Made by a program: the position numbers and the translations under genes. A stretch of DNA of 64,000 nt from assembly GCF_035920445.1 (NCBI RefSeq), contig NZ_CP109162.1:7502001-7566000 (forward strand), in the 5' to 3' direction. How positions within the stretch are numbered: position 1 is the stretch's first letter; the number at the start of each line of letters is the position of its first letter. The notes beneath the pieces are model-generated. The model saw nothing but the letters and a program-made list of their open reading frames with translations. It was not told the DNA's origin and did not search any database. This DNA is from Nocardia sp. NBC_01730. Its GTDB lineage: Bacteria > Actinomycetota > Actinomycetes > Mycobacteriales > Mycobacteriaceae. Positions 1 through 64,000 of this stretch are shown piece by piece.

Positions 1-368
1 CCGAACCAGGGATACACCGGTCCGGTGTTACCGCGGCCGAGCATCAGGTCGACGCGGCCCTCGGCCAGATGCTGCAGCATCGCGAAGTCCTCGGCGATCT
101 TCACCGGATCGTTCGTGGTGATGAGCGTCGTCGCGGTGGACAGCTGCAGCCGCTCGGTCCGCGCCGCGATGTAGCCGAGCATCGTCGTCGGCGACGACGG
201 CACGAACGGCGGGTTGTGGTGTTCGCCGGTGGCGAACACGTCCAGCCCGACCTCCTCGGCCTTGCGCGCGATCGTCACCATCGCCGTGATGCGCTCGTGC
301 TCACTCGGCGTCCGGCCGGTGGTCGGATCGGTCGTCACATCACCGACCGTGAAAATCCCGAACTGCAC
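1..368 (-). CDS. LLM class flavin-dependent oxidoreductase, N-terminal part
   Basis: This is the first ~122 codons of a luciferase-like monooxygenase; the gene leaves the window at base 1. The minus-strand translation opens with VQFGIFTVGDVTTDP and contains TGEHHNPPF, a flavin/substrate-pocket segment common in the luciferase-like fold, followed by a segment ending VDLMLGRG, typical of the F420- or FMN-dependent family. The start is taken as the GTG at 366-368 because a GAGGAG ribosome-binding site lies just upstream. The family oxidises diverse substrates with reduced flavin; the substrate cannot be told from this part. Confidence 0.85.
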   Translation of the reverse strand, partial: MQFGIFTVGDVTTDPTTGRTPSEHERITAMVTIARKAEEVGLDVFATGEHHNPPFVPSSPTTMLGYIAARTERLQLSTATTLITTNDPVKIAEDFAMLQHLAEGRVDLMLGRGNTGPVYPWF

Positions 369-470
369 GATGCCTCCTCGATTCCCAGTCTGACAGTAAA
401 TTGGTGGATATGGCAACCAAGACAACCGGCGGAAGTGCCCGGCTATTCCCGCAGCGGCCGGTGGCGTCGG

Positions 471-620
471 TTACGGCAGGTATTCCCGCAGCCAGGTCAC
501 CTGCCCCGTGTCGAGTTCGGTGGCGTCGAAGTGCGTGAACGGGACGGTCAGGGCGAAGGGGACCCATACGCCCATCGCTGTGCGTGCCGCCGGATAGTCT
601 CGGATTCCCGGCTGCGGCCG
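471..620 (-). other. Possible C-terminal gene remnant (369-874 otherwise without a gene)
   Basis: Between the oxidoreductase start and the next gene I see no intact gene. One minus-strand frame, open from 620 to a TAA at 471-473, reads like the end of a real protein (…GVWVPFALTVPFTHFDATE…, ending WLREYLP). The only ATG in it leaves 34 residues. It may be the tail of a deleted gene or a small protein. I do not recognise the family. Confidence 0.22.
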
Positions 621-874
621 CTACTCGCTCGTCGGTCGTCGGTCGTCCACGATCTCCGCCTCGGATGGGTGAGTGCCGACTCCAACATAGGGGTGCCCGG
701 TGCCTTCGCCCGTGTCCGGCAACTACAGGCTCAGCGACAGCGGGCCGCTGGACATGCGCGTGTGAGTGGGGCGCGCTACCGGAATCAGGTAGCCGACTAC
801 CCACGACATCCTGTGGCATGTCCGCAGAATTGGCCGCCTCAGGGTTGTAGCAATTGGGGTCGAAGGGGTGTCAC

Positions 875-1420
875 ATGGCTGGATATCGCGATTGGCTGTC
901 GCCTGCTCCGAATCCGGAACCGCCGTTGGAAAGTCGTCGCCGCGCCGAGGTTGAGCGGGCGGCAGGGAATCCGGCGGCGCGCGCATTACCGTGCCGGACC
1001 CGCCCGCACGCCGCCGAGCCGGGACGGGTGGGTGCGGGTGTGCGGCACGCGATGCGGAAGGGACATTCGGGCGACACTCGGATCGACCACGAAAACTACT
1101 CGGCAGCACGACATTTCGCTGAGGCTGCGGTGCGGGTCGCGTTGGAGGTGCTCGACCGCAGAAGATCGGTGGCGCAGCTGGCCGCGGTCGCCGACCCGAC
1201 GGTGATCGCCGCGGTGCGCACCTTGATTGGTGCCGATCTCGTGCCGGGCCGCTCGCTCGGCGTCGCGGTGCCGATCCGGGTGAGCGTGACGCTGGTGGAC
1301 GCCAAGACCGCCGAGGTCTACGCCGGATATGCCCGCGGCAGGCGGCATTTCGCGCTGGCGGCGCGTATCGCACGCACCCGATCCGCGGGGTGGCGGCTGA
1401 CAGCATTGCGGATCAGGTGA
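875..1420 (+). CDS. Rv3235-like conserved hypothetical protein
   Basis: A 181-residue protein starting MAGYRDWLSP. The N-terminal ~85 residues are Pro/Arg-rich and look disordered. The C-terminal half (FAEAAVRVALEVLDRRRSVAQL … VTLVDAKTAEVYAGYARGR) matches my recollection of the Rv3235 family of Mycobacteriales, whose function is unknown. The ATG at 875 is chosen because GAAGGGG sits 7 bp before it; a TTG seven codons upstream is an alternative. It stands alone, with no operon partner visible. Confidence 0.7.
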   Translation: MAGYRDWLSPAPNPEPPLESRRRAEVERAAGNPAARALPCRTRPHAAEPGRVGAGVRHAMRKGHSGDTRIDHENYSAARHFAEAAVRVALEVLDRRRSVAQLAAVADPTVIAAVRTLIGADLVPGRSLGVAVPIRVSVTLVDAKTAEVYAGYARGRRHFALAARIARTRSAGWRLTALRIR

Positions 1421-1469
1421 CGAGAGGCCGCGGCGTGGGTTCGTTTCCGCGTAGCGGCCGGACGGCGGG

Positions 1470-1634
1470 TCAGTTGCGCAACAGCAGGAAGGTGCCCGCG
1501 ACGAGGAGTGCGAGGATCACCGATGCGACGCCGTACGCCAAGCGATGGTCGCGCACGCCGGGGATGGCGCGGTCGAGGGCGTAGCGGCCGGGGCCGGTCA
1601 GGGTGATCGCGGTGGCGGCAAGGGTGAGCGGCGC
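1470..1634 (-). pseudogene. DoxX-family membrane protein, C-terminal remnant
   Basis: Directly after the dioxygenase stop codon, and in the same reading frame, about 54 more codons read like a DoxX C-terminus: LTLAATAITLTGPGRYALDR, then a hydrophobic segment VASVILALLVAGTFLLLRN and a TGA. No start codon or ribosome-binding site precedes it and the first three membrane segments expected for DoxX are missing. I read it as the 3' end of a doxX gene left by a deletion that joined it to the dioxygenase gene. Confidence 0.6.
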
Positions 1635-2420
1635 TCAGCCGAGTTGAATGGATCGGCGGGCCATGCCGAACCAGTAACCGTCGATGACGGTGCGCAGCGA
1701 GTCGAGGTCGTTCTCGCCGGCACCGAGTGAGACGAACAGCGGTGCGAAGTGATCGGTGCGCGGATGGGCGAGGCCCGCCGCGGGCGCCTTGTGCTCGAAG
1801 TCGAGCACCGCGTCCAGGTCGCGGGCGGCCAGCGCTTCGCGGCCCCACTCGTCGAATTCCACGGTGTATGCGTGGACGTGCTCGTCGTCGGTCGTCATGG
1901 CGCGCAGGTTGTGGGTGAAGAATCCGCTGCCGACGATCAGGACACCCTCGTCGCGCAGCGGAGCCAGCCTGCGACCGATGTCCATCAGCGCCCGCGGGTC
2001 CAACGTCGGCATCGACAGTTGCAGCACGGGCACGTCGGCCGCCGGATACATTTCCTTCAGCGGCACATAGGCGCCGTGGTCGAGCCCACGGTCCGGGACG
2101 TCGGCCACGGTGACCCCGGGGCCGCGCAACAGGTTCCGCACCTTCTCGGCCAGCTCCTGCGCGCCCGGTGCGGCGTAGCGCACCTGGTAGTAGCGCTCGG
2201 GGAAGCCCCAGAAGTCGTAAACCAGCGGCACGGTGGTGGTAGCGCCGAGCGCGATCGGCGCGGCCTCCCAGTGCGCGGAGATCATCAGGATCGCGGTGGG
2301 TCGCGGAAGATCGCGCGACCACGCGGCCAATTCGGCGGGCCAGCGCGCATGGTCGGCCAGCGGCGGGGCCCCGTGCGAGAGGTACAGCACCGGCATTCGT
2401 TCGGAACTCGTGCCGGTCAT
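1635..2420 (-). CDS. DODA-type (LigB/YgiD-like) extradiol aromatic ring-opening dioxygenase
   Basis: A 261-residue cytosolic metal-dependent dioxygenase of the class III extradiol superfamily, which cleaves catechol-type rings; members such as YgiD act on DOPA-like substrates. Visible family features are LYLSHGAPPL near the N-terminus, MISAHWE around residue 48, a DRGLDHGAYVPL segment and GSGFFTHNLR. The length fits the family. The start at 2418-2420 is supported by GGGGGAG upstream. It is divergent from a MarR regulator across two identical palindromes, so it is probably that regulator's target. A DoxX fragment follows in frame after the stop. Confidence 0.88.
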   Translation of the reverse strand: MTGTSSERMPVLYLSHGAPPLADHARWPAELAAWSRDLPRPTAILMISAHWEAAPIALGATTTVPLVYDFWGFPERYYQVRYAAPGAQELAEKVRNLLRGPGVTVADVPDRGLDHGAYVPLKEMYPAADVPVLQLSMPTLDPRALMDIGRRLAPLRDEGVLIVGSGFFTHNLRAMTTDDEHVHAYTVEFDEWGREALAARDLDAVLDFEHKAPAAGLAHPRTDHFAPLFVSLGAGENDLDSLRTVIDGYWFGMARRSIQLG

Positions 2421-2448
2421 GGCGTTCTCCCCCTTTGGGTCGCTAGTA

Positions 2449-2498
2449 GTTCAAATTTGAACATAGAGGGGACACTAGCAAGTTGTTCAAATTTGAAC
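2449..2498. promoter_or_regulatory. Paired MarR-type operator in divergent promoter
   Basis: Two perfect copies of the 14-bp palindrome GTTCAAATTTGAAC lie at 2449-2462 and 2485-2498, 36 bp centre to centre, between the divergent dioxygenase and marR starts. MarR proteins commonly bind such AT-rich palindromes between themselves and their target gene. Autoregulation and repression of the dioxygenase are inferred. Confidence 0.8.
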
Positions 2499-2519
2499 AA
2501 GAAGACTAAGGTGGAAGTC

Positions 2520-2972
2520 ATGGATCCGCAGTGGTTGAACGCGCGCGAGATGGAGGTCTGGCAGAACTTCCTCGCGGCGGGAGCGCTCGTCGCTCGCGAG
2601 GTCGAACGCCATCTCAGGCAGGAGGGGCTGTCGCACACGCAGTATGAAGTCCTGGTCCGGCTCGCGGACGCGCCGGAAGGCCGCCTGCGGATGACCGAAC
2701 TGGCCGACGCGCTCTACACCTCGAAGAGCGGTCTGAGCTATCAGGTGACGCAGCTGGAGAAGGCTGGACTGCTGGTGCGCGAGGCATGCCCGACAGACGT
2801 GCGCGGCGTCATCGCCGTCCTCACCGATGCGGGCCGGGATCGTCTGGCGCGGATCGCTCCCGGCCACGTTGCCACGGTTCGCCGGGTCCTGGTCGACGTG
2901 CTCACGCCCGCCCAGCAGGACGCCGTCGCGGACGGGCTCGGCGAGGTCGGCCGACGGCTGACCCCCTTGTGA
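2520..2972 (+). CDS. MarR family transcriptional regulator
   Basis: A 150-residue winged-helix regulator starting MDPQWLNARE. The MarR core is clear: an N-terminal dimerisation helix, then LSHTQYEVLVRLADAPEGRL, the recognition region LYTSKSGLSYQVTQLEKAGL and the wing segment ACPTDVRGVIAVLTDAGR. The ATG at 2520 is preceded by GTGGAAG. It is divergent from the ring-opening dioxygenase over two identical palindromes, so it probably controls both genes in response to an aromatic ligand; the ligand is unknown. Confidence 0.9.
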   Translation: MDPQWLNAREMEVWQNFLAAGALVAREVERHLRQEGLSHTQYEVLVRLADAPEGRLRMTELADALYTSKSGLSYQVTQLEKAGLLVREACPTDVRGVIAVLTDAGRDRLARIAPGHVATVRRVLVDVLTPAQQDAVADGLGEVGRRLTPL

Positions 2973-2984
2973 GGTGACCGGACC

Positions 2985-3893
2985 TCAGGCCACCGAGCTC
3001 AGCCAGTCGTGCATCCAGGACAGCGCGGTCTTTCCGCCGCCGACCGGATAACTGCCATAACGGGTGTGCGCCTGGGAGCGGTAGAACTCGTCGAACAGAC
3101 GAGCCCGTTCCTGGTTGGCCGACTCCGAGAGCTGGTTCTGCAGCAGCGTGATCCCGCCGTTGGTCATGAGATCGCCGATGATCGCGCCCATTTCGAGCTG
3201 GTAGCGCCAGATGTTGGCCAATTCGGGATGGGAGGTCTGGGCCAGAAAGCCTGCGAAGCGGGTCACGAAATCGTCCGCGGCGGTGGCGCAGTAGAGGTCC
3301 CCGATCGCGCAGATGGTGCGGGTCTGTGGGCTGACGAAGCCGAACCCGCCGATCCGGGGACCACCCGCGCCCGCGCCGTGGACCGGGGGTCCGACCATCG
3401 CGTCGGCGGGTGAGCGGCGCGGGTCGGAGATGAGACCGACCGCGGCGATCCGGTGCGGCGGCACGACGCCGAGGCCGGTGCCGATCTCCGCGGCGAGATC
3501 ACCTGCGGCGTCCGCGCCCTGGCTGTACCCGATCAGCGCGATCCTGGCCGCGTCGCACTGGTGGGCCATCGCCGCGATCATGCCGCGCGCGCTGTCCACG
3601 GCCTCGCGCTTGGAAGCTCCGTAGACCTCGCTCTCCCACGGGAATGCCGTCGCGGCATAGCTGACGTAGTCGACGCGCACCGTGGCGGGCAGTCCGTTGG
3701 TGACCGCCGCGAGCATCCCGGGCCCCGGCCTGTCGCCGTCCGGCTGATCGGTGGTCTCCCATGTCCCCGGGATCGCCACCACGTAGGTGCTCGGGCACCC
3801 CGAGTCGGCGGCGGCGGGCCCGATTCCCGGGCTGACACAGGGCAGCGTCATCGCCGCGATTCCGATGGCCGCCCACATCAACTTCGATCGCAT
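2985..3893 (-). CDS. Secreted cutinase-family esterase
   Basis: A 302-residue exported serine esterase of the cutinase-like alpha/beta-hydrolase family. The N-terminus MRSKLMWAAIGIAAMTL… is a signal peptide with a probable AAA-D cleavage region. The nucleophile elbow is GYSQGAD; paired Cys (CPSTYV; TICAIGDLYC) suggest disulfides. The C-terminal ~100 residues exceed a minimal cutinase. Substrates in this family are lipid esters; the actual one is unknown. I chose the ATG at 3891-3893 because the signal peptide begins there, although the frame stays open upstream. It is convergent with marR and divergent from the crotonase. Confidence 0.85.
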   Translation of the reverse strand: MRSKLMWAAIGIAAMTLPCVSPGIGPAAADSGCPSTYVVAIPGTWETTDQPDGDRPGPGMLAAVTNGLPATVRVDYVSYAATAFPWESEVYGASKREAVDSARGMIAAMAHQCDAARIALIGYSQGADAAGDLAAEIGTGLGVVPPHRIAAVGLISDPRRSPADAMVGPPVHGAGAGGPRIGGFGFVSPQTRTICAIGDLYCATAADDFVTRFAGFLAQTSHPELANIWRYQLEMGAIIGDLMTNGGITLLQNQLSESANQERARLFDEFYRSQAHTRYGSYPVGGGKTALSWMHDWLSSVA

Positions 3894-4067
3894 GGCGTTT
3901 GCTCCTGGTACTCCACGCGCCGCAGGGCGCTGCCCGGCAGGAATCGGCCTTCGCCAGTGCCGTGCGGTGGTCGGCCCAGGACCGTCGAAGGCGCCATTGA
4001 GACTCATCGGTCTCAAATGTCCAGTCAGGATAGCGGCGGTGTGGGAGACAGCACAATCATCGCCTAT

Positions 4068-4083
4068 AGTGACGCATATCACA
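4068..4083. promoter_or_regulatory. CRP/FNR-family-like operator
   Basis: The minus strand reads TGTGATATGCGTCACT, which matches the CRP consensus TGTGA-N6-TCACA at nine of ten fixed positions. It lies in the 307-bp divergent region between the cutinase and crotonase genes, next to a TATAGT that could be a -10 element. Mycobacterial CRP uses a site of this form. Assignment is by similarity only. Confidence 0.45.
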
Positions 4084-4200
4084 CTGATTGATGTTGTGCT
4101 ATCTGTTAGGCGGGCGCTGCTTTGGATCACCTCCTTCGGGCGGCTGGTTCGGTTGCGGTCTGAGCGTGAAATCTCTCGCCTTCAAGTAGAGGAAGCGTTG

Positions 4201-5220
4201 ATGACAGACAGTGGCATCCAGGCCGATGATGGGCCGGGCGCGTGGTACCGGAACTGGACCGAAACTCCCGACTCGCCCTGGACGGGCCGTCCGGAGCCGC
4301 AGAGCGATCGGGAGTATCGGACGCTGACCTACGAGCGGGACGGCCGCATCGCGCGGATCACCTTCAACCGCCCGGAGAAGGGCAATGCGATCACGCCGGA
4401 CACTCCGCACGACCTGGCGCACGCCGTCGAGCGTGCGGATCTGGATCCCCGGGTGCACGTGATCCTGCTGTCCGGGCGCGGCAAGGGATTCTGCGGCGGG
4501 TATGACCTGAGCATGTTCGCCGAGCAGAGCTTCGTGGTGCGCGGCGGTCCCGACGATGTGGCGGGGACCGTCGTCGATCCGACGGTGCAGGGCCGCAACC
4601 ACAATCCGGCGCAGACCTGGGACCCGATGATCGACTACGCGATGATGAGTCGCTTCAACCGCGGCTTCGCGAGCCTGTTGCAGGCGAACAAGCCGACGGT
4701 GGCCAAGCTGCACGGCTTCGCCGTCGCAGGCGGCAGCGACATCGCCCTGTTCGCCGACCAGATCATCTGTGCCGACGACACGAAGATCGGCTACCCGCCC
4801 ACCCGCGTCTGGGGCATCCCCGCGGCGGGCATGTGGGCGCACCGGCTCGGCGACCAGCGCGCCAAACGCCTGTTGTTCACGGGCGACTGCATCACGGGGA
4901 AGCAGGCAGCCGAATGGGGACTGGCAGTCGAGTCGTGTCCCGCCGCCGAGCTCGACCAGTGCACCGAGGAATTCGTCGCGCGAATCGCCCGCATGCCGAT
5001 CAACCAGTTGATGATGGCCAAGCTGGCGCTCAACTCGGCGCTGTACGCGCAGGGCGTCGCGAACTCCGGCATGATCAGCACTGTGTTCGACGGCGTCTCC
5101 CGGCACACCAGGGAGGGCTACGCCTTTCAATCACGTGCTGCCACAGCCGGTTTCCGTGAAGCGGTGCGGGAACGCGATGAACCCTTCGGTGATCACAAGC
5201 GCGGCCCGTTCGACCGGTAG
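4201..5220 (+). CDS. Crotonase/enoyl-CoA hydratase family protein
   Basis: A 339-residue crotonase-fold protein. Family marks are ITFNRPEKGNAIT, the oxyanion-hole segment GRGKGFCGGYDLSMFAE, and the second loop KLHGFAVAGGSDIALFAD. It is longer than a standard ~260-residue hydratase, with an N-terminal extension of about 45 residues and an inserted loop (FVVRGGPDDVAGTVVDPTVQ), as in several actinobacterial paralogues. A role in acyl-CoA metabolism follows from the family; the exact reaction is not predictable. The ATG at 4201 follows AGAGGAAG. Confidence 0.88.
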   Translation: MTDSGIQADDGPGAWYRNWTETPDSPWTGRPEPQSDREYRTLTYERDGRIARITFNRPEKGNAITPDTPHDLAHAVERADLDPRVHVILLSGRGKGFCGGYDLSMFAEQSFVVRGGPDDVAGTVVDPTVQGRNHNPAQTWDPMIDYAMMSRFNRGFASLLQANKPTVAKLHGFAVAGGSDIALFADQIICADDTKIGYPPTRVWGIPAAGMWAHRLGDQRAKRLLFTGDCITGKQAAEWGLAVESCPAAELDQCTEEFVARIARMPINQLMMAKLALNSALYAQGVANSGMISTVFDGVSRHTREGYAFQSRAATAGFREAVRERDEPFGDHKRGPFDR

Positions 5221-5439
5221 TCCCGCAGGGTGTGGAGATCGACGCCGAAGGTGGGTCGCGCAAGGGCGACGTGCGGCGCCGACATCTTCCGAGGCTGTCG
5301 GCGCTGTTGCTATGCGTCGGAAGCGTGTCCGAACCGCTTGTTCACTCTCGCGCAGTGTTTCCGCCCAACCACCGGTGTGCCGGTCGGCGGCGGCGAGTCC
5401 GACGCGGAGGTGTTCCGGCCGAACGATGGGGTGGTCGGC

Positions 5440-5475
5440 CCGGTGTCGCCGAGAGGGGGCGCTCGGCGACACCGG
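5440..5475. terminator. Perfect 14-bp hairpin downstream of the crotonase gene
   Basis: CCGGTGTCGCCGAG and its exact complement flank an 8-nt loop, 220 bp after the crotonase stop. No T-run follows, which is common for actinobacterial terminators. The rest of 5221-5836 shows no gene that I can support. Confidence 0.5.
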
Positions 5476-5836
5476 CGTATCCGAACGCGCTGCGAGAGCG
5501 CACGTGCCGCCGCGAAGGGAGAGCACGCCACCTCAGCATAGAGCGATCAATGGTTTGGCGCGCGCCGCGAATCCCGCATGGGCACGACGGACCACGGCGC
5601 GCGGTGCATGGGCGCCGAATCATGGCGCGCGTGCCGTTCGACTGCCTGATCACACGTGGATCTGACGACCGTGGAATCGCGCCGCGCCGCGTGTGTCGTC
5701 CGCGCCGCGCCGAATTGTTCCTCGTCTCGATAAATGAATAGTTTCGCTGGCAGCGGTACATCGACTATGAATGGGATGTGCCGTTGCCATACGTGATCAC
5801 TTGTCCGCCATCGAATCTCCCATGCGGGGAGCGCTG

Positions 5837-7432
5837 ATGGTCATCGAACATCCCATCGAGGACGAGGTCACGCAGCTGGCGAGACGGGTCGAAAAGGCCC
5901 GTGGACGGCTCGCCTACCAGTTCGATCCCGCGCTCACCGAGGCGCTCTCGGAGGACGAGCTGTATGCCGAACGTGATCTCGCCGAACGGATTCGTACGCA
6001 GGAGCGCGGACAGCGCTGGAAAGAGGCGCAGGCTGCCGCCGCGGCATCCGACCGTGCCAGGCAGACCACCGAAGCGATCGAGAAGGCCGACATGCGAGAT
6101 CTGTTGCTCGCCCGCAAGGCGATTGCCGCGCAGCGACGAGAATCCAGCCCGCACGCGAAGCTGGCCTCGCTCTACCGGCACCGGTCGTGGTCGCTGCGCG
6201 CACTGGCCGGCGTCGTGGCCGCGGGCATGCTGTGGTCGGCGGTCAACGTCCAGCACAACATCGCGCCCGGCGGCGCCGCCGATCCGCTGTACTGGTTCAG
6301 CTACCTCCTCGAAGGCATGATCAGCGTCTGCCTGATCATCATCATGATCGGCACCAACAAGGTCGCCGAATGGGGAGTCATCGACAACCGCCGTCAGGTC
6401 GCCACTGCCGAAGTCGCCCTCCTGTCCTTGACGGTCAGCCTCAACACCTACCCCTACCTGCGGGCGGGCGCGTGGTACGACGCCGCTGTGCACGCCATCG
6501 CGCCGGTGATGATCGGTGTCGCGCTGCTCATCCACGACGCCGCCAGCGCCCGCTACGGCCTCGCCATCGCCAGGGCCACCGAGCAGGTCCGCGATCTGCC
6601 CGACCCGGCCGAGCAGATTCGGCTCACGCTGCCCAGGTACCAGATGCCCGTTGCCGCGGAAGTGACGGTGCCGGGCGCGCCGCACGATCAGCCCGACGTC
6701 GAAGCACATCTGGAACCGCCGGCCGAGGTGACGCAGGTGACGGTGATCCCGCAGCCCGACGCCGAGGACGCGATCGTCGAAACCAATGGCGCACCGGCAC
6801 ATCCGGAACGTCCCGCTCGCGTCGCCATGGTGAAGGCGGAGAAGAAGCGCGCTCCGGTCGACTCACCCCGGAGACCGGTGCTGCCCGACACCATCACAGC
6901 GCTCGACCCGATGGACGACTTCGAGACTCGCCCCACCGTTCCGGTGCAGGTCGAGGACATCGACGCGTCGGTGGCCGCGAAGAGCAAGCCTGCCACGGCG
7001 GCCGACGGCAAGATGGCCGACGTGGACAGCGAGCTCGTCGCACCGGTAACCAAGGTCGACGATCGACCAGCGGCGCGAGCGCACATCGAAGAGCCGGCCG
7101 CGACCAAAGCGGTTGTCCGGCAGACGGCTTCGGCCAAGCCGCGGCCCCCGGTATCCGACTCCGAAGCCCCGACCGTCGTGCTGCCGGAAATCACCGGCGT
7201 AGGCGCCACGACCCGCCCGGTCGCCGAAGCCAAGAGTGGCACCGGAACGGTCGATGCCAAGGGCGGCAATGACAGCACCACGCCCGATGTCCGCCCGCCG
7301 GACATTTACGACACCGGCTCGTTCCGCGTCGCCGATATCCTCGAGCAGGAACTCGCCGAACTGCAGGCCGAGCGCCGTCGCGCCCGCACCAGCAGGCAGC
7401 GGACCGCGTCAACTGCGGGACGCGAGTCCTAG
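5837..7432 (+). CDS. DUF2637 domain-containing membrane protein
   Basis: A 531-residue protein. Residues ~1-110 are helical and charged (LARRVEKARGRLAYQ…), possibly coiled coil. Four hydrophobic segments follow: RALAGVVAAGMLWSAV, YLLEGMISVCLIIIMIG, VALLSLTVSLNTYPYL and AIAPVMIGVALLIHDA, matching the DUF2637 domain often seen in actinobacterial plasmid and integrative-element proteins. The remaining ~270 residues are low-complexity, rich in Pro, Ala, Val and acidic residues, ending in an Arg-rich tail. Function is unknown. The ATG at 5837 follows GGGGAGC; an in-frame ATG at 5822 is possible. Confidence 0.75.
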   Translation: MVIEHPIEDEVTQLARRVEKARGRLAYQFDPALTEALSEDELYAERDLAERIRTQERGQRWKEAQAAAAASDRARQTTEAIEKADMRDLLLARKAIAAQRRESSPHAKLASLYRHRSWSLRALAGVVAAGMLWSAVNVQHNIAPGGAADPLYWFSYLLEGMISVCLIIIMIGTNKVAEWGVIDNRRQVATAEVALLSLTVSLNTYPYLRAGAWYDAAVHAIAPVMIGVALLIHDAASARYGLAIARATEQVRDLPDPAEQIRLTLPRYQMPVAAEVTVPGAPHDQPDVEAHLEPPAEVTQVTVIPQPDAEDAIVETNGAPAHPERPARVAMVKAEKKRAPVDSPRRPVLPDTITALDPMDDFETRPTVPVQVEDIDASVAAKSKPATAADGKMADVDSELVAPVTKVDDRPAARAHIEEPAATKAVVRQTASAKPRPPVSDSEAPTVVLPEITGVGATTRPVAEAKSGTGTVDAKGGNDSTTPDVRPPDIYDTGSFRVADILEQELAELQAERRRARTSRQRTASTAGRES

Positions 7433-8522
7433 CGAGTCCCGTGCTTCGACAACGGTGCCCGTCGGCGCCAGGCGACAGGCCTGGCGAGACGGGCACCGTC
7501 GTTTCCGTCGTCCACCGCAGGATCTGTCGCGCCCCGGACGCCATGCCACCGCCGACCCGGAGCTGACGGGCGAGTTCGCCGAGTACGAAGGTTTCGATGA
7601 GCCCGCCGGTGGTGGCATCGTTGGTTATGCCGGTGCGCAGATTGGCGGCGAGGCCGGAGTCGTTGAAGACGAGCTTGGGTGTGGCGATCGCCCGTGCAGT
7701 GGCGTTGGCGGACCATGCGGGGATCAGCCGGATCAGATAGATGACTTCCAATAGGCCGATGTATTCGCGGATGGTGGTGACCGGGACGCCCAGATCTGAC
7801 GACAGTCGGCTGTAGTTGAGCAGACCACCGCTTTGTGCGGCCAGGGTTGCGACAAGTCGGCGCATATCGGAGCTGCGTTGAATATCGGCGACCTGATGGA
7901 TGTCACGGCTCATGATGTCGTCGAGGTAGGACTTGAAGAACTGTGCACGGCGCCGGGGATCGATCCTGCGAACAGCTTCGGGATATCCGCCGCGGGCGGC
8001 GATCGCTATATAGTCTCGGCGGCGCAGATCCGACGAAGCGGTCCGCAACCGAGTGCCTTCGGCGAATGCCGCATCGATGAATCCCTCGGGTGTGCCGAGT
8101 ATTTCGCCCTGCGACAGCGGGAAGAGTTCCAAGGTCTCCGAGCGGCCGGGTAGGGCGTCGGGGAGTTCGCTGAGCTTCAGCAGACGTGCGGAGCCGGTCA
8201 GCAGGAATCGCCCCGGACGTGGGTCGCGATCGACGATGTTCTTGATGGCCAGCCAGGGCTCGGGAACTCGCTGGACTTCATCGATCAGCATGGTCCCAGG
8301 GGCATCCAGGAATGCGATCGGGTCGGCGGTGGCGGAGGCTCGGGTTCGAGGGTCGTCGAGGTACCGCTTCACGACGTCAGGGCGGTCTCCGAGACATCGA
8401 TCGGCAAGCGTGCTTTTACCGGTTTGACGTGCACCGTTGATGATGACGACGCGGGTGTCCGATAGCGCCTCTTCGATCAGTCCGGCAGCTCGTCGGGGCA
8501 GGTACTCGACGGCTTGTCGCAT
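7191..8522 (-). CDS. AAA ATPase with DUF4143 domain, C-terminus damaged
   Basis: The first ~330 residues are a good AAA_14/DUF4143 protein: Walker A GARQTGKST, Walker B MLIDEVQR, sensor-like LLTGSARLL, then DUF4143 motifs SYLDDIMSRDI, LLNYSRLSSDLGV and PKLVFNDSGLAANL. After ELARQL the expected nuclease-like C-terminal sequence is absent. The frame instead runs through the strong hairpin at 7452-7499 and 240 bp antisense into the DUF2637 gene. I think the true 3' end has been deleted and the product is probably non-functional. The start is the ATG at 8520-8522; a TTG 39 bp upstream is possible. Such ATPases often occur as genomic islets of unknown role. Confidence 0.6.
   Translation of the reverse strand: MRQAVEYLPRRAAGLIEEALSDTRVVIINGARQTGKSTLADRCLGDRPDVVKRYLDDPRTRASATADPIAFLDAPGTMLIDEVQRVPEPWLAIKNIVDRDPRPGRFLLTGSARLLKLSELPDALPGRSETLELFPLSQGEILGTPEGFIDAAFAEGTRLRTASSDLRRRDYIAIAARGGYPEAVRRIDPRRRAQFFKSYLDDIMSRDIHQVADIQRSSDMRRLVATLAAQSGGLLNYSRLSSDLGVPVTTIREYIGLLEVIYLIRLIPAWSANATARAIATPKLVFNDSGLAANLRTGITNDATTGGLIETFVLGELARQLRVGGGMASGARQILRWTTETTVPVSPGLSPGADGHRCRSTGLARTRVPQLTRSAACWCGRDGARPAVRRVPARGYRRRGTSRCRKCPAGGHRAWCCHCRPWHRPFRCHSWLRRPGGSWRLRR
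7452..7499. terminator. Long bidirectional hairpin between convergent genes
   Basis: A 12-bp perfect outer stem (7452-7463 with 7488-7499), a small GG/A bulge and an 8-bp inner stem enclose a 5-nt loop. It sits 20 bp after the DUF2637 stop and would also terminate the convergent ATPase gene. Confidence 0.7.
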
Positions 8523-8543
8523 CGAAGGATCACTAGGTATCGG

Positions 8544-8644
8544 CCGTCGATCTGCCGACAACTATGCCGTCGATCTGCCGACACATCAGCCGTCGATCTG
8601 CCGAAATACCTTCCGTCGATCTGCCGACAAGGTTTCCGTTGATC
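8544..8644. repeat. Tandem array with 15-bp core and exact 23-bp period
   Basis: CCGTCGATCTGCCGA occurs at 8544, 8567, 8590 and 8613, always 23 bp apart, with a degenerate fifth copy beginning CCGTTGATC at 8636. The 8-bp spacers differ. Spacing of roughly two helical turns would put each core on nearly the same DNA face. The array lies immediately upstream of the AAA/DUF4143 ATPase. The period is not a multiple of three, so it is not coding. An iteron-like binding array for a regulator or for the ATPase itself is an inference. Confidence 0.85.
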
Positions 8645-8756
8645 CGCTCTCTCGGCTTCTATGTCTCTCGCGGCGACGCCGGTAGTCCGATCGGGCGCTT
8701 CGCCGGCCAGAACGCCGAGTCCCGGCCAGGGTGGGTACTCCGGCTACCGCTCGGTC

Positions 8757-10463
8757 TCAGTCGCAGACGGCGCCGTGCGACGCCGAGCCCACCAGCTTCG
8801 AATACTTGGCGAGCACCCCGCGGGTGTAGCGGGTCGGCAACGGTTCCCAGCCGTTTCGGCGGTGCGCGAGTTCCCCAGCGTCGACCAGCAGGTCGAGGGT
8901 GCCCGCGCCGACATCGAGCCGGATCTGGTCGCCGTCGCGCACGAACGCGATCGGACCACCATCGACCGCCTCCGGCGCGACGTGCCCGACGCACAATCCC
9001 GTGGTGCCACCGGAGAACCGGCCGTCGGTGAGCAGCAGCACGTCCTTGCCTAATCCGGCACCCTTGATGGCCGCGGTGATCGCGAGCATCTCGCGCATCC
9101 CCGGACCGCCCTTCGGTCCCTCGTATCGGATGACCACCACGTCCCCCGCCGAGATGGTGCCGTCCTCGAGAGCGTCCATCGCCGACCGCTCGCGGTCGAA
9201 AACCCGTGCCGTGCCGACGAACACGTCGGAGTCGAAACCTGCCGACTTGACGACGGCGCCGCCGGGCGCGAGCGACCCGGCGAGAATGGTGATGCCGCCG
9301 GTCGGGTGGATCGGCGAAGCCATGGCCCGAATCACCTTGCCGTCGGGATCCGGAGGGGCGATGTCGGCCAGGTTCTCCGCCACCGTCCGGCCTGTCACGG
9401 TCAGACAGTCGCCGTGCAAGAGCCCGGCATCGAGGAGCGCCTTCATCATCACCGGCACGCCGCCGATCCGATCCACGTCTGTCATCACGTGTCGGCCGAA
9501 GGGTTTGACATCGGCGAGGTGCGGCACTCGGCGACCGACACGGGCGAAGTCGTTCAGCGTCAGTTCGACATTCGCCTCGTGCGCGATCGCCAGCAGGTGC
9601 AGAACAGCGTTGGTGGAGCCGCCGAATGCCATCACGACCGCGATGGCATTCTCGAAGGCCTCCATGGTGAGAATGTCCGACGTCGTGATCCCGCGCCGGA
9701 TCAACTCCACCACGGCCTCGCCGCTTCGCCTGGCGTAGCCGTCGCGGCGGCGGTCGGTCGCGGGGGGCGCCGAACTGCCTGGCAGCGACATGCCGATAGC
9801 CTCGGCCGCGCTGGCCATGGTGTTGGCGGTGTACATCCCGCCGCAGGCGCCTTCGCCGGGACAGATGGCCCGTTCGATGGCGTCCACGTCCTCGCGGCTC
9901 ATCAGCCCGCGTGAGCAGGCGCCGACCGCCTCGAACGCGTCGATGATGGTCACCTCGCGCTCGCTGCCATCGGACAGCTTCGCGATCCCGGGCAGGATGG
10001 AACCGGCGTACAGGAACACGCTCGCCAGGTTCAGCCGGGCCGCCGCCATCAGCATCCCGGGCAGCGATTTGTCGCAGCCCGCGAGTAGCACCGAGCCGTC
10101 GAGACGCTCCGCCTGCATCACCGTCTCGACACTGTCGGCGATCACCTCACGCGAGACCAGGGAGAAGTGCATCCCTTCATGGCCCATGGAGATGCCGTCA
10201 GAGACCGAGATGGTGCCGAACTGCATGGGATAGCCGCCGCCCGCGAACACGCCGTCTTTGCAGGCCCTGGCGAGCCGGTCGAGTGAGAGGTTGCACGGGG
10301 TGATCTCATTCCAGGAGGAGGCCACCCCGATCTGAGCCTTGTCCCAATCCTCGTCCCCCATGCCGACCGCCCGCAGCATCCCGCGGGCGGCGGTCTTCTC
10401 CAAGCCGTCGGTGACGTCACGGCTTCGGGGCTTGATGTCGGGGGCGTTCGGATCATTGGCCAC
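8757..10463 (-). CDS. ilvD: Dihydroxy-acid dehydratase
   Basis: A 568-residue enzyme converting 2,3-dihydroxy-3-methylbutanoate or -pentanoate to the 2-oxo acid, the third common step of valine and isoleucine synthesis. The iron-sulfur ligands are visible in [18 protein letters not shown] and [31 protein letters not shown] near the C-terminus is also diagnostic. Full length, starting [18 protein letters not shown]. It stands alone on the minus strand, divergent from the lipid cluster. Confidence 0.97.
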
Positions 10464-10583
10464 GGTTGCCTATCATCCCCGCTCGGACCGGGATGCGGGC
10501 GTCGAACACACCCACCGGGTGACCTGATCGGGACTGCTCCTTGGGGCAGCGCCGGTGCTTCTCAGGAAACTATCAGCACGTTG

Positions 10584-10613
10584 TTGAAAACGGTGATCAG
10601 TATCGTCTATGCT
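10584..10613 (+). promoter_or_regulatory. Predicted promoter and operator of the amino-lipid cluster
   Basis: TTGAAA (10584-10589) and TATGCT (10608-10613) are separated by 18 bp, a plausible housekeeping promoter. The imperfect palindrome TGAAAACGGTGATCA (10585-10599) overlaps the -35 element. The first gene starts at 10843, giving a leader of roughly 220 nt. I see no other convincing gene in 10464-10842. Confidence 0.4.
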
Positions 10614-10842
10614 TCTGTGCGGTAGTCCGCTGCCGGGTTCCTGTGATTACGGGCGTGAGATTCCGCCTGGAGCAGGGGGTTTCATCTCGCTGCGCAGATG
10701 CGCGGCGCGGGTCGCGTCATCGCGGGCGGACCACCCGCGCACAGTGGCGTGCGCTGATCGAGGCATTTGCCGTGCGCGCAGCGCGTGTTGGGGACGGGCG
10801 CTCGGAGCGCGGGTTCATACGGTTTCTGTTTGGGAGGAACAC

Positions 10843-11925
10843 ATGTCGTCCGTCGTCGATGAACCGAGGATGCGTGCGGAGCGGCCCGCGCAGCCGGGGT
10901 GGTTCGTGAGCCCGCGCGTCGATGTCTTCCTCGTGCTGGGTCTGGGTGCGCTGCTGTCGGTCGTCCTGTCGCTGACCACCGCGCACAAGGGTGCGTTCCT
11001 GGTCGCCGCGGTCGGGTTCGCGGTGCTGTCGGACTATCCGCATGTCATGGCGACATCGGCGCGGGTGTGGCTGGATCCGCGGGAGCGTGAGCGCTACGGA
11101 CGGCATTACCTGATCAGCTGGTTTGTCGTTGCCGCTCTGGTCGGTTCGCTGATGTTCACCGGTTGGACAGTGGTTGTGGTGGCCGTGTGGGCGTACTGGC
11201 AGGTGTTCCATGTGCTCAAACAGCACTTCGGCATCATCAACATCTACGCGTCGAAGAACGGATACCGGTCGGGCCGCAAGCTGGTGAAGTACGCGTTGTT
11301 CGCGGGATCCCTCGCTCCCGTGGTGTATCGGGCGAGTGAGGGTCTGCAGTTCTCCGAGTATGTGGTGCTCGGTCATCGCCTGCCGTTCTCCGATCTGCGG
11401 GTGCCGACGCCGCCTATCCCGTTGCCCCTCGTCCTCGCAGGGTTCGGCGTGGCCGCGGTGCTGATCGGGTTGTTCGTGCGTGAGCAGGTACTGCTGCACC
11501 GTTCGGGCGGGCGGGCGCTGCCTGCGATGTCATGGGCGACGTTCGGCCTGGCGGTAGCGTCGTACAACCTCTCGTACCTGCTGGTTTCGGACTTGTTCGC
11601 GCTCATCCTGATCGCGACGACCACGCACAGCCTGCAGTATCACCTGATCAACTGGACTCGGAACAACACGCGTTTCCAGTTGTCCGCGGATCCGAAGGAG
11701 CGGAAGCTGCTGCTGGCCAGGTTGTCCAGCCGCCGTGCGCTGCCGCTCTATGTGCTGGGTTTCGCGGTGGTGGGCATTGTCACCGGCCAGCTGGATACGA
11801 TTCTGCTCGGCGTCATTCCGCTGACCTTCGTCTTCCATCACTTCTACATGGATGGTGCGTTGTGGAAGAGCAAGGGCAATCCTGAGCTGGCGTACGATCT
11901 CGGGATCGTGCAGCCCAAGCAATGA
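10843..11925 (+). CDS. His-rich polytopic membrane protein, first gene of cluster
   Basis: A 360-residue integral membrane protein with about eight hydrophobic segments. Conserved-looking His clusters border the membrane segments: YPHVMAT, WQVFHVLKQHFG, TTTHSLQYHLINW and FVFHHFYMDGALWK. This spacing recalls membrane di-iron enzymes such as desaturases and hydroxylases, but I cannot name a family. GGGAGGAAC precedes the ATG. It overlaps the next gene by 4 bp (ATGA), so the two are translationally coupled. A role in oxidising or handling a lipid intermediate is inferred from the neighbours. Confidence 0.75.
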   Translation: MSSVVDEPRMRAERPAQPGWFVSPRVDVFLVLGLGALLSVVLSLTTAHKGAFLVAAVGFAVLSDYPHVMATSARVWLDPRERERYGRHYLISWFVVAALVGSLMFTGWTVVVVAVWAYWQVFHVLKQHFGIINIYASKNGYRSGRKLVKYALFAGSLAPVVYRASEGLQFSEYVVLGHRLPFSDLRVPTPPIPLPLVLAGFGVAAVLIGLFVREQVLLHRSGGRALPAMSWATFGLAVASYNLSYLLVSDLFALILIATTTHSLQYHLINWTRNNTRFQLSADPKERKLLLARLSSRRALPLYVLGFAVVGIVTGQLDTILLGVIPLTFVFHHFYMDGALWKSKGNPELAYDLGIVQPKQ

Positions 11926-13094
11926 CCATCGACAACGTCGAGATTGTTCGGAACCGGATTTCGGATGTGGTGGTCCGCGTCGCCGATACCCGGCGCGGCA
12001 GGCGTGATTTCGTGGGTCTGCCCTGGCGGATCCACGACGCTGATCCGGTGTGGCGGCCACCGCTGCGCCGTGGCGTGGCCGACGGGATGCGTGCCGCGTC
12101 GAATCCGTTCCACGCCGAGGCCGATATCACGCATTTTGTCGCCTATCGGGGCGGGAATGAGCCGGTGGGCCGGGTGGCGGTGACGATCGATCGCGAATAT
12201 GTGCACCGCTACGGCGATTACGGCTTCTTCGGCTTCTTCGAAAGCGTCGACGACGTCGAGGTTGCCGACGCGCTCCTGACGACCGCGCAGCACTGGGCGG
12301 GTGCGCGGGGTGCGTCCGTGCTGACCGGGCCATACAGTTACTCGCCTCGGCACGAAATGGGTTTGCTGGTTGATGGTTTCGATCAACCGCCGACAGTGAT
12401 GCAACCGCACAATCCGCCCTACTATGCCGCGTTGCTGGAAGAGTGCGGATTCCGTCGGCGGTTCGACACCACGACCTACCGCTGGTCGCGCGAGACGGAC
12501 ACCGAGCGTGCGGAAAGGCTCGTCGCGCGTGCCAGGAAGGTGCTGGCGTCGGGGCGCATTCGGGTCCGGACTCCGGATATGCGGCGCTACGACGAGGAAC
12601 TCGAGCTGCTGCGGCGGATCTACAACGATTCCTTTCACGATCATCCCGAGCACGTGCCGATCAGTGCGCCGGTGTTCGGCCGGATCGCCGCCGATTTGAA
12701 GCCGGTACTGGATCCGGAGCTGATCCGCATCGTGGAGATCGATGGAACGGCATGCGGGTTCTCGATGCTGGTCCCGGATCTCAACGGGGTGGTGCCGCGG
12801 TCGGGCCGGCTCACCCTGCCGTTGCTGGCGCGGCTGCTGTGCAAGAGGGATCACAGGATTCGCGGTGTCGACACCGCGGTTGTCGTGATGATCGGGGTTG
12901 CGCGAGAGCAGATGGGCTTGGGAGCCGGCCGGGTCGTCGCCGGTGAGATCGCGAACGCCGTGCTGTCGGGGCGTTACCGCCAGGTCACCACGACCTGGAT
13001 CCATGAGCACAACCACTGGTCGAAAGCGCTGGTGGCACAGATGAAATCACCGCCATCGCGTCGGTATCGCGTGTACGAGAAGGCGATCGAATGA
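11922..13094 (+). CDS. YghO/bCerS-like GNAT-fold acyltransferase
   Basis: A 390-residue protein of the large GNAT-like family sometimes annotated as YghO. Hallmarks are DADPVWRPPLRRGV, SNPFHAEADITHFVAYR, YGFFGFFESVDDVEVADALL, the segment HEMGLLVDGFDQPP and HNPPYYAALLEECGF. Bacterial ceramide synthase of Caulobacter belongs to this broad family. The next gene is an SDR and an ACP and fatty-acyl ligase occur in the same cluster, so an N-acyltransferase using acyl-ACP or acyl-CoA is the favoured role. It is coupled to both neighbours by 4-bp overlaps. Confidence 0.75.
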   Translation: MTIDNVEIVRNRISDVVVRVADTRRGRRDFVGLPWRIHDADPVWRPPLRRGVADGMRAASNPFHAEADITHFVAYRGGNEPVGRVAVTIDREYVHRYGDYGFFGFFESVDDVEVADALLTTAQHWAGARGASVLTGPYSYSPRHEMGLLVDGFDQPPTVMQPHNPPYYAALLEECGFRRRFDTTTYRWSRETDTERAERLVARARKVLASGRIRVRTPDMRRYDEELELLRRIYNDSFHDHPEHVPISAPVFGRIAADLKPVLDPELIRIVEIDGTACGFSMLVPDLNGVVPRSGRLTLPLLARLLCKRDHRIRGVDTAVVVMIGVAREQMGLGAGRVVAGEIANAVLSGRYRQVTTTWIHEHNHWSKALVAQMKSPPSRRYRVYEKAIE

Positions 13095-14086
13095 ACGAAG
13101 TGACACTGGTGACGGGGGCGACCGGATGCCTGGGCGCCGCCCTCACGCGAGCTCTCCTCGACGACGGCGAGACGGTCGCCGCGCTCGTCGAACCCGGCGG
13201 CGCGGTCATATCGGTGCCGCGGCTCGAGATCCGCTACGGCGACGTCACCGATCCCGGCAGCCTCGCCGCGGCGATGAAGGGCGTCGGCCGGGTCTATCAC
13301 CTGGCCGGGGTGGTGGTTCCGCTGGACAGCATGGCCGACCGGATGTGGCAGGTGAACACGCTCGGTTCCTACAACGTGGCCCGCGCCGCCGTCGGCGCGG
13401 GCGTACAGCGGCTGGTCCATGTGTCGTCCATCGCCGCCATCGGGTACCCGCCCGACGGTGTAGTCGCCGACGAAATGTTCGATGTGCGGGATTCGGTGAC
13501 CGACAACGCCTATGCGACCACCAAGCGGTCGGCCGAGCGACTGGTGCTCGATCTCGCTGCCGCCGACGGTCTCGATACGGTCGTCGTCAATCCCTCGGCT
13601 GTGTTCGCACCGGGTGGCGATCCGCGCTGGGCGTGGTCCCGGATGGCGGGCGCCGCTCGGCGTGGGCTGCTGCGGGCGATGCCGATCGGCGGCACCGCGG
13701 TCTGCGCCGTACGCGATTTCGTGGACGGCACGCGAAAGGCTATGCGGCAGGGGCAGACCGGTCGACGGTACATCCTCAATACCGCGAATCTGACCTACCG
13801 TGAGATCGGTGAGCGGCTGCTGACCGCGGTCGGGAGACCTGGCTCGGTGCGCACGCTGCCCAGTCGAGCGTTGCGACCGGTCGCGCGGTTCAACGCCGGT
13901 TTCGCCCGGCTGTCTCGCGATCCGATGCGGTCGGCACTGCTGGTGCCCGAGAACGTGGAGTTGCTGACCAGGCAGTTGTACTACGACCAGGGGCGTGCGG
14001 TATCCGAGCTGGGCATGACCCAGACACCGCTCGATGCGATGTTCCGTGATCTGATCGGTCCCGCACCGGCCGGAGGTGTGCGGTGA
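13091..14086 (+). CDS. NAD(P)-dependent epimerase/dehydratase (extended SDR)
   Basis: A 331-residue extended short-chain dehydrogenase. The dinucleotide motif GATGCLGA is at residues 9-16, the Ser pair at 112-113 and the catalytic YATTK at 141-145. Later, VRDFVDG and IGERL fit the 3-beta-hydroxysteroid dehydrogenase/dihydroflavonol reductase branch. In Caulobacter an extended SDR (CerR) reduces the 3-keto group of the ceramide precursor; an analogous reduction of a keto-lipid here is inferred from the adjacent acyltransferase. Starts in an ATGA overlap and ends in a GTGA overlap with the desaturase. Confidence 0.85.
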   Translation: MNEVTLVTGATGCLGAALTRALLDDGETVAALVEPGGAVISVPRLEIRYGDVTDPGSLAAAMKGVGRVYHLAGVVVPLDSMADRMWQVNTLGSYNVARAAVGAGVQRLVHVSSIAAIGYPPDGVVADEMFDVRDSVTDNAYATTKRSAERLVLDLAAADGLDTVVVNPSAVFAPGGDPRWAWSRMAGAARRGLLRAMPIGGTAVCAVRDFVDGTRKAMRQGQTGRRYILNTANLTYREIGERLLTAVGRPGSVRTLPSRALRPVARFNAGFARLSRDPMRSALLVPENVELLTRQLYYDQGRAVSELGMTQTPLDAMFRDLIGPAPAGGVR

Positions 14087-15144
14087 CAACACATGTCACC
14101 GCAGGATCGGAAGCGGCACTGGGTATTTCGATGTCCGAGGCGCGCCGCATGATGGGCGACCTCAAAAGGCCGAGACACTGGGTCTACTGGGCCGATCTGC
14201 TGCTCTCGGTCGCCATCGGAGCCACGGCGTTCGTGCTGTTTCCGGCGCGGAATCCGTGGTCGCCGACCGCGGCCGTCTGCGTGGTCGTTTCGGCGTTGGC
14301 GTTCTATCGTGCGGTGCTGTTCGTGCACGAACTCGTGCACGCCGCCGAGCAGCTGCGGTCGTTCTCGCTCGTCTGGCATGTGCTGGTCGGGATTCCGCTG
14401 CTGTCGCCGAAGTTCATCTACGAGTTCCATCAGGAACACCACGCGTCGCGCACCTACGGCACCGAATCGGACGGCGAGTATGTCGATTACGCCGACCAAC
14501 CTCGCTGGCGCGTACTGCTCACCCCGTTCACCGCGTTTCTCGGGCTACCGGTCTTCATCATCCGATTCGTCGTCCTCGCTCCGTTGAGCTGGCTGATCCG
14601 GCCGCTGCGTGAGTTCGTGCTGACTCGGGCCTCGGCACTGGCCATCGACGCGGAGTTCGTGCGGAAGCTGCCCGATGGTCCGGTTCCGCGCCGGTGGATT
14701 GTCCAGGAGGCTGCCTGCTTCGTCTATGGCGTATTGATCGCGGGTCTGCTGCTCACCGGGGTGATTCCCGTCGTTCGTTTCGCCGAGGCGTACGCGGTGA
14801 TCACGGTGTTGTTGTTCGTGAACTGGTGGCGGGTGCTGGTGTCGCACCGTTATGAGAGCGGTAGCCGGCCGATGTCGTTCCCGGATCAGATCCTCGATTC
14901 CGTCGACCATACGTCGCACCCGCTGCTGGCCGAGCTCTGGGCGCCGGTGGGGCTGCGGTATCACGCCGTCCACCACTTCTTCCCATGGCTGCCGTATCAC
15001 GCGCTGCCCGAGGCGCGCCGCCGGTTGGCGGCGGCTATCCCCGCGGGCGGCGGCTACTGGCACACCGCCGACCGATCGTGGTGGTCGACCTTACGGCGGC
15101 TACTTTCCCGGCCCCAACTGCACTTGAACGGAGGTGCGCGGTGA
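14083..15144 (+). CDS. Membrane fatty acid desaturase-like di-iron protein
   Basis: A 353-residue integral membrane protein with the three His boxes of the fatty acid desaturase superfamily: HELVH at 82-86, HQEHH at 116-120 and HAVHH at 294-298, the last followed by FFPWLPYHALPEA. These bind the di-iron centre that desaturates or hydroxylates acyl chains. It starts at GTG in a GTGA overlap with the SDR gene, preceded by CGGAGGTG. Within this cluster it probably modifies the acyl or sphingoid-like chain; position and substrate are unknown. Confidence 0.9.
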   Translation: MTTHVTAGSEAALGISMSEARRMMGDLKRPRHWVYWADLLLSVAIGATAFVLFPARNPWSPTAAVCVVVSALAFYRAVLFVHELVHAAEQLRSFSLVWHVLVGIPLLSPKFIYEFHQEHHASRTYGTESDGEYVDYADQPRWRVLLTPFTAFLGLPVFIIRFVVLAPLSWLIRPLREFVLTRASALAIDAEFVRKLPDGPVPRRWIVQEAACFVYGVLIAGLLLTGVIPVVRFAEAYAVITVLLFVNWWRVLVSHRYESGSRPMSFPDQILDSVDHTSHPLLAELWAPVGLRYHAVHHFFPWLPYHALPEARRRLAAAIPAGGGYWHTADRSWWSTLRRLLSRPQLHLNGGAR

Positions 15145-16505
15145 CGAAGACGCGAGCGCCGATCACCCGCTGTCACGAGTCCCGCGCAGCCACCTATTCC
15201 CGGCGTCTGCCGATCACGCCTGTGCAGGCGCATGGTGTCCGGGTGCGCGATATCGACGGCCGGTGGTATCTCGACTGTCTCGCCGGGGCGGGCGCCATGT
15301 CGCTGGGCTGGAATCATCCGGTCGTGACCGAGGCCGTGCGGAACACGCTGGATTCCGGCGAACCGTTGCTGTCACTGGACTTTCACACGCCGACCCGGGA
15401 CGCGTTCGTCGAGGACCTGCTCGCCACGCTGCCCAGAGGCCTGGCCGACGACTGCGTCGTGCACCTGTGCTCGCCCAGTGGCGCCAACGCGATCGAGGCC
15501 GCGTTGACGGTCGCCGAGATCGCGACGGGCGGTAGCGAGCATGTCGCGGTGCAGGGTGGTTTTCATGGCTGCAGCCGGGCGGCGCGGTCGGTGAGTTCCG
15601 GTGGCGGACTGCGCACCCGGCAGGTCGCACTATCGCCCGCGGTGCGATTCCTGCCGTATCCCCAGGACTATCGGTGCCCGTTCGGGGTCGGCGGCGAGGC
15701 GGGTGTGCAGCGCGCCGTCGACGCTGTCGCGGACACCTTCGACAACCCGCACAGCGGCCTGGTCGCTCCGGCCTCGGTACTGGCGGAGTTCGTGCTCGGT
15801 GAGGGTGGGGTGGTCCCTGCGCCGCGGCCGTGGGCGCGAGCACTGCGACACGCGGCCACCCGTGCCGGGGTGCCGTTGATCGCCGACGAGATCCAGGCCG
15901 GTGTCTATCGGACCGGGCGCGCCTGGGCCTTCGAACACAGCGATATCGAACCCGACATGATCGCCATGTCCAAGGGCCTCGGTTCCGGAATCCCCATCGC
16001 GGTCCTGGTCATCCGCCGGCAGTTCGATGTCTGGGATCCGGGCACCTTCACCGGAACATTCCGCGGGAACGCCATGGCGTTCGCGGCCGCCAGTGCCGTG
16101 CTGCGCTACGCGGCGACCTCCGGACTGGCCGCCCACGTCAGCGCGATGGGGGAACTGCTCGGCTCCGGACTGCGCGCGATCGAGCAGCGGTCGGACCTGA
16201 TCGGAGAGGTGCGCACGGCCGGTCTGATGGCCGGGGTGGAGATCATCGATCCCGACGCGCCGACGGACCATCGCGGTGTCGCACCGCCGAGCGCCCGATC
16301 GGCCGCGCGTATCCAGCAGGAGTGCCTTCGGGCCGGGCTGATAGTCGAGACCGGCGGGCGCTACGGCAATGTGGTCCGGTTCTTGCCACCGCTGATCATC
16401 GATGCCGCCGAGATCGCCACTGTGCTGGAGATCTTCGACGACGTCGTGCACCGAGTCTCGCTCATGCGCGACTCGGACCGACTGCTGCCGACGGAGACCG
16501 CATGA
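15141..16505 (+). CDS. Class III PLP-dependent aminotransferase
   Basis: A 454-residue fold-type I enzyme resembling diaminobutyrate-2-oxoglutarate and other omega-aminotransferases. The PLP phosphate-binding segment is near SPSGANAIEAAL, the Asp binding the pyridine nitrogen is in IADEIQAG (249-254), and the Schiff-base lysine is in MSKGLGSG at residue 278. TFRGNAMAFAAA is also typical. Start is GTG in a GTGA overlap after GGAGGTG. Coupling to a decarboxylase (next gene) suggests either diaminobutyrate/1,3-diaminopropane formation or amination of a lipid carbonyl; sequence alone cannot decide. Confidence 0.88.
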   Translation: MTKTRAPITRCHESRAATYSRRLPITPVQAHGVRVRDIDGRWYLDCLAGAGAMSLGWNHPVVTEAVRNTLDSGEPLLSLDFHTPTRDAFVEDLLATLPRGLADDCVVHLCSPSGANAIEAALTVAEIATGGSEHVAVQGGFHGCSRAARSVSSGGGLRTRQVALSPAVRFLPYPQDYRCPFGVGGEAGVQRAVDAVADTFDNPHSGLVAPASVLAEFVLGEGGVVPAPRPWARALRHAATRAGVPLIADEIQAGVYRTGRAWAFEHSDIEPDMIAMSKGLGSGIPIAVLVIRRQFDVWDPGTFTGTFRGNAMAFAAASAVLRYAATSGLAAHVSAMGELLGSGLRAIEQRSDLIGEVRTAGLMAGVEIIDPDAPTDHRGVAPPSARSAARIQQECLRAGLIVETGGRYGNVVRFLPPLIIDAAEIATVLEIFDDVVHRVSLMRDSDRLLPTETA

Positions 16506-18019
16506 TCGACCCCCGCCCCACATCGCCGTTCGACACCGAATTCCTCACCGCGACAGGCGTCGACCACTACCTGGACGCCGTCTCCGCGGCCGCCGGGCAC
16601 ATCGCAGGCGCCTTCCGCGACTCGCCCGCGCCGGGCGTGGTGACCGGCTCCGGTGCGCTGCGGCAACGGATCCGGAGCCTGCCAGTGGCCCCACCTGATG
16701 GTGTCGGGCTGGTGGCCGTGCTCGATGAGATCGCCCAGCACGTGGTGCCGCTGTCGACGGCGGTGTCGAATCCCCGGTATGTCGCGCATCTGCACTGTCC
16801 ACCGGCCATCTCGTCACTGGCCGCCGAGGTGATGCTCAGTGCTCTCAACCAGTCGATGGATTCCTTCGACCAAGGCCCCGCCGCCAGCGCCGTCGAGGAG
16901 CACATCATCGAGTGGATGTGCGGGGTGCTCGGCTACGGCGTCGGTGGCGACGGTGTGTTCACCAGCGGTGGCACCCAGTCGAATCTTCAAGGTCTGCTGC
17001 TGGCCAGGGACAACTACGCTCGCGAGCGACTCCGCTGGGACATCGGCGAGCGCGGGCTTCCCGGCAGCGCCACCACATGGCGTGTGTTGTGCACGGCGCA
17101 AACACATTTCACAGTGACGCAGGCCGCAAGCCTGCTCGGTCTCGGCGCCTGTTCGATCATCCCCGTCGATACCGACAGCGCAGGCAGACTCGATCCGCGT
17201 GCACTGACCGCGGCCATCGAGGGCTGCGAGCACGCAGGCCAGCAGGTCATCGCGGTCGTCGCGAACGCGGGCACCACCGATTTCGGTGTGATCGATCCGC
17301 TCACGCGGGTGTGCGAGATCGCCCATGACCGCGGTATCTGGGTGCACGTGGACGCGTGTGCCGCGGGCTGCCTGCTGCTCAGCGACCAGCACCGCCATCT
17401 TGTCGACGGCATCGGTGGCGCCGACTCGGTGGCGATCGATTTCCACAAGCTGCTGTTTCAGGCGATCAGCTGCGGTGCACTGTTCGTGCGGAACCGGGAG
17501 GCGCTGAATGTCATGTCCAGTCACGCCGACTACCTGAACCCGTCCGACGACGACCCGGACGAAACCCGCAATCTCGTCGGGAAATCGCTGCAGACCACGC
17601 GCCGTTTCGATGCGCTGAAGATCCTTGTCACACTGCGCGCCTTGGGTGCTACGACCGTGGCGGACATGATCGACAGCACGGTGGCGGCGGCCGCGGCGGC
17701 GCACACGACGGCAGCGACGCAGGACCGCCTCGAGGTGATCGGTGCGGGCGGAACCAACACGGTGGTATTGCGCTGGACAGATCCGAGCCTGACATCCGGT
17801 CAGCTAGACCAGGTCAACGACGCGATCCGCCACGAGATGGCCACGTCAGGACAGGCTCTGGTCGGTCGCACCCGAGTCGACGGGGAGATCGCCGTCAAGC
17901 TCACCTTCGTCAACCCGGTGTGCACGGTGGACATCGCCCGCGACCTGGTCATCGACATCGCCGAATGCGGGCAACTGCTCGCCGACCGGATGTGTGAAGA
18001 GGTGGTTGCCCGTGCCTGA
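16502..18019 (+). CDS. Group II PLP-dependent amino acid decarboxylase
   Basis: A 505-residue decarboxylase of the glutamate/diaminobutyrate/aromatic L-amino acid decarboxylase group. Key motifs are TSGGTQSNL (154-162), HVDACAAG (282-289) and IDFHKLLFQ with the PLP lysine at 316. Overall it looks closest to L-2,4-diaminobutyrate decarboxylases, which give 1,3-diaminopropane, but substrate specificity in this group is hard to predict. It overlaps the aminotransferase by 4 bp. In the cluster it would supply an amine building block or head group. Confidence 0.88.
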   Translation: MIDPRPTSPFDTEFLTATGVDHYLDAVSAAAGHIAGAFRDSPAPGVVTGSGALRQRIRSLPVAPPDGVGLVAVLDEIAQHVVPLSTAVSNPRYVAHLHCPPAISSLAAEVMLSALNQSMDSFDQGPAASAVEEHIIEWMCGVLGYGVGGDGVFTSGGTQSNLQGLLLARDNYARERLRWDIGERGLPGSATTWRVLCTAQTHFTVTQAASLLGLGACSIIPVDTDSAGRLDPRALTAAIEGCEHAGQQVIAVVANAGTTDFGVIDPLTRVCEIAHDRGIWVHVDACAAGCLLLSDQHRHLVDGIGGADSVAIDFHKLLFQAISCGALFVRNREALNVMSSHADYLNPSDDDPDETRNLVGKSLQTTRRFDALKILVTLRALGATTVADMIDSTVAAAAAAHTTAATQDRLEVIGAGGTNTVVLRWTDPSLTSGQLDQVNDAIRHEMATSGQALVGRTRVDGEIAVKLTFVNPVCTVDIARDLVIDIAECGQLLADRMCEEVVARA

Positions 18020-18671
18020 ACCGCGGTTGCGCATCGATCGGATCCGGTATACCGATTCCGGGTTCGCCGAGGCGAAGCGATGGGAGTACGAGGTATTCGG
18101 CCGCGAAAATGCCTATACCGCCGCTGCCGATGACGAGGCGGGGGAGATGCTGCAGTATCGGCGCTGGGAACAATCCTCGGAGTTCTATGTCGGCTTCGGC
18201 GTGGAATCCGCCGGTGACCCCGTTGCGGTGCTGCGCGCCCTGCGCTGGGATTCCCGGCTGGGTTTGGACAGCTTCAGCACGATCAGTGACACCCGAGCCT
18301 TTCCCCATCCGGCCGGAGGACATCAGGATCTGCTGTATCCCGAGTGGTCGCGACGTTTCGAGCAGATCCGACCCGATACCGTCGCCGAACTGGCCACCCA
18401 GGCGGTACGGCGTACCCACCGGCGCGCCGGTGTCATCGACCAGGTGTGGGCCCGGTTCGCCACCTGCCTTGCCGAGGAGGGCGTCCGCTATGTGACGGTG
18501 GCGCTCGTCGTCCCGTTGTTCGAGTGGTACCGGCTGCTGTTCGGCGCGGCGATCAGCCGGATCGGCCAGTTGCTGCCCGACTATGTCGGTGCCGACAGCA
18601 TTCCCGCCGTGATCGACCTGCACGCCATCGATGCCAGCGTCGTCTCATCGAAAACGAAAGTGACACAATGA
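18012..18671 (+). CDS. LuxI/FeeM-like GNAT N-acyltransferase
   Basis: A 219-residue protein with features of the autoinducer-synthase/N-acyl amino acid synthase branch of GNAT folds. The N-terminal region AKRWEYEVFGRENAY, the central FGVESAGDPVAVLRALRWD … TISDTRAFP, and the C-terminal WYRLLFGAAISRIGQLLPDYVG with PAVIDLHAID resemble those enzymes, which use acyl-ACP to acylate an amine. The start is the GTG at 18012 (MPEPRLRIDRI), 8 bp inside the decarboxylase, with GAAGAGG upstream. An ACP and fatty-acyl ligase in the cluster could supply the donor. Confidence 0.65.
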   Translation: MPEPRLRIDRIRYTDSGFAEAKRWEYEVFGRENAYTAAADDEAGEMLQYRRWEQSSEFYVGFGVESAGDPVAVLRALRWDSRLGLDSFSTISDTRAFPHPAGGHQDLLYPEWSRRFEQIRPDTVAELATQAVRRTHRRAGVIDQVWARFATCLAEEGVRYVTVALVVPLFEWYRLLFGAAISRIGQLLPDYVGADSIPAVIDLHAIDASVVSSKTKVTQ

Positions 18672-19192
18672 AATTCGCACGGAAGACCCGCCATATCGAC
18701 ATGGTCAGCACGGTGGACGCGCCGATCGAGCGGGTGTGGGCCGCGGTCACCTCGCCGGAGGGCATCAATGCCGAGTTGCGGCCCTATCTGAAGATGACGG
18801 TTCCGCAGCCGTTTCGCGGCAGGACCATCGCTGACATCGATCCGGGAACCAACCTGGGGCGCAGCTTCTTTCTGCTGTTCGGGCTGATCCCGATCGACTT
18901 CGACAACATCACCGTCGCCGAGATCGACGCGGGGACCCGTTTCCGTGAGCAGTCGACCATGATGTCGATGAGCGTGTGGGTGCACGAACGAACCCTGCGC
19001 CCAGTCGGCGACCGCACCGAAGTGACCGACGCCGTCTCGTTCGTGCCCCGTGCCCCGATGGGCCTGATCCCGGGCTGGGGCCGCGTTCTGCGGGCCACGC
19101 TCGCCTTCCTGTTCCGGCACCGGCACCGCCGGTTGCAGGCACATCTCGGCGGACAATCGGCCACGCAGCCGACCGCGAGCGGGCAGTCGTGA
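18668..19192 (+). CDS. SRPBCC-family (START/polyketide cyclase-like) protein
   Basis: A 174-residue protein opening KTRHIDMVSTVDAPIERVWAAVTSPEGIN, the usual beginning of the helix-grip SRPBCC fold, which encloses hydrophobic ligands. The middle (RFREQSTMMSMSVWVHERTLRP, TEVTDAVSFVPRAP) completes the fold; the last ~25 residues are a polar tail. It is cytosolic, with no signal peptide. Binding a lipid intermediate is plausible from the fold and location. It starts in an ATGA overlap. Confidence 0.75.
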   Translation: MKFARKTRHIDMVSTVDAPIERVWAAVTSPEGINAELRPYLKMTVPQPFRGRTIADIDPGTNLGRSFFLLFGLIPIDFDNITVAEIDAGTRFREQSTMMSMSVWVHERTLRPVGDRTEVTDAVSFVPRAPMGLIPGWGRVLRATLAFLFRHRHRRLQAHLGGQSATQPTASGQS

Positions 19193-19941
19193 CGATACGG
19201 CGTCGCCGGACCCGGGCGATGCTCGGCGCCATGGTGCCGATGGTGGTCGCGGTCTCAGCGTGTGGCGCGGTCAACGCCGACGCAGGCAAGCCCGCGACCG
19301 AACGGTTCGCGATGCTCGAACGCGGCACGGCGCCGGAGGGCACACCGATCACTGCCGCGACCGGATCCGGGGTCTTCGCGGAAGAGCTTTCCGGTTCGGT
19401 GGCCTATCTCGACGTGACCACCGACGTCGCAGGCCCGGGCGTGGTGACCATCGGCCCAGGTGCCATCCCGGGAGAAACCGTGCTCAGCCATTTCGGGCCC
19501 CAGGAGCAGTTCCCATACGAGGTGATGACGGTATCCGCAACCAGCACCGGCCGATACGTGACCGGACTTGCGGTGACAAACCCGCTCGACACGCGCATCA
19601 CACTGCAATGCACCATCCTCGGCGGGCTGAGACTCGATCCCACCGCGGGCCAACAGCCCGTAACGGGCCACTGCTCCGGCGGCACAACTCTCACCGGCAC
19701 CAGCACCGTGACCGGCAGCCGGGATGGGCAGTGGAACGGAAAGACGGTGCAACTGCACACGATCCGGACCGACATCGCCTTCGACGGCCCCGTGTCCGGC
19801 ACCCTGCGGCAGACCGCCGACACGGTCGACGGGATCGGGATCGCGGCGCGCACGGAACTCGAGACCACACTCGAGGCCGGCGGCGTGCGCTTCCAGCAGA
19901 ACATCGTCCGCACGGTCGGCCAGAATCAGGGGGCCCGATGA
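19189..19941 (+). CDS. Predicted lipoprotein of the export module
   Basis: A 250-residue exported protein. The N-terminus has RRRRTR, a hydrophobic stretch and the lipobox VSAC with Cys at residue 25, so it should be acylated and anchored outside the membrane. The rest is Thr/Gly-rich and beta-strand-like, with one later Cys pair (LQCTILG; GHCSGG). I do not recognise a family. It lies directly before the ABC transporter genes, suggesting a periplasmic partner of the exporter. Starts at GTG in a GTGA overlap. Confidence 0.7.
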   Translation: MTIRRRRTRAMLGAMVPMVVAVSACGAVNADAGKPATERFAMLERGTAPEGTPITAATGSGVFAEELSGSVAYLDVTTDVAGPGVVTIGPGAIPGETVLSHFGPQEQFPYEVMTVSATSTGRYVTGLAVTNPLDTRITLQCTILGGLRLDPTAGQQPVTGHCSGGTTLTGTSTVTGSRDGQWNGKTVQLHTIRTDIAFDGPVSGTLRQTADTVDGIGIAARTELETTLEAGGVRFQQNIVRTVGQNQGAR

Positions 19942-20900
19942 CGGCGACTCGAACGGTACCGACTGTCGTCGGCGCCGCAGCCATCACAACCACCGGATTG
20001 ACGAAAACCTATCCGGGTGCGGCGGTCGATGCCGTCGACCGGCTCGACCTGTCCATACCGCCAGGCGTCGTCTACTGCCTGCTCGGTCGCAACGGCGCGG
20101 GCAAGACCACGACCATCCGGATGCTCACCACCCTGCTATCGCCGTCGTCGGGCACCGCCGAGGTGCTCGGGATCCCATTGCACGAGGTGCGCACTCTGCG
20201 ACCGCTGATCGGGGTCGCCTTACAGGAGGTGGCGCTGGATCCCTGGCTGAATGCGCGGGAGCAGCTGGACCTCGGGCTCGCCATGGCCGGCTGGCCACGA
20301 GCCGAGCGTCGCCCCCGGGTCGCGGCATTGGTGGAGCAATTCGGCCTCGGTGATTTCCAGAATCGGCGGATCGGGTCGCTGTCGGGAGGTATGCGCCGCC
20401 GGGTCGATGTGGCGCTCGCCGTCTCGCACGACCCGTTGTTGCTCTTCCTCGATGAACCGTCGAGCGGCCTGGATATCGAAGGCAAGGAAGAAGTGTGGCG
20501 GGTGATCGCACAGCTGCGCAGTGCGGGACGGACCGTGGTGCTCACCACTCATGACATGGAGGAGGCCGTCGCACTCGCGGACCAGGTCGGCATCATCAAG
20601 GCCGGGACCTTGGTCGCCTCCGGGCCCGCCGATGATCTCACCCGCGCGCACGGCGCTCGCGCCGTCGTCACGGCGGACAGCGCGATAGCACCGAACGTCA
20701 CCGGCGAGCTACAGGCCGCCGGTTTCACCGTCGCCGATTCGGCCGGCGGTGCCCGAGTGCTGACGATCGAGCTGCCTGCCGCGAATGCCGCCCACCTCGG
20801 CCGGTTGACCGAGGCGCTCAGCCGAAACGACCTGGGCGCGGCGGAGGTTCGCGTCGAGACCACTTCGCTGCGAGACGCCTTCTTGGAGGCCACCCGATGA
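19938..20900 (+). CDS. ABC exporter ATP-binding protein (DrrA-like)
   Basis: A 320-residue ABC ATPase. Walker A is GRNGAGKTTT near residues 50-59, the Q-loop is in VALQEVAL, the signature LSGGM is at 148-152, Walker B LLLFLDEP at 167-174, and the switch His is in LTTHDMEE. The C-terminal ~90 residues resemble the extra domain of DrrA-type exporter ATPases (LTEALSRNDLGAAEVRVETTSLRDAFLEAT). It pairs with the permease that follows with a 4-bp overlap. Export of the cluster's lipid product is inferred. Confidence 0.92.
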   Translation: MTATRTVPTVVGAAAITTTGLTKTYPGAAVDAVDRLDLSIPPGVVYCLLGRNGAGKTTTIRMLTTLLSPSSGTAEVLGIPLHEVRTLRPLIGVALQEVALDPWLNAREQLDLGLAMAGWPRAERRPRVAALVEQFGLGDFQNRRIGSLSGGMRRRVDVALAVSHDPLLLFLDEPSSGLDIEGKEEVWRVIAQLRSAGRTVVLTTHDMEEAVALADQVGIIKAGTLVASGPADDLTRAHGARAVVTADSAIAPNVTGELQAAGFTVADSAGGARVLTIELPAANAAHLGRLTEALSRNDLGAAEVRVETTSLRDAFLEATR

Positions 20901-21712
20901 GCACGACAACCGCTACTGCTCCGGCGCGGGCCCACCGTCCGCCTGCGCCACCGGTCACGACGCTGATGCTGTTCGCCCGCTACCTCGTCGTCGGCCTGCG
21001 CCAGCCGGTGTTCGGGTTCATCTTCCCCATCGTGTTCCCGGTTGTCCTGGTGGTCTTCGTGCGGGCGATGTTCCAGCGCGTGGCCGATCTGCCCGGGTTC
21101 CCGCTGACCTCCTACACCGCATACATCGCGCCAGGCATCATCATGCTCATCCCGATGATCGGCTCCGGGTTCGGTGCGAGCACGCTGATCGAGGAGATCC
21201 AGTCCGGTTTTGTCGACAGACTTCGGCTGCAAGGTATTTCGTCCGCGCAGATCGTGCCGGCGAAGATCGGCTTCGAGGCGGCGCGCATCCTGCCTGCCGG
21301 CGGAATCGTCATCGGGCTGCTTGCGGCACTCGGCGCGCCATTGCGGGCCGGGATCGTCACGGCGGCCGCACTGTTGGTCCTGATGTGCCTGTGGTCGGCG
21401 GCCTACAGCTCGCTGTTCTACCTGGCCGCGGTGCGCACGCTGAACCCGCAGGCACCGATCGCGCTGCTGCCGCTGGCGTTGCCGGTGCTGTTCGTGAGCC
21501 AGGCCCTCATGCCCACCGACTTCCTGCCGCGGTGGCTGGAGGTGGCCATCCAGCTCAACCCGTTCTCCCACGTCGTCGCGGCCGCGGCCACGCTGATGTA
21601 CGGAGATTTCGAACCGGTCCGGCTCGGAGCCGGGATCGCGGTCGCGGCAGGTGTTTTCGTCGTGCTGCAGCTCCTGCTGCGACGACTCGTGTTGCGCCGC
21701 ATCGGCGCCTGA
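20897..21712 (+). CDS. ABC-2 type exporter permease (DrrB-like)
   Basis: A 271-residue permease with about six membrane segments, including FGFIFPIVFPVVLVVFVRAMF, ALLVLMCLWSAAYSSLFYLAA and ALPVLFVSQALMPTDFLP. The C-terminal signature LPRWLEVAIQLNPFSHVV is typical of ABC-2 permeases. It forms the transporter with the preceding ATPase, with which it overlaps by 4 bp. The family exports drugs, lipids and glycolipids. Confidence 0.9.
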   Translation: MSTTTATAPARAHRPPAPPVTTLMLFARYLVVGLRQPVFGFIFPIVFPVVLVVFVRAMFQRVADLPGFPLTSYTAYIAPGIIMLIPMIGSGFGASTLIEEIQSGFVDRLRLQGISSAQIVPAKIGFEAARILPAGGIVIGLLAALGAPLRAGIVTAAALLVLMCLWSAAYSSLFYLAAVRTLNPQAPIALLPLALPVLFVSQALMPTDFLPRWLEVAIQLNPFSHVVAAAATLMYGDFEPVRLGAGIAVAAGVFVVLQLLLRRLVLRRIGA

Positions 21713-21750
21713 ACCCGCACGGTATCCATGACCGAAAGGAAAAGACACCC

Positions 21751-22002
21751 ATGACCGACCCGCTGGAGCAGGTGCTGCGCGAGATCCTGATCGAGGATCT
21801 GGATGTCACGCCAGAAGAGATGCACCCTGATGCCGACCTGGTCGCCGACCTCGGTTTCGATTCGCTGTCCTTCGCGACCGGTGTCGTCGAAATCCGTGAC
21901 CGGCTCGGGGTTTCGCTGGCGAGGGACGACGTCTTCTCCTGCCGCACACTCGGTGATCTGCAGCGGCTCGTCGCGAACAAGCTCGCCGCCACGGTCGGAT
22001 GA
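21751..22002 (+). CDS. Acyl carrier protein
   Basis: An 83-residue acidic carrier protein. The phosphopantetheine attachment site is Ser38 in ADLGFDSLSFA, and helices I-III are recognisable (LEQVLREILIEDLDV, FATGVVEIRDRLGV). GAAAGGAAAAG lies just before the ATG. AcpS, encoded elsewhere in this window, or another phosphopantetheinyl transferase would activate it. The following fatty-acyl-AMP ligase probably loads it, giving an acyl-ACP donor for the cluster's acyltransferases. Confidence 0.92.
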   Translation: MTDPLEQVLREILIEDLDVTPEEMHPDADLVADLGFDSLSFATGVVEIRDRLGVSLARDDVFSCRTLGDLQRLVANKLAATVG

Positions 22003-22045
22003 CACGGGTACTCATGCCACTCGATCACAAAGGGCCTGCATTGTT

Positions 22046-23680
22046 GTGAACAGGTTCCTCGCAGCGTTGCTGCACAGCACCGACCGAAGCGATCGCGGTC
22101 TGCTCAGCGGCGACCCAGCCGACCTCACCAGAACGGAATGGCGCGAGATACACCGGCGTGCCCGGCGCATCGCCGGTGGTCTACGGGAGGCGGGCGTGCG
22201 CCGCGGAGACACAGTCGCCGTACTCGCCGGTGCTCCGGGCGATATCGCGCCCCTGGTGCAGGGCATTTGGCTGGCCGGTGCGGCGGTGACGATGCTGCAC
22301 CAGCCGACGCCGCGCACCGACCTGGCGGCCTGGGTCGCCGACACGCGGCGTGCTATCGCGGTGGTCGATGCCGCCGTCCTGGTGGTCGGCGATCCCTTCG
22401 GTGCGGTCGTCGCCGAGTTCGGCGGGGAGCGCCTCCGCTGTGTCACGGTCGTCGATCTGCTTGCCGGTCCCGACGTGGAACCGGTGGACACCCACGATAC
22501 CGATCTGGCGTTTCTGCAGCTCACGTCGGGCTCGACCGGTAGTCCGAAAGCGGTGGCCATCACCTATGCGAATATGTACGCCAATATCCGCGCCATGGAG
22601 TTCGCGTCACTCATCAATGACCGGGACGTGATGGTCAGCTGGCTGCCACTGTTCCACGACATGGGCATGATGGGGTTCCTGGTCGCGCCGATGTTTCTCG
22701 GCGTCGAACTGGTCGCCATCACGCCATCCGATTTCCTCGCCTCTCCGCTGATCTGGGCCGAACTGGTGACCAGGTACCGGGGCTCGATGTCGGCGGCACC
22801 AAACTTCGCCTATGGACTTCTTGCCCGCACCATGGCCCGCGCCGGTGCCGGGGACTTCGACCTGTCATCGCTACGGTTCGTACTCAACGGCGCCGAACCC
22901 ATCGATGGCGCTGTCGTGCAACGATTTCTGGATGCCGGTGCCCGCTTCGGGCTGCGACGCGAGGCGATCGTGCCCGCCTACGGCATGGCCGAGGCGACCC
23001 TCGCGGTGTCGTTCACCCGACCGGGCGACGGATTCAGCGTCGATCACGTCGACCCGGAGGCGATGCAAACAGTCGGCCGGGCAACGGTTTCCACCGCAGA
23101 AGACACCCGCCGGTACATCGGCCTCGGGCAAACGCTGCCTGGCATCGAGGCGCGGGTGCGCACCGAATCCGGCGCCCTCGCCGACACCAGGCAGATCGGC
23201 GAGTTCGAGCTGCGCGGTGACAGCATCGCTACCCGGTACCGGACCGACGCGGGATTCATCGAGGCCGTCGACGATTCCGGATGGCTTGCCACCGGCGACC
23301 TCGGCTATCTGACCGAGGACGGCCAACTTGTGGTGTGTGGACGCAAGAAGGACATGCTGATCATCTCGGGACGCAACATCTACCCGGTCGACATCGAACG
23401 CGCCGCTGCCGAGGTCGACGGTGTCCGTGCCGGCAATGCCGTCGCCGTGCCCGCGGAAACCACTGAGAGGGGTGAGGGATTCGCGGTCATCGTGGAATCC
23501 GCGGCCAGTGCCGAGACCGGCGGACGCGCGCGTATTTCCCGCGATGTCGCGCACCGCGTCGAGGCGGCGCTCGGCGTGAGTCCGCGCCGGGTCGTGGTTG
23601 TCCCGGTGGGGCGCATCCCGAAAACGTCGTCGGGGAAGCTGCGCCGACTCGAAGCCCGCGCTCTTCTCGCCATCGGGTAG
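22046..23680 (+). CDS. Fatty-acyl-AMP ligase (acyl-ACP synthetase-like)
   Basis: A 544-residue adenylate-forming enzyme. The P-loop core motif is LQLTSGSTGSPKAV; SWLPLFHDMGMMGFL, APNFAYGLL, LNGAEPI and the TGDLGYLTEDGQLVVCGRKKDM region with GKLRRLEAR near the end place it with the FAAL branch, which adenylates fatty acids and passes them to an ACP rather than CoA. The start is a GTG (22046) behind an AGGG site; the frame is open further upstream, so the exact start is uncertain. It closes the biosynthetic block, 38 bp before the mce promoter motif. Confidence 0.9.
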   Translation: MNRFLAALLHSTDRSDRGLLSGDPADLTRTEWREIHRRARRIAGGLREAGVRRGDTVAVLAGAPGDIAPLVQGIWLAGAAVTMLHQPTPRTDLAAWVADTRRAIAVVDAAVLVVGDPFGAVVAEFGGERLRCVTVVDLLAGPDVEPVDTHDTDLAFLQLTSGSTGSPKAVAITYANMYANIRAMEFASLINDRDVMVSWLPLFHDMGMMGFLVAPMFLGVELVAITPSDFLASPLIWAELVTRYRGSMSAAPNFAYGLLARTMARAGAGDFDLSSLRFVLNGAEPIDGAVVQRFLDAGARFGLRREAIVPAYGMAEATLAVSFTRPGDGFSVDHVDPEAMQTVGRATVSTAEDTRRYIGLGQTLPGIEARVRTESGALADTRQIGEFELRGDSIATRYRTDAGFIEAVDDSGWLATGDLGYLTEDGQLVVCGRKKDMLIISGRNIYPVDIERAAAEVDGVRAGNAVAVPAETTERGEGFAVIVESAASAETGGRARISRDVAHRVEAALGVSPRRVVVVPVGRIPKTSSGKLRRLEARALLAIG

Positions 23681-23687
23681 CAATTGG

Positions 23688-23708
23688 TATCGGTAATCGT
23701 TATTGATA
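23688..23708. promoter_or_regulatory. Imperfect 21-bp palindrome before the yrbE-mce operon
   Basis: The half-sites TATCGGTAAT and GTTATTGATA flank a central C; seven of ten arm positions are complementary. It lies between the ligase stop and the yrbEA start, 11 bp upstream of the latter. Layout and base composition recall Fur/Zur-type boxes, but I cannot assign the regulator. Confidence 0.4.
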
Positions 23709-23718
23709 AGGTTCGATA

Positions 23719-24519
23719 GTGCGTGAACGAGGTATGGCCGCGGCGGTAGCCCCGGCCATACGCACCTTCGGTCGCGCTTCGATCCTGGCGTGGTCCGCGC
23801 TCGGTTGGCTGGCCGCCGACGTGGTTCGTGGGCGATTCGCCTGGCGGGAAGCGTTGGCGCAGAGCTGGTTCATCGTGAGCGTCACGGCGGTCCCTGCGGT
23901 GTTCGTGTCGATTCCGTTCGGGGTGATCGTCTCCGTGCAGGTCGGAAACCTGACCCAGCAGGTCGGTGCCACCTCGCTCGCAGGGGCCGCCGCCGGGGTG
24001 GGAGTCGTTCGGCAAGGCGCCCCGTTGGTCGCGGCGCTTCTGCTCGGCGGGGCCGCAGGCGCGGCGATCGCCGCCGATCTCGGTGCGCGAACCATCAGAG
24101 AGGAAATGGACGCAATGCGGGTGATGGGCATCGATCCGGTCCGCCGCATCGTCGCACCCCGCCTGGCCGCGATGACAGTGATAGCTCCGCTGCTGTGCGT
24201 GGTGATCGTCTTCATGGGCCTGTCGACCGGCTATCTGATCAACGTCGGCCTGCAACACGGCGCCCCTGGCGGTTATCTCTCGTCGTTCGCGTCCTTCGTC
24301 ACGGTCTCGGATCTGGTTGCCGCGCTGGTGAAGTCGGCGCTGTTCGGGATCGTCGTCGTGGTGCTGGCCTGCCAGCGCGGGCTGGAGGCCACCGCAGGTC
24401 CCAAGGGGGTTGCCGACTCGGTGAACGCGGCGGTGGTGCTCGGCGTGGTCGCGACATTCGGCCTGAACTTGATCATCACGCAACTGCTCTCGATGTTCGG
24501 CTCGCGGGTGCTCGGATGA
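23719..24519 (+). CDS. yrbEA: YrbE/MlaE-family Mce permease A
   Basis: A 266-residue MlaE-type permease, first gene of an mce operon. It has about five membrane segments and the conserved block GARTIREEMDAMRVMGIDPVRRIVAPRLAAM, the EExDAL-like coupling region of the family. With YrbEB it forms the inner-membrane channel of the Mce lipid importer; the ATPase (MceG) is not in this window. The GTG at 23719 is used; an ATG five codons in is possible. Confidence 0.92.
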   Translation: MRERGMAAAVAPAIRTFGRASILAWSALGWLAADVVRGRFAWREALAQSWFIVSVTAVPAVFVSIPFGVIVSVQVGNLTQQVGATSLAGAAAGVGVVRQGAPLVAALLLGGAAGAAIAADLGARTIREEMDAMRVMGIDPVRRIVAPRLAAMTVIAPLLCVVIVFMGLSTGYLINVGLQHGAPGGYLSSFASFVTVSDLVAALVKSALFGIVVVVLACQRGLEATAGPKGVADSVNAAVVLGVVATFGLNLIITQLLSMFGSRVLG

Positions 24520-25361
24520 CGGCATCGCCGCTGAACCTTGCCACCGGCCGCATCGGATCGTTCGTCGGCACGGCAGTCGAGCGGCTCGGACATCAGCTGA
24601 GTTTCGGGACGCAGGTGCTCGCGGCCGTGCCGCACACCCTGCGTGCCTACCGCAGGCAGACGATGGTCGTGCTCACCGACATCGTGTGGGGCAGTGGCGG
24701 ACTGGTCGTCGGCGGCGGCACCGCCGCGGTGCTGGTCTTTCTCGGCATCGCGGTCGGAGGATCGGTCGGTATGGAAGGGCTGAACGCGCTCGATATGGTC
24801 GGTATGGGCCCGCTGACCGGGTTTGTCTCCGCATATGCGAATACGCGGGAGCTGGCGCCGATGATGGTGGCGATCGGATTCGCCGCTCAGGCCGGCTGCC
24901 GGATGACCGCCGAGATCGGCGCGATGCGGATCTCTGAGGAGATCGACGCCTTGGAAGCCCAAGCGGTACGGCCCATCCCGTTCGTGGTGACCACGCGCGT
25001 GATCGCGGGGACCACCACGATCATCCCGCTGTACCTCACGACGCTGATCGTCGTCTACCTGTCCTGCGCGGTCGTGGTGAACGTGCTGCACGGGCAGTCC
25101 GCTGGCACCTACTTCCACTACTTCGAGTCTTTCCTTCGGCCGGCGGACGTGCTGTATTCGCTGGTCAAGGCCATCGTTCTGGTGGCGGCTGTCATCGTGG
25201 TGCACTGCTATCAGGGTTTTCATGCCACCGGAGGGCCCGAAGGGGTGGGTCGTGCGTGTGGGCAGGCCATCCGGGCCAGCCTCATTCTCATCGTGGTCAT
25301 GGACATGGTGATGACCGCGGTGTTCTGGGGCACGAGCACGGGAATCAGGATCTCGGGGTAG
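24516..25361 (+). CDS. yrbEB: YrbE/MlaE-family Mce permease B
   Basis: A 281-residue partner permease. The core IGAMRISEEIDALEAQAVRPIPFVVTTRVIAG is the MlaE coupling motif, and the C-terminus …HCYQGFHATGGPEGVGRACGQAIRAS is the usual end region. About five membrane segments are predicted. It overlaps yrbEA by 4 bp, consistent with 1:1 production of the permease pair. Confidence 0.93.
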   Translation: MTASPLNLATGRIGSFVGTAVERLGHQLSFGTQVLAAVPHTLRAYRRQTMVVLTDIVWGSGGLVVGGGTAAVLVFLGIAVGGSVGMEGLNALDMVGMGPLTGFVSAYANTRELAPMMVAIGFAAQAGCRMTAEIGAMRISEEIDALEAQAVRPIPFVVTTRVIAGTTTIIPLYLTTLIVVYLSCAVVVNVLHGQSAGTYFHYFESFLRPADVLYSLVKAIVLVAAVIVVHCYQGFHATGGPEGVGRACGQAIRASLILIVVMDMVMTAVFWGTSTGIRISG

Positions 25362-25363
25362 CC

Positions 25364-26401
25364 ATGTGGCGAGGTGGACGAAGTGGTGGGCGCGTGCCGA
25401 GTGCCATGGCGCTGCGGGTGCGTGGGCTCGCCGTGGTGGCGATCGGGCTGCTGGTGACCGCGCTGACCACCGCTCACCTGCAGGGCCGATTCCACGATGA
25501 CGTCTCGCTGACGATTGAGGCCGACTCGCTCGTCGACGGTCTGCTGGCCGGTGCGGACGTGAAGTTCCACGGAGCCGCGATCGGTACCGTACGCCGCGTG
25601 CAGACGGCGGGCGACACCCGCCGCGTCGAGATCAGCATCGATCGGGATCAGGCTCCGGCGCTGACCGATCGCGTCGCCGCGAGCTTCACTGTCGCGAATG
25701 TGTTCGGCACCCCCGCGATCGAATTGGTGAATCTCGGTGACGGTCCGCCGGTTCGGGATCACGCGGTCGTGCCACTCGCCACCGGCGCCATGGGCGCCAC
25801 CGCGACCGGGGTGCTGCAGCGCACCGGACGGCTCATGGAGGTGCTCGACTCGCCTCGGCTGCGGAACCTGCTCGACGTCGCGGCCGAGAACCCGGGACTG
25901 TTCGGTCCGACCATCGAGGCGATCACCGGCATCGCTCGGGCATTGGAGCAGGATCGTCGTGGGAGTACGGCCCACTACCTGCGGATCGCTGGTGACCTGT
26001 CGGATGGATTCGCGGTCCTGGAACCGGAGTTGGTTGACTCGCTGATCGCGTTGCTCGACCAGAGCGAGTACTTCGGCGACGAAACCAACCGCGCACGGAC
26101 CCGCAAGGCGATTGCCGGACTGAGCCAGGATTTCCTGCCCGGATACGCTCGGCTGTTCGGCGACAACCGCGATCACTTCGCCGAAATCCTTGCTGTGGTA
26201 CTCGATCTCGGCCTGCCGCTCGGCATGTCCTATGGCTCGATCGCCCCGGCCTATCAGCGCCTGCCCGAGCTTCTCGACCGCATCGGCGCCGCGTTTCCGG
26301 TCGTGGACGGAAAGGTGCAAATGCAACTCGAGATCATCGCCGACACGATGCCGCACATCGCCCGCTCCGTCACCGACACCGGTCCGGGAGCCGTTCGATG
26401 A
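25364..26401 (+). CDS. mceA: Mce family protein A
   Basis: A 345-residue MCE protein with one N-terminal membrane anchor (RGLAVVAIGLLVTALTTA) and an MCE domain containing DSLVDGLLAGADVKFHGAAIGTVRRV, then a long helical region that forms the needle-like tunnel in known Mce complexes. The ATG at 25364 is preceded by CGGGG and lies 2 bp after the yrbEB stop. It is first of the six consecutive mce genes. Confidence 0.9.
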   Translation: MWRGGRSGGRVPSAMALRVRGLAVVAIGLLVTALTTAHLQGRFHDDVSLTIEADSLVDGLLAGADVKFHGAAIGTVRRVQTAGDTRRVEISIDRDQAPALTDRVAASFTVANVFGTPAIELVNLGDGPPVRDHAVVPLATGAMGATATGVLQRTGRLMEVLDSPRLRNLLDVAAENPGLFGPTIEAITGIARALEQDRRGSTAHYLRIAGDLSDGFAVLEPELVDSLIALLDQSEYFGDETNRARTRKAIAGLSQDFLPGYARLFGDNRDHFAEILAVVLDLGLPLGMSYGSIAPAYQRLPELLDRIGAAFPVVDGKVQMQLEIIADTMPHIARSVTDTGPGAVR

Positions 26402-27408
26402 CGGCGGTACGCGGTCCCGCGATCAAGCTGTCGATCTTCCTGGTTCTGGTGATCGGCTGCCTCAGCCTGATCCTGTCCACCCTGCGTGGGCCGGCAACGG
26501 GCGCGGCCACGGAATACGACGCGATCTTCACCGACGTGTCCGGACTGGTCACCGGGGACAGTGTCCGGATGGCGGGGGTCCAGGTCGGCAGGGTCACCAC
26601 GATCGAGTTGACCACGGACGCGACGGCTCGGGTGCGGTTCACCGTGGGTGGTGACCGGCCCATCCTGGACACGACCCACGCCGCGGTGCGGTATCAGACC
26701 CTGCTCGGGCAGCGCTATGTGGAACTGTTCGATGCCCGGCCCGCTGGTACCCGTCTGTCGCCAGGTGCGACGATCCCACGTGAACGCACCGAGCCCAGTT
26801 TCGATGTGTCCCGGTTGTTCAACGGGTTCAAACCCTTGTTCAGCGCACTCGATACCGGGCAGCTGAACCGCCTGGGGGAGAACCTGATCCGCGTCCTCCA
26901 GGGTGACGGCGCCGGAATCGGCCCGGTACTGGCTGATCTCGACAGCCTGCTGCGGTATGCGAAGAACCGGGATGCGGTCCTCGTGGTGCTGATCCGCAAC
27001 CTCGGTGAGATCGCGGCGGAGATCGGCGGCAAATCCGAACAGGTCGGCGCGCTCATCAAGCAGGTCGCGGGGATCATCGGAGTGTTCAGCCATCGCGCGG
27101 ACGAATTGGTGAACTCGCTGCGGGTCGCCGGCTACGGGCTGGAGCCCGATGTCGGGATCCTTGCCGAACTCGAATCCCTCTTCGACGACACCCATGCACC
27201 ACTGCACCAGCTGCTGCGGCGACTTGCGCCGCGCACCGACCAACTTGTGGAGATCCTGTCCCTGATGCCGGAATTACTCGGGGGCCTGAACGCGAACTAC
27301 CCCGCGAATGGTCCCTCGCCTGCCTTCACCTGCTCGACGCAGTCCGTCGAACCCCCCGGCATCGGAAGCGCCATTCTCGGCAATCAACATCTGGTGGTGT
27401 GCAAATGA
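26398..27408 (+). CDS. mceB: Mce family protein B
   Basis: A 336-residue MCE protein: N-terminal anchor LSIFLVLVIGCLSLILSTL, then the MCE domain (YDAIFTDVSGLVTGDSVRMAGVQVGRVTTIEL; TLLGQRYVELF), an extended helical region, and a Cys near the C-terminus. It overlaps mceA and mceC by 4 bp each. It is expected to be one strand of the hexameric importer assembly. Confidence 0.92.
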   Translation: MTAVRGPAIKLSIFLVLVIGCLSLILSTLRGPATGAATEYDAIFTDVSGLVTGDSVRMAGVQVGRVTTIELTTDATARVRFTVGGDRPILDTTHAAVRYQTLLGQRYVELFDARPAGTRLSPGATIPRERTEPSFDVSRLFNGFKPLFSALDTGQLNRLGENLIRVLQGDGAGIGPVLADLDSLLRYAKNRDAVLVVLIRNLGEIAAEIGGKSEQVGALIKQVAGIIGVFSHRADELVNSLRVAGYGLEPDVGILAELESLFDDTHAPLHQLLRRLAPRTDQLVEILSLMPELLGGLNANYPANGPSPAFTCSTQSVEPPGIGSAILGNQHLVVCK

Positions 27409-28391
27409 GACTCATTACGCACCGAATTCGCACCGATATTTCCGAGGGGCGCCGCGAATTCCGCTGGGGTTCGGCGGGTCTCGCGATCGCCGCGGTCGTC
27501 ATCGCGGTCGTCGGGCTGGTCCGGCTGATCCCCGGCAGCGAGTACGGGCACGTCGCCGAATTCCGTGACTCCGGTGGCCTGCAGGCCGGCGACGAGGTGC
27601 GGATCGCCGGTGTCCCCGTCGGCCGGGTCGGTACCGTCGAACTGGCCGACGACCATGTCCGGGTCGGTTTCGCGGTCCACACCGATCAGCCTGTTGGCGA
27701 TCGCACGACCGCCGAGGTGCGGCTGCTGACGCCGGTCGGTGGCCACTACCTGGCGCTCACGCCGGCCGGTGCGCAACCACTCGGCGCCAAGCCGATTCCG
27801 CGTGAGCGCACCCGGACTCCCTACGAGCTGGCCGATGTCTTCGAACAGAGCATCCCGCAGTTGGGTGGTATCGACGGATCGACATTGCGCGAGACCGTCG
27901 CTGAACTCGACGCGGCACTGGCGAATCAGCCCGACGCCCCCCGCGGCATCCTGGACAGTCTCACCGGGCTCACCACGACCATCACGGCTCAGTCCGATCG
28001 GCTCGATCGCGCCGTACGAGTTTCCGACGAGTACGTCGCGGCTATCGCGACCGACCGCGAGATCCTCACCGGGTTCGTGCGCGAGCTCGGCATCATCTCC
28101 GCGAAGCTCGGTCAGGCCAAGACCGAGGTCATCCGCGCCTTCCAGCTGCTTCGCAGGCTCACCGAAGTCACCCACCGGCCGATCATGGCGTACGGGGATT
28201 CGCTCGAACCCGCCATCACCGACCTCGAGCAACTGCTGGCCAAGGTCGCCGACGCACCCGATCGGCTCGACACGGTCATTGCCGCGATCAACGACTTCAT
28301 CGTCAAGATCGCCGCGTTGACCGGAACGGGCGAACCAGCCGGAGCATCCGAACCCGATCTCTGTGTGCCGCGCGCGGGAAAGGACTGCTGA
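27405..28391 (+). CDS. mceC: Mce family protein C
   Basis: A 328-residue MCE protein. Anchor: GLAIAAVVIAVVGLVRLI. MCE domain: YGHVAEFRDSGGLQAGDEVRIAGVPVGRVGTVEL and LLTPVGGHYLAL. The ATG at 27405 overlaps the mceB stop by 4 bp; a GTG two codons earlier is possible. The helical C-terminal region ends with two Cys residues (PDLCVPRAGKDC). Confidence 0.92.
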   Translation: MRLITHRIRTDISEGRREFRWGSAGLAIAAVVIAVVGLVRLIPGSEYGHVAEFRDSGGLQAGDEVRIAGVPVGRVGTVELADDHVRVGFAVHTDQPVGDRTTAEVRLLTPVGGHYLALTPAGAQPLGAKPIPRERTRTPYELADVFEQSIPQLGGIDGSTLRETVAELDAALANQPDAPRGILDSLTGLTTTITAQSDRLDRAVRVSDEYVAAIATDREILTGFVRELGIISAKLGQAKTEVIRAFQLLRRLTEVTHRPIMAYGDSLEPAITDLEQLLAKVADAPDRLDTVIAAINDFIVKIAALTGTGEPAGASEPDLCVPRAGKDC

Positions 28392-28392
28392 T

Positions 28393-29430
28393 ATGAGGGT
28401 CGGGAAACGTCTCTGGTATCCGCTGATCGGGATCGCCGTGCTCGCCGTGCTCGCCGGACTCGGGTCCTCCGCGGTCACACCCCTCGACCGGACAAGTTTC
28501 GGCAGGACCGTGTGCGCGGAGTTCACCGATACCGACGGTCTCTACCGGGGCAACGACGTCACCGTGCTCGGCGTCCGTGCCGGGATCGTCGACCACATCG
28601 AACCCCTCGCCGACCGCATGCGGGTGACGATGCGCCTCGACCGGGACGTGACACTGCCTGCCGATACCAGCGCGGTCACCATGTCGGGGTCGATCGTCAC
28701 CGACCGCAGGGTCGAACTCATCCGATCCCACACCGACGGTCCGGAACTGGCTGCGGACACCTGTATTCCACTGTCGCGCACCAAAACTCCGCTCGGTGTC
28801 AGCGAATCCTTCGACGCCCTCGGACGATTGACCGCCGACATTACCGGCGGCGTACCCGGTGACACCCGGGCAGGCGACACCCTCGCTGGCCTCGACCGCG
28901 CCCTGCGCGACACCGGAACGACCACCAACGACCTGCTTGCGCACCTGTCGCGGCTGGTCGGCGACCCGAGGGACCGGGACGCCACCATGCGGCGGCTGAT
29001 CGACAACCTCGACCTGCTCACCACCATGTTCGTCGCGAACTGGCCCGATATGCAGCTACTGCTGGACCACCTCTACGACGGATTGGAAGTGGTCGAGGGA
29101 CTTTCGGCGAACTTCGCACCCATGGTCGACCTGTCCAACCAGATGCTTCCGGTACTGGCACGCAACGTCGACAAGTACGGCGATCGGGTGTACACGGCGC
29201 TGGACTCCGCCGTTCCCGCGGTGCATGCCGCGCTGCACAACGCGGGCGGCATCCGAGATCTGCTGTCGCATCTGCCGCCCGCCGTAGATGCCCTCTTGCG
29301 CATTCTGTTACCGAACGCGCCCACCGCCGCGGTGATGGGTTGCCCGGCGACCGCTGATACCCCGCTGCCGAGCACAGTGTGCCTGCACGCAGATGGAACC
29401 CGGCACGCAGATGGAACGGAGCCGCGATGA
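28393..29430 (+). CDS. mceD: Mce family protein D
   Basis: A 345-residue MCE protein with anchor WYPLIGIAVLAVLAGLG and MCE domain (CAEFTDTDGLYRGNDVTVLGVRAGIVDHIEPL; VTDRRVELI). The C-terminus carries a small duplication, HADGT repeated after one residue, from a direct DNA repeat. The ATG lies 1 bp after the mceC stop and the gene ends in a 4-bp overlap with mceE. Confidence 0.92.
   Translation: MRVGKRLWYPLIGIAVLAVLAGLGSSAVTPLDRTSFGRTVCAEFTDTDGLYRGNDVTVLGVRAGIVDHIEPLADRMRVTMRLDRDVTLPADTSAVTMSGSIVTDRRVELIRSHTDGPELAADTCIPLSRTKTPLGVSESFDALGRLTADITGGVPGDTRAGDTLAGLDRALRDTGTTTNDLLAHLSRLVGDPRDRDATMRRLIDNLDLLTTMFVANWPDMQLLLDHLYDGLEVVEGLSANFAPMVDLSNQMLPVLARNVDKYGDRVYTALDSAVPAVHAALHNAGGIRDLLSHLPPAVDALLRILLPNAPTAAVMGCPATADTPLPSTVCLHADGTRHADGTEPR
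29385..29417 (+). repeat. 18-bp-period tandem duplication in mceD 3' end
   Basis: GCACGCAGATGGAAC occurs at 29385-29399 and 29403-29417. The duplication keeps frame and doubles HADGT at the MceD C-terminus. It looks like recent replication slippage. Confidence 0.8.
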
Positions 29431-30434
29431 GATGGCGTCCCCTCTGTGCCGTCGGCGCGGTCGCTCTGATCGCGGGATGCGGTGTCGACCCGGCCGACCT
29501 GCCGGTTCCGGGAGCCGGTGTCTCGGGCGCGAGTTACGAGATCAGGATCGAGTTCGCCAGCGTGCTGAGTCTGCCCGCGAAGGCGAAGGTCATGGCGGAC
29601 GGCGCCGAGGTCGGCGTCGTGGACCGGGTCGATCTGGCCGACCGGGTCGCCGTCGCGACTGTCGATCTGACATCGACAGTGCGGCTGCCGAAGTCGACCA
29701 CCGCCGAGATTCGGCAGACTACCCTGCTCGGCGAGTCCTACATAGCGCTTCGGCCGCCGGTCGGCGGCGCAGGTCCGCACCTGACATCGGGCGACGTCAT
29801 ACCGCTGGCGCAGACCCGACCCCCGGACAGCGTCGAGAACCTGTTGCGGGGCATGTCGAACGTACTGGCCAACGGCCGCTTCGACGACCTGGCCGCCGCT
29901 ATCAGCCGAGTCAACGCCGCGTTCCCCGACGACCGCGAGTACCAGCGTCTGGCAGCGGAGATCCGTGCGGACGTCCACGACCTGTCCACCGGCACAGCGG
30001 ATCTCGACCGCATCCTCGACGCGGCCGCCGGTATCACCGACGACCTGGCGGTCAAGAAATCCGCCGTCGACCGCGCTCTCGTCCTCGGGCCCGCCCGCGC
30101 TGCCGGTCTCAGCGATGTCCTCTTCGGGATCGTCGACCTCGCGGTGGCACTCGGCCATCTCCTGCAGCCCGCCGGTGATCTGGTGTGGCCGATCTACGGC
30201 GACACTCTCGATATCTACCGTGCCATGCGCCCGCTGCTGTTGACCGTCGCCGACGCGGACACCACCATCCCGATGAACGTCGACAAGTTCACTCGTCTAC
30301 TGCGCGACACCCTGATCCCGTATTTCAGTGCGCCACCGAATATCCGGATCCACGGCGTCGCGACGCCGGCGTCCGCCGAACAGCAGGCCGACGCACTGGT
30401 TACCGTGCTCCGATCGATCGGAATGGTGCCATGA
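29427..30434 (+). CDS. mceE: Mce family lipoprotein E
   Basis: A 335-residue MCE protein with a lipoprotein signal instead of a plain anchor: MRWRPLCAVGAVALIAGC, with the lipobox Cys at 18. This is the norm for the fifth mce gene. The MCE domain includes YEIRIEFASVLSLPAKAKVMADGAEVGVVDRV and TLLGESYIAL. It overlaps mceD and mceF by 4 bp. Confidence 0.93.
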   Translation: MRWRPLCAVGAVALIAGCGVDPADLPVPGAGVSGASYEIRIEFASVLSLPAKAKVMADGAEVGVVDRVDLADRVAVATVDLTSTVRLPKSTTAEIRQTTLLGESYIALRPPVGGAGPHLTSGDVIPLAQTRPPDSVENLLRGMSNVLANGRFDDLAAAISRVNAAFPDDREYQRLAAEIRADVHDLSTGTADLDRILDAAAGITDDLAVKKSAVDRALVLGPARAAGLSDVLFGIVDLAVALGHLLQPAGDLVWPIYGDTLDIYRAMRPLLLTVADADTTIPMNVDKFTRLLRDTLIPYFSAPPNIRIHGVATPASAEQQADALVTVLRSIGMVP

Positions 30435-31375
30435 GCCCGCGCACAACCGCTTCCCTGACCGGTCTCCTGGCCACCACTCTCGCCGGTGCCCTGTATCTCG
30501 CCGCCGGCGTCCTCGACATCAATCCGGCGCGAGACACCACAACCATCACGGTGCGGATGCCGACCTCGGGTGGGCTGATGAATACCTCCTCCGTGGATTT
30601 GCGCGGCATGGCGATCGGCCGCGTCCGCGACATCACCACCACCAAGGACGGCGTGACCGTCGCCGTCGAATTCGATGCGAAATATCGGATTCCGGTCACC
30701 AGTCCGGTCCGGGTCGCGAATCTGTCCGCCGCGGGCGAGCAGTACCTGGAATTCCGTCCGCGCACCGCGGACGGTCCCTACCTAACCGACGGCGCCGTGA
30801 TACCGGCGGGTCAGGTCGAGATCCCGATCACCGCCGGCGAGATGATGGCACGCCTGGACACTCTGCTCGCCCAAGTGGACCCCGCCGTCGTCGACAGCCT
30901 GCTGACGACCCTCGACGATGCCACCGCAGGACGTCACACCGACATCGCCGACCTCGCGCAGTCCGCCACCCTGTTGGCGAACACCTTGCGGGACAAACAG
31001 GATCAGATCCACCGGCTCTGGCTCAATCTGCAGACCCTCGCCGACAACTTCGACGGCCACGGCAGCACCTTCACCGCCGTCGCCCCGGTGATCGATCGCG
31101 CCGATCCCGAAGTGGTGCACCTGATCCGCGCCTTTCAGGACTACTCCCACGTCGGTGCGAACGTCTGGGACGACACGCTCACACCGATGATGCACAAGAT
31201 CGACGAATACGTCGCACAGCTGGCTCCGGAACTGGCGTTGATCGCCGGCATCGTCCGGCCCGCCACCGCTCGGCTGCGGCCACTGCGCCTCGACGCAGGC
31301 TCGATCGTCGACATCCTGTCCACCATGTTCCCCGAGGGCGGACCCGCCAGGGTGACTGTCATCCCACCGAAGTAA
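30431..31375 (+). CDS. mceF: Mce family protein F
   Basis: A 314-residue MCE protein completing the six-gene set. Anchor TGLLATTLAGALYLAAGVL; MCE domain with TSGGLMNTSSVDLRGMAIGRVRDI and NLSAAGEQYLEFRP; helical region with periodic Asp/Leu. It is slightly shorter than many MceF proteins. It overlaps mceE by 4 bp and is followed 11 bp later by the Mce-associated gene. Confidence 0.92.
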   Translation: MSPRTTASLTGLLATTLAGALYLAAGVLDINPARDTTTITVRMPTSGGLMNTSSVDLRGMAIGRVRDITTTKDGVTVAVEFDAKYRIPVTSPVRVANLSAAGEQYLEFRPRTADGPYLTDGAVIPAGQVEIPITAGEMMARLDTLLAQVDPAVVDSLLTTLDDATAGRHTDIADLAQSATLLANTLRDKQDQIHRLWLNLQTLADNFDGHGSTFTAVAPVIDRADPEVVHLIRAFQDYSHVGANVWDDTLTPMMHKIDEYVAQLAPELALIAGIVRPATARLRPLRLDAGSIVDILSTMFPEGGPARVTVIPPK

Positions 31376-31386
31376 TCGAGGTAGAA

Positions 31387-31956
31387 ATGACCGACGAAGC
31401 GGCAACGACAACAGACGAGGAATCCTCCGCAGCGGCACGCACCGAACAGGCGAATCATCGGGTTTCCTCGGTGGTTCCGCGAGCACTGGTCGCTGCGGTG
31501 GTCGCCCTCACCGCGCTCGCCGGTTTTCTCGGGTGGCGCTGGTACACCACCGAACAGGACCTCGACGCCCTGCGGCGCGACACCGCCGATCGCGACAAAG
31601 CCGCAGCGGTCGCCGCGGACTACGCGAAACGGTCGCTGACCTACGACTTCCGCAACCTCGACGCCTTCTTCGACAGCGTGCGGCACGGAACCACCGACCG
31701 CCTGTCCAACCGCTACGACACCGTCCACGACACCTTGAGCAAAATCATGACCGAGGCCCAGGTCGTCGCACATGGCGACGTGGTCGGCACTGCTGTCGGC
31801 ACGGTCGACGGCGACGACTACACCGTCACCGTCTTCGCCACGCAGCAGACGCAGAACGTGCAGCACCCCGAACCGGTCAGCGCCGCCGCCCTGCTGACCG
31901 TGAACGTGCATCGCGACGGCGGCAACTGGGTTGTCGCAGACTACCGCTCGCAATGA
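31387..31956 (+). CDS. Mce-associated membrane protein
   Basis: A 189-residue protein with an acidic, disordered N-terminus, one membrane segment (ALVAAVVALTALAGFLGW) and an extracytoplasmic domain with DYAKRSLTYDFRNLDAFFDSVRHGTT and NVHRDGGNWVVADYR, matching proteins encoded after mceF in mycobacteria and nocardiae (Mas/Mam). These stabilise or assist the Mce transporter. The operon ends here, convergent with the YwaF-like gene 60 bp away. Confidence 0.88.
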   Translation: MTDEAATTTDEESSAAARTEQANHRVSSVVPRALVAAVVALTALAGFLGWRWYTTEQDLDALRRDTADRDKAAAVAADYAKRSLTYDFRNLDAFFDSVRHGTTDRLSNRYDTVHDTLSKIMTEAQVVAHGDVVGTAVGTVDGDDYTVTVFATQQTQNVQHPEPVSAAALLTVNVHRDGGNWVVADYRSQ

Positions 31957-32016
31957 GAACAGGCAGTGCGATGAGCCGTGGCCGCAGCGGCGAAGCCATG
32001 GCGATCGGGCCGTGGA

Positions 32017-32790
32017 TCAGCTTCCGCGGTGGGGAGAGGATCTGGCCGCTCTGACCCACGGCCAGGTCATCAGTGCCCACACGGCTAGCAAGAGGATGGC
32101 CACCGTGCCCAGATACCAGGGCCAAGGGCCGAGCGCATCGAGCAGTGACGGAGTTTCGGGTTTCGCGTTGACGAACCCGTAGTTGGTGTCGGCGAGGGTG
32201 TTGAATGCGAAGGTCACCACTGCCCAGGCTACGGTGGCCACTACGGCAGTCCGATAGCTGCGCCAGTCCGGGCGCATGCCGATGCCCCACGTGAGGTAGA
32301 TCGCGGCCCAGACCACGATCAGGTGAATCGCCCAGAAGGCCAAGAACTCGTGGTCTGGAAAGTCTGGACTCTGCAAGACCGGTGAAACGAGCGCTTGGGT
32401 GCTCAAGGTGAGACACCAGTAGTAGGTCAGTGCATACGCCCAGCGCCGGTGCGACCACAGCGCATACGCGGCGACCAGGCTCGCGAGATCGGTCAGACGC
32501 AGGGGAACCGAGCGACCGATAGTCGGTGGGATCAGGGCGGACGCGTAGATCGTCGAGTACAGCACAAGGGTCGCTGATCCGAAGGATCGGCTGAAACAGC
32601 GTGCGGCAGAAGCACTCCGGTGCTTGCGACCGATCCGGACGACGAGCACCGCTCCCGCCGCGAAGACAGCAAGGGCTATCCAGTGCGATAGCCCGTATGC
32701 GGAGAACTCCTGGTGCGCCGAGGGCATGTCCACATTGACCGACACATCATTCACAGACCAAGAAGCGGCCGGAAAGGCTGGGCGGTTCAT
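32017..32790 (-). CDS. YwaF-like (TIGR02206) integral membrane protein
   Basis: A ~257-residue protein with about six membrane segments. The motifs FSAYGLSHWIALAVF, PLRLTDLASLVAAYALW, YYWCLTLSTQALVSPVLQ and DHEFLAFWAIHLIVVWAAIYLTWG are the TIGR02206/YwaF pattern. Function is unknown. The start is uncertain: the ATG at 32788-32790 has no good ribosome-binding site, and internal GTG/ATG codons up to MPSAHQEF (about 32727) are possible. Confidence 0.8.
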   Translation of the reverse strand: MNRPAFPAASWSVNDVSVNVDMPSAHQEFSAYGLSHWIALAVFAAGAVLVVRIGRKHRSASAARCFSRSFGSATLVLYSTIYASALIPPTIGRSVPLRLTDLASLVAAYALWSHRRWAYALTYYWCLTLSTQALVSPVLQSPDFPDHEFLAFWAIHLIVVWAAIYLTWGIGMRPDWRSYRTAVVATVAWAVVTFAFNTLADTNYGFVNAKPETPSLLDALGPWPWYLGTVAILLLAVWALMTWPWVRAARSSPHRGS

Positions 32791-32865
32791 CCGGCGAACG
32801 TTCGGGCGATGCTTGCCGGCCTTCGCGTGGCGGAGTTATGCGATGTCCTCGGACAGGTCAGCCGA

Positions 32866-32898
32866 CGGCGCGGTTCGGCAGGGGGCCGAACCGCGCCG
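32866..32898 (-). terminator. 14-bp perfect hairpin downstream of the lipase gene
   Basis: CGGCGCGGTTCGGC pairs exactly with GCCGAACCGCGCCG around a 5-nt loop, 120 bp after the lipase stop on the minus strand. It lacks a T-run. It would insulate the YwaF-like gene from the lipase gene. Confidence 0.55.
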
Positions 32899-33018
32899 GG
32901 CATCGTACTCATGCGTGACCTCGCGTGCGACGAACCAGTAATGCGTAAACACAGGCGAGGCAGGACGCCTACTACCGAATAACCGACCGACAACGTCGGA
33001 ATTGCCACACATCCGCAA

Positions 33019-34368
33019 CTAGGGCAGGTTTGTGCAGTTGGTCGGGGCAGGCTGGTCCGCGAGCCGATCGGTCAACCACTGCTGCGAGGCCGCCAGTGCC
33101 GGGAAGAAGGCCAGTACATGGGTCGGCGCCAATCCGGAAATGACGGTGGGAATCTGGGCGTTCGAGTCCAGCTGAACAGTCGCGCCACCACCGCACCAAC
33201 CGGCGGCCATGTCGCGGATGGGTGTAAACGGCGCTCCCTCATCGTTCACGGCCGCGGCGACGAGCACCGGCGCCGACGGGGTGAGAGTGCCGACCCGCTG
33301 CTGGTCGAATGCTGTTCTCAACGCCGGCGACTGATTGATCACGTCGATGAGAGATTGTCCGCTGGTAGTCCATTGGGACGTGAACTGATGTTGCTGCGCC
33401 AGTCCGATCGGGACGGCGCATTTGTCCTGAGCTTCGCGCAAGATCGCCTTGCCGGTGTCGTTGAGTTCAGCGTCGAGCACCGGGCGGGTGGCCGGATAGT
33501 CGGCGGCGATGCCGTTGAGTATCCACGCGAAGGCGGGTGCGATGGAGGCTCGGCCGTCATTGAATCCGATGAAGTACTCGTCGTCCACCACTGGCCCGCC
33601 GACGTAGGCGCCGCGCACGTTCAGATCGGGGGCGTAGCTCGGTTGCAGTTCGGCCGCGCCGGCCGAGGCCATGCCGCCTTGTGAGTACCCGTAGAGAATG
33701 ACCGGCGCGTTGGGACTGAGGCTGGTGCCGGGCAACCGCAGCGCGGCACGCGCGGAGTCCAGTACCGCGTGGGCTTGCGATTTCCGGTTGAGATAGTCGT
33801 GAATCGCGGGCGTGCCGAGGCCCTGGTAGTCGGTCACCACTACCGCCATGCCGCGGGCCAGCAGCGTATAGAGCGCCAGCACGTCGTATTCGACCATCAG
33901 GTCGAGCGGAGGCTGGTACTGGACGAACTGTGAAAGCAGTTTCGAGGGCGCGCACTGATCGCCTTGCCCCTTCGTGCCGACCGCGTACGCGATCAGCGGG
34001 CGCTCTCCCGGTCCTGTCCACGGCTGAGCCGGTTCCAGATATGTTCCCACCGCCGCGGTCGGCGCGTCGTGGGTATCGCTGCTGACATACATCATGCGCG
34101 TCGACGTCGCCGGGATCGCTCCGGTCGGTCCGGGAATCGACAGCGCCAGCCGAGCCGGTTCGGTGCGGACGACGGTGCCCGCTCCCTGCGGCAGCGACGC
34201 CGGTGGTACGTAGAAATCAGCGGCGGCGTCCGCGGCAGGCTGCGTCCATGCGTGTGGTGCGGAGATCGCCCCGCCTCCGACCACGATGAGGGTTCCCGTC
34301 AAAGCTGCGGTCAATCTGAGTATTCGGCTCCCCACGATTCGATCCTTCCTGCGATTTGGGATACCCAT
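33019..34368 (-). CDS. Secreted lipase (secretory lipase/LIP family)
   Basis: A ~449-residue exported alpha/beta hydrolase resembling actinobacterial secretory triacylglycerol lipases. After a signal peptide (RILRLTAALTGTLIVVGGGAISAPHA) come FYVPPASLP, ISTRM-like ATSTRMMYVSSDTH, VVVTDYQGLG and the nucleophile elbow YGYSQGGMA. Candidate acid and His residues are in the C-terminal part (DEGAPFTP; APTHVLAF). Cys pairs suggest disulfides. The family hydrolyses lipid esters outside the cell. The start at 34368 could be trimmed to VGSRILR, which begins the signal peptide. Confidence 0.88.
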   Translation of the reverse strand: MGIPNRRKDRIVGSRILRLTAALTGTLIVVGGGAISAPHAWTQPAADAAADFYVPPASLPQGAGTVVRTEPARLALSIPGPTGAIPATSTRMMYVSSDTHDAPTAAVGTYLEPAQPWTGPGERPLIAYAVGTKGQGDQCAPSKLLSQFVQYQPPLDLMVEYDVLALYTLLARGMAVVVTDYQGLGTPAIHDYLNRKSQAHAVLDSARAALRLPGTSLSPNAPVILYGYSQGGMASAGAAELQPSYAPDLNVRGAYVGGPVVDDEYFIGFNDGRASIAPAFAWILNGIAADYPATRPVLDAELNDTGKAILREAQDKCAVPIGLAQQHQFTSQWTTSGQSLIDVINQSPALRTAFDQQRVGTLTPSAPVLVAAAVNDEGAPFTPIRDMAAGWCGGGATVQLDSNAQIPTVISGLAPTHVLAFFPALAASQQWLTDRLADQPAPTNCTNLP

Positions 34369-34844
34369 GTCGTCTAGATCGGATACTGAGAGTATCTGTA
34401 CCCGAGCCCAGAGCCAGGCACAGACGCGCGCCGTGTTGATCGCGACCGCCCGGCGGCCGTTTCAAAGGTCGGCTATCCAGTCGGGGTCATCGACAAGGTC
34501 GTCGATAGCCGCAGGATTCACCGAACGGGCTCGGCCCGGCGTCCCGCCGTCGGTGACGGGACTCGCTGGGACTTTTCGCCGTCTATAGTCGCGACATACT
34601 GCAACGCACTACCCCTCATCTGCAAGCACCCGCAGCCCTGACTGAAGCGGCACACGGGTAGCCGCAATCTCACAGCAAACTCAGGCTATCAGCTGTGACC
34701 GGGATTAGTATCGAACTGTCGGGCTTTCTCACGTCGAGAGGCGGACATATCAACGGCTACGGAAGCGGCCACCCATCGGGCTTCGGGCGAAATATAACGG
34801 TATACAGAATGTTTCGTTGAGCCACTGGAGTTGATGAGCAGACG
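34369..34844. other. Intergenic region, possible gene tail at 34462-34608 (minus)
   Basis: No intact gene is seen. On the minus strand a frame without a start codon reads …DYRRKVPASPVTDGG… and ends VNPAAIDDLVDDPDWIADL before a TGA at 34462-34464. The composition looks protein-like, but I do not recognise it. The remainder probably holds the promoters of the divergent lipase and kinase genes. Confidence 0.25.
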
Positions 34845-37800
34845 GTGGGCAGCCATGATCTCGAAGGGACGCAGCGCGACCTGAGTTTCGGTATCGCCGC
34901 GGAATTGGCTGCGGCGGGATTCGATGATGCACAGGAGATCGGTCGCGGTGGTTTCGGTGTGGTGTATCGGTGCGTCGAGCACTCGCTCGACCGTGCGGTG
35001 GCGGTGAAGGTTCTCGATTCCGAGGTCACCGAGGACGAGCGGGCTCGTTTCCTGCGCGAGCAGCGGGCCCTCGGCCGGTTCTCCGCGCATCCGCACATCG
35101 TGCAGGTGCTGCGAGCCGACGTCACCACAACCGGCAAGCCCTACCTCGCGATGCCGTTTCACGCACAGGGATCACTGCAGTCGCGGATCCGGGCGAAGGG
35201 GCCGCTGCCATGGCAGGAAGTGCTGTCGGTCGGAGTGAAGATCGCCGGTGCGCTGGCGGCCGCGCACACCGGCGGCATCGTGCACCGCGACGTCAATCCC
35301 GCCAACATCCTGATGACCGACTATGGCGAGCCGCAGCTGGCCGATTTCGGCATCGCGCGCATCGGCGGTGCATTCGAGACCGCTGCCGGGCTGGTGGCGG
35401 GGACCCCGGCGTTCACGGCTCCCGAGGTGCTCAGGGGCGGGGAGCCGACGGTGGCCGCCGACAACTACAGCCTGGGCGCGACGCTGTTCTGTTTGCTGAC
35501 CGGCCACGCGGCCTTCGAGCGGAGACAGGGCGAGTCGGTGGTCGCGCAGTTTGTGCGGGTCACCACCGAGCCGGTTCCCGACCTGCGGCGAAGTGAAGTG
35601 CCCGCGCTGCTGTGTGTCGCTATCGAATCGGCAATGGCCGGCGATCCCGCGGAGCGGCCCGCGACCGCTCGTGAGTTCGGTGATCGACTCCGGAACATCG
35701 AGTTCTCGAGCGGCTTGGCAGTGAACTCGATGGTGCTTCCGGCAAGCGAGGTGACCGGCGGGCCCGAGATCGGTGTCGAACCGGCCCCCACACCACCACC
35801 GTTGTCTGTGCAGACGGCGCTTGCGACACCGTTGACCCGCTATCGGCCGCCGGAGCCGTCGCGTCAGCCGGTTCAGCGGCGACGGTTGCTCGACATCCTG
35901 CGGCAAGGCGAGCCCCGGCGGTTGGTGCTGATCCACGGGCCTGCCGGGTTCGGGAAGAGCACGCTGGCCGCGCAGTGGGTCGATTCTCTCGCCTCCGACG
36001 GCGTCCGCGTCGCCTGGCTCAGCGTGGATCTCGACGACAACAACGTCGTGTGGTTCCTGTCTCATGTCATCGAGGCGATTCGCCGCGTGCACCCTGAGGT
36101 GGCGGCAGATCTGGCGCAAATCCTCGAGGAGCGCTCCAGCGATGCGACACAGTACGTGGTGGCCACCCTGATCGACGAGATTCACAACCATGGCGAGACA
36201 GTGGCCCTGGTGGTCGACGACTGGCACCGGGTGACGAGCCCGGTCACCGTCGCGGCGATGGAATTCCTGCTCGATCGCGGCTGCCATCACCTGCAGATGA
36301 TCGTCACCAGCCGCAGTCGCAAAGGGCTGCCGCTGGGCCGGATGCGGGTTCGCGACGAACTCGTCGAGATCGACGCGGCCGGCCTGCGGTTCGACGACGT
36401 CGAGACCGCCGCGTTCGTCGCGGGCGTCAACGACTTGTCGCTGGCGGCCGAAGAGATCCAGCACTTGCGCGCATCGACCGAAGGGTGGGCGGCTGCCGTG
36501 CAACTGGCGTCGCTGTCGCTGCGCGGACGCGACGATCCGGGCGCGTACATCAGCCAGATCTCCGGACGGCATTACGCCATCGGTGAGTATCTGATGGAGA
36601 ACGTGATCGACACTCTCGAACCGAACATGCTCGAGTTCATGACGCGGACCTCGGTTCCCGAGCGAATCTCTGGCGAACTCGCCGAAGCGCTGGCCGGCGT
36701 GACAGGCGGGCAGGAACTGCTGGAGGAGGTTCGCCAGCGGGATCTGTTCCTGCGCGCCATCGACGACGAACTCCGGTGGTTCCGCTATCACGCGTTGTTC
36801 GCCGACTTCCTGCGCCGCCGACTGGTCCAGCAGCATCCCGGTCTGCTAGAGGAATTGCATTCGACGGCGTGCGAGTGGTTCGCCGACCACGGAATGGTCA
36901 CCGAGGCTGTCGATCACGCACTGGCGGCCAACGCTCCCGACCGTGCCGTGGAACTTGTGGACGCGCATGCCGAGGAGTTGTTGGAAACCGGGCGGATGGC
37001 GACCCTGCTCGGGCTCGTGGCCAAGCTGCCCGACTCGCTGACGGTGCAGAATCCGGGGCTGCAGGTGAAGATCGCCTGGGCGAACACCGCCCTGCAGCGC
37101 CTGGACGTCGCGACCACTGTGCTCGACCGCGCGGATGCGGTACTAGCGGAGGCACCGGCCGACGATGACCAGAGCAACGAGACCCGCGTCGAATCGGCGC
37201 TGGCCCGCACCTGCGCGGCTGTGGTCGTAGACCAACCCGTGCGGGTGCCGGAGTCGGTGCTGGTGCTGGCCCGCGAGCCGCTCCGGCCGTATATGGCGGG
37301 GGCAATCGCAATGATGGCGATGGGGTCCGCGCTGCATCGCTTCGAGTTCGATGAGGTGTACCGCTGGCATCGCTGGTTCGAGCCGTACCGAAATCGTGTC
37401 CGTGGCCCCTTCGCCGTCATGTACTGCGACTGCGTCGCCGGGATGGCCGCCAGCGAGCAACTCGACCTCGCGGCGGCGGAATCCTATTTCCGGACCGCGC
37501 TGAGCCTGGCACTGCAGACCGGCCGGCAGTCGTACTCCACCCGGCTGGCCAGTGCACTACTCGGCGAATTGCTGTACGAGAAGGGGCAATTCATCGAGGC
37601 CGAGGAGTTGCTGGATGTCGGGTTGGCCGTCGAGGGCGGTGGGGTGGAGTTCCTGCTGGCGGCCTATGGGACCGGGGCGCGTCTGGCCGGGGTGCGCGGC
37701 GATCTCGACACCGCACGGCATCGGCTGGACGAGGGCGCCGCGATCGCGGCGATGGTGCCGATTCTGCGGCTCGCCGCCCGGATGGTCAACGAGCGGATCC

Positions 37801-38303
37801 GTCTGCTGCTGCCGATCGCCGATATCGATCGTCGAGCCCTCGAGCAACTTGCCCCGTACACCGTGCAGCCTGACGTGGCGTCGGCGGTCGCTTCCGAGCT
37901 CGCCCAGGGCTCGGCGATCCGGCTGCTGCTTGCCGAACGCACCAGTGTGGCAGCCGAGCTGGCCTGCCGTCGCGCCGAGCAGCTGGTGCGCGAGATCGCC
38001 CGGCAGGACCGGCCGCGCGCGCTGCTGCACGCGGAGCTGCTGCGCGGGTGCTGCCTGTCGGCGACCGGGCAGACGCTTCGCGCGGCCGAGCTACTGGCCC
38101 CGGTGCTGAGTCGGTGCGCCGAGCTGAGGCTGGTGCGGCCGGTCGTCGATGCAGGCCACCAGCTGCAGCCCGTTATCGAAACACTGTACGTAACAACGAA
38201 ATCAGAGACTCCGCCGCCGCAGTTCCTGCGGCAGGTATCGGCAGAGTTCGAGCAGGTGCCACTGAGCTGCGGCCGACAGTCCGAGGACGAACCATCGCAG
38301 TAG
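34845..38303 (+). CDS. PknK-like Ser/Thr protein kinase with MalT/STAND ATPase region
   Basis: A 1152-residue protein with the PknK architecture. Residues ~28-285 are a protein kinase: GRGGFGVVY, VAVK with Lys55, HRDVNPAN at 147-154, DFG at 167-169 and TAPEV. Residue 151, normally Lys in HRDxKxxN, is Asn. Residues ~350-650 are a MalT-like NTPase (Walker A GPAGFGKST near 365, LVVDDWHR), and the rest is helical tetratricopeptide-like repeats. In mycobacteria PknK links signalling to transcription and growth. There is no membrane segment, so it is cytosolic. The GTG start is uncertain. Confidence 0.85.
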   Translation: MGSHDLEGTQRDLSFGIAAELAAAGFDDAQEIGRGGFGVVYRCVEHSLDRAVAVKVLDSEVTEDERARFLREQRALGRFSAHPHIVQVLRADVTTTGKPYLAMPFHAQGSLQSRIRAKGPLPWQEVLSVGVKIAGALAAAHTGGIVHRDVNPANILMTDYGEPQLADFGIARIGGAFETAAGLVAGTPAFTAPEVLRGGEPTVAADNYSLGATLFCLLTGHAAFERRQGESVVAQFVRVTTEPVPDLRRSEVPALLCVAIESAMAGDPAERPATAREFGDRLRNIEFSSGLAVNSMVLPASEVTGGPEIGVEPAPTPPPLSVQTALATPLTRYRPPEPSRQPVQRRRLLDILRQGEPRRLVLIHGPAGFGKSTLAAQWVDSLASDGVRVAWLSVDLDDNNVVWFLSHVIEAIRRVHPEVAADLAQILEERSSDATQYVVATLIDEIHNHGETVALVVDDWHRVTSPVTVAAMEFLLDRGCHHLQMIVTSRSRKGLPLGRMRVRDELVEIDAAGLRFDDVETAAFVAGVNDLSLAAEEIQHLRASTEGWAAAVQLASLSLRGRDDPGAYISQISGRHYAIGEYLMENVIDTLEPNMLEFMTRTSVPERISGELAEALAGVTGGQELLEEVRQRDLFLRAIDDELRWFRYHALFADFLRRRLVQQHPGLLEELHSTACEWFADHGMVTEAVDHALAANAPDRAVELVDAHAEELLETGRMATLLGLVAKLPDSLTVQNPGLQVKIAWANTALQRLDVATTVLDRADAVLAEAPADDDQSNETRVESALARTCAAVVVDQPVRVPESVLVLAREPLRPYMAGAIAMMAMGSALHRFEFDEVYRWHRWFEPYRNRVRGPFAVMYCDCVAGMAASEQLDLAAAESYFRTALSLALQTGRQSYSTRLASALLGELLYEKGQFIEAEELLDVGLAVEGGGVEFLLAAYGTGARLAGVRGDLDTARHRLDEGAAIAAMVPILRLAARMVNERIRLLLPIADIDRRALEQLAPYTVQPDVASAVASELAQGSAIRLLLAERTSVAAELACRRAEQLVREIARQDRPRALLHAELLRGCCLSATGQTLRAAELLAPVLSRCAELRLVRPVVDAGHQLQPVIETLYVTTKSETPPPQFLRQVSAEFEQVPLSCGRQSEDEPSQ

Positions 38304-38314
38304 TCGCAGAACGA

Positions 38315-38336
38315 GTGGGGGCCGAATCGCCCTCAC
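38315..38336 (+). terminator. Hairpin after the kinase gene
   Basis: GTGGGGGC and GCCCTCAC form an 8-bp stem with one G-U pair around a 6-nt loop, 12 bp after the stop. The remaining 38337-38539 holds no gene that I can support. Confidence 0.4.
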
Positions 38337-38539
38337 ACGACGGCGACGGCCACGATCGCCGCGGCGGGGTGATGCGGATCGTGGGATATATTCGCCTTCG
38401 AGTCGGGGATGGTTACCGGGGCCTTGCAGATACCACCGTCCGGCGCGCTGATCCTGTTCCTTGCACGACCGGACGGCAACTGGCGGCTAACCGATCATCG
38501 CCGTACTCACCACCGATTCGCTGTCGACCGCAGCCCAGC

Positions 38540-39439
38540 TCAAACCGGGTGACTTGGTTCGATTTTCGCTACCGATCGGGTCATCAACTCGGTGAGCCGG
38601 CCGACCAGGGGTTCGGGGTCGGAGCGGGTCATTGCGGACAGCTCGATGGTCGTAGCCCCGTGGCGTAAGGGGCGGAAGCACACGGACGGACTGGCCGCGG
38701 CGGCGGCCGCAGCGGGTACCACCGTGACCCCTAGGCCGCAGTCGACCATGGCGATCTGGGAGGTCACCGACCGCGCCCAGTGCGCCGGGATGGGGCTGAA
38801 ACCGGCGGCTCGGCACATCGCGCCCATCGCATCGTGGTAGTCGGGTGAGATGTGGCGGTGCAGCCACACCCACGAGTCACTTGCCAGCTCGCCCAGATCG
38901 AATGGCTCGAAGGTGTCGGCCGCCCGATGATCGGCAGGTAAGGCCGCGACGAACCGGTCGACGAATATCGTCGTCGCCGTGGTACCGCGGACCGGGGCGG
39001 TCTGTCGCACAATCGCGCAATCGAGCGTGCGGTCGAGGAGACCTGCCGCTGCCTCGTGCGTATCGATCTCCTGTGTCCGGATCTCGACGCCCGGCACCTC
39101 AGCGTGGAACTCTTCGAGCACGCGCGGCAAGGGCCACGAGAATGCCGAAGCCACCGCACCCAGGCGAATCCGACCACCATGGCCGACGGCCGCGTGCCGC
39201 ACGGCGGCCTCGGCATCCTCAGCTTGGCGGATCAACGCCCGACACTGCTGCAGGAACACTGTTCCGGCCGCGGTGAGGGCGACCGATCGATGAGTGCGGT
39301 GCAACAATTCGCAACCCAGCTGCCGTTCGGTCTGCTTGATTGCCTGCGAGAGCGGCGGCTGTGACATCCGCAGCCGCTCTGCCGCTCGACCGAAATGCAG
39401 TTCTTCGGCCACCGCAACAAAATAACGAGCTTGCCGCAC
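38540..39439 (-). CDS. LysR family transcriptional regulator
   Basis: A 299-residue LysR protein. The N-terminal helix-turn-helix is clear (ARYFVAVAEELHFGRAAERLRMSQPPLSQAIKQTERQLGCELL), followed by the linker helix and a substrate-binding domain (IRLGAVASAFSWPLPRVLEEFHAEVPGVEI; MVDCGLGVTVVPA). It is divergent from the truncated aldolase gene only 7 bp away, too close for a normal divergent promoter. It was probably the activator of the catabolic genes now degraded downstream. Confidence 0.9.
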   Translation of the reverse strand: MRQARYFVAVAEELHFGRAAERLRMSQPPLSQAIKQTERQLGCELLHRTHRSVALTAAGTVFLQQCRALIRQAEDAEAAVRHAAVGHGGRIRLGAVASAFSWPLPRVLEEFHAEVPGVEIRTQEIDTHEAAAGLLDRTLDCAIVRQTAPVRGTTATTIFVDRFVAALPADHRAADTFEPFDLGELASDSWVWLHRHISPDYHDAMGAMCRAAGFSPIPAHWARSVTSQIAMVDCGLGVTVVPAAAAAAASPSVCFRPLRHGATTIELSAMTRSDPEPLVGRLTELMTRSVAKIEPSHPV

Positions 39440-39446
39440 CTCGACA

Positions 39447-39869
39447 GTGATATTCAGAACCTCTTACATTCTCGGCGGCGCCGGCTTCGGCCACTGGGGT
39501 GAAGTCCTCACCGTCGCCGCCCAACATCGCGGACTGAACGGCCTGTTGATCGACGGCGGCGTCCGCGACGCCGCCGAACTGGAGGCTCTGCGGTTTTCTG
39601 TCTTCTCGCGCAACAATTCCATCCTCGGGACGCGCAAGGACTTCCGCGGCGTGTTCGAGCGTCCCGTGACGATCGGCGGTGTAACGATCCGAACCGGCGA
39701 TCTCATCGTCGGCGATGTCGACGGGGTCGTCGCCCTGCCGGCCACCGACATCGATCGGATCCTCGACCGCGCCGACGCCCGAGTCGCCCACGAGAAGCAG
39801 ATCATGTCGCAACTGCTGAACGGGGCCACCACACTCGAGCTGTACAACTTCGGCGCGGCAGGACAGTGA
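39447..39869 (+). pseudogene. RraA/HMG-aldolase-like protein, 5'-truncated
   Basis: The 140 codons match the C-terminal two-thirds of RraA-family proteins (4-hydroxy-4-methyl-2-oxoglutarate aldolase/regulator of RNase E): GGAGFGHWGEVLTVAAQHRGLNGLLIDGGVRD, SVFSRN, and VTIGGVTIRTGDLIVGDVDGVV. About 70 N-terminal residues are missing, and the preceding DNA goes straight into the LysR gene. The gene is therefore broken by a deletion. It overlaps the aminotransferase start by 4 bp, showing they were one operon. Confidence 0.75.
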
Positions 39870-40258
39870 CCATTGTGACCGACAACCCGATCTTCGCCGT
39901 CGCCGTCAAAGCCGAAGCCCTCCGCGCACAGGGCGCCGACGCGATCACACTCGCCGCCGGAGAACCACAGGCACCCAGCAGCAGCGCCGTGATCGACGCT
40001 GCCGTCGACGCCGTCCGCGACGCCACCGCCCACCGCTACGGGCCCGCGCAGGGCGACCCGGAGCTTCGAGAACTCGTCGCCACCCAACTCGCCGCCGACA
40101 CCGCTCTCACCTGGACTGCCGACGACATCCAGATAACCCTCGGCGCGAAACACGCGTTGTTTCTCGCTACGCACGCCCTGATCGGCCCCGGCGACGAAGT
40201 TTTGGTCGGCGCACCCGGTTGGCCAGGACATGCCCTATTGACTGAACTAACCCCATGA
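39866..40258 (+). pseudogene. Class I/II aminotransferase, 5' part (interrupted)
   Basis: The 5' piece of a fold-type I aminotransferase resembling aspartate aminotransferases: LAAGEPQAPSSSAVIDAA, YGPAQGDPELRELVA, TLGAKHALFLATHALIGPGDEVLVGAPGWPGHA. Homology stops at codon GCC 40232-40234; a few element-derived codons follow to a TGA at 40256-40258. The gene resumes at about 44782, and joining 40234 to 44782 restores a continuous frame (…GWPGHA-ETEVVTAAGG…). Confidence 0.88.
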
Positions 40259-40309
40259 TCGGGGCAGGTCGGGGCCACTGCGGTCGGGCTCGGTGGGTAG
40301 CTTGCCCGC

Positions 40310-41566
40310 GTGATCGAATCCGAGGAGAACACCCGCGATCTCGCGGGTCTGGTGGTGCCCCGGTCTGGTCGGTTGATAGCCACCGGCGAGGAGTCCGAGC
40401 CGTATCGGCTGCTGGACAGCCGCGGGGCGGTGGTCGCCCCGGTGGAGGTATTCCTGCGAGAGTTGCTGGCAGCGGGACGGGCGGCGCCGACGCTGCGCTC
40501 ATATGGCATGGATCTGTTGCGGTGGTGGCGGTTTCTACAGGCCATCGATGTTGGCTGGGACCGCGCAACTCGGGTCGAGGCCCGCGATTTCAGTTGCTGG
40601 ATCCAGCTGACGGTGAAGCAGCGCCGTCGGGTCGATCGTTCCGATGGGGCTGGTTGGGCAAAGCATAGGGCAGCAGAAGTCAATTCAGTCAGCGGTAAGC
40701 CCGCTCCAGGAGACGGATACGCCCCGGCGACCGTGGCGCATTCGGAGACTGTGCTGCGGACTTTCTACGATTTTCACCGCGATGCCGGAAGTGGGCCGAT
40801 TCTGAATCCGTTCCCGCTGGATCCGTCGCGGCGGTCCCGTCGGGCGCATGCGCATCGCAATCCGATGGATGGGTGGCCGCGCGAGCGAGTGGGGCGTTAT
40901 CGGCCGAAGGTTCGGCATCGGATTCCTCGCGCGATTCCTGATCACCGGTTCAACGAGTTGTTCGCGGCGCTGGGGTCGCATCGGGACCGCGCGTTGGTGG
41001 CGTTCTGGATCTCGACGGGGGTGCGAGCGTCGGAGCTGCTGGGGCTTCGGCATTGCGACGTCGACCCGGGCCAGCAACTGATCACCGTAGTGCGCAAGGG
41101 AACTCGCGCTTGCCAGCAGGTGCCGGCGTCGGCGGATGCGTTCGTTTGGCTGCGGTTGTATCAGGAACAACTACACGGCCAGGTCCCCCAAGGTCGGATC
41201 CAGCCGGTGTGGTGGACGCTTCGGCGGCCTCGGCGGCCGTTGAAATATCACGCGGCGCACCGGATGTTCGAGCGCGCCAACGCAGTCCTCGGCTCGGACT
41301 GGACCTTGCACGATCTCAGGCATTCGGCCGCGGCCAGAATGGCCCGCGACCCGCAGCTGACGTTGAGCGACGTGCAGCTGGTCATGGGACATGCGCACCT
41401 GTCCACCACCGAAATCTACCTGACCCCGAACAGCGACGAGGTGATCGCCGGAGTCCTGGCCCATCATGCCCGCACCGCCGAACAGCGCGACAAACCGGCG
41501 CCACCACCACCGGCGCCCGGTTACGACCCGCAGACGTTGAGCGTGTTGTTCGGAAGGAACCTGTGA
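40310..41566 (+). CDS. Tyrosine recombinase A of the element
   Basis: A 418-residue tyrosine recombinase. An N-terminal SAM-like core-binding region (FLRELLAAGRAAPTLRSYGMDLLRWWRFLQ) precedes the catalytic domain: Arg in GVRASELLGL near residue 239, HDLRHSAA near 334-341, and GHAHLSTTEIYL with the second His and the nucleophilic Tyr. The C-terminus is Pro-rich. Start is GTG at 40310. It overlaps the second recombinase by 4 bp, suggesting the pair act together. Confidence 0.9.
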   Translation: MIESEENTRDLAGLVVPRSGRLIATGEESEPYRLLDSRGAVVAPVEVFLRELLAAGRAAPTLRSYGMDLLRWWRFLQAIDVGWDRATRVEARDFSCWIQLTVKQRRRVDRSDGAGWAKHRAAEVNSVSGKPAPGDGYAPATVAHSETVLRTFYDFHRDAGSGPILNPFPLDPSRRSRRAHAHRNPMDGWPRERVGRYRPKVRHRIPRAIPDHRFNELFAALGSHRDRALVAFWISTGVRASELLGLRHCDVDPGQQLITVVRKGTRACQQVPASADAFVWLRLYQEQLHGQVPQGRIQPVWWTLRRPRRPLKYHAAHRMFERANAVLGSDWTLHDLRHSAAARMARDPQLTLSDVQLVMGHAHLSTTEIYLTPNSDEVIAGVLAHHARTAEQRDKPAPPPPAPGYDPQTLSVLFGRNL

Positions 41567-44043
41567 ACTCCATCGTCAAGCACAGCACCCGCAAACCCCT
41601 GACCGCCGCTGCGTCGGTAGCCGCCGAGCAGCGGCTGCGCAATGGTCAGCTGCGCACCGAATTTCCGCCACGATCGATCGAGGGATGGTGGCCGCACACG
41701 GCAGCCACGACCGAGCAGGTGCAACAGCGGTTGACGGCCCCACCGTTCGCCCCTACAGCGAAAACCACTCGGGGCGGGCGACGACGCGGGGTGGCCAAGA
41801 TACTGCGCTGGCTGTCGTCGTTCCCAGGTGAGACCTGGCAGGAGCGTTGGCAGGTCAGCGGCGCCGAGGAGCATCCGGGAGCAGGATGGATCGAGCTGCC
41901 GATGGCGTGGCTGGCAGCACACGGCGGAACCACCTCCTACGACTCGACCGATCTGACGTCCGGGCTGCTCATGCTGATCTGCGGAGATGTGCTCCGCCCC
42001 GGCATGGGTTGGATGCTTACCCGCACGCACCGATATCTCACGACGATGATGGCGCAGGTCAGGGATCCGAACGGGTTCGCCCGGCTGGCAGAACTGGCCG
42101 CCGCTGAACCGGCCAGTTCCCGGGCTGACGCGAAGATCTCGGCGACTCGCATCGCCGTGATCCTTGCCTGCAAAGGCGGGACCATCGCTGACATCGTCGT
42201 CGGTGACTGCGCGGAACTGGTCGACACCATGCGCCGAGTCCAGACCCGCGGCGGACAGAAGAAAGTCGACTTCTATCTCCGGTTGCGCGCTATGGGCATC
42301 TTCGGCGGACACTCGCCGCACAGCATCCGCGCGTTCGGGTTGGCCGGTGGACGGCTGACGATCGAGCAACTGGTCGACCGCTACCGCATCCAATGCCGAC
42401 CGATCCGAGACCTGCTCATCGACTACCTGCGTGAACGACAGCCGTCTCTGGACTTCTCCAGCCTCGACACGGTCTCGAGGACGCTGGCCGGCCTGTTCTG
42501 GGCCCGCATCGAGGCACTGTCCCCCGGCATCGACACTCTGCAGATCCCGACGGAGGTGATGCGCGATTGGAAAGACGGTCTCGGCACCGTCGAACGCACC
42601 ACCATCAGCAGCACTGGCGAGCGGATCAAAGTGCCGGTGCCGCGGCTGAGCCTGAAAGACGAACTAATCCGGGTGCGGGCCCTCTACCTCGACATCGCGC
42701 ACTGGGCTGTCGAGGACCCCGCTCGTTGGGGGCCGTGGGTCGCGCCCTGCCCGATCACCAGCGCCGAAATTCAGAAGGCCAAGGAACGCAACCACCGCAA
42801 AGCCCGCATGGACCAGCGTACCCGCGAACGGCTGCCCGTCTTGCCTGCCCTCGTGGCCACCGTCAACGACCGGCGTCTCGCAACGGCTGGGCTCCTGGCT
42901 GCAGCACAAGCGGCACAACCCGGAGCGATCATCGACGGAACAGGCGGGAAACTTCGAAACGCCATAGTTCCCAAAGCGATCGGGCGATTCATCTGGGCTG
43001 AGGAAGTCACGACTGGTAAACGGCGCAACCTGTCCTATGAAGAAGAGGAAGCGTTCTGGGCGTTCGCGACCATCGAGGTCCTGCGCCTGACCGGCATCCG
43101 CTGCGAGGAACTACTCGAACTGTCTCACCACAGCATCACCGAATACCGGCTGCCTAGCACAGGCGAACTCGTCCCGCTGCTGCAGATTGCACCCTCGAAA
43201 ACCGACACTGAGCGCCTCCTGCTGGTCAGCCCCGAACTGGCCGACATTCTCAGCACCATCGTCCAACGCTTACGCAACCCGGACGGCTCCATCCCGCTGG
43301 TCGTCTCCTACGACGTCAGGGAGAGAATCTGGAACCCGCCCATGCCGGTGCTGTTCCAGCGCGGGATCGGCAACGAACGCCGCGCCTTCACCCCAACCGC
43401 GATCCGGAAACTGCTCATCAACGCGCTCGCCGCGACCGACCTCACCGACCCCAACGGCGACCCGCTGATCTTCAGCCCTCACGATTTCCGGCGGATCTTC
43501 GTCACCGACGCCATCATGAACGGCCTGCCACCGCACATCGCACAGGTCATTTGCGGGCACAAAAGCATCGATACAACCATGGGCTACAAGGCCGTCTACC
43601 CTGCGGAAACCATTGAGGCACACCGAGCCTTCATCGCACGGCGCCGGTCGGTTCGGCCCGGCGAAGAATACCGCACGCCGACCAACGAAGAGTGGGATGC
43701 GTTCCTGTCTCACTTCGAGAAGCGGAAAGTGTCGGTCGGGACATGCGCGCGGGCATTTTCGACGCCCTGCATTCATGAGCACGCATGCGTCCGATGTTCA
43801 CTCCTGAGACCGGACCCGGCCCAACGAGCCAGGCTCGAAGAGATCCGCGACAACCTCGAAGCCCGCATCGTCGAGGCCAGACGCGAGGGCTGGCTCGGCG
43901 AAATCGAGGGCCTGCAGGTCAGCTACAGCGGCGTCAACGACAAACTCGCCCAGATCGACGCCACGCTCCAGCGAACCACAGCAGGGACCGAACTCGGCAT
44001 CCCCGGATTCGATGCCACTTTCGGAAGGACTGCTGCCCCATAG
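41563..44043 (+). CDS. Tyrosine recombinase B of the element, with C-terminal Cys/His cluster
   Basis: An 826-residue protein, far longer than a usual integrase. The first ~480 residues contain a long extra region. The catalytic domain follows: Arg in TGIRCEELLEL near 513, HDFRR near 640-644, GHKSIDTTMGYKAVY with His near 666 and Tyr near 675. Then comes a Cys/His cluster, CARAFSTPCIHEHACVRC (about 727-745), probably zinc-binding, and a coiled-coil-like tail. This layout resembles the larger TnpB-like partner of two-recombinase elements. The GTG start overlaps the previous stop and follows GGAAGGA. Confidence 0.85.
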   Translation: MNSIVKHSTRKPLTAAASVAAEQRLRNGQLRTEFPPRSIEGWWPHTAATTEQVQQRLTAPPFAPTAKTTRGGRRRGVAKILRWLSSFPGETWQERWQVSGAEEHPGAGWIELPMAWLAAHGGTTSYDSTDLTSGLLMLICGDVLRPGMGWMLTRTHRYLTTMMAQVRDPNGFARLAELAAAEPASSRADAKISATRIAVILACKGGTIADIVVGDCAELVDTMRRVQTRGGQKKVDFYLRLRAMGIFGGHSPHSIRAFGLAGGRLTIEQLVDRYRIQCRPIRDLLIDYLRERQPSLDFSSLDTVSRTLAGLFWARIEALSPGIDTLQIPTEVMRDWKDGLGTVERTTISSTGERIKVPVPRLSLKDELIRVRALYLDIAHWAVEDPARWGPWVAPCPITSAEIQKAKERNHRKARMDQRTRERLPVLPALVATVNDRRLATAGLLAAAQAAQPGAIIDGTGGKLRNAIVPKAIGRFIWAEEVTTGKRRNLSYEEEEAFWAFATIEVLRLTGIRCEELLELSHHSITEYRLPSTGELVPLLQIAPSKTDTERLLLVSPELADILSTIVQRLRNPDGSIPLVVSYDVRERIWNPPMPVLFQRGIGNERRAFTPTAIRKLLINALAATDLTDPNGDPLIFSPHDFRRIFVTDAIMNGLPPHIAQVICGHKSIDTTMGYKAVYPAETIEAHRAFIARRRSVRPGEEYRTPTNEEWDAFLSHFEKRKVSVGTCARAFSTPCIHEHACVRCSLLRPDPAQRARLEEIRDNLEARIVEARREGWLGEIEGLQVSYSGVNDKLAQIDATLQRTTAGTELGIPGFDATFGRTAAP

Positions 44044-44124
44044 AAATTAGCTCAGATGCTCCTCAATCCGGCCGCCGCAGCGTCGGTCAATGGCGATTGA
44101 TGGTTACGGACTACCCTGCCGGTG

Positions 44125-44775
44125 ATGAGCGCAGACGACTGGTTGACCGATACCCGAATCTCCTACGACACTGTCGCGCTGAGCTATGCCGACCAGGTGC
44201 GCGATGCCTTGGCTGGACACCCATACCTCCGTGCAGCTCTGGCATTGTTCGCGGACAGCGTGCGGGCCGCTGGCGGCGGGCTCGTAGCCGATGTCGGGTG
44301 CGGTCCCGGACACGTTACCGCCTACTTACACGAGCTGGGTGTTGATGCCTTCGGTGTCGATCTCTCCCCTGGGATGATCGAGGCAGCTCGGCGTGACCAC
44401 CCTGGACTGCGGTTCGAGGTGGGTTCTATGACGGAGCTGGACTTCCCGGCAGCCTCGATGGCCGGCATGCTGGCTTGGCAGTCGTTGATCCACGTCCCCG
44501 ACGACGAGGTCCCGGCCGTGCTGAGGCACTTTCATCGAGTACTGCGTCCCGGCGGACCACTGCAATTACTGTTCCACGTCGGCACCGAGTCGCAGTTGAA
44601 GACCCAAGGCTATGGCGGTCACCCGATGAATGTCCATGTCCACCGTCGGCAGCCGGACCTCATGACGACCTGGCTGCGTGATGCCGGATTCAAGGTCGAG
44701 GCTCACATGCTGCTCGCCCCGGAAGAGAAAGCTTCGCAAGCAATACTTTTCGCACGTCACCAGCCTTACCAGTAG
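44125..44775 (+). CDS. Class I SAM-dependent methyltransferase, passenger gene
   Basis: A 216-residue methyltransferase. Motif I is VADVGCGPGHVTAYL, the acidic residue after beta-2 is in GVDLSPGMIEAARR, and post-I motifs are LAWQSLIHVPDDEV and VLRPGG. The substrate is unknown. It lies inside the element, and its TAG overlaps the right terminal repeat, so it moves with the recombinases as cargo. The ATG at 44125 is used; a GTG just before it is possible. Confidence 0.85.
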   Translation: MSADDWLTDTRISYDTVALSYADQVRDALAGHPYLRAALALFADSVRAAGGGLVADVGCGPGHVTAYLHELGVDAFGVDLSPGMIEAARRDHPGLRFEVGSMTELDFPAASMAGMLAWQSLIHVPDDEVPAVLRHFHRVLRPGGPLQLLFHVGTESQLKTQGYGGHPMNVHVHRRQPDLMTTWLRDAGFKVEAHMLLAPEEKASQAILFARHQPYQ

Positions 44776-44781
44776 TTCAGA

Positions 44782-45609
44782 GAAACCGAAGTCGTCACCG
44801 CCGCAGGAGGAGTCGCGTCACCGGTTTCCACAGACGGCCGATTCCGACTGACTGTCGACGAACTCGACCGCCACCGCACTCCACGCACCCGCGCCCTCAT
44901 CCTGTCCAGCCCTGGAAACCCCACGGGCGTGGTGTACGACGAGTCCCGGCTGCGTCAGATCGTGAATTGGGCCGGGCAACAAGGTATCTGGATCATCAGC
45001 GACGATATCTACCGCGCCTTCGACTACACCGGCACCTACCAACCGGCCCTGCGCGTGGCACCGCAGCTCCGTGAGCGCATCGTCATCGTCGGGGGAGTGT
45101 CGAAGGAACACGCCATGACCGGGTGGCGAATAGGATGGCTCGCCGCACCACCGGAAATCATCGCGGCCGCTCGACTTCACGTCTCCCGCACTATCACCCA
45201 CGTCCCGACCGTCACACAGCGCGCCGCCCGCGCCGCCATGCTCGACACCCACACACCCTTCAAGGCGGCGCGCGACTACCGGCGGCGACGTAAGCAACTC
45301 GTGGACGCACTGAACCGGATCGACGGCATCGACTGTCCACTCCCAGACGGCGGCATGTTCGCATTCCCCTATGTCGAGGGCCTCCTACGCGCGCGCGGCT
45401 GGAACAGCAGCGCCGAACTCGCCACATGGCTGCTCGACACCGCCCACGTCGCAGTCGTTCCCGGCGAGGCATTCGACGCACCCGGCCGAATTCGGGTGTG
45501 CTTCGCGGTCGACGACGACGCACTCGCCACAGCGATCGACCGCCTGTACGACGCGTTCGGCCCCACCTCGGCCCGTGCAGCAGACGCATCGGGGATCGCG
45601 ACCCGATGA
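44782..45609 (+). pseudogene. Class I/II aminotransferase, 3' part (interrupted)
   Basis: The continuation of the interrupted gene: ETEVVTAAGGV, LILSSPGNPTGVVYD, ISDDIYRAFDY, then the PLP lysine in VGGVSKEHAMTGWRIGWLAAP and the substrate-binding Arg in GRIRVCFAV. It has no start of its own; an internal GTG at 44929 could only give a fragment lacking the N-terminal domain. It overlaps the hydrolase gene by 4 bp. Confidence 0.88.
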
Positions 45610-45980
45610 GTGCGGTAACCAAGATCGAACGATTCACTGTTTCACTCACCATCGGTGAGACGCGCGTCGAAATCGCTGGCCTCCACCGCCACGGCACCGG
45701 CACGCCCCTGGTGTTCCTTCACGGGTTCGGATCGACCAAAGAGGACTACGTCGACGTCATCCACCAGGCACGACTCGCCGACCACGCCGTACTTGCCTAC
45801 GACGCACCGGGCTGTGGTGCGACGACATGCTCGGACCTCGACGTCATCTCGATACCGTTCCTGGTTTCGGTCGCCGAGCACGTACTCCGTGCGAAAGAGA
45901 TCGAACGCTTCCACCTGACCGGACACTCGATGGGCGGGCTGACAGCGCTCCTGCACCGGGAACACTCCAAGGTCACGTGA
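45606..45980 (+). pseudogene. Alpha/beta hydrolase, 3'-truncated
   Basis: The first 124 codons of an alpha/beta hydrolase: PLVFLHGFGSTKEDYVDVI (oxyanion loop), AYDAPGCGATTCSDL, and the nucleophile elbow TGHSMGGLTALL. The cap and the catalytic Asp and His are missing because the sequence ends abruptly (…HREHSKVT) where it meets a histidine-kinase fragment on the opposite strand. The ATG overlaps the aminotransferase stop, so it belonged to the same catabolic operon. Confidence 0.8.
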
Positions 45981-46085
45981 CGATCGAAAGTCCCAGACCC
46001 AGCCCGCCGTTATCGCGTTCCCGCGGCCGATCCAGCCGCACCATCCGACCGAACGCGGTGAACGCCATATGTTCCGGCGTGTCCT
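45973..46085 (-). pseudogene. Sensor histidine kinase ATPase-domain fragment
   Basis: The minus strand encodes DTPEHMAFTAFGRMVRLDRPRERDNGGLGLGLSIV in two joined runs (DTPEHMAFTAFGRMVRLD and RPRERDNGGLGLGLSIV), which match the F and G2 boxes of a histidine kinase ATPase domain. Nothing else of the kinase remains. It is wedged between the tetR stop and the truncated hydrolase, marking a deletion or rearrangement joint near 45973. Confidence 0.65.
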
Positions 46086-46097
46086 TGTTTCCTTCGA

Positions 46098-46700
46098 CTA
46101 TGTCGCCTCGAGCGCAGGCAGAAGAGGGCCCAGACCTTTGCTGAACGCGTTCGCACCCACGCCGTCGAGCAGTGCCTGCTGAAAAAGGAAAGCCGGACCG
46201 AGTGTGGTGAGCACACGCGCAACATCGCCTACTTTGACCGCAGGATCGAGCAGCCGTTCCCGCTGGTAACGCTTGATGAGACGCGAAAACTTCTCGCGCA
46301 CCGTGCGATAGCTCTGTGACAGCAGAGCGCCGAGCACGGGGCTGCGTACCGCCTCCGCCCATACCTGCACAGCGAGTGCCGCGAACTCCCGTCTGTTCTC
46401 CTGCCTATCCAAGACACTGAACATATGCTCCAGAACCTCGGCGAGCGGCGGCAACTCATCGCTGTTGAGTACATCATCGAATCCGACCGTAATTTCGTCG
46501 AGTACCTCTTCGACGATCGCGCCGACGAGCGCTTCCTTGCTGGGGAAGTAGCCATACACTGCGCCGGAGGACAGACCGGACTCGGTGAAGATGTCCTGCA
46601 TGGACGTGGCATGGAACCCGGAACGCGTGAAGCAGCGCCGGGCGGCATCGACGACCTGCCTTCGGCGTGCATCACGATAACCTTGGGTAAGACGTGGCAT
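46098..46700 (-). CDS. TetR family transcriptional regulator
   Basis: A 200-residue TetR protein: helix-turn-helix in VVDAARRCFTRSGFHATSMQDIFTESGLSSGAVYGYFPSKEALV, followed by a ligand-binding helical domain. The ATG at 46698-46700 (MPRLTQGYRD) is chosen; the frame stays open eight codons further. It follows the membrane-protein and methyltransferase genes on the same strand, and all three have a GATCATTC-like motif upstream, so it probably controls them and itself. Confidence 0.9.
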   Translation of the reverse strand: MPRLTQGYRDARRRQVVDAARRCFTRSGFHATSMQDIFTESGLSSGAVYGYFPSKEALVGAIVEEVLDEITVGFDDVLNSDELPPLAEVLEHMFSVLDRQENRREFAALAVQVWAEAVRSPVLGALLSQSYRTVREKFSRLIKRYQRERLLDPAVKVGDVARVLTTLGPAFLFQQALLDGVGANAFSKGLGPLLPALEAT

Positions 46701-46718
46701 CGTTCGAGTATAAAGAAG

Positions 46719-46726
46719 GATCATTC
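46719..46726. promoter_or_regulatory. TetR operator-like motif before tetR
   Basis: GATCATTC is shared with the motifs at 47846 and related to that at 48831. It lies 18 bp upstream of the tetR start codon. Confidence 0.4.
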
Positions 46727-46849
46727 GGCTTGAGGGCTCTAGTTTGCACGCTGTCCCGCAGCGCCGAGGTGGAGATTCGGCTCAACCGAATTACGCGCGG
46801 GCATGCCGGCCGTCGAGGGTTATCCGTGGTGGCGTATTCGACCATTCCA

Positions 46850-47827
46850 TCAAGCAGAGACCAGTGCCGGAGGGAGGTCCGCGGAGGGCTGGCGGGCGCG
46901 GAAGGCGCTGGCGAGAAGGAGGGCCAAAGCAGTGGTCGCCCAAACCAGGAGGGCCGTTAACGTTCCGGCGGTGCCGGCACCGCCGAAATAGGCGACCGAG
47001 CGAAGCAGCGAGGCACCAGCCCCTGGGGGCAGCAGCTGACCGAGAGAACCCCACGGCTTCGGCAGCATCTCGGGCCCTGTCGCGGCTGCCGAGAGCGGGT
47101 TGCCCAGCAGCAGAAAGGTCAGGCCCCCGATGCCGAGACCGGTACGGCCAGCGACCGTCCCTAGTGCGACTATGGCTCCGGACACCGAGAACGAGATCAG
47201 CCCGACTACGCCGGCAAGGACCGGGAAGGACCCCGGGATCAGTGAAAGCCAACCCTGAATGATCGTCATACTCAGCAATCCGGCAGCAATGGAGTAAACC
47301 GCCAGGCCGGCCATGCGCGCTCCGACCGATGCGACGACCAGGGCGAGTAGGTAACCGGCCGCGAGACTCGACATCACCAGCGGAAGCACCATGGCCGCAA
47401 ATCCTCTGCCACCCAGGTCATCGGGGTCGCTGGCGACAACATCCTCGACAAGTGCAGCGGGAGCCCCCGACAACTGCTGGGCGATCTGGGTCATCTGTTG
47501 AGCAGCAGCCGGGCTTGCTGCCGAGGAAATCAGCACCTGCGCCCCGACATCATCGGACCCGCCCTCCGTGACGATCGCCCCGTACACCTCCAGATCGACG
47601 ATCGCGGCACGTGCTGCCGCGGCGTCGGCGACAGTGATGAACTCGAACGAGCCCGGGCCGCGCTGGGCTAGCTGGTCGGCGATCATCGCCGCTTGTGCGC
47701 CAGCGACGGCAACGGGCAGATCCCGCGCCTTCGTGTTGGATGCGGGCCAGACGAAAGCGATCAGCATCACCGCCTGAAGCACGGCGGCGGCGATGCCCAC
47801 GGCAAGCGCGCGTTGCACAGCATTCAC
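46850..47827 (-). CDS. YhgE/ABC-2-like integral membrane protein
   Basis: A 325-residue membrane protein: one N-terminal segment (AAAVLQAVMLIAFVWPA), an extracytoplasmic domain of ~110 residues (DLPVAVAGAQAAM … ALVEDVVASDP), then five or six C-terminal segments. This resembles the DUF3533/YhgE/ABC-2 permease-like group, whose members are linked to export or drug resistance; no ATPase is nearby. It lies between a methyltransferase and a TetR gene on the same strand. Confidence 0.75.
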   Translation of the reverse strand: MNAVQRALAVGIAAAVLQAVMLIAFVWPASNTKARDLPVAVAGAQAAMIADQLAQRGPGSFEFITVADAAAARAAIVDLEVYGAIVTEGGSDDVGAQVLISSAASPAAAQQMTQIAQQLSGAPAALVEDVVASDPDDLGGRGFAAMVLPLVMSSLAAGYLLALVVASVGARMAGLAVYSIAAGLLSMTIIQGWLSLIPGSFPVLAGVVGLISFSVSGAIVALGTVAGRTGLGIGGLTFLLLGNPLSAAATGPEMLPKPWGSLGQLLPPGAGASLLRSVAYFGGAGTAGTLTALLVWATTALALLLASAFRARQPSADLPPALVSA

Positions 47828-47845
47828 GTTGCACTCCCATAAATA

Positions 47846-47862
47846 GATTGATCATTCCTATT
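47846..47862. promoter_or_regulatory. TetR operator-like motif before the membrane-protein gene
   Basis: GATTGATCATTCCTATT; the first 12 bp form a near-palindrome with one mismatched pair. The same motif with small changes occurs at 48831-48847. Confidence 0.5.
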
Positions 47863-47933
47863 GGCGAGATCAATATCCCGCCGCGCAAATGAGATCACCG
47901 GCTCGCTGGTGGACGGCCTGCTTCGAGCTCCGT

Positions 47934-48812
47934 TCACGACTTCTCGACGCGGAGTCGAGCAGTGATCAGCCAGCCCCGACCAGAACCTTCGGACTGCGGG
48001 TTGAACGCCGGAGGCACCGGCCGTTTGAATGACCGAGCGATCGTGCCGAATTCGTGCGCGCCGGGTTCCCAACCATGCCCCTCTAGCCAGGCGTCGAGAT
48101 CGGTGGTCGGTCCACCGCCCCACAGCCGCACCAGATCCTCGGAAATTGCCGCCCGAGCCTCGCGCAGCACTTCGGAATCTTCGGCGTGATCGGCAGCCAG
48201 TTCACTGCCGGGTGCCGACAACTCGGTCATCCGCTCCAGCAGCAAGTCAGCTGCCTCACCTGGCAAGGCGTACAAAATTCCCTCCGCAAGCCATATCGTT
48301 GGCGCGTCGGCCCGAAAACCGGCTCCCCGCAACACCTCCGGCCAGTCCTTGCTCAGGTCTGCCGCTACCTCGAAGTGCGCACATTGCGGCACCGCCCTCA
48401 CGCCCGCGAGTGCACGGCGTTTGAATGCCAGCACCTCACCGAAGTCGACCTCGAACAGACGCGTACCGCTCGGCCAGCCAAGCCGGTATGGGCGGGCATC
48501 CATCCCTGATGCAAGCAGCACCACCTGGCTGCACCCGTCACCGGCCGCGTCCAGCAGTACTTCGTCGAAAAAGCGGGTCCGCACCGCCACCTGATCCGAC
48601 ATCAGGTCGAGGAAACCCCTTCCGCTCGACGGCCTTGCCGCCCATGCGGCGGAACTGTAGCCGGCGGCATCGAGAAAGCGCTGCGCGTACGGGTCCTCGA
48701 ACAACCGGTCCGGCCGGGCACTCTCCCTGGCCCGGAGCGCAGCCACCCCCAGCGACGTCTCTCCGATACCGCTCAACGACACCGAGCCCACCGGCCCCTG
48801 CGACGTTCCCAT
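47934..48812 (-). CDS. SAM-dependent methyltransferase (TIGR00027/LCMT-like family)
   Basis: A 292-residue member of the actinobacterial family related to leucine carboxyl methyltransferases. Typical motifs are ALRARESARPDRLFEDPYAQRFL, VRTRFFDEVLLDA, QVVLLASGMDARPYRLGWP (SAM loop), FEVDFGEVLAFKR and IWLAEGILYALP. The substrate is unknown. The ATG at 48810-48812 follows an excellent GAGGAGGT site; a GTG directly before it is possible. It is the first gene of the putative TetR regulon. Confidence 0.9.
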   Translation of the reverse strand: MGTSQGPVGSVSLSGIGETSLGVAALRARESARPDRLFEDPYAQRFLDAAGYSSAAWAARPSSGRGFLDLMSDQVAVRTRFFDEVLLDAAGDGCSQVVLLASGMDARPYRLGWPSGTRLFEVDFGEVLAFKRRALAGVRAVPQCAHFEVAADLSKDWPEVLRGAGFRADAPTIWLAEGILYALPGEAADLLLERMTELSAPGSELAADHAEDSEVLREARAAISEDLVRLWGGGPTTDLDAWLEGHGWEPGAHEFGTIARSFKRPVPPAFNPQSEGSGRGWLITARLRVEKS

Positions 48813-48830
48813 CACTTACCTCCTCAAAAA

Positions 48831-48847
48831 GATTGAACATTCTGTTT
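48831..48847. promoter_or_regulatory. TetR operator-like motif before the methyltransferase gene
   Basis: GATTGAACATTCTGTTT differs from the motif at 47846 at only four positions. It lies 19 bp upstream of the methyltransferase ATG. Confidence 0.5.
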
Positions 48848-48969
48848 GTATCTTCGCTTCATGAGAGGTCGGTGTCAAACGGAATTGTCATTCTTCTTGA
48901 TTCGGGGAAGGTGATTGGCGGATCGAGGAGTCGCACCCCTCCGAACTCGACCAAGGTAGATTGACCGGT

Positions 48970-49110
48970 CGGTTTATAAAATCGGCTTGAGTGCGTTCTT
49001 CGATGAGGACGGCCTCGTACTCGACAATGAGGGCGAACATGCCGAATATGAGCTTGCCGTGGTCGGTTGTGGTGTCGACGATCCCGTTGGTCGCATGGGG
49101 CAAAGTAGCG
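48970..49110 (-). pseudogene. Serine recombinase (resolvase) fragment
   Basis: In the 620-bp gap between the methyltransferase and P450 genes, one minus-strand frame reads VDTTTDHGKLIFGMFALI, then VEYEAVLIEERTQADF. This is the end of a resolvase/invertase catalytic domain, where family members have DTTTPxGKLxFxxxxAxAEFERxLIxERT. The N-terminal catalytic Ser and the DNA-binding part are missing. I see no other gene in this gap. Confidence 0.6.
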
Positions 49111-49385
49111 AGCCATCTGGTCGGGGTGCCGATTGGATGGTGTCGTCGGCCGTGGCCACGGTGGACGGTGTGTCGGCGGGTGGCACGCAGGTGACGCGGC
49201 TCGGTGGGGGCTTTCTGCAGCCACCGGGTCGCAGCTGGTGAGAGTCGGGCGGGGGCGTCCGGTCCGGAACAATCGAACCAGTGGCCGATTGGGCGACCGG
49301 GACACGATGGGCACTCGAAGATATACGCGCCGCCCGCTACCAGGCCACCGTCCGCACCGCCGCTATCAACCAATGGCTCCGACAC

Positions 49386-49417
49386 GGGTGAGGGCGGGCA
49401 CCTGCCCACCCTCACCC
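49386..49417 (-). terminator. 15-bp hairpin after the P450 gene
   Basis: GGGTGAGGG and CCCTCACCC arms extend to 15 bp around a 2-nt gap; the one mismatch becomes a G-U pair in the minus-strand transcript. It starts 17 bp after the P450 stop and is followed by no clear T-run. Confidence 0.65.
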
Positions 49418-49433
49418 ACTTTCAAAACTCAAG

Positions 49434-50723
49434 CTAGTCGGCAGTGAGTTTGGCGGGCATGGAGCGGTAGGCGTGCAAGTTGATCAGGCGACGCGGGATC
49501 GGCGGGCCGTCCAAGCGCAGATCCGGATAGCGCTCGAAGAGGGTCCGCAGCGCGATGACGCCTTCCATTCGAGCCAGCCGGTATCCCAAGCAGCCGTGCA
49601 CCCCGCCGCTGAACGCGAGGTGATCCGCGGCGTTGGCCCTGGTCACGTCGAATCGTTCGGGATCGGGGAAGACGCCGGGGTCGTAGTTTGCGCCCGCCAA
49701 TGACAGTAAGACCAGGGAACCGCGCTTGATGTGCTGATCGGCGATGTCGACGTCACAGTTGGCGATCCGGCCGGTCATCCGCACGGGGCAGTCGTAGCGC
49801 AGGATTTCCTCGATCGCGCCCGGCCACAGCTCCGGCTGTGCTATCAGAAGCTTCAGCTGATCCGGATGCCTGGTCAGCAGCGCGATTCCGTTGCCGAGCA
49901 GGTTCACCGTCGTCAAGAATCCGGCGTCCAGCAGCAGTGCCGCGTTGGCCATCTGCTCGCGGCGGGTGAGCTCACCACTCGTCACCAGCACAGTGAGCAG
50001 GTCATCGCCCGGTTCTGCGGTGAGCTTGTCGATGCGCTGGTCGAAGTACTGCTTGACCTCGGCCAGCTCGTCGGTGGCGTGGCGATACGTGGTCCAGGTC
50101 AGTGCTCGGTCGACCAGCGGCGCACTGTTGAAACCCCACTTCAGCATGGTCGAATGCATGTCGGCGGGCAATCCGAGTATCTCGGCGATGATCGCGACGG
50201 GCACCTGTGCGGCGAAGTCCTCGATCAGGTCCGGTCGCGGCTTTGATTCCAGGCGTTCGAGTAGGCCATCGGTCACTTCAACGGCCCGTTGCTCCAATTT
50301 GGCGATCGCCCTCGGGCTGAATGCCTGCCCGACCAGGCGTCGGTACCGGGTGTGTTCCGGCGGATCGGTCACCAGCATCGAGGGCGGTTCCGCGAGGTTG
50401 GGAAGTCCCAAGTCAGTCTTGGTCAATACCCAGCGGATCGGCTTCGGAATGATCGGATGGTTGGGCGTGACCACGCCGAAGCGATTGTCTCGCAGGATGA
50501 GACGGCACAAATCGTAGTCCGTGGTGACGTGCGCTCCCGATAGCTTGGGCAGACGGCCCCGCTGTCGGATCTCCTCGATGAACGGCGACACGCCGAGCAA
50601 GCGATCGTCGCCGAAGGCGATTTGTGCGAGCGGATCGCCCCGACGCGCCGACCACAGCAGATAGGACCGCATCAGGCCGTGCAGCAGCAGCCACCGAATC
50701 CACGCGCGAGTCAGCACTGCCAC
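49434..50723 (-). CDS. Cytochrome P450
   Basis: A ~429-residue bacterial P450. The heme-ligand loop is FSGGVHGCLGYRLARME with Cys378; the K-helix ExxR is EEILR; VTDPPEHTRYRRLVGQAFSPRAI is the C-helix region. In the I-helix the usual AGxE/DTT appears as AGFLTT, so the acidic residue is Leu. No ferredoxin or reductase gene is adjacent. The annotated GTG start has its Shine-Dalgarno too close; the GTG two codons later (after GGAGG) is at least as likely. Substrate is unknown. Confidence 0.92.
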   Translation of the reverse strand: MAVLTRAWIRWLLLHGLMRSYLLWSARRGDPLAQIAFGDDRLLGVSPFIEEIRQRGRLPKLSGAHVTTDYDLCRLILRDNRFGVVTPNHPIIPKPIRWVLTKTDLGLPNLAEPPSMLVTDPPEHTRYRRLVGQAFSPRAIAKLEQRAVEVTDGLLERLESKPRPDLIEDFAAQVPVAIIAEILGLPADMHSTMLKWGFNSAPLVDRALTWTTYRHATDELAEVKQYFDQRIDKLTAEPGDDLLTVLVTSGELTRREQMANAALLLDAGFLTTVNLLGNGIALLTRHPDQLKLLIAQPELWPGAIEEILRYDCPVRMTGRIANCDVDIADQHIKRGSLVLLSLAGANYDPGVFPDPERFDVTRANAADHLAFSGGVHGCLGYRLARMEGVIALRTLFERYPDLRLDGPPIPRRLINLHAYRSMPAKLTAD

Positions 50724-51102
50724 CTCCGCTCCGGCCTCTTACCCCATGGTATGCAATGATAGGCAACTTCTATGATGTTGCGCCCCCGTTTGCATGGTTG
50801 GCTGGTTCTGTCGCCGATGTTGGTGACCTGCGATCATCGCCACCTCCCGACGACTCGCGCGTGCGTAACCCTGTTTCCAAACGCTCACTTACAGTAATAG
50901 GGTCTGTGCGGACGAGGGCTGTCGTCATACGGCCGCAGACCACGAAGCTGAACCGTCACGGGTTGGGGCCAACAGGCGACTCCGCGTAGCAAGCAGTAGC
51001 GGGAGTTTCGTAGCCAGCAGATAAGGGTGTCGACTCGCCCCGACACAGTGGCCGCGCCGTGGCTCGCCCCATTCATGCTTCGCGCGTCCTGGACTCTCAG
51101 CC
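50724..51102. other. Intergenic region without a gene
   Basis: I see no convincing coding sequence. An imperfect inverted repeat around 50753-50781 (GCAATGATAG … CTATGATGTTGC) lies upstream of the P450 start and could be a regulator site. A small hairpin, GTGTCG/CGACAC, lies near 51028-51047. Confidence 0.35.
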
Positions 51103-51702
51103 ATGGCGGACCCGGACGAGGTGGCTGCTAAGGGTGTCGAGGAGAAATCGGCCGTAGCGGACCAACAACCCGGCGAGTCCGCTCGCGATCCACAGGAGTC
51201 GGAGCGGGCTCTGCGCCGAACCAAGCGCGCTGTGTGCGTGTTGGTACCAGTTCAGGTGGTCTTCTGGATCTACTTCTGGGCGACCTCTACGAGGTCCGGC
51301 CTGCCGGCGCCGATGGTGCTGGTCGCCTGCGTACCGCCGACTGTGGTGACGATCTATGCGGTGGCCACCGTGATGGTCATCAAAGACCGTTTGTGGACAA
51401 CGATCGTCATCGTCTTCGCCGCTGTGGACATCCTGGTCACTTTCTCGAAGCTGGACTACGACGCGGGCACGACGAGAGACTTCACCGAGCCGTTGTCGCA
51501 CTCCGGAGCCCTGTACTTTTCGTTGGGCATGCTGACGACTGCGGGCACCGGAACAATCTCGCCCGTCAGTGACGCCGCCAGGACCGTTGTCGATATCCAG
51601 ATGATCCTCGATCTCCTGTTCTTCGCCATCGCACTGGTCATCGCCGTGACACGATTCACCGAACCCACAGCCTCCACAGCTCGCCGCAACGACGCAAGAT
51701 AA
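51103..51702 (+). CDS. Two-pore-helix type ion channel (potassium-channel-like) protein
   Basis: A 199-residue membrane protein. A polar N-terminus of ~40 residues is followed by hydrophobic segments VCVLVPVQVVFWIYFWAT, VACVPPTVVTIYAVATVMVI and WTTIVIVFAAVDILVTF, then a pore-loop-like region ALYFSLGMLTTAGTGTISP and a last segment MILDLLFFAIALVIAV. The pore region aligns with the K+ channel filter, but TVGYGD is replaced by TAGTGT. It is probably a channel of the Ion_trans_2 group; selectivity is uncertain. Confidence 0.7.
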   Translation: MADPDEVAAKGVEEKSAVADQQPGESARDPQESERALRRTKRAVCVLVPVQVVFWIYFWATSTRSGLPAPMVLVACVPPTVVTIYAVATVMVIKDRLWTTIVIVFAAVDILVTFSKLDYDAGTTRDFTEPLSHSGALYFSLGMLTTAGTGTISPVSDAARTVVDIQMILDLLFFAIALVIAVTRFTEPTASTARRNDAR

Positions 51703-51745
51703 CCGCGGCGGTCCACCCCGAGGAGTTCGGCTTCGACCCGACACC

Positions 51746-52018
51746 TCAGATCGCCCACATGTGGCCAGCGCTACACCCGCCTACGACACGAAGTGTGATT
51801 GCTGCGGCGTCGCTGAGCATTCGGCTGATCGTCGACCGGCTTTTGTCGAGCTCGCGGGCGATTCGGGTGGGAGACCACCCGTCGACGTGGTGGTTGGCCA
51901 GTGCCTGTGCGACTACCTCGGGGTCGCGGCGACGGGCTGTGTCGCGTGCACACAGAAGCACGGCCAAATCCCTGAACCCCCGGTTGGCTTGATCGACAGT
52001 GTGGGACGGCGTGTGCAC
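51746..52018 (-). CDS. Small helix-turn-helix protein or remnant
   Basis: A minus-strand frame of about 90 codons contains DPEVVAQALANHHVDGWSPTRIARELDKSRSTISRML, a recognisable helix-turn-helix (IARELDKSRSTISRML). No convincing ribosome-binding site is present, and the frame continues upstream toward the tRNA gene. It could be a fragment of a transposase or repressor. Confidence 0.35.
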   Translation of the reverse strand: MHTPSHTVDQANRGFRDLAVLLCARDTARRRDPEVVAQALANHHVDGWSPTRIARELDKSRSTISRMLSDAAAITLRVVGGCSAGHMWAI

Positions 52019-52146
52019 GTAACCGCTCGCGCACGTTTCGACGTCATCCGTGACGGAGATGGGTGCTGCGAGCGCCTTCGATCGCCCACCTGGGACGCCC
52101 GCGGCGCTGGAGTGCGGACGAAACGTCGATCGAGGAGGTGGTCGAA

Positions 52147-52180
52147 CACGTATTCGCGTCAAGTTTGACGCAAATACGTG
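52147..52180 (-). terminator. 16-bp hairpin downstream of tRNA-Leu
   Basis: CACGTATTCGCGTCAA pairs with TTGACGCAAATACGTG around a 2-nt gap, with one C/A mismatch. It begins 10 bp after the tRNA 3' end on the minus strand and probably ends that transcript. Confidence 0.55.
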
Positions 52181-52189
52181 CTCGAGTAA

Positions 52190-52271
52190 TGCGCGAGAGG
52201 GGACTTGAACCCCTACGTCCGTGGACACCAGAACCTAAATCTGGCGCGTCTGCCAATTTCGCCACTCGCGC
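52190..52271 (-). tRNA. tRNA-Leu (anticodon TAG)
   Basis: The 82-nt minus-strand sequence begins GCGCGAGTGGCGAAATTGG and ends with the T arm GGGGTTCAAGTCCCC and acceptor CTCGCGCA. The anticodon stem-loop is CCAGA-TTTAGGT-TCTGG, giving TAG, which reads CUA leucine codons. The long variable arm (GTGTCCACGGACGT) is typical of class II tRNA-Leu. CCA is not encoded. Confidence 0.95.
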
Positions 52272-52388
52272 TTGATGGTACGACCGTCCAAACTCTACCG
52301 GGCTTCACCGCCATCGCGAAGCACCGGGCAGGCGTGGCGTACTCGCCAGTAACCCCACCTGGGATTATAACAATTTGATAACTGTCAA

Positions 52389-52550
52389 CATGAGGAGCGC
52401 TCATGTTTCGTACGCATTGGTAACCCGATCGACCAGCGGCTTCGAATATGAGGAGGGGTCATGTTTCTGATTGTTCTGGCACGTTCGTACTCGAATACTC
52501 GACGGTAGGCGAGATGTCGTCGAGCAAACGTGAGGATTTCCTCATGATTT
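52389..52550. promoter_or_regulatory. Three repeated inverted motifs upstream of fas
   Basis: CATGAGGAGCGCTCATG followed by TTTC (52389-52409) recurs as TATGAGGAGGGGTCATG + TTTC (52447-52467) and, more loosely, as GTGAGGATTTCCTCATG + ATTT (52530-52550). Copies one and three are good inverted repeats. They lie in the promoter region between tRNA-Leu and fas. In mycobacteria a TetR-type regulator, FasR, binds conserved sites before fas-acpS; these may be the equivalent, but the sequences cannot be equated here. Confidence 0.55.
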
Positions 52551-52659
52551 TGTGTCATCCTCGCCGGTATCAGGCCGATCCTCTGTGATCACCCGCGTAC
52601 CGGATAGGGAGCGGCGTGTCGCCGAGGGCATGTCGCACGGAAAAGGAAGTCGAAGCGTC

Positions 52660-55600
52660 TTGACGATCAACGAGAGCACCAAGACCGGGACCGGACGGAG
52701 CGCCAAGGTGGTCGGCGCCGCCGGGAAGGCCGCGGCAGGGGGCGCGCGGTCGCCGCTGCTGGATCGTCTGCTCAGCGGCGTTCCTTACGCGCTCGCCTTC
52801 GGCGGGCAAGGCGCGCAGTGGTTGCGTGAGCTGGAGGAGATCGGGCGCGACAGTGCGCTGGAGCCGGAGCTGACCGCGCTGGTCAACGAGGCGGCCGCGC
52901 TGCTGGAACCAGTCGCGGCGCAGTTGCTCGTGGTGCGGCCGGTCGGCTTCGACCCGATCGGCTGGATGCTGGAGAACGAGCTGGCGGACACCGACGAGGG
53001 CGAGACCTCCGCGGCGCCGTCCGAGCAGGTACTGCGTTCGGCCGCCGTGTCGATGCCCGGTGTGCTGCTGACCCAGGTGGCGGCTGTGCGGGCGCTGCGG
53101 CTGCACGGACTGGATACGACTGAGCACGCGCCAGCCGCAGTCGTCGGCCACTCGCAGGGACTGCTCGCGGCCGCCGCGGTCGAGGCGGGCGGTCGGCGCG
53201 ACGCCGAGCTGCTTGCGATCGCTCAAATGATCGGCGCGGCAGCTGGTTTGGTGGCACGGCGGCGCGGAGTGATGCCGGTGGGCGATCGCTCGCCGATGGT
53301 CGCGGTGTCGAACGTCGATCCCGAGCAGCTGCGCGCCGTGGTTGTTGAGGTGTGCGCGGGTCTGGACCCCGCCACGGCGGTGGTGGTGTCGATCCGCAAT
53401 GGCCGTCGGCGTGCGGTGCTGTCCGGCGCACCGGCCCAACTGGAGCGGGTGCGTCAGCGGTGCGCGCAGCTCCACGACGAGCAGGCGCGCGAGCGTGACG
53501 CGAAGGTGCGTGGCGGCTCGGTGTTCGCACCGGTCTTCGAGGACGTGTCCGTCGATGTGGCGTTCCACCACCCGGCACTGGCCGACACCGTCGACCTGGT
53601 GACCAGCTGGGCCAACCAGTGCGCTGTGGACGCCGATCTGGCGGGCAGGCTTGCACAGCAGATCCTGGTGGATCCGGTCGACTGGGTCGGCGTCGTCGAC
53701 GGCATGATTTCCGCTGGCGCGCAATGGATTCTGGACCTCGGACCTGGCGATCTGCTGTCCCGGATCACCTCCGGCTCGCTGAAGGGCACCGGCGTCGGCA
53801 TGATCGCCGCGGCAACCCGCGCGGGGCAGCGCAGCCTGCTCACGCCAGGGGCTGCGCCGGAGCCGGCGGCCCCGTGGTCGGCGTTCGCGCCGCGGCCGGT
53901 CCGGCTGCCCAACGGCCGCATCGTGGTCGAGACCGCATTCACCAGGCTGACCGGTCGCTCGCCGATCCTGCTCGCGGGCATGACCCCGACCACCGTCGAC
54001 GCGAAGATCGTCGCGGCCGCGGCGAACGCGGGCCACTGGGCGGAACTGGCCGGTGGCGGCCAGGTGACCGAGCAGATCTTCGCCGACCGAGTGGCCGAGC
54101 TGAAGAAACTGCTGCACCCGGGTCGCGCGGTGCAGTTCAACTCACTGTTCCTCGACCCATACCTGTGGAAGCTGCAGTTGGGCGGCAAGCGTCTGGTGCA
54201 GCGGGCCCGCACCGCGGGCGCGCCGTTCGACGGCGTCATCGTGACCGCGGGCATTCCCGAACTCGAGGAAGCCGTCGCGCTGATCGAGGAACTCACCGAG
54301 GTCGGCATCTCGCACGTCGCGTTCAAGCCGGGCACCGTCGCCCAGATCCGGGCCGTGCTCCGGATCGCCGACGAAGTCCCGGACTACCCGGTGATCGTCC
54401 ACATCGAGGGTGGCAAGGCGGGTGGCCACCACTCCTGGGAGGACCTGGACGACCTGCTGCTGTCCACCTACGCCGAGCTGCGCAACCGCGCCAACGTGGT
54501 GGTGTGTGTCGGCGGCGGCATCGGCACCCCCGAGCGCGCGACGCAGTACCTCACCGGCGAATGGGCGGTTCCGCACGGCTACTCCGTGATGCCGCTGGAC
54601 GGTGTGCTGGTCGGCACCGCGGCAATGGCGACGCTGGAAGCCACGACCGCGCCGGAGGTCAAGCAGCTGCTCGTGGACACTCCGGGTACCCCCGACTGGG
54701 TCGGTGCGGGCACCGCGTCCGGCGGAATGGCCTCGGGTCGTAGCCAGTTGGGCGCCGACATCCACGAGATCGACAACGCGGCCTCCCGCACCGGCCGCCT
54801 GCTCGACGAGGTCGCGGGCGACGCCGACGCGGTCGCCGGGCGCAGGGACGAGATCATCGCGGCGCTGAACGCCACCGCCAAGCCGTATTTCGGCGACGTG
54901 GCGACCATGACCTACCAGGACTGGCTGGAGCGCTACGTCGAGCTCGCGGTGGGCCTGGATCACCGCAAGGACTTCGACTGCGGCAGCGACATCGGCGACG
55001 CCATCGCCGAGGCGACCCGCTCGATCTGGCTGGACATCACCTGGCGTGACCGGTTCGCGGAGATGATGCGCCGCACCGAATCCCGGCTGCATCCGGCTGA
55101 CCGCGGCGAGATCCCCACCCTGTTCGCGAGCGACGAGGACTTCGAGAACCCGGTTGCCGCGCTGTGCACGCTGAAGCAGCAGTACCCGGCTATGGCGCAG
55201 ACGCTGCTGCATCCCGCCGACGTTCCGTTCTTCGTGGCGCTGTGCAAGACACCGGGTAAGCCGGTGAACTTCGTCCCGGTCGTCGACGGTGACGTGCGCC
55301 GCTGGTGGCGCTCGGATTCGCTGTGGCAAGCGCACGACCCGCGCTACTCGGCCGACCAGGTGTGCGTCATCCCCGGCACCGTCGCGGTCGCGGGCATCAC
55401 CCGGGTCGACGAACCGGTAGGCGAGCTGCTGGACCGCTTCGAACAGGACACCGCGTACTCGCTGGTGCGTGCCGGCGTGGTCCCCGCGGCGGTCGACGCG
55501 CGCCGCACCGCGGACGTGACCAGCGGTCCGATCGACGCCGTGCTCGCCGCACCGGACGTGCAGTGGGCCGGTCGCACCGCCATCAGCCCCGTGCACCGTC

Positions 55601-58600
55601 TCGGCGATCTGACCGAATGGGTCGTCGACGGCAAGGGCGCGGTGCATCCGACCAGTGGCGCGACGCTCGTCGAGACCACAGGACCCGAGCCGGAGCACTC
55701 CTACGTCGAGCTGACCGTTCCGCTGTTGGCAGGCAACACGGTCCGCATCCGCATCACGGTTCCGGTATCCATCTACAACGGCGGCGCCCCGGTCGTCACG
55801 GAGGCCGACGCGGACGAGGCGATGGCCGCGCTACTCGCCGTCGCCGCCGGACAGGCGCTGCCGGAGGTGAAGGGCAAGGTCGCGCACGTGAACCTGGCCT
55901 GGACGCCGGATCTCATCGCCGACCACGCGGGTGTCACCGGCTCCGGCCTGCCCGCGTCGCTGAGCACGCTCGGCCGCACCGCCCCCGACGTGCTGGTCGG
56001 CGCCTGCTGGCCCGCCGTGTTCGCGGTGCTGGGCGCCGCGCGCACCGCCAACGGCGAAAGCGTCATCGAGGGCATGCTCGACCTGGTCCACCTGGACCAC
56101 CAGATCCACCTCGCCGCGGACCTGCCCACCGAGACCAGCGTGCTCGCGGTCCGCGCGGAGGCGGGCGAGACCCTCGACACCGACCTGGGCCGGGTCGTCG
56201 AGGTGCATGTGCGGATCACCGCCATGCTGGACAAGCCCGAGACCGGGATGTCCATGCCGGTGCTGGCCACCCTCACCGAGCGCTTCGCGATCCGCGGACG
56301 CAATGGCTCGGGCGAGCTGACCGATCCGCCGCGCGCGGCGGGCACGGTGTCCGGCACGGCCAACGACACTCCGCGCAGGCGCCGCAGGGACGTCACCATG
56401 GTGGCCCCGCGCGCCATGCACGCGTTCGCGACCGTCTCCGGCGATCACAATCCGATCCACACCACCGATTCCGCCGCGAAGCTTGCCGGTCTCGGCAGCC
56501 CGATCGTGCATGGCATGTGGCTGTCGGCCGCCGCGCAGCACGCGGTGTCCGCGGTCGATCCGGACAGCTCGGTTCCCGCGCGGACGCTGATCGCGTGGAC
56601 CACCCGCTTCCTCGGCATGGTCCGCCCCGGCGCGGAGATCGATGTGCGGGTGGAGCGCGTCGCGGTCGACGCGGGCAGCGAGATCATCGAGGTCTCCTGC
56701 CGGGCCGGCGGCGAACTGGTGATGACCGCGACCGGTCGCACCGCGGCGCCGAAGACCGTCTACGCCTTCCCGGGCCAGGGCATCCAGCGCAAGGGCATGG
56801 GCCTGGACGCCCGCTCCCGCTCGAAGGCCGCCAAGGAGATCTGGGAGCGCGCCGACAAGCACACCCGCGCGGCGCTCGGCTTCTCCATCCTGGCCGTGGT
56901 GCGGGACAACCCGACCTACCTGAAGGCGCGCGGCGTCGAGCACCGGCACCCGGACGGCGTGCTGCATCTGACCCAGTTCACCCAGGTCGCCATGGCGACC
57001 CTCGGCGTCGCCCAGGTGGCGGAGCTGCGCGAGGCCGGTGCGTTCGTCGAGGGCGCGATGCTCGCGGGCCACTCGGTCGGCGAGTACAACGCGCTCGCGG
57101 CCGTCGCCGGAGTGCTTCCGCTGGAAGCGGTGCTGGAGGTGGTGTTCCAGCGTGGCTCGGCAATGCACGAGCTGGTGCCACGGGACGCCAAGGGCCGCAG
57201 TGACTACCGGATGGCCGCCATCCGTCCCTCACAGATCGGGCTGCCCGACGACGAGGTGATCGACTTCGTCAACGGCATCGCTGAGCGGGTCGGCGAGTTC
57301 CTCGAGGTGGTCAACCTGAACCTGCGCGGCTCGCAGTACGCGATCGCGGGCACGGTGGCGGGCCTGGCGGCGCTGGAGGAGGAGATCGACCGGCGCCGTG
57401 CGGAATTCGGCGGTAGGCGTGCGTTCATCCTGGTGCCTGGTATCGACGTGCCCTTCCACTCCACTGTGCTGCGCAAGGGTGTTCCCGAGTTCCGGCAGAA
57501 GCTCGAGCAGTTGCTGCCCGCTGACCTGCAGCCGGAGACTCTGATCGGCCGCTACATCCCGAATCTGGTGCCCAAGCCGTTCACCCTGGAGCGCGCGTTC
57601 GTCCAGGAGATCGCGGATCTGGTGCCCTCCGAGCCGCTGGCCGCGGTGCTCGCCGACTTCGACACCTGGGCGGCCCGGCCGACCGACCTGTGCCGCGTGG
57701 TGCTTGTCGAGCTGCTCGCGTGGCAGTTCGCCAGCCCGGTGCGCTGGATCGAGACTCAGGACCTGCTGTTCACCGACGTCGCGCACGGCGGCCTCGGCGT
57801 CGAGCGGTTCGTCGAGATCGGTCTCGGCGTGACGCCGACGGTGGCCAACCTGGCAAGCCAGACGCTGAAGCTGCCTGCGTTCGACGCCGCCACGGTCGAG
57901 GTGCTCAACATCGAGCGCGAGGCCGCGCTCGTGTACTCGACCGATACCGACCCGGCACCGGTCGACGAGCCGGTCGAGGAGTCGGCGGCCACCGCTTCCG
58001 CGGCCCCCGTCGCGGCAGCCGCCCCGGTCGCGGCGCCCGCGCCGAGCTCTGGTGGCGCGCGTCCCGACGACATACCGTTCACCGCCGCCGACGCCACCCG
58101 CGTGCTGATCGCGCTGTGGACCAAGCTGCGGCTGGACCAGATCGGTCCGGTGGACACCATCGAGGGCCTGTGCGACGGCGTCTCGTCGCGGCGCAACCAG
58201 CTGCTGGTCGACCTCGGCTCCGAGCTCTCGCTCGGCGCGATCGACGGCGCGGCCGATGCCGACATGGGTGCGCTCTCTGTGACGGTGGGGCGGCTGGCGC
58301 GCACCTACAAACCGTTCGGCTCGGTGCTGAACGACGCTATCGGCGACCACCTGCGCAAGGTGTTCGGTCCGTCCGGCAAGCGCCCGGCCGCAATCGCCGA
58401 ACGCGTGAAGAAGGTCTGGGAGCTCGGCGACGGGTGGGCCAGCCACGTGACCACCGAGGTGTCACTCGGCACCCGTGAGGGCACCAGCGTGCGCGGTGGC
58501 GACCTCGGCGGGCTGGTCTCCGGCGCGCTGGGTGACGCCGCATCGGTCGACGCGGCCATCGATGCCGCCGTGCAGGCCGTCGCGGCCCGTCGCGGTGTCG

Positions 58601-61600
58601 CGGTGTCGCTGCCTTCGGCGGGCGGTGGCGGCGGCGCGACCGTCGACGCGGCCGCGCTCGGCGAGTTCACCGAGCAGATCACCGGACGTGACGGCGTGCT
58701 CGCCACAGCCGCCCGGGTGGTGCTCGAACAGCTCGGTCTTTCCGAGCGGGTGTCCGCGCCGGAGGCGACCGACGACTCGCTGGTCGACCTGGTCTCGGCC
58801 GAACTGGGTTCGGACTGGTCGCGTCAGGTCGCGCCCGCGTTCGACGCGCGCAAGGCGGTGCTGCTGGACGACCGGTGGGCCACAGCGCGTGAGGATCTGG
58901 CCCGGCTCTGGCTGCTCGACGACGTCGGCTCCGCCGAAGGCCCGGTGACCGGATTCCTCGGTGCGGGCGAAGCCGTCGCGGCGCAAGCCGACTGGTGGCG
59001 TCAGCGTGCGAAGCACGAGGCACGTTCGGTGCTGGCCCGGACGTACGAGCGCATCGCCGAAGCGGCGCGGAGCACCGAAGAGCCCGGGCTCTGGTCGTCG
59101 GATGTCGCGGTGATCACCGGCGCGAGCAAGGGATCCATCGCGGCGGCGGTCGCCGGGCGTCTGCTCAGCGGTGGTGCCACGGTCGTGGTGACCACCTCGA
59201 GCCTGAACGACCAGCGCCTCGGCTTCTATCGGAAGCTGTACCGGGAGAACGCCCGCCACGGCGCCGCGCTCTGGGTCTTGCCCGCGAATATGGCGTCCTA
59301 CCAGGACATCGACGAGCTGATCGACTGGGTCGGCACCGAGCAGGTCGACAACGCCGGCGGCGCGAAGATCAAGATCAAGGACGCGATGACCCCGACCCTG
59401 CTGCTGCCGTTCGCGGCGCCACGGGTGGCCGGTGACCTCGCGGACGCGGGCGGCCGCGCAGAGCTGGAGATGCGGGTGCTGCTCTGGTCGGTCGAGCGCC
59501 TGATCGGCGGACTGTCCAAGCTGGGCGCCGACCACGACGTGGACGCGAAACTGCATGTGGTGCTGCCGGGTTCGCCCAACCGGGGCCTGTTCGGCGGCGA
59601 CGGAGCCTACGGCGAGTCGAAGGCGGCGCTGGACGCGGTGATCGGCAAGTGGCGGGCGGAGAAATCGTGGTCCGCCCGGGTCACCCTGGTGCACGCGCTG
59701 ATCGGCTGGGTGCGCGGCACCGGCCTGATGGGCCACAACGACCCGATGGTCGCGGCGGTCGAGAAGGCGGGCGTGCACACCTGGTCCACCACCGAGATGG
59801 CCGACGAGCTGCTCAAGTGGTGCACCTCGCGGGCCCGCCAGGTGACCGCGGTAAGCCCGCAGCAGATCGATCTGACCGGCGGACTGGCCAGAGCCAAACT
59901 GGACTTGCCCGCGCTGGCCAAGCAGGCCGCAGAGCAGGCCGAAGCCGAGACCGCGGAAGCCGATGCGGCGAGGACGATCGCGGCGCTGCCCACACCGCCG
60001 ACCATGACCTCGGCACTGCCGGTGCCGGAGTTCGACGGCGTCACCGCCGAACTCGCCGACATGGTGGTCATCGTCGGCGCCGGTGAGCTCGGCCCGTACG
60101 GCTCGGCGCGCACCCGGTTCGAAATGGAGGTTTCCGACGAGCTGTCGGCCGCGGGTGTGCTGGAACTCGCCTGGACCACCGGCCTGGTCACCTGGGAGAA
60201 CGACCCGAAGCCGGGCTGGTACGACGCCGAGTCCGGTGACTACGTGCCGGAACACGAGGTAGCCGAGCGGTACCACGACACGGTGGTCGCCCGCTGCGGC
60301 GTGCGCCGCTACGGGGACGACGGCGCGATGGCCGCCGGCGACGACGGCAAGGTGACCGCTCCGCTGATGACCTCGGTCTTCCTCGACCAGGATCTGTCGT
60401 TCACGGTGGGCGGCGAGGCCGAGGCCCGCGCCTTCCACGCCTCCGCCCCGGAGCACACGGTGATCACGCCGGTCGCCGACTCCGGCGACTGGACCGTGAC
60501 GCGCAAGGCAGGCACCGAGATCCGGGTGCCGCGGCGGGCCAAGCTGTCGCGCACCGTCGGCGGCCAGATCCCGACCGGCTGGGATCCGACCATCTGGGGC
60601 ATCTCGCCCGACATGGCGGCCTCGGTCGACCGGGTCGCACTGTGGAACATCGTGTGCACGGTGGACGCGTTCATCAGCTCCGGGTTCAGCCCAGCCGAGC
60701 TGATGAGCTGGGTGCATCCCTCGCTGGTTGCCAACACCCAGGGCACCGGTATGGGCGGCATGACCTCGATGCGCTCGCTCTACATCGACAACCTGCTCGG
60801 TGAGTCGCGTCCGAACGACATCCTGCAGGAGGCGCTGCCGAACGTGGCACTGGCGCACGTGGTGCAGTCCTACGTCGGCAGCTATGGCGCGATGGTGCAC
60901 CCGGTGGCGGCCTGCGCCACCGCCGCGGTATCGGTCGAGGAGGGCGTCGACAAGATCCGGCTCGGCAAGGCGGAGCTGGTGGTCGCAGGCGGCTACGACG
61001 ACCTCGGTATCGAGGGCATCGTCGGCTTCGGTGACATGTCCGCCACCGCGGACTCCGCGGCCATGAGCGCCAAGGGCATCAGCGACCGGTACTTCTCCCG
61101 CGCCAACGACCGCCGCCGCGGTGGGTTCGTGGAGTCGCAGGGCGGTGGCACCGTGCTGCTGGCACGCGGTGATATCGCCATGGAGCTTGGTTTGCCGGTG
61201 CTCGGCGTGGTGGCGTTCGCGCAGTCGTTCGCCGACGGCGTGCACACGTCGATCCCGGCACCGGGCCTCGGTGCGCTCGGCGCGGGCCGTGGTGGGCGCG
61301 AGTCGCGGTTCGCCGCCGAACTGCGCAAGCTCGGCGTGCAGCCCGACGACATCGCGGTGATCTCCAAGCACGACACGTCGACCGCCGCCAACGACCCGAA
61401 CGAGTCCGAGCTGCACGAGCGGCTCGCCGCCGCGATCGGGCGGTCGGACGGCGCCCCGCTGTTCGTCGTCTCGCAGAAGAGCCTGACCGGGCACGCCAAG
61501 GGCGGCGCGGCCGCATTCCAGCTCATCGGCCTGTGCCAGGTGCTGGAAAACGGTGTGGTGCCGCCGAACCGAAGCCTGGACTGCGTCGACGACAAGATGC

Positions 61601-61995
61601 GGGAGTACCCGCACCTGGTGTGGGCCCGCGAGCCGCTGCGCTTCGGCGACCGGTTCCCGCTCAAGGCGGGTCTGCTGACCTCGCTCGGCTTCGGGCACGT
61701 GTCCGGCCTGCTCGCCGTGGTGCATCCGGAGGCGTTTGTCCAGGCCATCGAGCCAGGCCGGCGTGCGGAGTACCAGCGCAGGGCGCAGGAGCGTCAGCTG
61801 GCAGGGCGGCAGCGGTTCTCCGAAGCGATGTGCGGTGGTGCTCCGCTGTACGAGCGTCCCGCGGATCGCCGTCTCGGCGGGGATGGCACCCCCGCCAAGC
61901 GGGCTCGGCAGCTGGAAGCCGACGTGCTGCTCTCGCCGGAGGCGCGCCTCGGGCAGGACGGCGCGTACCGGGCGAACGGGTTCGGATGCGCCTGA
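52660..61995 (+). CDS. fas: Type I fatty acid synthase (FAS-I)
   Basis: A 3111-residue multienzyme making long-chain acyl-CoA. Order, with residues counted from the TTG start: acetyltransferase (VVGHSQG, Ser165), FMN-type enoyl reductase (GGKAGGHHSWEDLDD near 588), hot-dog dehydratase (SGDHNPIH near 1262), malonyl/palmitoyl transferase (AGHSVGEY, Ser1472), ACP (DLGSELS, Ser1854), ketoreductase (GASKGS near 2154, Tyr2317, Lys2321) and ketosynthase (AACATAA Cys2752, His2904 and His2945). All active-site residues are present. The TTG start (LTINES) aligns with the known mycobacterial N-terminus and follows GGAAAAGGAAG; an ATG at 52630 is possible. Confidence 0.97.
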   Translation: MTINESTKTGTGRSAKVVGAAGKAAAGGARSPLLDRLLSGVPYALAFGGQGAQWLRELEEIGRDSALEPELTALVNEAAALLEPVAAQLLVVRPVGFDPIGWMLENELADTDEGETSAAPSEQVLRSAAVSMPGVLLTQVAAVRALRLHGLDTTEHAPAAVVGHSQGLLAAAAVEAGGRRDAELLAIAQMIGAAAGLVARRRGVMPVGDRSPMVAVSNVDPEQLRAVVVEVCAGLDPATAVVVSIRNGRRRAVLSGAPAQLERVRQRCAQLHDEQARERDAKVRGGSVFAPVFEDVSVDVAFHHPALADTVDLVTSWANQCAVDADLAGRLAQQILVDPVDWVGVVDGMISAGAQWILDLGPGDLLSRITSGSLKGTGVGMIAAATRAGQRSLLTPGAAPEPAAPWSAFAPRPVRLPNGRIVVETAFTRLTGRSPILLAGMTPTTVDAKIVAAAANAGHWAELAGGGQVTEQIFADRVAELKKLLHPGRAVQFNSLFLDPYLWKLQLGGKRLVQRARTAGAPFDGVIVTAGIPELEEAVALIEELTEVGISHVAFKPGTVAQIRAVLRIADEVPDYPVIVHIEGGKAGGHHSWEDLDDLLLSTYAELRNRANVVVCVGGGIGTPERATQYLTGEWAVPHGYSVMPLDGVLVGTAAMATLEATTAPEVKQLLVDTPGTPDWVGAGTASGGMASGRSQLGADIHEIDNAASRTGRLLDEVAGDADAVAGRRDEIIAALNATAKPYFGDVATMTYQDWLERYVELAVGLDHRKDFDCGSDIGDAIAEATRSIWLDITWRDRFAEMMRRTESRLHPADRGEIPTLFASDEDFENPVAALCTLKQQYPAMAQTLLHPADVPFFVALCKTPGKPVNFVPVVDGDVRRWWRSDSLWQAHDPRYSADQVCVIPGTVAVAGITRVDEPVGELLDRFEQDTAYSLVRAGVVPAAVDARRTADVTSGPIDAVLAAPDVQWAGRTAISPVHRLGDLTEWVVDGKGAVHPTSGATLVETTGPEPEHSYVELTVPLLAGNTVRIRITVPVSIYNGGAPVVTEADADEAMAALLAVAAGQALPEVKGKVAHVNLAWTPDLIADHAGVTGSGLPASLSTLGRTAPDVLVGACWPAVFAVLGAARTANGESVIEGMLDLVHLDHQIHLAADLPTETSVLAVRAEAGETLDTDLGRVVEVHVRITAMLDKPETGMSMPVLATLTERFAIRGRNGSGELTDPPRAAGTVSGTANDTPRRRRRDVTMVAPRAMHAFATVSGDHNPIHTTDSAAKLAGLGSPIVHGMWLSAAAQHAVSAVDPDSSVPARTLIAWTTRFLGMVRPGAEIDVRVERVAVDAGSEIIEVSCRAGGELVMTATGRTAAPKTVYAFPGQGIQRKGMGLDARSRSKAAKEIWERADKHTRAALGFSILAVVRDNPTYLKARGVEHRHPDGVLHLTQFTQVAMATLGVAQVAELREAGAFVEGAMLAGHSVGEYNALAAVAGVLPLEAVLEVVFQRGSAMHELVPRDAKGRSDYRMAAIRPSQIGLPDDEVIDFVNGIAERVGEFLEVVNLNLRGSQYAIAGTVAGLAALEEEIDRRRAEFGGRRAFILVPGIDVPFHSTVLRKGVPEFRQKLEQLLPADLQPETLIGRYIPNLVPKPFTLERAFVQEIADLVPSEPLAAVLADFDTWAARPTDLCRVVLVELLAWQFASPVRWIETQDLLFTDVAHGGLGVERFVEIGLGVTPTVANLASQTLKLPAFDAATVEVLNIEREAALVYSTDTDPAPVDEPVEESAATASAAPVAAAAPVAAPAPSSGGARPDDIPFTAADATRVLIALWTKLRLDQIGPVDTIEGLCDGVSSRRNQLLVDLGSELSLGAIDGAADADMGALSVTVGRLARTYKPFGSVLNDAIGDHLRKVFGPSGKRPAAIAERVKKVWELGDGWASHVTTEVSLGTREGTSVRGGDLGGLVSGALGDAASVDAAIDAAVQAVAARRGVAVSLPSAGGGGGATVDAAALGEFTEQITGRDGVLATAARVVLEQLGLSERVSAPEATDDSLVDLVSAELGSDWSRQVAPAFDARKAVLLDDRWATAREDLARLWLLDDVGSAEGPVTGFLGAGEAVAAQADWWRQRAKHEARSVLARTYERIAEAARSTEEPGLWSSDVAVITGASKGSIAAAVAGRLLSGGATVVVTTSSLNDQRLGFYRKLYRENARHGAALWVLPANMASYQDIDELIDWVGTEQVDNAGGAKIKIKDAMTPTLLLPFAAPRVAGDLADAGGRAELEMRVLLWSVERLIGGLSKLGADHDVDAKLHVVLPGSPNRGLFGGDGAYGESKAALDAVIGKWRAEKSWSARVTLVHALIGWVRGTGLMGHNDPMVAAVEKAGVHTWSTTEMADELLKWCTSRARQVTAVSPQQIDLTGGLARAKLDLPALAKQAAEQAEAETAEADAARTIAALPTPPTMTSALPVPEFDGVTAELADMVVIVGAGELGPYGSARTRFEMEVSDELSAAGVLELAWTTGLVTWENDPKPGWYDAESGDYVPEHEVAERYHDTVVARCGVRRYGDDGAMAAGDDGKVTAPLMTSVFLDQDLSFTVGGEAEARAFHASAPEHTVITPVADSGDWTVTRKAGTEIRVPRRAKLSRTVGGQIPTGWDPTIWGISPDMAASVDRVALWNIVCTVDAFISSGFSPAELMSWVHPSLVANTQGTGMGGMTSMRSLYIDNLLGESRPNDILQEALPNVALAHVVQSYVGSYGAMVHPVAACATAAVSVEEGVDKIRLGKAELVVAGGYDDLGIEGIVGFGDMSATADSAAMSAKGISDRYFSRANDRRRGGFVESQGGGTVLLARGDIAMELGLPVLGVVAFAQSFADGVHTSIPAPGLGALGAGRGGRESRFAAELRKLGVQPDDIAVISKHDTSTAANDPNESELHERLAAAIGRSDGAPLFVVSQKSLTGHAKGGAAAFQLIGLCQVLENGVVPPNRSLDCVDDKMREYPHLVWAREPLRFGDRFPLKAGLLTSLGFGHVSGLLAVVHPEAFVQAIEPGRRAEYQRRAQERQLAGRQRFSEAMCGGAPLYERPADRRLGGDGTPAKRARQLEADVLLSPEARLGQDGAYRANGFGCA

Positions 61996-62001
61996 TCGCA
62001 A

Positions 62002-62025
62002 GCGCGGCGGGGCAACCCGCCGCGC
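62002..62025 (+). terminator. GNRA-looped hairpin between fas and acpS
   Basis: GCGCGGCGGG and CCCGCCGCGC form a perfect 10-bp stem closed by GCAA, 7 nt after the fas stop. It is directly followed by another GC-rich self-complementary stretch. No T-run follows, and acpS begins 47 bp later, so it may attenuate or protect rather than end the transcript. Confidence 0.5.
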
Positions 62026-62071
62026 GGGGTCCCCGCGCGGGCGCGTCGGCTAGGTCGTAGGCTGCGCGGCT

Positions 62072-62494
62072 ATGACGATCCTCGGTATCGGCTTGGACTT
62101 GGTGACTATCTCCGAGTTCGCCGAACAGCTCGAACGCGCCGGAACCACTATGCTCCGGGAAAGTTTCACCGCAGGCGAGCGGCGATACTGCCAGAGTAAA
62201 GGGACCGACCCGGCGCGCAGCTACGCGACGCGGTGGGCGGCGAAGGAGGCGGTGATCAAAGCCTGGGCCTCGTCCCGGTTCGCCCGCCGCCCGCAGATCG
62301 GGGACAACCCTTATCCCCTGATCGAGGTGGTCAACGACGCGTGGGGCAGGCCGAGCATCAAGCTGCACGGCCTCGCCGCCGAATTCCTGCCACGGGTAAA
62401 GGTTCATCTGTCGCTGACGCACGATGGCGACACCGCGGCCGCGATGGTCGTCCTGGAAGACCCGGGCGAGCTGGCCGATATCGTCGAAGACTGA
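62072..62494 (+). CDS. acpS: Holo-[acyl-carrier-protein] synthase
   Basis: A 140-residue phosphopantetheinyl transferase that activates the ACP domain of FAS-I. The Mg-binding motif GIGLDLVTI and the catalytic segment RWAAKEAVIKAW are intact; VHLSLTHDGDTAAAMVVLE is the third conserved region. Its place directly after fas is the standard mycobacterial arrangement. It could also activate the free ACP of the lipid cluster. Confidence 0.96.
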   Translation: MTILGIGLDLVTISEFAEQLERAGTTMLRESFTAGERRYCQSKGTDPARSYATRWAAKEAVIKAWASSRFARRPQIGDNPYPLIEVVNDAWGRPSIKLHGLAAEFLPRVKVHLSLTHDGDTAAAMVVLEDPGELADIVED

Positions 62495-62546
62495 GCGAAG
62501 ACCAGGTAGACGCGGAACTGATCCCGGCTCGCGCCGGGATCACCCG

Positions 62547-63245
62547 CTACCGCTCGCTGGCGGTGCGCGATTCCTTCTCCGCCACGAGCAGATAGGCCAC
62601 CATCAGTCGCTTGAGCTCGGAGACCGCCTCCGCGTTGCTCTGCTCGTCCTGGACCGAGAAGTTCAGCATCGAATAGACCACGTGCACCAGCACTTCGGCC
62701 ATCATGGTGCGGCGCGCCCGCGGCGTTCGCGGGGTGAGCGGTCGCAGCATCTGCGACACGACCTCGGCGAATTCCTTCTCGTGGATCGCGCCGGTGGCCC
62801 GCGTGGACGGGGTGGACTGCATGGCAAGCCACACCTCGCGCCGGGACGGGTCGGTCATCCAGAGGTTGGCCAGGTGATCGACGAACTGGTTCATGTGCCG
62901 CAACCAGTCCAGTGACGGGATCTCACCGTGGAAATCGGCAAGCTCCTGGGAAACAGCAACCAAGTCTTGCCGATTCAGTTCACAGACGATGACGTACTTG
63001 TTGGCGAAGAACTGATACAGCGTGCCGATCGGCACTTCGGCACGCGCCGCGACCTCTTCACAGGTGAACGACTCGAAACCCACCTCGACGAGCAGTTCCC
63101 GAGACGCCTGTAGCAGGGCGTCGAACTTGCGTTTGCTGCGTTCCTGCGTCGGCCGGCGCCGCGGCATGAGCTCCTGCGGGTCGTCCTGCAGCTCCAACGC
63201 AGGGTCCAGACGTTGTTTCGACCTGGTCTCCGCGCGTACTTCCAC
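62547..63245 (-). CDS. TetR family transcriptional regulator next to fas-acpS
   Basis: A ~232-residue TetR regulator. After an N-terminal extension of ~30 residues comes the helix-turn-helix RKFDALLQASRELLVEVGFESFTCEEVAARAEVPIGTLYQFFANKY, then a helical ligand domain. It is convergent with acpS. It differs clearly from what I remember of mycobacterial FasR, so control of fas is only a guess from position. An internal start at MPRRRPTQERSKR is possible. Confidence 0.9.
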   Translation of the reverse strand: MEVRAETRSKQRLDPALELQDDPQELMPRRRPTQERSKRKFDALLQASRELLVEVGFESFTCEEVAARAEVPIGTLYQFFANKYVIVCELNRQDLVAVSQELADFHGEIPSLDWLRHMNQFVDHLANLWMTDPSRREVWLAMQSTPSTRATGAIHEKEFAEVVSQMLRPLTPRTPRARRTMMAEVLVHVVYSMLNFSVQDEQSNAEAVSELKRLMVAYLLVAEKESRTASER

Positions 63246-63460
63246 GCATCCAGGCTAACGGTAGGGCATGGGCGCGACACGCGCATGTGCTGTGTTTGTT
63301 CAGGTCCGTTGATTTTCCGCACCCATCCGTGACGAATATGGCCTCGAACACATACCGAGCGTGCGTGCATCGTGACGCGCGTTCCGAGCAGGGAATCCAT
63401 GGGGCTCATGGCTTTCGGCAAGCTCGGTCCCGGTCAATGCGCACAGGGAAGGGGTGGTCT

Positions 63461-64000
63461 GTGGTAGCTCGATCAGAGATAACTCTTGGCGTTTCTACCG
63501 AACGTGGCGCCGTGCACGCGGTAGCGCTCGCCGATGGCGGGAAGCTGTCCGAGCGTGTTCTGCTGCACCGGTCGGAACAGACACAGGGTGACACCAAGGC
63601 GGACGTGGCAGCGGCGGTAGCGACGGTGCTGGACGAACTCGCCGCCGAGCTCGGGCCGGACCGCGAGGTCGGCGGCGCGGCGGTCGCCTACCGGGACGCC
63701 GCCGAACGGCGCGCCATCGTGTCCGCGCTTGCGGCCGGTCCATGGCACACTGCCTCGATGGTTTCGGCCAAATCCGCTCACCTGAGTGTGGCGAGCTTGA
63801 TGACCTGGCTCGACGAATACGACAACCTGCTGGTCGGCGAGGTCGTGCCCGGGTACCAGGCGTTCACCCTGGTCGACCGAGGCCGCCGCCGGGTGCTCGC
63901 CGCGGTCGGTCAGGCGGGCAGGGCGACATCCGAGTCGCTCGGCGTGGCCGTTGCCGCGGCGTGGGATCAGCTGGATGCGGCCGCGACCAGGCCGGACGCG
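63461..64000 (+). CDS. DUF7159-like Mycobacteriales protein, N-terminal part
   Basis: The frame is open from the GTG at 63461 to the window edge (180 codons). It begins VVARSEITLGVSTERGAVHAVALADGG and continues with EVGGAAVAYRDAAERRAIVSAL and VGEVVPGYQAFTLVDRGRRRVLAAVG. The start resembles the DUF7159 domain, an actin/Hsp70-like N-terminal fold of unknown function in mycobacteria and nocardiae. AGGGAAGGGG lies just before the start. The remainder is outside the window. Confidence 0.6.
   Translation, partial: MVARSEITLGVSTERGAVHAVALADGGKLSERVLLHRSEQTQGDTKADVAAAVATVLDELAAELGPDREVGGAAVAYRDAAERRAIVSALAAGPWHTASMVSAKSAHLSVASLMTWLDEYDNLLVGEVVPGYQAFTLVDRGRRRVLAAVGQAGRATSESLGVAVAAAWDQLDAAATRPDA

Follow-up and report, generated by a model that had tools for sequence, protein, structure and literature searches.

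The window analysed here, a 64,000-nucleotide stretch of the Nocardia sp. NBC_01730 genome, carries thirteen genes (g1 to g13) that lie on the forward strand between positions 10843 and 23680, every frame open. Of their twelve junctions ten are overlaps, of 4 bases in nine cases and of 8 in one (given the start adopted for g7), and the last two are gaps of 38 and 43 bases. A further 38 bases separate g13 from a forward-strand series that runs to 31956: the MlaE permease genes yrbEA (23719..24519) and yrbEB (24516..25361), both recognized by Pfam, and then mceA (25364..26401), mceB (26398..27408), mceC (27399..28391), mceD (28363..29430), mceE (29379..30434) and mceF (30328..31956), with six MlaD domains at mceA-F. 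With its two YrbE permeases ahead of six MCE proteins, this series has the make-up of an Mce operon; mceE encodes an N-terminal signal with a lipobox-like ...IAGC, the real start of mceF probably lies downstream of 30328, and the gene for the Mce ATPase (MceG/Mkl) generally lies elsewhere in genomes with such operons. The coordinates, frames and junctions agree with the initial annotation, which described 13 co-directional, mostly overlapping genes with a yrbE-mce operon 38 bp on, and the arrangement is confirmed as real and not due to chance, its order being kept in 15 other Mycobacteriales loci.

Enzymes, carriers and exporter of the block

The block opens with g1 (10843..11925, + strand), a histidine-rich polytopic membrane protein of a conserved family that has no Pfam entry. 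Residues D64, H67, H123, H128, H262, H267, H332 and H333 are invariant among 44 aligned homologues, and the structure model (pLDDT 88) comprises ten long helices for which a PDB fold search gave no clear match; we regard g1 as a putative metal-dependent lipid oxygenase. It is followed by g2 (11922..13094, +), a YghO-type GNAT N-acyltransferase of the E. coli/Caulobacter ceramide N-acyltransferase family, which in a single full-length comparison is 31% identical to E. coli YghO over 382 residues (1e-58), E. coli YghO being the sole reference for this test. The GNAT Pfam domain is found in 30 of 34 aligned relatives of g2, g2 itself not among them, at E values up to 1 (best 1.6e-12). The extended SDR reductase g3 (13091..14086, +; Pfam) retains conserved GATGCLG and YATTK motifs, and its top NCBIfam models, HpnA and SdmB, both score below cut-off. 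A membrane fatty-acid desaturase/hydroxylase, g4 (14083..15144, +; PF00487), has three conserved His boxes whose histidines are present in at least 95% of 27 alignment rows.

A second acyltransferase, g7 (18012..18671, +; alternative start 17994), is assigned by its predicted fold, which resembles LasI/FeeM, LuxI/FeeM structures ranking ahead of other GNATs; identity to the ten best of these structures is 10-17%, and a Pfam search of g7 returned no match. The acyl-activating pair closes the block. The acyl carrier protein g12 (21751..22002, +) has a conserved D37-S38 and an NCBIfam score of 70.1 bits, slightly below the best model's cut-off of 72, and g13 (22046..23680, +; Pfam AMP-binding), a fatty acyl-AMP/acyl-ACP ligase, exceeds the NF005850 cut-off (764 bits vs 572), the subfamily being named long-chain-fatty-acid--CoA ligase. 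Between g7 and this pair lie the putative transport genes, beginning with g8 (18668..19192, +), a SRPBCC/START-like putative lipid carrier below the PF10604 cut-off (22.9 bits vs 27.4) and weakly related to a small protein encoded in the Pseudomonas block described below (hhalign probability 68, E 5e-5). The putative lipoprotein g9 (19189..19941, +), for which NCBIfam gave no match and Pfam none above cut-off, has a lipobox-type Cys25 that is invariant in 10 aligned sequences; no copy was detected in Nocardia sp. CDC159, whose g8 is directly followed by g10. The exporter consists of the ATPase g10 (19938..20900, +; Pfam), DrrA-like at a score below the DrrA model's cut-off, and the ABC-2 permease g11 (20897..21712, +; Pfam), which is weakly DrrB-like.

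The amine-forming enzymes are g5 (15141..16505, +), a class III aminotransferase (Pfam) of the diaminobutyrate--2-oxoglutarate transaminase family, and g6 (16502..18019, +), a group II PLP decarboxylase (Pfam) that resembles L-2,4-diaminobutyrate decarboxylase. With 416 bits g5 exceeds the TIGR00709 cut-off of 401.6; three orthologues share its best families yet fall below it, so that diaminobutyrate transaminases lead NCBIfam in all four proteins scanned. In the PDB ranking a 4-aminobutyrate-type enzyme comes first and a diaminobutyrate transaminase second, and the 454 residues of g5 hold a single Pfam domain, with no thioester reductase fusion. The best NCBIfam family of g6 is RhbB, the rhizobactin decarboxylase, at 371 bits, far below the cut-off of 900; the same holds for g6 and three orthologues alike (four of four, 357-380 bits), and 5o5c, a desferrioxamine-pathway decarboxylase, ranks slightly above the diaminobutyrate decarboxylase 2qma. 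A transaminase-decarboxylase pair is the usual layout of the 1,3-diaminopropane route. On these family assignments g5 and g6 probably stand in place of serine palmitoyltransferase (Spt) and would form a route of the diaminobutyrate/1,3-diaminopropane type, making a diamine more likely than a sphingoid base; the distance of g6 from the RhbB cut-off and its top PDB match from desferrioxamine synthesis mean that another diamine is possible.

The named functions of the initial annotation are thus borne out by Pfam, NCBIfam and the YghO identity, the LuxI/FeeM-like acyltransferase by fold alone. PMC9386255 describes the E. coli ceramide pathway, with yghO as aca, and four of its five genes have a homologue in the block. 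The homologues of YghO and of the acyl-AMP ligase (g13, 32% over 521 aa, 4e-77) are clear; the ceramide-locus epimerase matches g3 weakly (28% over 317 aa, 9e-11 with five proteins in the search set), and the E. coli ACP likewise matches g12 weakly (32% over 44 aa, 9e-7, a level any ACP might reach), similarities of a kind common among such families. Ligase and ACP are thus both present. E. coli Spt, searched in the same set of five against the 21 proteins of the locus, gave no match better than E 0.016, and its two matches of 33-34% in the genome both lie outside the locus.

Distribution, relatives and pairing with mce

A scan that took a single genome for each species located g1 at 27 sites, of which 15 are Mycobacteriales loci that keep this gene order, one is in Streptomyces and 11 are in Pseudomonas/Chromobacterium. 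Carriers include Nocardia and the rapidly growing mycobacteria M. chelonae, M. franklinii, M. peregrinum and M. senegalense, among others, and the spread is patchy, with g1 in 5 of 401 family genomes. Literature searches found no published account of the block. Counting the window, 14 of 16 Mycobacteriales blocks have an mce operon directly behind them; one of the other two is consistent with mce across a contig end, and the Segniliparus block has none, an observation that speaks against a diamine lipid paired with Mce. The linked YrbEA proteins fall into two separate clades, and their grouping in a single clade is rejected (delta lnL 165, p-AU 1e-37). The block is therefore paired with two distinct mce lineages, a pairing that originated or was re-established on at least two occasions. 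The initial view is borne out in part: a ceramide-pathway-like block lacking Spt, with another amine route and co-conserved with mce, is supported. By the initial annotation's own criterion, it counts against part of that view that the core is found with no mce operon next to it in Segniliparus, in Streptomyces and in the 11 Pseudomonas/Chromobacterium loci, tblastn finding no YrbE/Mce within the stretch examined around the last two groups.

All 11 Pseudomonas/Chromobacterium blocks encode, near a ligase, an aminotransferase of 864-880 residues with a long C-terminal extension, which in P. batumici matches PigE and has the domain order of TamH, an enzyme that makes fatty amines according to PMC9594044. 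This block type has g2 and no detectable g7, and its products would carry one amine nitrogen served by one acyltransferase. The P. batumici core adjoins a MacB/FtsX-like permease and a LolA-like protein. In Streptomyces, g1-g2-g3-ligase lies beside a PKS protein, which suggests that part of the core serves other chemistry too and counts against the diamine-lipid model proposed below.

A proposed diamine lipid and its alternatives

From the gene order, the families, the predicted g7 fold, the conservation and the repeated mce pairing we infer substrates, product, step order and direction of transport as follows, in a model that we hold to be evenly balanced between right and wrong: the operon makes a fatty-acid-derived diamine lipid, N,N'-diacyl-1,3-diaminopropane, and transports it. 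The ligase g13 would load a fatty acid onto the dedicated ACP g12, and the desaturase g4 together with g1 would introduce a double bond and/or a hydroxyl. The 1,3-diaminopropane route begins from aspartate semialdehyde, as PMC11531321 has it; g5 would convert this to 2,4-diaminobutyrate and g6 would convert that to 1,3-diaminopropane. Acylation of one nitrogen each by g2 and g7 would then yield a ceramide-shaped, two-chain amide lipid, as suggested by the presence of two acyltransferases for a diamine and of one in the Pseudomonas version with its fatty-amine-type fusion. The SDR g3 may reduce a keto group on a chain; it is poorly explained by the diamine-lipid model, in which diaminopropane is expected to lack a keto group. 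Finally, g8, the g10-g11 exporter, the putative lipoprotein g9 and the Mce transporter would carry the lipid through the envelope.

An amide lipid built in the same way on putrescine, cadaverine, a hydroxylated diamine or diaminobutyrate itself as head group has a modest chance of being correct: it suits the preference of g6 for 5o5c, its low RhbB score and the 4-aminobutyrate-type enzyme at the top of the g5 PDB ranking, and it sits poorly with the diaminobutyrate transaminases that lead for all four g5 proteins and with the usual pairing of transaminase and decarboxylase in the 1,3-diaminopropane route. It is rather unlikely that the product is instead a secreted small amphiphile (an N-acylated signal, an antibiotic or a surfactant) derived from the diamine and exported by the DrrAB-like transporter, with Mce recovering the compound or its breakdown products or importing fatty acids for the ligase. 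The likeness of g7 to acyl-homoserine-lactone synthases, the exporter type, the PKS neighbour in Streptomyces and the patchy spread would fit, but mce pairing in nearly all Mycobacteriales blocks and the LolA-like protein and MacB/FtsX-like permease in P. batumici point to an envelope lipid, and two acyltransferases suggest a two-chain product.

The N-acylated amine or sphingoid-like lipid originally envisaged survives in its alternative amine route, a diamine now being more likely than a sphingoid base. A sphingoid-like base formed without Spt, with g5 acting on a long-chain keto or aldehyde intermediate, g6 on an acylated amino acid and a CerR-like g3, would account for the four ceramide gene homologues, SDR included, and for the fatty-amine type of enzyme in Pseudomonas; we consider it improbable, given that g5 lacks the second domain of the Pseudomonas enzyme and that the best families of g5 and g6 are those for small amino acids. 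The genome also encodes three IucA/IucC matches (NIS siderophore synthetases), which could use a diamine, an observation counting against a diamine lipid. That the block supplies a diamine for a siderophore encoded elsewhere, its acyltransferases adding the fatty tail, would agree with these matches and with the rhizobactin decarboxylase model of g6, yet seems very improbable: the synthetase genes map to 1.75 and 3.09 Mb and the block to 7.5 Mb, the window contains no IucA/IucC, and 15 other loci keep the block.

Together, block and mce operon point to an undescribed lipid of the cell envelope and a transporter devoted to it. For the diamine-lipid model we tentatively entertain a bolder form, doubtful as it stands: a previously unknown envelope lipid class (a diamine ceramide analogue) with a dedicated Mce system that carries a lipid of the cell's own making out to the outer membrane and does not import a foreign one, the related Pseudomonas core being coupled to a Lol-like exporter, so that one core is matched to different envelope transporters. 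The suggestion that Mce takes the lipid up again found no support, and the P. batumici neighbours are no less consistent with a lipid placed in the outer envelope. This locus makes the cargo and transport direction of Mce systems directly testable. If the model is true, it adds a new lipid class for bacteria including Nocardia and rapidly growing mycobacteria, and the cargo of an Mce operon becomes guessable from the genes ahead of it; g1 meanwhile represents a conserved membrane protein family that both Pfam and clear PDB fold matches leave uncovered.

Comparison with known systems

Counterparts of the N-acyltransferase and ligase, and weaker ones of the ACP and SDR, link the block to the bacterial ceramide pathway (spt, acpR, epi/cerR, aasR, aca/bcerS/yghO), from which it differs in having an aminotransferase and a decarboxylase in place of Spt and in adding a desaturase, a His-rich membrane protein, a second acyltransferase, an ABC-2 exporter and an Mce operon. 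With the 1,3-diaminopropane route (dat/ddc; RhbA/RhbB of rhizobactin 1021) it has in common an adjacent, overlapping pair whose best families match, that of g6 far below its cut-off, but here these accompany acyl-ACP machinery and no siderophore synthetase in the window. Likeness to TamA/TamH (tambjamine tail) and PigE (prodigiosin) is seen in the long aminotransferase fusion near a ligase in the Pseudomonas/Chromobacterium relatives, the PigE match and TamH domain order being those of P. batumici, whereas g5 lacks the second domain and is accompanied by a YghO-type acyltransferase and lipid transport genes. FeeM/LuxI N-acyltransferases share the predicted fold of g7 at the low identity given above and with no Pfam match to it. 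The yrbEA, yrbEB and six MCE genes follow the order of actinobacterial operons of the mce1 to mce4 type, but here operons of two distinct mce lineages hold a fixed place after a putative lipid-synthesis operon.

Layout of the locus and its surroundings

The genome that holds the window is a single contig of 8.68 Mb, and in it thirteen plus-strand genes (the block, g1 to g13) stand in series at 10843-23680, with overlaps at 10 of their 12 junctions. The yrbEA gene starts 38 bases past the last of these and is followed by yrbEB and six MCE proteins; genome-wide, the 24 MlaD matches form four groups of six, one of which is the window's mce operon. Directly behind it, on the opposite strand, is a TMEM164-family protein (32017-32790, minus strand; PF14808, 187 bits), which has matches in 6 of 15 congeneric genomes with the window's own counted, and adjoining that gene is a secretory lipase (33019-34368, minus strand; PF03583). 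Further on, the plus strand carries a Ser/Thr kinase of 1152 residues that includes AAA/STAND and TPR regions (34845-38303), a 996-residue open reading frame with a phage-integrase-type domain at residues 667-850 (41053-44043), a 226-residue frame (44929-45609) that matches only positions 162-361 of class I/II aminotransferases and looks like a cut-down gene, and a type I fatty acid synthase of 3147 residues (52552-61995), with some 20 kb between it and the mce operon; a tRNA-Leu is at 52190-52271. Judged by title and the start of the abstract, none of the open-licence papers that the searches listed describes the locus.

Conservation of the block and its pairing with mce genes

A profile of g1, the His-rich membrane protein, was scanned over 84,980 species at one genome per species and gave at least 27 loci, a lower bound since the scan requires one of two short conserved peptides. 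Fifteen of the 27 belong to Mycobacteriales (2 Nocardia, 12 mycobacteria in the wide sense and Segniliparus rugosus), with M. setense, present twice in the data, entered once. All 15 carry g1-g8, g10 and g11 in identical order and 14 carry a detectable g9, the putative lipoprotein; it was not detected in the Nocardia sp. CDC159 locus, where the START-like g8 adjoins the ABC ATPase g10. The match to g2, the YghO-type acyltransferase, spans just 263 residues in Segniliparus rugosus (L064 11417-12205), reflecting either a broken gene or a sequencing error.

The block is rare within the family, with g1 present in 5 of 401 searched genomes. Of 298 genomes searched across the order, 27 gave g2 homologues, 24 of them just 26-31% identical. 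Among seven such genomes inspected with flanks besides the window's, the block was found in one (M. setense), and in two more some 2-3 kb separate the g2 relative from an SDR that weakly resembles g3; around the 26-31% relatives the block was absent in five of five inspected. Acyltransferases of the YghO type at this level of identity to g2 come mostly from one genus of a different family, probably Micromonospora.

We searched for YrbEA in the genomes of the Mycobacteriales block loci and read the stretch behind the ligase (g13). In 13 of 15 loci, or 14 of 16 with the window, yrbEA, yrbEB and mce genes come straight after this ligase. In N. pseudobrasiliensis the block contig stops just after the ACP gene and another contig starts inside a ligase and continues into mce genes, which is consistent with the pairing but not proof of it; in Segniliparus a PPE gene comes after the ligase, and no YrbEA match was found on the ligase-bearing contig. 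A tree of 55 YrbEA sequences comprised 15 linked ones (N. pseudobrasiliensis counted as linked) and 40 others, picked for spread from the YrbEA search of these genomes and the window's own. Linked YrbEA proteins form two clades, 3 Nocardia and 12 mycobacterial, and a single clade was rejected at a cost of 165 log-likelihood units (p-AU 1e-37); the program gave a long-branch warning, and a quick tree minus three long rows again needed two groups. Because two distinct mce lineages stand behind the same block, the pairing was made, or remade via replacement, at least twice, and this repeated pairing is the strongest evidence that block and Mce system may function jointly. On sequence alone, Mce transport may run in either direction.

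Variant loci, proposed product and known pathways

Ten Pseudomonas loci and one Chromobacterium locus share the order ligase, g1, desaturase (g4), class III aminotransferase and g2, with an aminotransferase open frame of 864-880 residues and an ABC ATPase matched behind g2 in 9 of 11; the SDR (g3), the group II decarboxylase (g6) and the LuxI/FeeM-fold acyltransferase (g7) were not detected in the 11. The remaining genes of this version, read in P. batumici alone, include a gene of ACP size that follows the ligase and a small protein preceding g2 with weak likeness to g8; a permease resembling MacB/FtsX and a LolA-like protein are also present. The P. batumici fusion enzyme scores best with PigE (528 bits, below the cut-off of 850; PDB 4ppm), and its order, transaminase then further domain, is also that reported for TamH, which makes fatty amines (PMC9594044). 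In Streptomyces novaecaesareae, g1-g2-g3-ligase adjoin a KS-AT-ACP (PKS) protein, and the cluster holds two very large frames (2878 and 7730 residues long); part of the core therefore also serves a different pathway.

Our main argument on the product sets the Pseudomonas-type route, with one amine nitrogen and one acyltransferase, against the diamine route with two acyltransferases, and points to a doubly acylated diamine, the diamine itself being suggested by family scores. In this scheme the SDR has no obvious substrate, and g1 and g4 are putatively assigned to chain desaturation or hydroxylation.

For dihydroceramide synthesis PMC9386255 gives five genes (aasR, acpR, spt, epi and aca), which form a cluster in both Caulobacter and E. 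coli BL21, with yghO as the E. coli aca; PMC11087976 places bCerS in the cytoplasm and CerR in the periplasm. For comparison we took the five ceramide proteins of E. coli strain EC96, where the genes stand side by side. In E. coli K-12, yghO adjoins an IS5 copy and has beside it none of the genes for Spt, ACP, epimerase and ligase that accompany yghO in EC96 (L134 7044-9341 and L135 4500-10103). In the comparison with the five EC96 proteins, the block has homologues of the ligase (4e-77) and YghO (2.5e-57), and weak ones of the epimerase (9e-11) and ACP (9e-7), a likeness that could equally be that of any SDR or ACP. E. coli Spt has no homologue in the block, and the genome's two Spt-like proteins both lie outside the block region.
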